DNA from: Treponema sp.
GTDB taxonomy: Bacteria; Spirochaetota; Spirochaetia; Treponematales; Breznakiellaceae
Assembly (NCBI GenBank): GCA_031256115.1
Contig: JAIRRF010000237.1
Coordinates: 1 to 18,750, forward strand
DNA: 18,750 nt
Reading direction: 5' to 3'
The position numbers and the translations under genes are program-made. Of the stretch, positions 1 through 18,750 are shown piece after piece (position 1 is the stretch's first letter; each line of letters opens with the position of its first letter). The notes beneath the pieces are model-generated. The model did not search any database. It saw nothing but the letters and a program-made list of their open reading frames with translations, and was not told the DNA's origin.

Positions 1-89
1 GAAGGTAAAGCCAGTCCCTTTACGTCCAGGCCGTTCCATCCCCAGAACCGCTCCGCGTAAAGTAAAGTTCCACCATAATCACAAATCAA
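1..89 (-). CDS. Possible N-terminal end of an unidentified protein, running off the left edge
   Basis: A minus-strand frame is open from just after a TAA at 102-104 to the window edge. It reads as plausible protein (SLICDYGGTLLYAERFWGWN and onward, rich in Trp, Gly and Tyr) and its GC content matches the core genome, not the AT-rich DNA to its right. No ATG is present. The only start-like codon is TTG at 87-89, with no clear ribosome binding site, so this could equally be the broken tail of a gene cut where the accessory strip begins. I do not recognise the family. The call rests only on the protein-like reading of about 30 codons. Confidence 0.3.
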   Translation of the reverse strand, partial: MICDYGGTLLYAERFWGWNGLDVKGLALP

Positions 90-142
90 ACTGTTGAGGG
101 CTTAACTTGTTGACATTGATATAATATGGCAAAAATAAACAC

Positions 143-171
143 TTGACAGGAAAGAATAACTTCAATATAAT
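143..171 (+). promoter_or_regulatory. Consensus sigma-70 promoter for the MNT/HEPN pair
   Basis: TTGACA at 143-148, a 17-nt spacer, then TATAAT at 166-171: a perfect match to both hexamers. The -10 ends 6 nt before the ATG at 178, so transcription should start at or next to the start codon, giving a leaderless mRNA. The copies of TTGACA (110-115) and TATAAT (120-125) just upstream are only 4 nt apart and do not form a promoter together. Confidence 0.8.
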
Positions 172-177
172 TAAAAT

Positions 178-498
178 ATGGTAACTTTTGAGGAAAAAAT
201 AGACATTATTAAGGGATCCATTCTTAAATATGTTTCAGCAAAATGTATATATTTATTCGGTTCTTATGCTTATGGTAAACCAACAGACAATAGCGATATT
301 GATATTTATATTGTGCTACCCGATAGTGTTGAAAATATTTTACAACTATATGGTAAAATAATGGTGGAATTGAGCCTTAAAAAATTGTATTTTGTTGATA
401 TTTTGTTAAATAGGGAAAGTGTATTTAAAATTAGAAAAATTGAAAACATTCTCGAAGAAACTATTTTCCAAAAAGGAAAAATAATATATGAAAATTAA
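178..498 (+). CDS. Minimal nucleotidyltransferase (MNT), MntA-like antitoxin candidate
   Basis: A 106-residue protein of the minimal nucleotidyltransferase family (DNA polymerase beta-like fold). The active-site pattern is visible: G28-S29 in LFGSYAYG, the acidic pair D40/D42 in NSDIDIYIV, and a third Asp at D74 in YFVDILL. In characterised type VII toxin-antitoxin systems such proteins add AMP to a partner HEPN RNase and silence it. The next gene encodes a HEPN protein and overlaps this one by 11 nt, which supports a paired role. The start is the first ATG after a consensus promoter and has no Shine-Dalgarno. Its codons are strongly AT-rich, unlike the core genes to the right, which suggests acquisition by transfer. 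Family assignment is firm; the antitoxin role is inferred from the pairing. Confidence 0.88.
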   Translation: MVTFEEKIDIIKGSILKYVSAKCIYLFGSYAYGKPTDNSDIDIYIVLPDSVENILQLYGKIMVELSLKKLYFVDILLNRESVFKIRKIENILEETIFQKGKIIYEN

Positions 499-901
499 TG
501 ATGTTTTAGACTGGCTTACAATTGCTGATGAAGATTTGTATGCCGCCAAAATATTAAACGAACAAATACGCAGGCCTTTTGAAATTATATGTTACCATTG
601 CTCTCAAGCAGCCGAAAAATATTTAAAAGGCTATTTAGCTTATGTTGATGTTATAGCACCTAAAACACATAATTTAACGTTACTTCTTGATCTATGCATT
701 GAAAATCATATTGAATTTAAAAATATTAGAACAGAGTGTGGAATTTTGAATAAGTTTACAAATGAAATTCGTTATCCATACCGATTTGAGATTACAGATG
801 AAGATGTACTCTATTCTATAAATGCAGTAGAGATAATAAAAAACACTAAACCAGTTAAAGAATTAATTGATTTTATTACTAAAGAAACTAAAAAGGAATA
901 A
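488..901 (+). CDS. HEPN domain protein paired with MNT
   Basis: A 137-residue HEPN-domain protein. Recognisable parts are the N-terminal WLTIADEDLYAAKIL helix, the central CYHCSQAAEKYLKGYL helix, the KTHNLTLLLDLC segment and the late RYPYRF segment, which matches the 'ARYP' position of the larger HEPN family (Pfam PF05168 type). Members paired with MNT proteins are often toxins or nucleotide-binding partners. The classical RX4-6H RNase motif is not visible, so RNase activity should not be assumed. It starts inside the last codons of the MNT gene (11-nt overlap), so the two are probably translationally coupled from one leaderless transcript. It is AT-rich like its partner. The 3' end meets a decayed gene on the opposite strand. 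Confidence 0.85.
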   Translation: MKINDVLDWLTIADEDLYAAKILNEQIRRPFEIICYHCSQAAEKYLKGYLAYVDVIAPKTHNLTLLLDLCIENHIEFKNIRTECGILNKFTNEIRYPYRFEITDEDVLYSINAVEIIKNTKPVKELIDFITKETKKE

Positions 902-1607
902 TTGTGATAGGTCCCCATTAATTGCATAATGCTCTTTTTTAACAAGTGAATCAAAACACAATAATGTATTATTTATTAGTTCATGATTATCGTCAGTTGG
1001 ATATTTTAATCGACCAAGTCCATTGATGCCACAAATTGCTTTTGTCTCTATAGTTGAATTTGCCATTAGTAATAGTCTTGAGTGTTTTTCCTTTGCATCA
1101 ATTTGATTCAGATTAAAAATAATTTCTATAATGTAATGAAAAACAAAAGATTCATCCGACAACATCAAGTATTCCAAAAATTCTTCTGCGAAAACTGGTT
1201 GCTTGGATGTAATGTTTTGAATTTATGTATATCGGGTAGTATTAGGTATTTTTTTATGTAATACTTGATTCATAATTGAAAAATATCCAAGTAGACTTTC
1301 TTTATTAAGTTTTAGATCTCCAATAATGTCTTCCAGAGATATGCTTATTAACCATGCATCGTGACCATTTTTAATTGCTTTAATTGCATAAGCACATAAA
1401 TCTATATTATCTTTGTGATTTATTTCTGTTAAAAATATTTTTCTTTTATCTTTATCTTCTATATTATAAATCATAGAAAATAGATTTGCGGGATCTTTTT
1501 TAAGTTTTTCAAATTCATCATTAAAAAAATATCCATTTTTACTCCATTTATGAATTTCACTTTTCCATTGACTAAAGATGTAAAAATTGGAATTTTAAAA
1601 TGCTCAT
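863..1607 (-). pseudogene. Decayed hypothetical gene (frameshift plus in-frame stop)
   Basis: One minus-strand protein appears broken in two places. From ATG at 1607 it reads MSILKFQF. At a T5 run near 1580-1590 the protein-like reading moves to another frame and continues (YIFSQWKSEIHKWSKN and onward) to a TAA at 1223-1225. After that stop the same frame continues without interruption from about 1222 down to 863 (KQPVFAEEFLEYLMLSDESF and onward). No ribosome binding site or promoter marks a second gene after the stop, so a nonsense mutation in one gene explains the pattern best. The C-terminus runs into the end of the HEPN gene, where the natural end was probably lost. Product not recognised. 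The DNA is very AT-rich. Confidence 0.5.
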
Positions 1608-1638
1608 AAAATCTGAAGAGATAATTCCTTTATATGGC

Positions 1639-1959
1639 TCATACCCGTAACAACAATTCCTTCTTAGTCGAGTTTTTGGGATGCGCGGTTATCTCCAAAC
1701 CCATACCAAGGCTGTCCAAATAATCTATCAATGTTGAAATCCGTATATCTTTACGGTTTTCAAGTTTTGAGACTGCGGTCTGGGTAAAATTTGTAATTTC
1801 ACTTTGTTTTACACCGTATTTCTCCCGTAGCATACCAAGCCGGATATTAAGACTTTCTTTTTGTGCCATTTTTTTGGCTCTTTCTAAAACGGCTGGATTC
1901 ATTTTTTCATCAAGTTCGCTTATTGGGTGTGTTTTTTTCAAAATTTTTATTTTGCCCAT
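1639..1959 (-). CDS. XRE-family helix-turn-helix antitoxin (HigA-like)
   Basis: A 106-residue protein with an XRE-type helix-turn-helix at about residues 40-90 (LREKYGVKQSEITNFTQTAV, then SKLENRKDIRISTLIDYLD). It is the second gene of a toxin-first pair, the usual HigBA order: its ATG lies 19 nt after the toxin stop and is preceded by a clear Shine-Dalgarno (GGAG, 7 nt before ATG). In this family the protein binds and neutralises the toxin and represses the operon promoter. It is a paralogue of the antitoxin at 3734-4042; both share the pattern KLE-x-R-x-D-x-x-ISTL and end the domain with LEI-x-AH. Confidence is high for the fold and good for the role. Confidence 0.85.
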   Translation of the reverse strand: MGKIKILKKTHPISELDEKMNPAVLERAKKMAQKESLNIRLGMLREKYGVKQSEITNFTQTAVSKLENRKDIRISTLIDYLDSLGMGLEITAHPKNSTKKELLLRV

Positions 1960-1978
1960 CTTTATTCTCCTTCAACCT

Positions 1979-2320
1979 TTAATTGCGATACTGCTGGTAT
2001 ATTTCTTCGGCCAGTTTTATCAGATTTCGATAAAACCGCTTTTCATTCTTACCTTTTTTGTCACCTCCTATTAGCAAAACCCCTTTACGTTCCTCATCGA
2101 ATAGATAGGCTACCCGAAACACATTATTCTCAGTATGCGCCCGCAACTCCTTGAGGTTACTCAAGTTGCTTCCTTTCAAAGTATCAGCATGGGGACGGGG
2201 CAAGTGTGGACCATATTCTGTAAGAAGTTCAACCTTCATACGGATTGCTTCCTGCCCATTTTCAGATTGTTCTAAAAACCAAGTATCATATTCATCTGTC
2301 GTTTCTACTTCCCATCCCAT
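1979..2320 (-). CDS. RelE/ParE-superfamily toxin (HigB/Gp49-like)
   Basis: A 113-residue protein of the phage Gp49/HigB-like branch of the RelE superfamily. Family marks are the MGWEVETTDEYDTWF start, LPRPHADTLKGSNLSNLKEL, the core FRVAYLFDEERKGVLLIGGD and the closing KRFYRNLIKLAEEIY. Members cleave mRNA on the ribosome and are held in check by the HTH antitoxin, here the next gene. I start at ATG 2320 because the usual family N-terminus is 'M-x-WEVE' and a promoter ends 7 nt before it; a TTG at 2326 is possible but falls closer to the -10. The gene looks intact, unlike its relative at 4035-4391. Confidence 0.85.
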   Translation of the reverse strand: MGWEVETTDEYDTWFLEQSENGQEAIRMKVELLTEYGPHLPRPHADTLKGSNLSNLKELRAHTENNVFRVAYLFDEERKGVLLIGGDKKGKNEKRFYRNLIKLAEEIYQQYRN

Positions 2321-2327
2321 AAGCAAA

Positions 2328-2356
2328 AATATATGAACTATAATTCATCTAGTCAA
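2328..2356 (-). promoter_or_regulatory. Promoter of the first HigBA pair, with imperfect palindrome in its spacer
   Basis: On the minus strand TTGACT (2351-2356), a 17-nt spacer and TATATT (2328-2333). The -10 ends 7 nt before the ATG at 2320, so the message should be leaderless. The spacer and -10 edge contain an imperfect palindrome, TGAACTATAATTCA (+ strand, 2334-2347), where 6 of 7 position pairs are complementary. This is a plausible operator for the HTH antitoxin, by analogy with the perfect palindrome in the same place in the other HigBA promoter. Confidence 0.65.
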
Positions 2357-2670
2357 GCTCATAAACATTAGTCCTTAAAAGCCGTTCTGATAATAGCAAG
2401 TGGAAAAATGAAGGAAATCCCACTATGGAAAAAACCTACTACCTGACTTTGTCCCTTGCTACATTTTGTTCCAATTACTTGAATTTTAGATAAATAACCG
2501 GTCAATGAGTAATATTCCGGCAAACCCATTTTCCTGCAAATGGTCAACAAAATGGTCAACAGAATCCTTGACCTTTTTACTAATTTCGGATAACATAAAA
2601 TCTGGCTTATGTATGTAAGTCCTTATATTACAAGCACTTACGAGAAGCGTTAGATAGCGAAGACAGGTCA
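2357..2670. other. Stretch without a supported gene
   Basis: No convincing coding region. Short open frames exist but have no ribosome binding site or recognisable motif. The only structure I see is the 12-bp tandem repeat at 2538-2561. The stretch lies between the first HigBA pair and the tRNA-Asn fragment and may be the inner end of an integrated element. Confidence 0.5.
2538..2561. repeat. Two perfect 12-bp tandem copies
   Basis: AAATGGTCAACA at 2538-2549 is repeated exactly at 2550-2561. The pair lies about 110 bp from the tRNA-Asn fragment. Short direct repeats beside a tRNA attachment site can be arm-type integrase binding sites, but that role is inference only. Confidence 0.75.
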
Positions 2671-2722
2671 TCCCCCTGACTGTTAACCACTGGGTCTGTG
2701 GTTCGAATCCGCGCGGGGGAGC
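2671..2722 (+). pseudogene. tRNA-Asn (GTT) fragment lacking the D arm; probable attachment-site scar
   Basis: The sequence starts with an acceptor-like TCCCCC (2671-2676) and jumps within a few bases to an Asn anticodon loop, CTGTTAA (2680-2686, anticodon GTT at 2682-2684). A good T arm follows (TGTGG, TTCGAAT, CCGCG at 2697-2713), then the matching acceptor 3' strand CGGGGGA at about 2714-2720. The whole D arm, roughly 22-25 nt by comparison with ordinary tRNA-Asn, is absent. The anticodon stem does not close: CCACT is on the 3' side but AGTGG is missing on the 5' side. It cannot fold as a normal tRNA. A 3' tRNA segment followed by the tRNA terminator is typical of an integration site end, and TA modules and integrase debris lie close by. 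Confidence 0.75.
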
Positions 2723-2725
2723 TTA

Positions 2726-2749
2726 GGCCGCCTTTTGGCGGTCTTTTTT
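2726..2749 (+). terminator. Rho-independent terminator after the tRNA fragment
   Basis: GGCCGCC, a TTTT loop and GGCGGTC form a 7-bp stem (one G-U pair), followed directly by TTTTTT. It lies 3 nt after the tRNA-Asn fragment and was probably the terminator of the original tRNA gene. Confidence 0.85.
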
Positions 2750-3052
2750 GTTGCTTTACTCTGATTCATTTTGTTTCATAATTCCTTGTATAGTAAAGAC
2801 TTAACGACGTTCCTAAGAGGCTGTCGCATCCAAGCCCGAGAAACACAGTTTTACTATCTTGTGTCATTTTCCACTATGTTTTATTACAATATGTACCCCG
2901 ATATTATTAATAGGCGCCGAGCGCTGAAAGAGACTGCCATGCGGGACGGACAAGGGCAATGCCCCCTACCGTCAACTGACCAACAGCCTCTTTTTTATGT
3001 CCATTTATGTCCACAAATCCACATCTACCACTTCAATCGGTTTCTCTGCAGA
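2750..3052. other. Stretch without a supported gene
   Basis: A plus-strand frame is open through much of this stretch, but it has no ribosome binding site, its residue content is not protein-like, and its end runs antisense to the PIN partner gene. I see no tRNA, hairpin or repeat of note. It may be untranslated debris between the tRNA scar and the end of the four-gene TA operon. Confidence 0.5.
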
Positions 3053-3259
3053 TTACTGCGTTGCCCCGGAGGTTTGAGGAGAAATGTCAGAGCCAAGGAA
3101 ACGAAGAGCCCTTTGATGAACAGCGGCGTTATACTCTGCCGGGGACATTCCCTTACGCTCATCCTTTAGCTTGAGGCGGATTGCGTGTACTTCCCGAAGT
3201 GCTTGCGGTTCTCTGGCAAGATCCGGATCTTTCATGTAATCGTCAAGGGTTTTCTTCAT
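3053..3259 (-). CDS. Small partner protein of the PIN-domain protein (putative antitoxin)
   Basis: A 68-residue charged, helical protein: MKKTLDDYMKDPDLAREPQA, then REVHAIRLKLKDERKGMSPA and a Tyr-rich tail. I recall it as the small conserved protein found beside PIN proteins of the type encoded next door. It has a strong Shine-Dalgarno (GAGGTGAT, about 6 nt before ATG) lying inside the end of the PIN gene, and overlaps that gene by 17 nt. The order is PIN first, partner second, the reverse of classical VapBC. An antitoxin role is inferred from this pairing; no DNA-binding motif is obvious. It is the last gene of the four-gene operon. Confidence 0.7.
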   Translation of the reverse strand: MKKTLDDYMKDPDLAREPQALREVHAIRLKLKDERKGMSPAEYNAAVHQRALRFLGSDISPQTSGATQ

Positions 3260-3731
3260 GGTCTATCACCTCTGCAGGGGTATGTATAAACACCCGCTTG
3301 AACCCTTCGCGGGCGTTGATGATCTCTGTCTGAATTATCGTTTTATGTTTTACAATGTGCCGGAAATTCAAACTGATAATGAAATCAAGACCGGCAACAG
3401 TTGCCGCGGCTATATGGACAGCATCCGTTGAATACTTCTCTGGAACAACACCCTCCGCAACATACAGATCTGCAAGCCGCATTGTTTCATCATTTCCCGG
3501 CAGCACTTCAACCGCATTATCCGCAATGAGAGCCTTCATCTCTTTGAGCTTTTCTGCGTCCTTTGTTTCTTCAAGTTCGTCAAGGACATATTCTGAGGTG
3601 AAGGGCCGGAACTTTTCGGTTTTTATCTCCGCGAACAGTTGCCGGGCTTCCGCCTGGTATTGTGGAGCATCATCGACAAAGGGAAAATTAAAAATCGTAG
3701 TTTCAAGGTAAATAGTCGGAATCCTTGGCAT
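3243..3731 (-). CDS. PIN-domain protein (VapC-like putative RNase toxin)
   Basis: A 162-residue PIN-domain protein. PIN landmarks in order are E10 in IYLETTIFNF (Glu where classical VapC has Asp, which I recall as normal for this subgroup), D51-E52 in YVLDELEE, D103 in YSTDAVHIA, and LDFIISLNFRHIV at 115-127. PIN toxins are Mg-dependent RNases that cut tRNA or rRNA. The ATG at 3731 lies 2 nt after the stop of the HTH antitoxin, with no own promoter, so it is translationally coupled to the HigA-like gene. Its own partner overlaps its 3' end. The acidic set looks complete and the gene intact. Confidence 0.85.
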   Translation of the reverse strand: MPRIPTIYLETTIFNFPFVDDAPQYQAEARQLFAEIKTEKFRPFTSEYVLDELEETKDAEKLKEMKALIADNAVEVLPGNDETMRLADLYVAEGVVPEKYSTDAVHIAAATVAGLDFIISLNFRHIVKHKTIIQTEIINAREGFKRVFIHTPAEVIDHEENP

Positions 3732-3733
3732 GG

Positions 3734-4042
3734 TTATATCTGTGAAAAATTTGCTATCTTTACCGTACCTTCGGGGAAATGGGCCAGGATTTCAAGGTTG
3801 CCGCCCATAGCTTCGACATGGCTCCGCAAGGTAGAGATATACATGTCCGTCCGTTTTTCCAGTTTTGCTATAGCCGGTTGCTGGATGTTCAAGGCTTCGG
3901 CAAGCATCTTTTGAGAAAGCCCTCTGGCATTCCGTAATTCATTAAGCGGCATTTCGGCCATAGCCTTTTCAACCATCTTGTCAATATTTGCTCTGCGCTC
4001 CGGGCTGATTTTGGCCCTTAGTTCTGAAAATTTTCTAGCCAT
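3734..4042 (-). CDS. XRE-family helix-turn-helix antitoxin (HigA-like), second copy
   Basis: A 102-residue protein starting MARKFSELRAKISPERRANI. The HTH domain spans about residues 33-80 (LNELRNARGLSQKMLAEALN, then IQQPAIAKLEKRTDMYISTL). I start at ATG 4042 because a clear Shine-Dalgarno (AGGAG) sits 8 nt upstream; the frame is open further, to 4078, but that extension has no such signal. It overlaps the end of the disrupted toxin gene by 8 nt. Family role: binds the HigB-like toxin and represses the operon. Because the toxin carries a stop codon, this protein may now act mainly as an operon repressor, controlling the downstream PIN pair from the palindrome at 4402-4419. Confidence 0.85.
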   Translation of the reverse strand: MARKFSELRAKISPERRANIDKMVEKAMAEMPLNELRNARGLSQKMLAEALNIQQPAIAKLEKRTDMYISTLRSHVEAMGGNLEILAHFPEGTVKIANFSQI

Positions 4043-4391
4043 TGTATTTCTCCTGTATTTCTTTAAGGTACTCATCATAGATTTTGTCGGCCTTGGGGAT
4101 CATTACTTCATAGAACCTGTCGTCTCCGGTCTTGTCCCCGCCGATAAGCAAGATTCCGGTCCTTCTGGGGTCAAAAGCATAAAACGTCCGCAAGGGTTTC
4201 CCTTTGCACCGGCTCCGCAGCTCCCTCATAGCTCCATGTTTGGATCCCTTGACATCAGAACAATACGGATACTTTAGCAACGGGCCGTTTCTTTCCAGTA
4301 TATCAATCGAAAAAGTCACAGCGTCCCGCTAATCTGCGTCCAGCGTCTCCCACCATTCTCCAAATTCGTCGGTAAATTCAACTTCCCACAT
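4035..4391 (-). pseudogene. HigB/Gp49-like toxin with in-frame amber stop
   Basis: From ATG 4391 the frame reads MWEVEFTDEFGEWWETLDAD, a textbook start for this toxin family. It then hits TAG at 4329-4331 and continues in the same frame (RDAVTFSIDILERNGPLLKY) to the family's closing segment: ELRSR, RTFYAFDPRRTGILLIGGD and DDRFYEVMIPKADKIYDEYL. The stop falls where the family has a short loop before the first long helix; a Gln codon CAG to TAG change would explain it. The part after the stop is otherwise full length, and a GTG at 4319 could restart translation, but a toxin without the first strands is unlikely to fold. The stop might also be a sequencing error or be read through. Confidence 0.75.
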
Positions 4392-4397
4392 ATTCTT

Positions 4398-4426
4398 ATT
4401 GTATTCCATAAATGGAATAACGTCAA
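4398..4426 (-). promoter_or_regulatory. Promoter of the four-gene toxin-antitoxin operon
   Basis: On the minus strand TTGACG (4421-4426), a 17-nt spacer and TACAAT (4398-4403). The -10 ends 6 nt before the toxin ATG at 4391, predicting a leaderless mRNA for all four downstream genes. The spacer is almost filled by a perfect palindrome. Confidence 0.75.
4402..4419. promoter_or_regulatory. Palindromic operator candidate inside the promoter spacer
   Basis: TATTCCATAAATGGAATA: two perfect 8-bp arms, TATTCCAT and ATGGAATA, around an AA centre. It covers nearly the whole spacer and touches the -10, so a bound dimer would block RNA polymerase. The HTH antitoxin of the operon is the natural candidate to bind it (inference from HigA autoregulation). 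Confidence 0.7.
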
Positions 4427-4494
4427 GTAGGATTTTCAGGTTTTATCGGGCTTCCGTCAGATATCGGTGCAATCTGGCAAGGCGGCGTTTAGCG

Positions 4495-4650
4495 GTGAAA
4501 AAGGGAATCAGGTTTGAATACCGCCCCGAGGTTAAAGACCGTTCTGACGCTATAAAACTTCTGGACGTTCTTATGAGGGCGGCTTTCATTGAAAATCTTG
4601 ACACTGCTCTGGAAGCGCTAAAGGACGCAATCGAGCGGGAAATAATCTGA
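4495..4650 (+). CDS. Possible small unknown protein or gene tail upstream of the integrase remnant
   Basis: From GTG at 4495 the frame encodes about 51 residues: a basic start, the segment FEYRPEVKDRSDAIKLLDVL, then AAFIENLDTALEALKDAIER, which is strongly helix-like. The frame is open further upstream, to 4399, but that part overlaps the TA promoter and is Arg-rich and not convincing. There is no clear ribosome binding site, so this may be the tail of a larger lost gene of the integrated element. I do not recognise the family. Confidence 0.35.
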   Translation: MKKGIRFEYRPEVKDRSDAIKLLDVLMRAAFIENLDTALEALKDAIEREII

Positions 4651-4715
4651 ACCCTCCGGGGCTGTATGGTCCCGGCAATCATAACGCCGGGGAACCCGGC
4701 AAAGGAGCTTTTATT

Positions 4716-5027
4716 ATGGCAAAGCTGTCATTATGTTTTGAAAAAGATGAAGAATATCGTCCCCTTGCATTGAGAAAGAAACTGCGCGGGTACATCGACA
4801 CCATTGCTGACAGGCAGGGCCAGAATGACTTCACCCATAAAGCCATTAAATACCTTGAATTGTTCCCTGGCGGTAATATCTCCCTGGGCGGCGTTACGGA
4901 AAAATGGCTTGAGAATTTTCAGGAATACCTGCTTAAAGAAACCAGGCTGTCAAAAAAGAACATCGGCTGGCATACTGCCCGGCACACCTTCGCGGTTTTG
5001 TCCCCAGGAGCCTCTTGTCGGGTTTAG
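4716..5027 (+). pseudogene. Tyrosine integrase remnant, internally deleted
   Basis: The gene begins well (GGAG 8 nt before ATG at 4716) and encodes the N-terminal SAM-like core-binding region of a phage-type tyrosine recombinase (THKAIKYLELFPGGNISLGG, then WLENFQEYLLKETRLSK). It then jumps straight to the catalytic box II, KNIGWHTARHTFAVL, which carries the H-x-x-R pattern. The region that should lie between, with the first catalytic Arg and Lys, is missing, and after ARHTFAVL the frame runs out in SPGASCRV, so the final Tyr is also gone. The 103 residues compare with the usual 300-400. It cannot recombine DNA. It is the remaining trace of the machinery that probably used the tRNA-Asn site to its left. 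Confidence 0.75.
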
Positions 5028-5177
5028 CCTATATTAAGAGAAAAAATACGAAAACACTGGTTTTTGAGCATTTTTACCGTTTTTTATTTTTTTCAGAAAA
5101 ATTAAAGCGCTGTGCATCTTTACGCCATATAGGCAGTGAGTAGTAAGTAGTGGTTAAATTTTTATTTGGAGGTTTTT

Positions 5178-5432
5178 ATGGTAGTCAAAATGTTTGAGGA
5201 AGGCTTAAAATTGTTGTCAATGGGTGAAAAATTACCCTCTTTGCCGAATATTCCATTCAAATCAAAAGGCGGAGAAGTATTGTGGAATGAATTAGCCAAT
5301 TTTAATGGCTGGCGGGTACAGGAAAATCAAATCACACATCATTGCCGGGTTCTTGATCCTGACAATAAACGAGTCGCATGGGGCGGTTATGCGGCAATGA
5401 TGAAATCGTTTGAGCGGCTCCTGAAAAAATAA
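5178..5432 (+). CDS. Small protein of unknown function
   Basis: An 84-residue protein, MVVKMFEEGLKLLSMGEKLP and onward, ending in a basic helix (AAMMKSFERLLKK). The start is set by a strong GGAGG at 5168-5172, 5 nt before ATG; a TTG further upstream overlaps the ribosome binding site and is less likely. It has a mid-section rich in Trp, Asn and His (NELANFNGWRVQENQITHHC) and no signal peptide or membrane segment. I do not recognise the family. It stands alone between the integrase remnant and the convergent mazG, so it may belong to the accessory strip. The region before it (5030-5165) is AT-rich with T-runs and no clear promoter. Confidence 0.6.
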   Translation: MVVKMFEEGLKLLSMGEKLPSLPNIPFKSKGGEVLWNELANFNGWRVQENQITHHCRVLDPDNKRVAWGGYAAMMKSFERLLKK

Positions 5433-5435
5433 ATT

Positions 5436-5465
5436 AAAGCTGAGCAATTTTACTTGTGAGCTTTT
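5436..5465. terminator. Possible two-way terminator between convergent genes
   Basis: AAAGCT (about 5437-5442) and AGCTTT (about 5458-5463) are complementary, with weaker inner pairing (CAA with TTG) and A/T runs at the outer ends. The hairpin includes the last codons of mazG. It could end both the 84-residue gene and mazG. The inner stem has mismatches, so confidence is modest. Confidence 0.4.
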
Positions 5466-6355
5466 GCCTCGTTCCAAAAGCGATCCATAAGTTCCAGATT
5501 TGCTGTTTCCATGACCGCACCGCATTCCTTCATCTTTTTTTCTACATGGGCAAACCGGGCAGTAAATTTAACATTGGTTCGTTGCAAAGCCAATGATGGC
5601 ACTACATTAAAAAACCGGCACAGATTTACCGCAGAAAAAAGTAGATCCCCCAGTTCTTCTTCAAGTTGAACAGACTGGCCTCCTGATTGCTTGCTGAAGC
5701 ATTCAGGTGCAGCCGCCTCTACTTCAGCCAGTTCTTCTTTCAACTTTTCCAAGGCTCCTGAATAATTGGGCCAGTCAAATCCTTTTTTAGCCGCTTTTTT
5801 TTGAAGTTTCCAGGCTCTGTCCAGGGGCGGCAATGCCCGGGATACCTCGTCCAGTACAGAATCTTTAGGTTTCCTTCCTTCTTGTTCAACCTTAATCCTG
5901 GCCCAGTTGTCCAATACTTTTGCAGAATTGATAGTTCCCTTTTTATTATCCGTCCGGATCCCGCCGAACACATGGGGATGGCGGCGGATTAATTTTTCGG
6001 AAATATCTTTCAGAACTTCGGAAACAGAAAATTGTCCTTCCTGCTGGTGAATATAGGAAATCATGGTTACCAGCAGAAAAAGATCCCCTAATTCTTCTTT
6101 TATATGAACAGGGTTTTGTTCATCTATGGCTTCGATACACTCGTAACATTCTTCGACTAGATCGCCCCGGAGGGAAATGGGGCTTTGTTCCCTGTCCCAG
6201 GGACAGCCGCCCTCGCCCCTGAGTTTTTTTACAATGCCGTAAAGCCTGTTAAAAGTTTCTCCAGGCGTATCTGCGGGTCGTGAACTGAAGGAAGCTGATT
6301 GTTCATCATCACCGGAAACAGTGCATGCATGGGAGGTTGTCTGTGTATAATCCAT
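5450..6355 (-). CDS. mazG: Nucleoside triphosphate pyrophosphohydrolase MazG
   Basis: A 301-residue MazG. It hydrolyses NTPs and dNTPs to the monophosphate and PPi, a house-cleaning activity in the cytosol. Two MazG repeats are visible. The first has GGCPWDREQS at 49-58, the metal-binding E68-E69-x-x-E72 helix, EELGD at 87-91 and RRHPHVFGG at 124-132. The second has EELAEVE at 207-213 and EEELGDLLF at 232-240. The length is somewhat above the usual 260-270 because of an extra 30-residue low-complexity N-terminus rich in Ser, Thr and Asp. The ATG has no Shine-Dalgarno, but a TATAAT ends 5 nt before it, so it may be leaderless. It is divergent from pth. Confidence 0.93.
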   Translation of the reverse strand: MDYTQTTSHACTVSGDDEQSASFSSRPADTPGETFNRLYGIVKKLRGEGGCPWDREQSPISLRGDLVEECYECIEAIDEQNPVHIKEELGDLFLLVTMISYIHQQEGQFSVSEVLKDISEKLIRRHPHVFGGIRTDNKKGTINSAKVLDNWARIKVEQEGRKPKDSVLDEVSRALPPLDRAWKLQKKAAKKGFDWPNYSGALEKLKEELAEVEAAAPECFSKQSGGQSVQLEEELGDLLFSAVNLCRFFNVVPSLALQRTNVKFTARFAHVEKKMKECGAVMETANLELMDRFWNEAKAHK

Positions 6356-6360
6356 GAATT

Positions 6361-6366
6361 ATTATA
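6361..6366 (-). promoter_or_regulatory. -10 element of mazG
   Basis: TATAAT on the minus strand ends 5 nt before the mazG ATG at 6355. The hexamer 17 nt further upstream is a poor -35. Its closeness to the ATG fits the leaderless pattern seen elsewhere in the window. Confidence 0.5.
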
Positions 6367-6385
6367 GTGAAGCCATGCCTTTTTA

Positions 6386-6394
6386 TGCTAGAAT
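6386..6394 (+). promoter_or_regulatory. Extended -10 element of pth
   Basis: TGCTAGAAT: an extended -10 (TG-n) with TAGAAT at 6389-6394, 9 nt before the pth ATG. The predicted start of transcription falls within about 3 nt of the ATG. No good -35 is seen, as expected for an extended -10 promoter. It lies back to back with the mazG -10. Confidence 0.5.
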
Positions 6395-6403
6395 AAGGCT
6401 CCT

Positions 6404-7012
6404 ATGCTTTTACTGACAGTCTTTCTGGGAAACCCTGGGGGCGAATATGCCCGCAGCCGACATAATGCAGGCCGGCTATTGGCGGAAAGACTTTCTTTTT
6501 ATGATGATCTTGTCTGGAAAAAAAAATTCAGAGGCCGTTTTGCACAGGCCGCACTTAACAACTGTCATTTTCTAATCCCTGAAACCTATATGAATCTTTC
6601 TGGTCTTTCAGTACAAGCCGTAGCAGAATTCCATAAAATACAGCCCAAGGAAATTATCGCTGTCCATGACGAGGTGGAGTTGCCCCTGGGGACACTTTCT
6701 TTAAAATTTGCAGGGGGTATGGGGGGGCATAACGGACTGAGATCGATAAAAGACACCCTGGGAACTGCGGAATTTTGGCGTCTTCGCATCGGTGTCGGCC
6801 GTCCTTTAGGCAGTATGCCAGGCCGCCATGATGGCCGCCAGGATGGCAAAGACGGCGAAATAGCCCGCTGGGTGTTGTCGGACTTTAACCCTGACGAAAT
6901 GAATCTTCTGGAAGAAGTTTTTAAAACCGGAACGTCACTCCTTACTCTGGCTCTGACCGAAGAACCGGAAACACTTCTTCCCGAGTGGAAGAAAAAAGCA
7001 ATTACCCTATGA
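6404..7012 (+). CDS. pth: Peptidyl-tRNA hydrolase
   Basis: A 202-residue bacterial Pth, which frees tRNA from peptidyl-tRNA that drops off ribosomes. Family marks: GNPG at 9-12, catalytic H20 in SRHN, TYMNLSG at 61-67, D89 in VHDEVELP, and GGMGGHNGLRS at 104-114 with N110. An extra stretch of about 12 residues (residues about 139-151, Gly/Arg/Asp/His-rich) sits between the GVGRP loop and WVLSDF; it is coded by a 12-bp imperfect DNA duplication. The start is the first ATG after the extended -10. It overlaps the MATE gene by 4 nt (ATGA), so the two are co-translated. Confidence 0.95.
   Translation: MLLLTVFLGNPGGEYARSRHNAGRLLAERLSFYDDLVWKKKFRGRFAQAALNNCHFLIPETYMNLSGLSVQAVAEFHKIQPKEIIAVHDEVELPLGTLSLKFAGGMGGHNGLRSIKDTLGTAEFWRLRIGVGRPLGSMPGRHDGRQDGKDGEIARWVLSDFNPDEMNLLEEVFKTGTSLLTLALTEEPETLLPEWKKKAITL
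6821..6844 (+). repeat. 12-bp imperfect tandem duplication inside pth
   Basis: GGCCGCCATGAT (6821-6832) is followed at once by GGCCGCCAGGAT (6833-6844), one base different. It codes for part of the extra loop in the peptidyl-tRNA hydrolase and keeps the frame. Confidence 0.7.
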
Positions 7013-8445
7013 CAGTCCGGGCCAATGCCGCAGACCGTTTGGGAACCGAGCCTGTGGGTCGGCTGTTACTGCAATTTTCCATCCCCGCCATTACCGGGAT
7101 GATAGCAAATGCCCTTTATAATGTGGTTGATCGCATATGGGTAGGACGGGGAGTAAATGAAACCGCCCTGGGCGGCCTTTCTCTGGTATTGCCCCTTATG
7201 ACAATCACCATGGCTTTCTCCATGCTCTTTGGAGTGGGATCGGCAAACCTTATTTCCATGCGTCTGGGTCAGGGCCGTAAAAATGATGCGGAAAATGCCT
7301 TAAACCATTGTCTTTTCCTCCTTGTAATTTCCGCCCTGATAATCATGTCTGTGGAAATGATTTTTCTGGATCAAATTCTTGAACGGATGGGCGCTGAAGA
7401 AGGAAGCGGCACACTGGATTATGCCCGTAGTTATTACAGAATAATCCTCTACGGCCAGGTATTTTTTATGACTGGTTTCGGCCTTTCCCACTGTACCCGG
7501 GCCCAGGGCTTTCCCAAGATCACCATGCTCGCCATGATAATAGGGGCCGGGATGAACATAATCCTCGACCCGGTATTTATTATTGTCCTTGGCTGGGGCG
7601 TCGAGGGCGCCGCATGGGCAACAATTATTTCCCAGTTTCTTTCAGCCATATGGATACTTTCTTTTAACTTCAGAAAAAAAGCGGTAATTCACCTGACTCG
7701 TCAAAGTTTCCGTCCTTCAGCCAGAATTGTCCTGGACATTATGAGTTTCGGTTCCTCTCAATTCTTTCTTCAGTTTGCCATGTCGACGGTGCAGCTTCTT
7801 TTTAATATGAGTTTGGGCTGGTATGGCGCTGCAACTCTGGGTTTAGGAGGAGGTGACACGGCCCTTTCCGGACTTAACATTATCATGTCCATAACCATGC
7901 TTTTTTTTATGCCGGTCTTCGGAATTAACCAGGGAGCACAGCCCATTCTGGGTTACAACTATGGGGCAAAAAAGTATGACCGGGTCCTAAAAACTTTTCT
8001 CCTGGCTATAAGCGGAGCTACGGCAATTTGTCTTTTAGGTTTTATCCTGGGGCAGCTTTTTCCCCGTTTTCTTATTCAAATATTTGCGCCAAAGGGAAGT
8101 CCGTCTCTCTTGCAATTTACCCCCCTTGCTCTTAGGATTATTATTATCTCCATGCCCTTAAACGGTTTTACCATTATTGCGACCAATTTTTTTGTAGTAA
8201 CAGGGCGTCCAGGAATATCGATTTTTCTTTCCATGCTTCGTCAGGTTATTTTTCTTATTCCTTTGCTCCTTATTTTTGGGAAAATCTGGGGATTGTGGGG
8301 GGTGGCGGCCACTCCTCCGGTGGCCGATAGTTTTGCATTTGTCTGCACCGGAATTATGATCCTTGCGGAACTTCGAAAACTAAAACGGGATCACGTATAC
8401 GCCGCATTTGGCGGTGAACATAAAACAGGGTTAAACCAAAAATGA
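7009..8445 (+). CDS. MATE-family efflux transporter
   Basis: A 478-residue inner-membrane protein with about 12 hydrophobic helices. It is a member of the MATE (multi antimicrobial extrusion) family, MepA-like branch, which exports drugs or metabolites using Na+ or H+ gradients. Landmarks: PVGRLLLQFSIPAITGMIAN, then YNVVDRIWVGRGVNETALGG near the start, the mid-protein inner loop, and the second-half copy MPVFGINQGAQPILGYNYGA. I start at ATG 7009, inside the pth stop (ATGA overlap); the frame is open 8 codons earlier but that start would lie within pth. The substrate cannot be told from sequence. The 3' end overlaps the nuclease gene, again by ATGA. Confidence 0.92.
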   Translation: MTVRANAADRLGTEPVGRLLLQFSIPAITGMIANALYNVVDRIWVGRGVNETALGGLSLVLPLMTITMAFSMLFGVGSANLISMRLGQGRKNDAENALNHCLFLLVISALIIMSVEMIFLDQILERMGAEEGSGTLDYARSYYRIILYGQVFFMTGFGLSHCTRAQGFPKITMLAMIIGAGMNIILDPVFIIVLGWGVEGAAWATIISQFLSAIWILSFNFRKKAVIHLTRQSFRPSARIVLDIMSFGSSQFFLQFAMSTVQLLFNMSLGWYGAATLGLGGGDTALSGLNIIMSITMLFFMPVFGINQGAQPILGYNYGAKKYDRVLKTFLLAISGATAICLLGFILGQLFPRFLIQIFAPKGSPSLLQFTPLALRIIIISMPLNGFTIIATNFFVVTGRPGISIFLSMLRQVIFLIPLLLIFGKIWGLWGVAATPPVADSFAFVCTGIMILAELRKLKRDHVYAAFGGEHKTGLNQK

Positions 8446-9053
8446 CCAAAAAATTAATACTATTTCTTTTGTTTTTTCGCATTGCATTTGTATTTACCTG
8501 CGATTTGCCCGGGCATTTTGAATTTACGGTTTCGAATGAAGAAGAAACTCTTTATTCCGGCTGCTATGATGCGGTTAATATGGGGCCGCATATTATTACC
8601 TACATTCTGACCAAAGAGCGGGTAGAAAGTGTATCCGTAAGACGGCCCTCTGCAACATTTACACAAAACAGGGACGGCGGCGTATTGCAAAGTCTTTTGG
8701 CCGAAAATGGTTATTCCCTGCCCCAACACAGTGATTATACCAATTCCGGCTATGACCGGGGACATATGGCGCCAAATGCGGACTTTAATGATTCCCGGGA
8801 AAATGCGCTTTTGACTTTTTTTATTGCCAATATCTGGCCTCAAACCCCTGTTGTAAACAGGGTTGAATGGTTAAAAGCAGAAAATGAAACCAGAAAAATG
8901 GCTGTAGAATATATTATTGTAAAAGTTGTTATTATTGTAGATGAATTCAGCGGTAAAAAATTAAAAGATATACAAATTCCTTTAAATTTTAAAAGAAGGG
9001 TCTATAATTTGGAATCCGGAGAATTAATTTATACCATCGATGTCTATCAATAA
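8442..9053 (+). CDS. Secreted DNA/RNA non-specific endonuclease (NUC1 family)
   Basis: A 203-residue protein with an N-terminal hydrophobic signal segment (LILFLLFFRIAFVFTC; Cys20 could instead mark a lipoprotein). The betabeta-alpha-metal nuclease motif is DRGHMAPNADF, with D105, R106, G107 and catalytic H108. It is followed by NIWPQTPVVNR (metal-ligand N139), E147 and R151. These match sugar non-specific nucleases of the Serratia NucA type. The last third is more AT-rich and less family-like. Likely role: degrading external DNA or RNA for nutrients. It starts in the MATE stop codon (ATGA) and so forms a unit with pth and MATE. It converges on apbE with a 7-nt overlap. Confidence 0.88.
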   Translation: MTKKLILFLLFFRIAFVFTCDLPGHFEFTVSNEEETLYSGCYDAVNMGPHIITYILTKERVESVSVRRPSATFTQNRDGGVLQSLLAENGYSLPQHSDYTNSGYDRGHMAPNADFNDSRENALLTFFIANIWPQTPVVNRVEWLKAENETRKMAVEYIIVKVVIIVDEFSGKKLKDIQIPLNFKRRVYNLESGELIYTIDVYQ

Positions 9054-10090
9054 ATAACCCGGTAATCTCCGCTTGCGGAAAATGCTTCCAGAGCTCCCGC
9101 ACTGCCCCGGATTGTTTTGTTTTCAAAAATAAAAAGGATTTCCGCCCCGTTTGCCTTTGCCAGGTCAAGTCCCTTTTCGTATCCCAAAGCAAAACAGGAA
9201 GTAGACAGGGCATCGGCATCCATGGAAGAAAAAGCAATAACCGTAACGGAAAGAAGGTTATTTTCTACCGGATATCCCTGCCTGTTTCCTCCGGTTTCCT
9301 GTAATTCCATGATATGGTGGTAACGGTTACCGTCTATTCCGGTAAAATAGCGTTCATATTTTCCGGCGCTTACCACCGAAATGCTTTCTTTCATTTCCAG
9401 AACTCCCGCATAGGTTCCCCGTACATCAGTGGGGTCCTGTACTCCTATACGCCAGGGCCCGCCGGAAGCTTTTTTCCCCCAGACATAAATGTTTCCCCCC
9501 AGGTCGATAAGCGCCCTGGGTATTCCATTTGCCTGTAATAAGCCTGCCAGCTCATCTGCGGCATAACCCTTGGCAATGGCTCCCAAATCCAGGGACATAC
9601 CCTGTTTTTTAAGGAAGGCTGTTCTTTCCGTTCCACCAGTCCCTGTTAATTCCAGATCCCGCCAGTCTACCAGATCCAGGGTATTCCGGATTTCTCCGTC
9701 CGAAGGAATCCTGGGGTTTTCTGTGCCGATGCCCCAGAGCTTTATCAGGGGCCCCAGGGTTGGGTCAAAGGCGCCGCCGGATACTTCGGCATAATAAAGA
9801 GATCGTTCCAGAACAGTAAATAATTCCGGAGATATCCGGACAGGTTCCAGTCCGGCACTCCGGCTAATCATGGCCAGTCCGGAATCTTCCCTGTTAGCGC
9901 TAAAGATGCGATCCAGTTCCGAAAGTCTGGTAAAGAGCATGCTATACAGTCCGGCGCTTCCGTTTTCAAAGAGATCAATCCGGCATAAAGTGCCCAGAAC
10001 ATATTCTGCCCTGAAGGTGTCCGGGGCAGACGTTTTTGAACAACCTAAAATAACTATGGCAAATAAAAAAGCCACAAGCTGGCTTAACAT
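9047..10090 (-). CDS. apbE: ApbE-type FAD:protein FMN transferase, lipoprotein
   Basis: A 347-residue protein. ApbE attaches FMN to Thr in flavoproteins such as RnfG/NqrC subunits, outside the cytoplasmic membrane. Landmarks: a lipobox ILGC with C17; SGGAFDPTLGPLIKLWGIG (104-122); LDLGAIAKGYAADE (167-180); LIDLGGNIYVWG (194-205); YHHIMELQETG (257-267); and the metal-site region DADALST (291-297). I start at ATG 10090 because it places the signal peptide and lipobox correctly; the frame is open for about 67 more codons, but these are not protein-like and run antisense into the neighbouring gene. No clear ribosome binding site or close -10 is seen. Confidence 0.92.
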   Translation of the reverse strand: MLSQLVAFLFAIVILGCSKTSAPDTFRAEYVLGTLCRIDLFENGSAGLYSMLFTRLSELDRIFSANREDSGLAMISRSAGLEPVRISPELFTVLERSLYYAEVSGGAFDPTLGPLIKLWGIGTENPRIPSDGEIRNTLDLVDWRDLELTGTGGTERTAFLKKQGMSLDLGAIAKGYAADELAGLLQANGIPRALIDLGGNIYVWGKKASGGPWRIGVQDPTDVRGTYAGVLEMKESISVVSAGKYERYFTGIDGNRYHHIMELQETGGNRQGYPVENNLLSVTVIAFSSMDADALSTSCFALGYEKGLDLAKANGAEILFIFENKTIRGSAGALEAFSASGDYRVIY

Positions 10091-10117
10091 CGTAATTTTG
10101 AGAGAGTTTCCTGATTT

Positions 10118-10143
10118 TTCACCTCGCAGAGTACGCAGAGCCG
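10118..10143. repeat. Short CGCAGAG direct repeats between apbE and the PilZ gene
   Basis: CGCAGAG occurs twice with a 2-nt gap (CGCAGAGTACGCAGAG), followed by a partial third CGCA. It lies in the divergent intergenic region. It resembles short 'CGCAGAG' tracts that I recall from intergenic DNA of many bacteria; function unknown. Confidence 0.6.
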
Positions 10144-10151
10144 CAAATTGC

Positions 10152-10180
10152 TTGCAGATAATGTTTTTTTGGGTTATTAT
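10152..10180 (+). promoter_or_regulatory. Promoter of the PilZ gene
   Basis: TTGCAG (10152-10157), a 17-nt spacer and TATTAT (10175-10180). The -10 ends 6 nt before the ATG at 10187, predicting a leaderless mRNA. Confidence 0.65.
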
Positions 10181-10186
10181 ATTGAC

Positions 10187-10948
10187 ATGGCAGAAGATAA
10201 TACCCCGATAACCGGGAAAAAGATTTTTTTTATTCATCCATCTGCATTTGTACAGAACGAAATTATTTCGGACCTTATTCAACAGGAGCATGAGGTTTAT
10301 ATAACCAAAGATGAAAAAAAACTCAAGACGGTTTTAAAAAAAAATCCCGATTCCATAGTCTTTGCCAGTGTTGATGAAGGCATTTCTGCGGATAAATGGG
10401 AAGCCTGGATCCGCGGGATTTTGGATGATCAGGCAACAAAAAACGTGGGAATAGGGATTCTTTCCAATACTAACAGTGATGATGCCCGCCAGCTTTATGT
10501 AAATACCATTAAAGTTTCCTGCGGTTTTATTCCTGTAAAACTGGGCACTGCCAAGGTAATTACCGCCCTGCTGGACATTCTAAAGGCAGTGGATGCCAGG
10601 GGCAGACGTAAATATATCAGGGCCGACACACGGGGTGAAGTCATGACTACACTTAATGTTCCTCATAACAATGATTACATTATTGGACAAATCCAGGACA
10701 TCAGCGTGGTAGGTATTTCCTGTCTTTTTTCCCAGGATCCCGGACTGGAAAAAAATTCTCTTATGACTGATATGCAGATAAAACTCCAGAGTGTCCTTTT
10801 AAAAGCGGAAGGTATTGTATTTGGTTCCCGCCAGGATGGGGCAAACAAGGTATATGTATTTCTTTTTACACAAAGACTGGATCCCATGGTCAGGTCAAAA
10901 ATCAGAACCTATATACAAAAAAATCTTCAGTCGAAAATAGACTTGTAA
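10187..10948 (+). CDS. PilZ-domain protein with N-terminal receiver-like domain
   Basis: A 253-residue cytosolic protein. The first half (KKIFFIHPSAFVQNEIISDL and onward, about residues 10-125) has the alternating strand/helix pattern of a receiver-like domain; the phosphoacceptor Asp is not obvious, so it may be a pseudo-receiver. The second half is a PilZ domain: the RRKYIRAD segment holds the R-x-x-x-R c-di-GMP motif, and DISVVGIS the D-x-S-x-x-G motif. It probably reads c-di-GMP to steer motility or a related process. I start at ATG 10187 from the promoter position; an earlier in-frame ATG at 10148 lies upstream of the -35. It is followed after 20 nt by the next gene. Confidence 0.85.
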   Translation: MAEDNTPITGKKIFFIHPSAFVQNEIISDLIQQEHEVYITKDEKKLKTVLKKNPDSIVFASVDEGISADKWEAWIRGILDDQATKNVGIGILSNTNSDDARQLYVNTIKVSCGFIPVKLGTAKVITALLDILKAVDARGRRKYIRADTRGEVMTTLNVPHNNDYIIGQIQDISVVGISCLFSQDPGLEKNSLMTDMQIKLQSVLLKAEGIVFGSRQDGANKVYVFLFTQRLDPMVRSKIRTYIQKNLQSKIDL

Positions 10949-10968
10949 AGCTGAATACCGGAAATGGA

Positions 10969-12042
10969 ATGTCAAAACCCATAATAATTGTTCTGATTAT
11001 TGCCGTTTTTACGGTTCTGCTCCTGCTTTTTGCCGGTGCAGGAATAATGTGGTATAATGCCGGTGAATATCTGCCTGCTGCCAGGGAGACCGTGCCGGTT
11101 TCTTCTGCTTCGGCCCAGAGGCCGGATCGTTTCCAGCCAATTGAGCTGTATTCCTGGAATATTGGCTATGCTTCTCTTGATACCCGGGAAGATTTTTTTA
11201 CCGAGGGGGGCAAAAGTATCCGTCCGGCCTCGGCCAGTATTGTGGAAGAAAATATTTGGGCTATACAGGCTTTTATTTCCGCCTCTTCCCCTGATATTGT
11301 TTTTTTACAGGAAGTAGATGTCAATTCCAGGCGGTCATATGGAATCAACCAGGCGGCATATTTTTCCGAAACCTGGAAGGGTTCTTCCTCTTTTGCCTAT
11401 AATTTTAAATGTCTTTTTGTTCCGGTTTTCTTTCCCTTTCCTCATTTTATAGGAAGGGTGGAAAGCGGCCTTCTTATACTTAATAGTTACAACAGTACCG
11501 CGGAAAGGATAAGCCTTCATGGTGATTTTCCCTGGCCGGAGCGGATTTACCGGCAAAAACACTGTCTTTTGGTGGAGAGAGTGCCGGTCCAGGATACCGG
11601 CGTAGAACTGGTACTGGTAAACCTTTATCTTGACGCCTACGATTCCGATGGGGGCGGACGTTTAGCCCAAACAAAGGTATTGGCAGAATTCCTGAAAGCC
11701 GAATATGCCAGGGGGAATTATTGCATTGCCGGAGGGGATTTTAACCAGGTTTTTCCTGCATTAAAAGATGTATTTCCTGTTCAATCAAACCTGTACTTTT
11801 CCCCCGGCATGGTAGACAATTCCCTCTTTGATGAGGGGTGGATCCTGGCAGCGGACCCCGAAGTTCCCAGCCGCCGGTCTCTGGACAAACCCTACGAAGG
11901 CAGCCGGGAAGGACATCAATTTTATATTACAGATGGCTTTATCTTATCCCCTAATGTGGAATTGCTTTCAGTTCATACCCTGGACCTGGACTTTAAAAAT
12001 TCGAACCACAATCCGGTAAAATTAACCTTTAGTTTAAAATGA
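10969..12042 (+). CDS. Membrane-anchored endonuclease/exonuclease/phosphatase-family protein
   Basis: A 357-residue protein of the EEP superfamily (DNase I/exonuclease III/phosphodiesterase fold). An N-terminal membrane anchor (about residues 4-27) places the domain outside the cytoplasm. Catalytic landmarks: N64 in YSWNIGY, E115 in FLQEVD, the GGDFNQVF box late in the protein, and H347 in NSNHNP (SNH in place of the common SDH). The substrate may be nucleic acid, sphingolipid-like or phosphoinositide-like; the sequence does not tell. The start has GGAAATGGA just upstream. It is probably transcribed with the PilZ gene. Confidence 0.82.
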   Translation: MSKPIIIVLIIAVFTVLLLLFAGAGIMWYNAGEYLPAARETVPVSSASAQRPDRFQPIELYSWNIGYASLDTREDFFTEGGKSIRPASASIVEENIWAIQAFISASSPDIVFLQEVDVNSRRSYGINQAAYFSETWKGSSSFAYNFKCLFVPVFFPFPHFIGRVESGLLILNSYNSTAERISLHGDFPWPERIYRQKHCLLVERVPVQDTGVELVLVNLYLDAYDSDGGGRLAQTKVLAEFLKAEYARGNYCIAGGDFNQVFPALKDVFPVQSNLYFSPGMVDNSLFDEGWILAADPEVPSRRSLDKPYEGSREGHQFYITDGFILSPNVELLSVHTLDLDFKNSNHNPVKLTFSLK

Positions 12043-12070
12043 ACTAAATTTGTTTAGACCCAAAAAAATC

Positions 12071-12098
12071 AGAAAAGTTGCACTTCCTGGGTTTTTTA
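12071..12098 (+). terminator. Weak terminator candidate after the EEP-family gene
   Basis: CAG..AAGT, a TGC loop and ACTT.CTG make a short broken stem, followed by GGTTTTTT. The stem has bulges, so this is only a candidate for ending the PilZ-EEP unit before the next promoter. Confidence 0.3.
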
Positions 12099-12100
12099 TA

Positions 12101-12128
12101 TTGACATAATTTACAGTTATATCATACT
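12101..12128 (+). promoter_or_regulatory. Promoter of the acyl-CoA ligase gene
   Basis: TTGACA (12101-12106), a 16-nt spacer and CATACT (12123-12128). The -10 ends 6 nt before the ATG at 12135; no Shine-Dalgarno is present. The consensus -35 and this spacing support a leaderless message. Confidence 0.65.
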
Positions 12129-12134
12129 AAGCTC

Positions 12135-13877
12135 ATGCTGCATTGGAATGAATATTGCGCCGACTGGCCTGAATTTGATTACCCGAATTTTATCGCCTGG
12201 CTGAACAGTATCGAAAAAAAATACGGCGAAAAAACCGCTGTCTTTTACCGAACTTCCAGACAACTTGATTTTACGCGCTGGTCCTATAGCTCCTTTGCCA
12301 CCGAGTGCCGCCGCATAGCCCGGGGACTTCGTAAAGCAGGGCTTAAAGAAGGGGACAGGGTTGTCCTTTGGGCAGAAAACCGCCCTGAATGGATGGCGGT
12401 GTGGATTGGTACGGTCATTGCCGGTTGTGCCATTGTTCCTGTGGATTACCTTGTAAGCGATAAAGAATGCAGCAATATCTTTGATATTGCCAAAGCAAAA
12501 GTTTTCTTTTACTCACAACGAAAGGAAGAATTTGCCCAAGCGCTTACTATTCAGGAGAATTTAAAAATCTGCATCGATGATGAAAAAACAGACAAGTTCC
12601 GGAATTTCGGTAAAGATACTTCTGTAGAACTTCCGGATGAAAGCAGTATATCAGGAAACTGTCCGGCATCCATTGTTTTTACCTCCGGTACTACCGGTTT
12701 TGCCAAGGGAGTACTGCTTTCCCACAGGGCAATTCTTTCCAATGTAAGCGCAGCAATCCAATCCATTCAGCCTGAACCGGATGATATTTTTATCAATGTC
12801 CTTCCGCTGCACCATACTTATCCCACCACATGTTCTTTTTTGGCGCCTTTGGTCCGGGGAACAGGAACTATTGTTGTTGAAAAACTTGTAGGGAAAGTGG
12901 TAATCGACGACATCCGGGATGCCCAGGGCCGTCTGCTTATAGCCGTACCTCTGCTTTACGACAAAATTAAGGATGCTATAGATTCAGGGCTGAATAAGCT
13001 GTCTCCCCCGGTAAAGTTCATTATCAATATTCTACGAAATATTTCTTTGACCCAGGCAAGAAAAAGCAAGGTACGGTTCGGCCAGATAATGTTGAAATTT
13101 GTACGGAAAAAAGCAGGACTGGGCAGTGTCCGTCTTATGGTAGCCGGCGGAGGCCCCCTAAACCCCAATACGGCGGATTTTTTTGAATCCCTGGGTTTCA
13201 ACATCTTCCATGGTTATGGAATGAGCGAAAACGCCCCCCTGATTTCCGTGGGCACCCCCGGTTTTAAGAACAATGTTTCCGTGGGACTGCCGGTCAAATA
13301 TACTGAAATACGAATCGATAATCCCGATGAATTCGGCGTGGGAGAAATTATGGTAAAGTCCCCCTCCGTCATGCTGGGCTACTACGAAAATCCCGAAGCT
13401 ACTAAAGAAGTAATTACGGCTGACGGCTGGCTCATGACCGGAGATCTGGGATATCGGGATGAAAATGGTTTTCTTTACATCAACGGCCGCAAGAAAAACC
13501 TGATTGTCAGTTCCGGGGGTAAAAATATTTACCCCGAAGAAATAGAACTCTACTTTAACGGTTCCCGTATAGTAGGAGAAATCCTTGTTCTTGGACGGAA
13601 AGATAAAACCGGCGGCGAACACATCTTTGCCGTGGTAGTCCCTAACCGGGAAACCATATGCCAGGATTATCCGGGAAAGATAAGCGCGGAAGGCAGTCTC
13701 AGCAGCGAAGAGGAAGAGTTTATTCGCTCTCTGGCTAAAAAGGAAATTGAACAGGTAAACCGCGGCCTTCCGGGCTTTAAAAAGATTGCAGACTTTACTC
13801 TCCGCCAGGAGGAATTTGAAAAGAACGCCCAGAAAAAAATACGCCGCTTTCTCTACAGGGATTATGAAAAAGCATAA
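12135..13877 (+). CDS. Long-chain acyl-CoA synthetase / AMP-forming ligase
   Basis: A 580-residue AMP-binding enzyme. Motifs in order: phosphate-binding SGTTGFAKG (184-192), HGYGMSE (359-365), adenine/ribose-binding TGDLG (435-439), hinge GRKKN (451-455), and GGKNIYPEEIE just after. These place it with long-chain fatty acyl-CoA synthetases, which activate fatty acids via acyl-AMP. No membrane helix is evident, so it should work at the inner face of the membrane or in the cytosol. The C-terminal domain is slightly long and Glu/Lys-rich. A VOC-fold protein follows 12 nt later, so they are likely co-transcribed. The true substrate cannot be read from sequence. Confidence 0.9.
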   Translation: MLHWNEYCADWPEFDYPNFIAWLNSIEKKYGEKTAVFYRTSRQLDFTRWSYSSFATECRRIARGLRKAGLKEGDRVVLWAENRPEWMAVWIGTVIAGCAIVPVDYLVSDKECSNIFDIAKAKVFFYSQRKEEFAQALTIQENLKICIDDEKTDKFRNFGKDTSVELPDESSISGNCPASIVFTSGTTGFAKGVLLSHRAILSNVSAAIQSIQPEPDDIFINVLPLHHTYPTTCSFLAPLVRGTGTIVVEKLVGKVVIDDIRDAQGRLLIAVPLLYDKIKDAIDSGLNKLSPPVKFIINILRNISLTQARKSKVRFGQIMLKFVRKKAGLGSVRLMVAGGGPLNPNTADFFESLGFNIFHGYGMSENAPLISVGTPGFKNNVSVGLPVKYTEIRIDNPDEFGVGEIMVKSPSVMLGYYENPEATKEVITADGWLMTGDLGYRDENGFLYINGRKKNLIVSSGGKNIYPEEIELYFNGSRIVGEILVLGRKDKTGGEHIFAVVVPNRETICQDYPGKISAEGSLSSEEEEFIRSLAKKEIEQVNRGLPGFKKIADFTLRQEEFEKNAQKKIRRFLYRDYEKA

Positions 13878-13889
13878 AGGGTTTTCCAT

Positions 13890-14384
13890 ATGTTGAGCTT
13901 TTTAGCGGGAGATAAACCCTTTCAGGCTGGTTTTTTGGTACAGGATCTGGAAGCCTGTATCCGCTCTTACATCGACCGTTTCGGCGTTGGTGGCTGGCAG
14001 GTTTACACCTACGGCCCGGAGATTCTGAGCCGTATGATCTACCGGGGAAAAAACACTTCCTATTCAAGCCGCATAGGGCTTAACTATATTTGCGGTACCC
14101 GGATAGAACTGATCCAGCCCCTGGAAGGACAAACAATCTTTACAGAATTTATCGAAAAACACGGATACGGACAGCACCACCTGGGAATTTATGTGGACAA
14201 TATCCGTACTGCCATAGAGGAAGCAGAAGAAGCAGGTTTTAAGGTTATTATGGAAGGCGGGGGCCACGGCTTGGACGGAGACGGGTTTTACGCTTACCTG
14301 GATACGGAAGAAACCCTGGGAACCACCTACGAGTTGATAGAACGGCCCGCCCGCCGCCGGAAACCGGAAGCGGTACTGCCCTAA
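13890..14384 (+). CDS. VOC/glyoxalase-fold protein
   Basis: A 164-residue protein of the vicinal oxygen chelate superfamily, with two beta-alpha-beta-beta-beta modules: AGFLVQDLEACIRSYIDRFG and HHLGIYVDNIRTAIEEAEEA. Metal-ligand positions: Q12 stands where methylmalonyl-CoA epimerase-like members have His, E73 in IELIQP, H97 in QHHLGI, and E148 in YELIER. Closest in style to methylmalonyl-CoA epimerase or glyoxalase/dioxygenase relatives. The ATG follows AAAGGG; the gene lies 12 nt after the acyl-CoA ligase, hinting at a role in acyl-CoA metabolism. Specific function unknown; the fold is clear. Confidence 0.8.
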   Translation: MLSFLAGDKPFQAGFLVQDLEACIRSYIDRFGVGGWQVYTYGPEILSRMIYRGKNTSYSSRIGLNYICGTRIELIQPLEGQTIFTEFIEKHGYGQHHLGIYVDNIRTAIEEAEEAGFKVIMEGGGHGLDGDGFYAYLDTEETLGTTYELIERPARRRKPEAVLP

Positions 14385-14400
14385 AATATTTACCCTTTTT

Positions 14401-15561
14401 TTATTTAAAGAGTTGTCCGGCTATGGAAGGTATGGCGATAAAAGTTCCGGCGGTGCTGCCCATGGAAGATAAAAAAAACACCAGAAGGGCCCTTGTTATG
14501 CGGTTACGGTATATCCCTCTGATGCTGCCGATGTCGTCGTTAATGGATTCGGCATCCTCTACCCTGGGTTTACGGAATGTTACTTCCGTCAGGCCGGTAA
14601 ATACTCCCACTCCTATAAAAGGGGTTGTAGAGGTAACAGGCGCTGCCAGGAAGGAAACCAAAACAGAGAGCGGATGACCCAGGGCAAGGATCGCTCCCAG
14701 GGCGGAAAGACCTCCGTTCCAGAACAGCCACCGGAGCATTATGGAAAAGCTGGAAGAAACCCCCAGTTTATAAAAACCGTAAACAAGCATCCCGACTATT
14801 AATGCAGGAATTATCCAGCGGACAAGGCGGGAAAAAATTCCTCTGGGCGGAATTTGATTCAAATCCTCCACAGCTGCATCTTCTTCGCCGGCGGCGATTT
14901 TTTCCAGATGAGTTTTAATCCCCTCCAGATGACCGGCCCCTACCACAGCCAGGCTTCGGGTTCCTCCGGCGGTCCAGATCTTTGCCGCCAAAAAACGGTC
15001 CCTTTCATCTATTAAGGTTTCTTTGACCGGCGGAAGGTAGGATGCCAACTCATTCATCATCCCGTCCAGTTCGCTGCGGTTTTTTAAATTTTCTATTTCT
15101 TCTTCACTTAGTTTTTCCGTAGAAAAAGCGCTGGCCAGAAGGGACGCCAGCAGCTTGGATTTATTCCAAAAACTGCATCTGGACCATGCCCTTTGAAGGG
15201 TAATTTGTACTTCCCGGTCACAAAGGGCATGGGGAATCCCCAATTCCCCGGCGGTTTCCAGGGCGGCTTTCATTTCTTCCCCGGGCTTAATTCCCAATTC
15301 GTTTCCCAGCCGCCGTTGAAAACCCGCCAGGACCAAATTAGCCATGAGCAGGAAACCTTTTCCTTCTTTAAAGACCCTGGCTACATCCAGTTTATCCCAG
15401 GCATTGTTGTTTATTGCGTCATAACGGCCCTTGTCCAGTTCCACACAGACCATGTCGGGTTTTTCTTCCAGTATGGCTTTGCGTACTTCTTCTATGCTTT
15501 CTTTGGAAATATGGGCAGTACCGATAAGGGTGATGGTTTTTCCGCCTGCGTTTATGGTCAT
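14401..15561 (-). CDS. TraB/PrgY-family membrane protein
   Basis: A 386-residue protein. The N-terminal TraB domain (about 1-225) shows the GTAHISKESIEEV segment (14-26), DMVCVELDKGRYDAI (36-50) and the closing GAGHLEGI. The C-terminal part, from about residue 245, is a set of hydrophobic helices (WIIPALIVGMLVYGFYKLGV and others). TraB/PrgY proteins were first described as pheromone shutdown factors; the fold is related to Tiki/ChaN/EreA-like proteins, and a peptidase role has been proposed. It follows the vWA gene by 34 nt on the same strand and is probably in its operon. A five-codon frame ends directly against the start codon. Confidence 0.88.
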   Translation of the reverse strand: MTINAGGKTITLIGTAHISKESIEEVRKAILEEKPDMVCVELDKGRYDAINNNAWDKLDVARVFKEGKGFLLMANLVLAGFQRRLGNELGIKPGEEMKAALETAGELGIPHALCDREVQITLQRAWSRCSFWNKSKLLASLLASAFSTEKLSEEEIENLKNRSELDGMMNELASYLPPVKETLIDERDRFLAAKIWTAGGTRSLAVVGAGHLEGIKTHLEKIAAGEEDAAVEDLNQIPPRGIFSRLVRWIIPALIVGMLVYGFYKLGVSSSFSIMLRWLFWNGGLSALGAILALGHPLSVLVSFLAAPVTSTTPFIGVGVFTGLTEVTFRKPRVEDAESINDDIGSIRGIYRNRITRALLVFFLSSMGSTAGTFIAIPSIAGQLFK

Positions 15562-15579
15562 CTATGTATATGCTTCCAT
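15562..15579 (-). other. Five-codon mini-ORF abutting the TraB start
   Basis: ATG-GAA-GCA-TAT-ACA-TAG encodes MEAYT and its stop codon is directly followed by the TraB ATG (TAGATG). It could permit reinitiation, or it may be chance. The only weak ribosome binding site near the TraB start (GGAAG, 11 nt before ATG) overlaps it. Confidence 0.3.
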
Positions 15580-15595
15580 AAAACGCCGTTTACTT

Positions 15596-16723
15596 CTACT
15601 GGGGAAGGATCAGCGCATGGATTCTGATGTTTCGCTCGGCCACGGCGGCCTGAACCATCTCTTTTGTAATTCTACCCCGGGGCCGCAGGTGCGGGGGGGC
15701 GTCTCCGATTAGAATAATAAGCCGCTTTTCGGCTTCCCAGGTAAATCGTACCGCACTGTCATAGAGCCCTTCGTAAACTGCCTCGGGTATGTCCCCGCCG
15801 CCCCGGATATTGATCCCGTTCAGACTACGCTGGACCTGGTTTAAATCGGCAGTAAAAGGAATAACCCTGGTAATGTACTCCTCGTTATAGTCCTTAAAAA
15901 GAACCATCCCGATCCGCCAGCCCGATGTACCCAGGGTTTGGCCAAGCAAAGGAACCAAGTTTTGTTTAATTTCCGCGAAGTCATTTTTCATGGAACCGGT
16001 GGTATCCAGACAGATCACCAAATCCTTGGGGCCCGGTTCTCTCTCGAGAACTGTTTTTATCTGTTCCATCGTATTGGCGGGTCCGGTGGAATAAAACATA
16101 CTTCCCCTGCCCCATTCGGCAATGTCAGTAAAGGCAGCCAGGGTTTCTTTCATGTAATTTCCCGTTGGAGGACCCGGCTGAGGCTGCTGCTCCGCCACTA
16201 CCAGGACAAAAGGGTTGTCGCGAAAGCTGCCCCGGTAATCTGCGTAAGGTAGGGAAAATGCCCTGATGTTAAGGTAGGTTCCGTCTTTTACCGCAATTTC
16301 GCCATGCCGGGTAGTTTCATAACCGTAGTGGAGGATATAAGGAATAAAAATATGGAAAGCCTCGCCCAATTCGCTGTGAAATTCCGGAGTGGAATCGATC
16401 AGGGACCAGATTTGCGCCGATTTGGGGATGGGTTCTCCGTCCAGAATACGGATTTCGTCTCCGTTAATGGGGTTCCATTCCGGCGCCCGGTAAGCATAAT
16501 TGGCAGATGTCAAGGAGGGGTCCCTGGTAGACTCGGTAATTAACACCGAACCCAGGCCGGGTTTTTTCCGTATGTACAGATGAAAGCCCCCATCCGCCCG
16601 CTCCTCGACTCTCGTATCCCCCTGCACTATTTCCAGGTTGGGATTATTCGGGGCCGGGCCAGTCTGAGCGGCAAGGAGGACAGGACACAGAAAGAAGAAA
16701 AAATGAAAAAGTTTCCGGTTCAT
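15596..16723 (-). CDS. Secreted von Willebrand factor type A domain protein
   Basis: A 375-residue exported protein. A signal peptide (MNRKLFHFFFFLCPVLLAAQ) is followed by about 210 residues of beta-rich, unrecognised sequence, then a vWA domain (about 234-375) whose MIDAS metal site reads DTTGSM (D240, T242, S244). Later landmarks are GGGDIPEAVYEGL and LIILIGDAPPH. Such proteins bind ligands or partner proteins through the metal site, outside the cytoplasm or in the periplasm. It is the first gene of a unit with the TraB gene. The start ATG at 16723 has no Shine-Dalgarno; a GATAAT lies 7 nt upstream. Partner and function unknown. Confidence 0.87.
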   Translation of the reverse strand: MNRKLFHFFFFLCPVLLAAQTGPAPNNPNLEIVQGDTRVEERADGGFHLYIRKKPGLGSVLITESTRDPSLTSANYAYRAPEWNPINGDEIRILDGEPIPKSAQIWSLIDSTPEFHSELGEAFHIFIPYILHYGYETTRHGEIAVKDGTYLNIRAFSLPYADYRGSFRDNPFVLVVAEQQPQPGPPTGNYMKETLAAFTDIAEWGRGSMFYSTGPANTMEQIKTVLEREPGPKDLVICLDTTGSMKNDFAEIKQNLVPLLGQTLGTSGWRIGMVLFKDYNEEYITRVIPFTADLNQVQRSLNGINIRGGGDIPEAVYEGLYDSAVRFTWEAEKRLIILIGDAPPHLRPRGRITKEMVQAAVAERNIRIHALILPQ

Positions 16724-16730
16724 CGTAATA

Positions 16731-16758
16731 ATTATCGGTAAAATTAAGGCTTTCTTAA
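16731..16758 (-). promoter_or_regulatory. Promoter of the vWA-TraB unit
   Basis: On the minus strand TTAAGA (16753-16758), a 16-nt spacer and GATAAT (16731-16736). The -10 ends 7 nt before the ATG at 16723. The -35 matches consensus at 4 of 6 positions, so the assignment leans on the -10 and its position. Confidence 0.45.
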
Positions 16759-16765
16759 TCTCTCC

Positions 16766-16794
16766 TTTACAAACCCTAATTAATCTGTCATTAT
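16766..16794 (+). promoter_or_regulatory. Promoter of the RpiB-fold gene
   Basis: TTTACA (16766-16771), a 17-nt spacer and CATTAT (16789-16794). The -10 ends 6 nt before the ATG at 16801, predicting a leaderless mRNA. It lies back to back with the vWA promoter. Confidence 0.65.
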
Positions 16795-16800
16795 TCTTAT

Positions 16801-17346
16801 ATGCCGCAAGAGAATGTTTATTTTATTTCCATAGAAAGGTTCGAGAAAACGACAAAAGAGATTATTGCCGCCCTGTTGAAAATGTCTGAAGTGGTGCAGG
16901 AGTTCGATCTGGTCTATGCATTGGATAATCCGGAAATAAGTAAACATTTTGATATAAAAAAAATTACCGGGGATGATACTGCGGACATCGCCGCCAAACT
17001 TGTCACAGCTACAGAAAACCGCGCTGTACTGTTGACCGCCAGCGGCGCCAGCCCTGTCGCCCGCTGCGCGAGGTTGTACACGCACGATATCCGCGCAGCT
17101 GTGGCATTTGTTCCGGATCAGGCCTGCGACATCAGGATCAGGTTCGGTGCCAATGTAATATCCTTAGCCGCGGACTATATGGAGCGCTCTGATATGCTGG
17201 ATACAATCGCGGCATACCTGATCGCAAATCCCGGCATGTCGAAAGAAGAATGGAATAACAGAATTGTCAAAAAAAATCTTCACAACGAAGAAATGCAAAA
17301 ACAATTATTCTCGGCGGCCGCCGCCGCTAACGCCAAAAGAACCTGA
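16801..17346 (+). CDS. Divergent RpiB/LacA/LacB-fold protein without the usual catalytic residues
   Basis: A 181-residue protein resembling the sugar-phosphate isomerase B family in its second half. AVLLTASGAS (75-84) sits at the place of the active-site loop 'ICGTGIG', and DIRAAVAFVPDQACDIRIRF with GANVISLAA (96-124) matches the 'GIRAA...HNDANVLALG' segment. The active-site Cys and GTG loop are replaced by TASGA, and the His/Asn-Asp cluster by RFGAN, so isomerase activity is doubtful. The N-terminus lacks the typical 'SDHxG' nucleotide-like loop. It may have taken up another ligand or a regulatory role. The tail is basic and Ala-rich. Leaderless promoter; carD follows on the same strand. Confidence 0.55.
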   Translation: MPQENVYFISIERFEKTTKEIIAALLKMSEVVQEFDLVYALDNPEISKHFDIKKITGDDTADIAAKLVTATENRAVLLTASGASPVARCARLYTHDIRAAVAFVPDQACDIRIRFGANVISLAADYMERSDMLDTIAAYLIANPGMSKEEWNNRIVKKNLHNEEMQKQLFSAAAAANAKRT

Positions 17347-17384
17347 CACTGTTTAGGAATCCATATCGCCCTGGGCCCGCCCCC

Positions 17385-17413
17385 TTTAACAATTCCTTAT
17401 TTTTTGGTATATT
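17385..17413 (+). promoter_or_regulatory. Promoter of carD-ispD-ispF
   Basis: TTTAAC (17385-17390), a 17-nt spacer and TATATT (17408-17413). The predicted transcription start, at about 17420, falls on GTG 17420 or 3 nt before ATG 17423. Confidence 0.55.
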
Positions 17414-17422
17414 TTACAGGTG

Positions 17423-17923
17423 ATGGGCAGGATGGCAAAGAACTTTCAGGTTGATCAGAAAGTAGTTTACCCCAGCCAGGGGGTAGGTATTATTAAAGCC
17501 CTGGAAAAAAAGCTGTTTAAAAACGAAAAAATACCATACTACCGTATTTATTTGGAAGTATCCGATATGACCATCCTGGTTCCGGTGGACAAGGCCGAGG
17601 GACTGGGAATTCGGCCCATTGTACCCCGGGACGAAGCCCTGCGGGCGCTGGAACTTATCGGTGAAGAATATGAGCCAATTCCATCAGACTGGAAACTCCG
17701 GTATCAAATGAACCTGGATCTCTTAAAAAAAGGCAGTATTTCCGATATTGCCTCCATTGTCAGATCCCTGTACCACAGGAGTAAGGTAAAAGAACTTCCC
17801 ATTCTGGAGCGTAAACTCTACGATTCGGCCCTTAAATTACTGGAAGATGAAATTTCCTATTCTCTTAAAAAACCCAGGGAAGAAGTTGAATCATTGATAT
17901 TTAACCATTTGGAAGCAGAATAG
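17423..17923 (+). CDS. carD: CarD-family RNA polymerase-binding transcription regulator
   Basis: A 166-residue CarD/CdnL-type protein. The N-terminal Tudor-like RNAP-interaction domain is visible (FQVDQKVVYPSQGVGIIKAL, then YYRIYLEVSDMTILVPVDKA, about residues 8-65); the rest is helical, with RSLYHRSKVKELPILERKLY and a closing helix that ends in EVESLIFNHLEAE. CarD binds the RNAP beta subunit and stabilises open promoter complexes, mostly for rRNA and housekeeping genes. Starts at GTG 17420, ATG 17423 and ATG 17432 are possible in frame; I choose 17423 because it lies just after the predicted transcription start. ispD begins 7 nt after the stop, as in the carD-ispDF order I recall from other treponemes. 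Confidence 0.9.
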   Translation: MGRMAKNFQVDQKVVYPSQGVGIIKALEKKLFKNEKIPYYRIYLEVSDMTILVPVDKAEGLGIRPIVPRDEALRALELIGEEYEPIPSDWKLRYQMNLDLLKKGSISDIASIVRSLYHRSKVKELPILERKLYDSALKLLEDEISYSLKKPREEVESLIFNHLEAE

Positions 17924-17930
17924 TTTACTA

Positions 17931-18692
17931 ATGAACTCAACTATTGCTGCAGTTATCACCGCCGCAGGAACTTCCAGCCGTTTTGGGGTAAAAAAGGAAT
18001 ACCGGCTGGTGGGGGATAAAACTGATATAGAAGGAAAACCCCTGACCGTGCTGGGCAAAACTGCCCTGGCTTTTGCGGCCTGTTCCAGAATCGACACGGT
18101 GGTGATCACCGTTCCACGGAACTCTAATCTGGGGGAAATTACCGCCAGAGACAGCCTTCCCACCCGTCTTTTACGCCACCGGGCAAAACCCCGTTTTCTC
18201 TTTGTTGCAGGGGGGCCTACCCGGCGCAGTTCTGTTCACAGCGCCCTGTCCCTGCTGGAAAGCATTCGTCCCCGGTATGTGCTTATCCATGACGGAGCCC
18301 GTCCCTGGGTGGAACCTGCCTTAATCGATCGTGTTATCGATGCGACTTTAAAACACGGAGCAGCCGTACCCCTTTTGCCTTTAACGGATACGCCAAAAGA
18401 AATAGACGAAAAAGGCCTGGTAAAACGCCACCTTCGCCGGGTACATGTGGGGAATGCCCAGACTCCCCAGGGGTTTGCTTTCCCCGGAATCCTTAGAGCC
18501 CACGAGAAGGCCGTTGAAAAGGAAAAATCCGGCCACGTTTACACAGACGATGCGGAAGTATGGGGTGAATTTGCAGGGGAGGTATTTGTGGTTTCCGGTT
18601 CACCGTCCAATAAAAAAATTACCTACCCCGAAGATCTGGAAATGCTGGTTCAAAACGGATTTTATGATGATGAGAATATGCCTAGGCCGTGA
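17931..18692 (+). CDS. ispD: 2-C-methyl-D-erythritol 4-phosphate cytidylyltransferase
   Basis: A 253-residue IspD, which joins MEP and CTP to CDP-ME in the MEP isoprenoid pathway. Landmarks: the CTP-binding loop TAAGTSSRFGVKKEY (10-24), AGGPTRRSSVHSAL, IHDGARPWV, PLLPLTDTPKEID, NAQTPQGF, YTDDAEVW and the closing ITYPEDLEML. The protein is a little longer than usual because of an extra loop (GDKTDIEGKPLT, and RDSLPTRLLRHRAKP). Its stop at 18690-18692 lies inside the start of the next frame, which is ispF, shifted by one base. In several spirochaetes the two activities are fused; here the frames are separate but overlapping. Confidence 0.93.
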   Translation: MNSTIAAVITAAGTSSRFGVKKEYRLVGDKTDIEGKPLTVLGKTALAFAACSRIDTVVITVPRNSNLGEITARDSLPTRLLRHRAKPRFLFVAGGPTRRSSVHSALSLLESIRPRYVLIHDGARPWVEPALIDRVIDATLKHGAAVPLLPLTDTPKEIDEKGLVKRHLRRVHVGNAQTPQGFAFPGILRAHEKAVEKEKSGHVYTDDAEVWGEFAGEVFVVSGSPSNKKITYPEDLEMLVQNGFYDDENMPRP

Positions 18693-18750
18693 TCTTCACC
18701 GGCTTGTGGAAGGCCGGCCCTTTCTTCTTGCGGGAGTTCACATTCCTTTT
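18664..18750 (+). CDS. ispF: 2-C-methyl-D-erythritol 2,4-cyclodiphosphate synthase, N-terminal part (cut by window end)
   Basis: The frame opens with three consecutive ATG codons (18664, 18667, 18670) and reads MRICLGRDLHRLVEGRPF, then LLAGVHIPF at the window edge. This matches the IspF start, whose D-x-H (here D and H of RDLHRL) are zinc ligands; the usual Tyr of 'GYDVH' is Arg. IspF converts CDP-ME 2-phosphate to MEcPP. It overlaps the end of ispD by about 29 nt in the +1 frame. The true start among the three ATGs cannot be fixed, and a frameshift splitting an IspDF fusion is possible. Confidence 0.85.
   Translation, partial: MMMRICLGRDLHRLVEGRPFLLAGVHIPF

Follow-up and report, generated by a model that had tools for sequence, protein, structure and literature searches.

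Do the first genes of transcription units in this Treponema lineage carry promoters so near their start codons that no room is left in the message for a ribosome-binding site? The question arises from a stretch of 18,750 nucleotides, hereafter the window, which forms contig C186 in a spirochaete MAG of 72% completeness, and in which the original prediction saw leaderless promoters as "the rule for first genes". Very probably, judging from sequence, two kinds of first gene coexist in the genome of the window as they do in other Treponematales, one leaderless-type and one leadered. Genes of the leaderless type are real, and their arrangement is at some of them old; it represents one of two layouts rather than the rule for every first gene.

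Ten near-start promoters in the window

The claim rested on ten -10 hexamers ending 5-9 nt before start codons, and on rechecking their coordinates every one lies at the spacing reported. Near-consensus promoters of the sigma-70 type are thus present at this distance in the window. They are listed here with P values against dinucleotide shuffles.

143..177, plus strand: MNT promoter; TTGACA (143-148), 17-nt spacer, TATAAT (166-171), 6 nt, ATG 178; score 8.6, p = 0.003
2321..2356, minus strand: first HigB promoter; TTGACT (2356-2351), 17-nt spacer, TATATT (2333-2328), 7 nt, ATG 2320; p = 0.003
4392..4426, minus strand: second HigB promoter; TTGACG (4426-4421), 17-nt spacer, TACAAT (4403-4398), 6 nt, ATG 4391; p = 0.003
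6356..6366, minus strand: mazG -10; TATAAT (6366-6361), 5 nt, ATG 6355; weak -35 at 18 nt; p = 0.010
6386..6403, plus strand: pth extended -10; TGC-TAGAAT (6386-6394), 9 nt, ATG 6404; p = 0.21, not significant alone
10152..10186, plus strand: PilZ-gene promoter; TTGCAG (10152-10157), 17-nt spacer, TATTAT (10175-10180), 6 nt, ATG 10187; p = 0.010
12101..12134, plus strand: acyl-CoA ligase promoter; TTGACA (12101-12106), 16-nt spacer, CATACT (12123-12128), 6 nt, ATG 12135; p = 0.007
16724..16736, minus strand: vWA -10-like hexamer; GATAAT (16736-16731), 7 nt, ATG 16723; p = 0.41, not significant alone
16766..16800, plus strand: RpiB-like promoter; TTTACA (16766-16771), 17-nt spacer, CATTAT (16789-16794), 6 nt, ATG 16801; p = 0.056
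17386..17422, plus strand: carD promoter; TTAACA (17386-17391), 16-nt spacer, TATATT (17408-17413), 9 nt, ATG 17423 (6 nt to GTG 17420); p = 0.010

Seven of the ten (MNT, both HigB, mazG, PilZ, acyl-CoA ligase, and carD) are individually significant (p at most 0.013). The RpiB-like site is borderline, and the pth and vWA sites fail alone, yet recur in a few relatives. Taken together, the ten sites reach a summed score of 42.2 against a shuffled mean of -21.1 (sd 8.2, maximum 11.6 in 20,000 draws). Scoring carD from GTG 17420 gives p = 0.013; ATG 17423, at a distance of 9 nt, is the preferred start and by eye aligns with the starts of relatives. Sites of higher score are also present 34 nt before mazG and 38 nt before pth, and ApbE, also a divergent first gene of the window, has no near promoter of this kind (p = 0.28 against shuffles).

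The products of the PilZ gene and the first HigB gene match PF07238 and PF05973 (Gp49-like), respectively, the name HigB coming from the original prediction. Starting at ATG 4391, the reading frame runs for 20 codons to an in-frame TAG (4331-4329), which means that the second HigB promoter precedes a broken gene. An imperfect palindrome (2348-2333) spans the spacer of the first HigB promoter, and a palindrome, ATTCCAT-TT-ATGGAAT, occupies 4418-4403 at the second.

A Shine-Dalgarno tetramer, scored as AGGA, GGAG, or GAGG, precedes none of the ten listed first genes. Among the genes said to keep clear Shine-Dalgarno sequences, HigA1, the integrase remnant, the 84-residue gene, the PIN partner, and HigA2 (if its start is 4042) do so, while the EEP gene has none of the three tetramers.

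Models and their calibration

Throughout, d denotes the number of nucleotides between the end of the -10 and the start codon. Free EM motif discovery, run on the host genome and on a mixed family set, was rejected after reaching AT-rich local optima, and two other models were therefore used. The first, a -35/-10 model, was trained on the sister MAG G002 alone and applied at d = 4-9 to the window sites, each with 300 dinucleotide shuffles; the second, an untrained consensus, served for counting recognisable promoters per genome. A single-hexamer test compared -10 matches at d = 4-9 with the mean at control offsets over a typical 6-nt range, and a -35 match meant at least four letters of TTGACA at 16-18 nt spacing, with in-gene hexamers as control.

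Start calling was exact in 29 of 36 found genes of Escherichia coli and likewise in 29 of 36 of Deinococcus deserti. A vote by homologues on the start codon agreed with the caller for 16 of 29 genes of the host genome and 18 of 41 of G002; after this noisy vote, 2 of 2 and 2 of 5 recognisable promoters, respectively, stood at d = 4-9, and the vote was dropped as arbiter for its excessive noise. The positive control, the D. deserti plasmids, was weakly detected by single hexamers (4/40 vs. 0.6 in the control), gave 0 in the trained-model posterior test, and placed one of seven recognisable promoters at d = 4-9 under the consensus model. E. coli K-12 in the identical consensus pipeline placed none of seven there.

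The host genome and its sister

The clearest signal comes from G002, a MAG of the same genus, where a -10 stands at d = 4-9 before 39 of 135 first or divergent genes, compared with 13.4 on average at control offsets (p = 6.5e-10); the peak lies at exactly 6 nt (22/135). A -35 element accompanies 64% of these 39 matches at 16-18 nt, as against 11% of 1,493 in-gene control hexamers, and a Shine-Dalgarno sequence occurs in only 3 of the 39 compared with 35 of the 96 other first genes. Of the 62 recognisable promoters under the consensus model, 26 have d = 4-9 (52% net), where shuffles give 0.8. Counted by single hexamers, the net is about 26 leaderless-type genes among 254 called in a 400-kb sample.

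The host genome outside the window repeats the pattern more faintly. A -10 at d = 4-9 precedes 14 of 70 first genes vs. 7.0 at control offsets (p = 0.009), a -35 match lies beside 36% of the 14 and 10% of controls, and a Shine-Dalgarno tetramer is found in 0 of the 14 vs. 16 of the 56 other first genes. The trained-model posterior, 7.3 genes against a shuffled mean of 1.7 and maximum of 4.8, is a modest signal. The predicted peak of -10 elements 5-9 nt before starts is thus sharp in G002 and weak in the host genome outside the window.

Are these promoters nevertheless the rule genome-wide, with apparent leaders arising from mis-called starts or weak promoters? The seven significant sites in the window favor such a reading, as does the posterior of the host genome including the window, which at d = 4-9 amounts to 10.1 against 1.3 in shuffles, and at d = 10-43 to only 10.6 against 8.5. 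However, outside the window just 3 of the 21 recognisable promoters in the host genome stand at d = 4-9 (19% net of shuffles; consensus model), and the other 18 do not, though 6.5 of the 21 are expected by chance. With the window included, the trained model finds 5 of 24 there, most other promoters lying 10-179 nt upstream, a fraction of them by chance. Many first genes among those listed for both genomes are also preceded by clear AAGGAG or GGAGG sequences, and the Shine-Dalgarno tetramers of the non-leaderless first genes count against a general rule as well. A genome-wide rule is accordingly improbable. What stands of the original prediction is the reality of the promoters, a position that allows a leader of only about 0-3 nt, and their avoidance of genes with a Shine-Dalgarno sequence; what falls is their dominance, since most first genes are leaderless-type neither in the host genome outside the window nor in G002. 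Recognisable promoters of the leaderless kind form a minority in the genome of the window and about half of the total in G002, and the window itself is a stretch rich in leaderless-type genes.

Other relatives

Breznakiella has 7 of 53 recognisable promoters at d = 4-9 (17% net of shuffles; consensus model), and no clear excess in the single-hexamer test (11/116 vs. 12.9). That test likewise gave no clear excess in G033 (3/34 vs. 1.4), G025 (8/37 vs. 6.4), G138 (2/38 vs. 2.8), or G045 (1/30 vs. 2.2), and dividing the family set by similarity rank or G+C revealed no clear trend. Excluding carD, none of the 35 leaderless-type genes in the family set has a Shine-Dalgarno tetramer.

An AT-rich hexamer just ahead of a start codon might instead serve translation, as an A/T-rich ribosome site of the non-Shine-Dalgarno type seen in Bacteroidetes, and be no promoter at all. 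Its position would fit such sites, and few of the genes concerned have a Shine-Dalgarno sequence. A ribosome site, however, needs neither a first-gene position nor a -35 element, whereas operon-internal genes stay at control level (3/82 vs. 2.8 in G002, 2/47 vs. 2.4 in the host genome, and 6/217 vs. 5.1 in the family set), and the hexamer is coupled to a -35 at 17 nt; this reading is highly improbable. Breznakiella internal genes are also at control level for a near -10, and in L336 and L337 a near site precedes one of nine internal genes.

A search for the anti-Shine-Dalgarno sequence matched GGATCACCTCCT in six of eight genomes, with no match in the MAG of the window. Of three such matches checked against Rfam, only the one from Breznakiella (L173) is the end of a 16S gene, and the G002 and G018 matches fall outside any recognised rRNA; an intact anti-Shine-Dalgarno tail is thus established for Breznakiella only.

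Homologous loci across the order

Conservation is strongest at carD: of 94 distinct upstream regions, 77 have a -10 scoring over 2 at d = 4-10 and four have a Shine-Dalgarno tetramer. Among 20 loci homologous to the PilZ gene, its own included, 15 show the layout, at a control rate of 0.10 per ATG; 14 of these 15 have d = 6-7, and their spacer letters differ. For mazG, a -10-like hexamer lies at d = 4-9 in 10 of 30 loci including its own (control rate 0.16 per ATG), and the layout is absent from the mazG of G002. The extended -10 of pth is present in relatives L332-L334, there before a PilZ-family gene, and by eye GATAAT or GATATT lies 7-8 nt before the vWA start in two relatives of the same genus. 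Homologues of the acyl-CoA ligase occur in 39 of 39 genomes, and of the RpiB-like gene in none of 38 other relatives.

Members of the order with GC-rich genomes also have the near-promoter layout ahead of homologues. That the layout belongs to the host lineage and is not limited to acquired genes, as originally proposed, is borne out by the G002 statistics and the carD, PilZ, and mazG homologues. Least credible of all is that a reader picked near hexamers by chance from AT-rich upstream regions where TATAAT-like sequences abound, as the control-offset matches and the nonsignificant pth and vWA sites might suggest, for the ten-site sum exceeds every shuffle, the G002 peak is sharp at exactly 6 nt, and the layout recurs in GC-rich genomes.

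Two probable kinds of first gene

The reality of the leaderless-type genes is argued by the G002 peak at 6 nt, the -35 element, the avoidance of Shine-Dalgarno sequences, the chance level at internal genes, and the conserved homologues. Their promoter position and missing Shine-Dalgarno sequence are direct observations. The promoter is of the sigma-70 type, a TTGACA-like and a TATAAT- or TATACT-like element separated by 17 nt, and about 6 nt lie between its -10 and the start codon. Since RNA polymerase initiates about 7 nt beyond the -10, transcription should begin on the A of the AUG or no more than 1-3 nt away. Following established knowledge of transcript starts and translation modes, we infer a leaderless message, which would have no Shine-Dalgarno sequence and whose 5′-terminal start codon the ribosome would bind directly. 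First genes of the second kind would be served by a promoter further upstream, often together with a Shine-Dalgarno sequence.

Somewhat more tentatively, a leaderless class with fixed -10 geometry could be ancestral to Treponematales, a proposition close to evenly balanced. The class would have been kept at the PilZ gene, carD, and partly mazG through the families of the order, GC-rich ones included, with its share swinging within one family from less than one-fifth of recognisable promoters (Breznakiella and the genome of the window) to about one-half (G002).

Known leaderless systems and significance

Leaderless genes coexist with Shine-Dalgarno genes in Deinococcus-Thermus and Actinobacteria. 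According to the accessible text of Zheng et al. 2011 (PMC3160421), they average 39.4% and 19.2% of genes in these groups, respectively, and, as here, a TAnnnT- or TATAAT-type signal stands at a short fixed distance before part of the genes. The share here is about one-fifth to one-half of recognisable promoters, obtained by another method than the per-gene averages in that text (PMC3160421). The motif of the present genomes also differs in being a fuller TATAMT accompanied by a -35 at 17 nt.

Leptospira represents another class within the spirochaete phylum. In L. interrogans, dRNA-seq mapped by experiment about 440 mRNAs whose leaders are shorter than 10 nt, whereas the sites here are read from DNA (PMC5243855). 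For Spirochaetes, the same text of Zheng et al. 2011 predicts leaderless genes in 6 of 18 genomes, making up 1.8-6.9% of genes and 3.9% on average, from the same kind of computational signal in the same phylum; the approximately 26 of 254 genes in G002 exceed that range, though the methods differ (PMC3160421). A literature search on leaderless genes in spirochaetes, with most subscription papers outside its coverage, found no study of such genes in Breznakiellaceae, and one on Treponema start sites found no match. Leaderless bacterial genes are already known, spirochaetes included; new here is a sharp, partly conserved example.

Programs that seek Shine-Dalgarno sequences are commonly used to predict gene starts in such MAGs, and they would mis-annotate part of a leaderless class as large as this one. 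Because leaderless messages take a different route to translation, their share and identity bear on the regulation of expression in these mostly uncultured bacteria. The homologue series of the PilZ gene, carD, and mazG make the shift of genes between initiation modes testable within one order. Were the ancestral reading true, the group would offer a natural series for switching between leadered and leaderless genes, exemplified by the promoter divergent from mazG, which would serve a PilZ-family gene in relatives and pth in the window.

A start-proximal promoter signal in a sister genome

Gene calling used a codon model blind to upstream signals and covered 334 kb of the source metagenome-assembled genome (MAG) on 61 contigs, the window among them, 400 kb from each of the same-genus sister MAG G002 and Breznakiella, 100 kb each of four relatives (G033, G025, G138, G045), the D. 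deserti plasmids and E. coli K-12, and a family set of 1.06 Mb of named carD loci. On annotated stretches, 36 of 42 E. coli genes and 36 of 39 D. deserti genes were found, each with 29/36 starts exact. First genes have a divergent neighbor or an upstream gap of at least 80 nt; genes lacking a called neighbor on their contig were excluded. The source MAG comprises 1.73 Mb in 340 contigs (completeness 72%, contamination estimate 4.4%). Its window CarD protein is 90–91% identical to those of several Treponema MAGs and 82% to that of Breznakiella homolactica (Breznakiellaceae, Treponematales, Spirochaetota), from which we infer membership in the Breznakiellaceae. This MAG and its related MAGs are presumably of insect-gut origin.

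Expectation-maximization (EM) fitting in G002 settled on TATA(C/A)T, whose positions peak at d = 6, where d is the distance in nt between the end of the −10 hexamer and the start codon; the predicted peak at 5–9 nt is thus present in this genome. At a fixed score threshold, matches at d = 4–9 occur in 39 of 135 first genes against 13.4 at control offsets, and in 19 of the 49 whose start is unambiguous (a called ATG, with neither ATG nor GTG elsewhere in frame within 100 nt upstream and 60 nt downstream); internal genes stay at control level. A −35 element lies at exactly 17 nt in 38% of matches versus 4% of control hexamers, a TGn in 23% versus 6%, and a Shine–Dalgarno sequence precedes 3/39 leaderless-type versus 35/96 other first genes. 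A promoter positioned so that transcription begins on the AUG should produce this pattern; a ribosome-site motif should not. By the same test, Breznakiella, G033, G025, G138, G045 and E. coli show no clear excess.

Of 24 strict leaderless-type genes in G002, 20 were scanned against Pfam and 16 matched a family. The matches are housekeeping and signaling proteins without a single theme, including two CDP-alcohol phosphatidyltransferases, alanine racemase, peptide deformylase, a PurL-like enzyme, CheX, CheW, a response regulator, and NUDIX, HAD and hemerythrin proteins.

Frequency of the layout

The share of recognizable promoters at d = 4–9 was estimated with an untrained consensus model taking the best site per gene.

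Recognizable promoters at d = 4–9, untrained model
G002: 26/62
Source genome without the window: 3/21
Breznakiella: 7/53
Family loci without carD: 17/100
Small samples: G033 2/8; G025 3/15; G138 4/12; G045 0/14; D. deserti 1/7; E. coli 0/7

Shuffles attribute 13.5/62, 6.5/21 and 14.0/53 of the totals in G002, the source genome and Breznakiella to chance, nearly all beyond 9 nt from the start. The share in G002 is different from those in Breznakiella (p = 0.0008) and the source genome (p = 0.033, uncorrected), which do not differ from each other. A G002-trained model gave 28/59 in G002, 5/48 in Breznakiella and 5/24 in the source genome, window included. Leaderless-type gene numbers are low estimates, since weak promoters and wrong starts drop out. 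That leaderless promoters are the rule in the source genome, as originally proposed, is unsupported by 3/21 outside the window or by 5/24 with it.

The window promoters

All ten start-proximal sites listed in the original prediction lie where it placed them, and seven score above their own shuffles at d = 4–9.

Start-proximal sites in the window (−35, spacer, −10, d) against own shuffles at d = 4–9
MNT: TTGACA-17-TATAAT-6-ATG; above
First HigB: TTGACT-17-TATATT-7; above
Second HigB: TTGACG-17-TACAAT-6; above
PilZ gene: TTGCAG-17-TATTAT-6; above
Acyl-CoA ligase: TTGACA-16-CATACT-6; above
carD: TTAACA-16-TATATT-9; above
mazG: TATAAT-5; above, better-scoring site at d = 34
RpiB-like: TTTACA-17-CATTAT-6; borderline
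pth: d = 9; not above, better-scoring site at d = 38
vWA: not above

No near-start promoter was found for ApbE, a divergent first gene. AGGA, GGAG or GAGG occurs before none of the ten within the 16 bases tested. Such tetramers do precede both HigA genes (HigA1; HigA2, start 4042), the PIN partner, the integrase remnant and the 84-residue gene, as had been listed, and also HEPN; the EEP gene, listed with them, has none.

The top-scoring of these promoters is that of MNT, although MNT sits in the low-G+C end: window 1–1500 (MNT/HEPN) has 28% G+C against 38–50% elsewhere in the window, as expected of an acquired stretch. The RpiB-like gene (16801–17346) has a homologue in none of 38 other relatives searched and falls under the Pfam cut-off for LacAB_rpiB.

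Palindromes cover both HigB promoters, as would be expected of self-repressed toxin–antitoxin operons. The second HigB frame (ATG 4391; region 4035–4391, minus strand), which follows a near-perfect promoter and palindrome, is interrupted by an in-frame stop after 20 codons; it is a putative toxin gene disrupted early in its coding sequence, while its promoter and HigA partner are retained.

In relatives L332–L334, a PilZ-family gene divergent from mazG is preceded by TATGCTAGAATAA, with 6–10 nt between this element and the ATG. In the mazG-divergent region of the window (6356–6403), the same element lies 9 nt before pth: the promoter has been retained while the gene downstream has changed. A second mazG-like frame in the source MAG (G000:C243:5039-5854; 64% identity to window mazG) could be a paralogue or contamination.

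Conservation and age of the layout

Leaderless genes are established in bacteria. Among spirochaetes, published work includes 6/18 genomes with a mean of 3.9% of genes leaderless (Zheng et al., 2011; PMC3160421), about 440 mapped leaderless transcripts in Leptospira (PMC5243855), and a 2017 comparison covering six Spirochaetes (PMC5397173). Here, promoter position suggests leaderless translation, and what is new is a sharp, partly conserved promoter geometry within this known class.

At carD, 77 of 94 distinct upstreams, window included, bear a −10 scoring above 2 at d = 4–10, 66 of them at d = 7–9, and 4/94 a Shine–Dalgarno tetramer; by eye, several of the 17 misses have their first ATG within an extended −10 and a later ATG properly spaced. 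Some relatives (G023; Gx481_bin158, L063 and L070; Co191P3bin12, L109 and L128) hold two carD copies on separate contigs. At loci holding the PilZ gene or a homologue, the site occurs in 15 of the 20 with the anchor motif found (30 given), 14 of them at d = 6–7, against 0.10 per ATG in controls. It often reads TTGN-N17-TATCAT-N6-ATG with varying spacer letters, in some loci from other families of Treponematales; the more distant homologues share 30–37% identity. At mazG, 10/30 loci carry the site (control 0.16 per ATG), including same-genus G001, G003 and G004 and nearby G022; mazG of G002 has none (score −5.8), and three Treponematales members show, by eye, TTGC-17/18-TATCGT-6-ATG slightly under threshold. 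Two Treponematales genomes of 70% and 64% G+C, sampled over an unselected 40 kb, have 3/16 leaderless-type first genes, or 3/5 recognizable promoters, against none in shuffles; 1/9 internal genes is of this type as well. At some genes the layout thus looks, in these small samples, older than the Breznakiellaceae.
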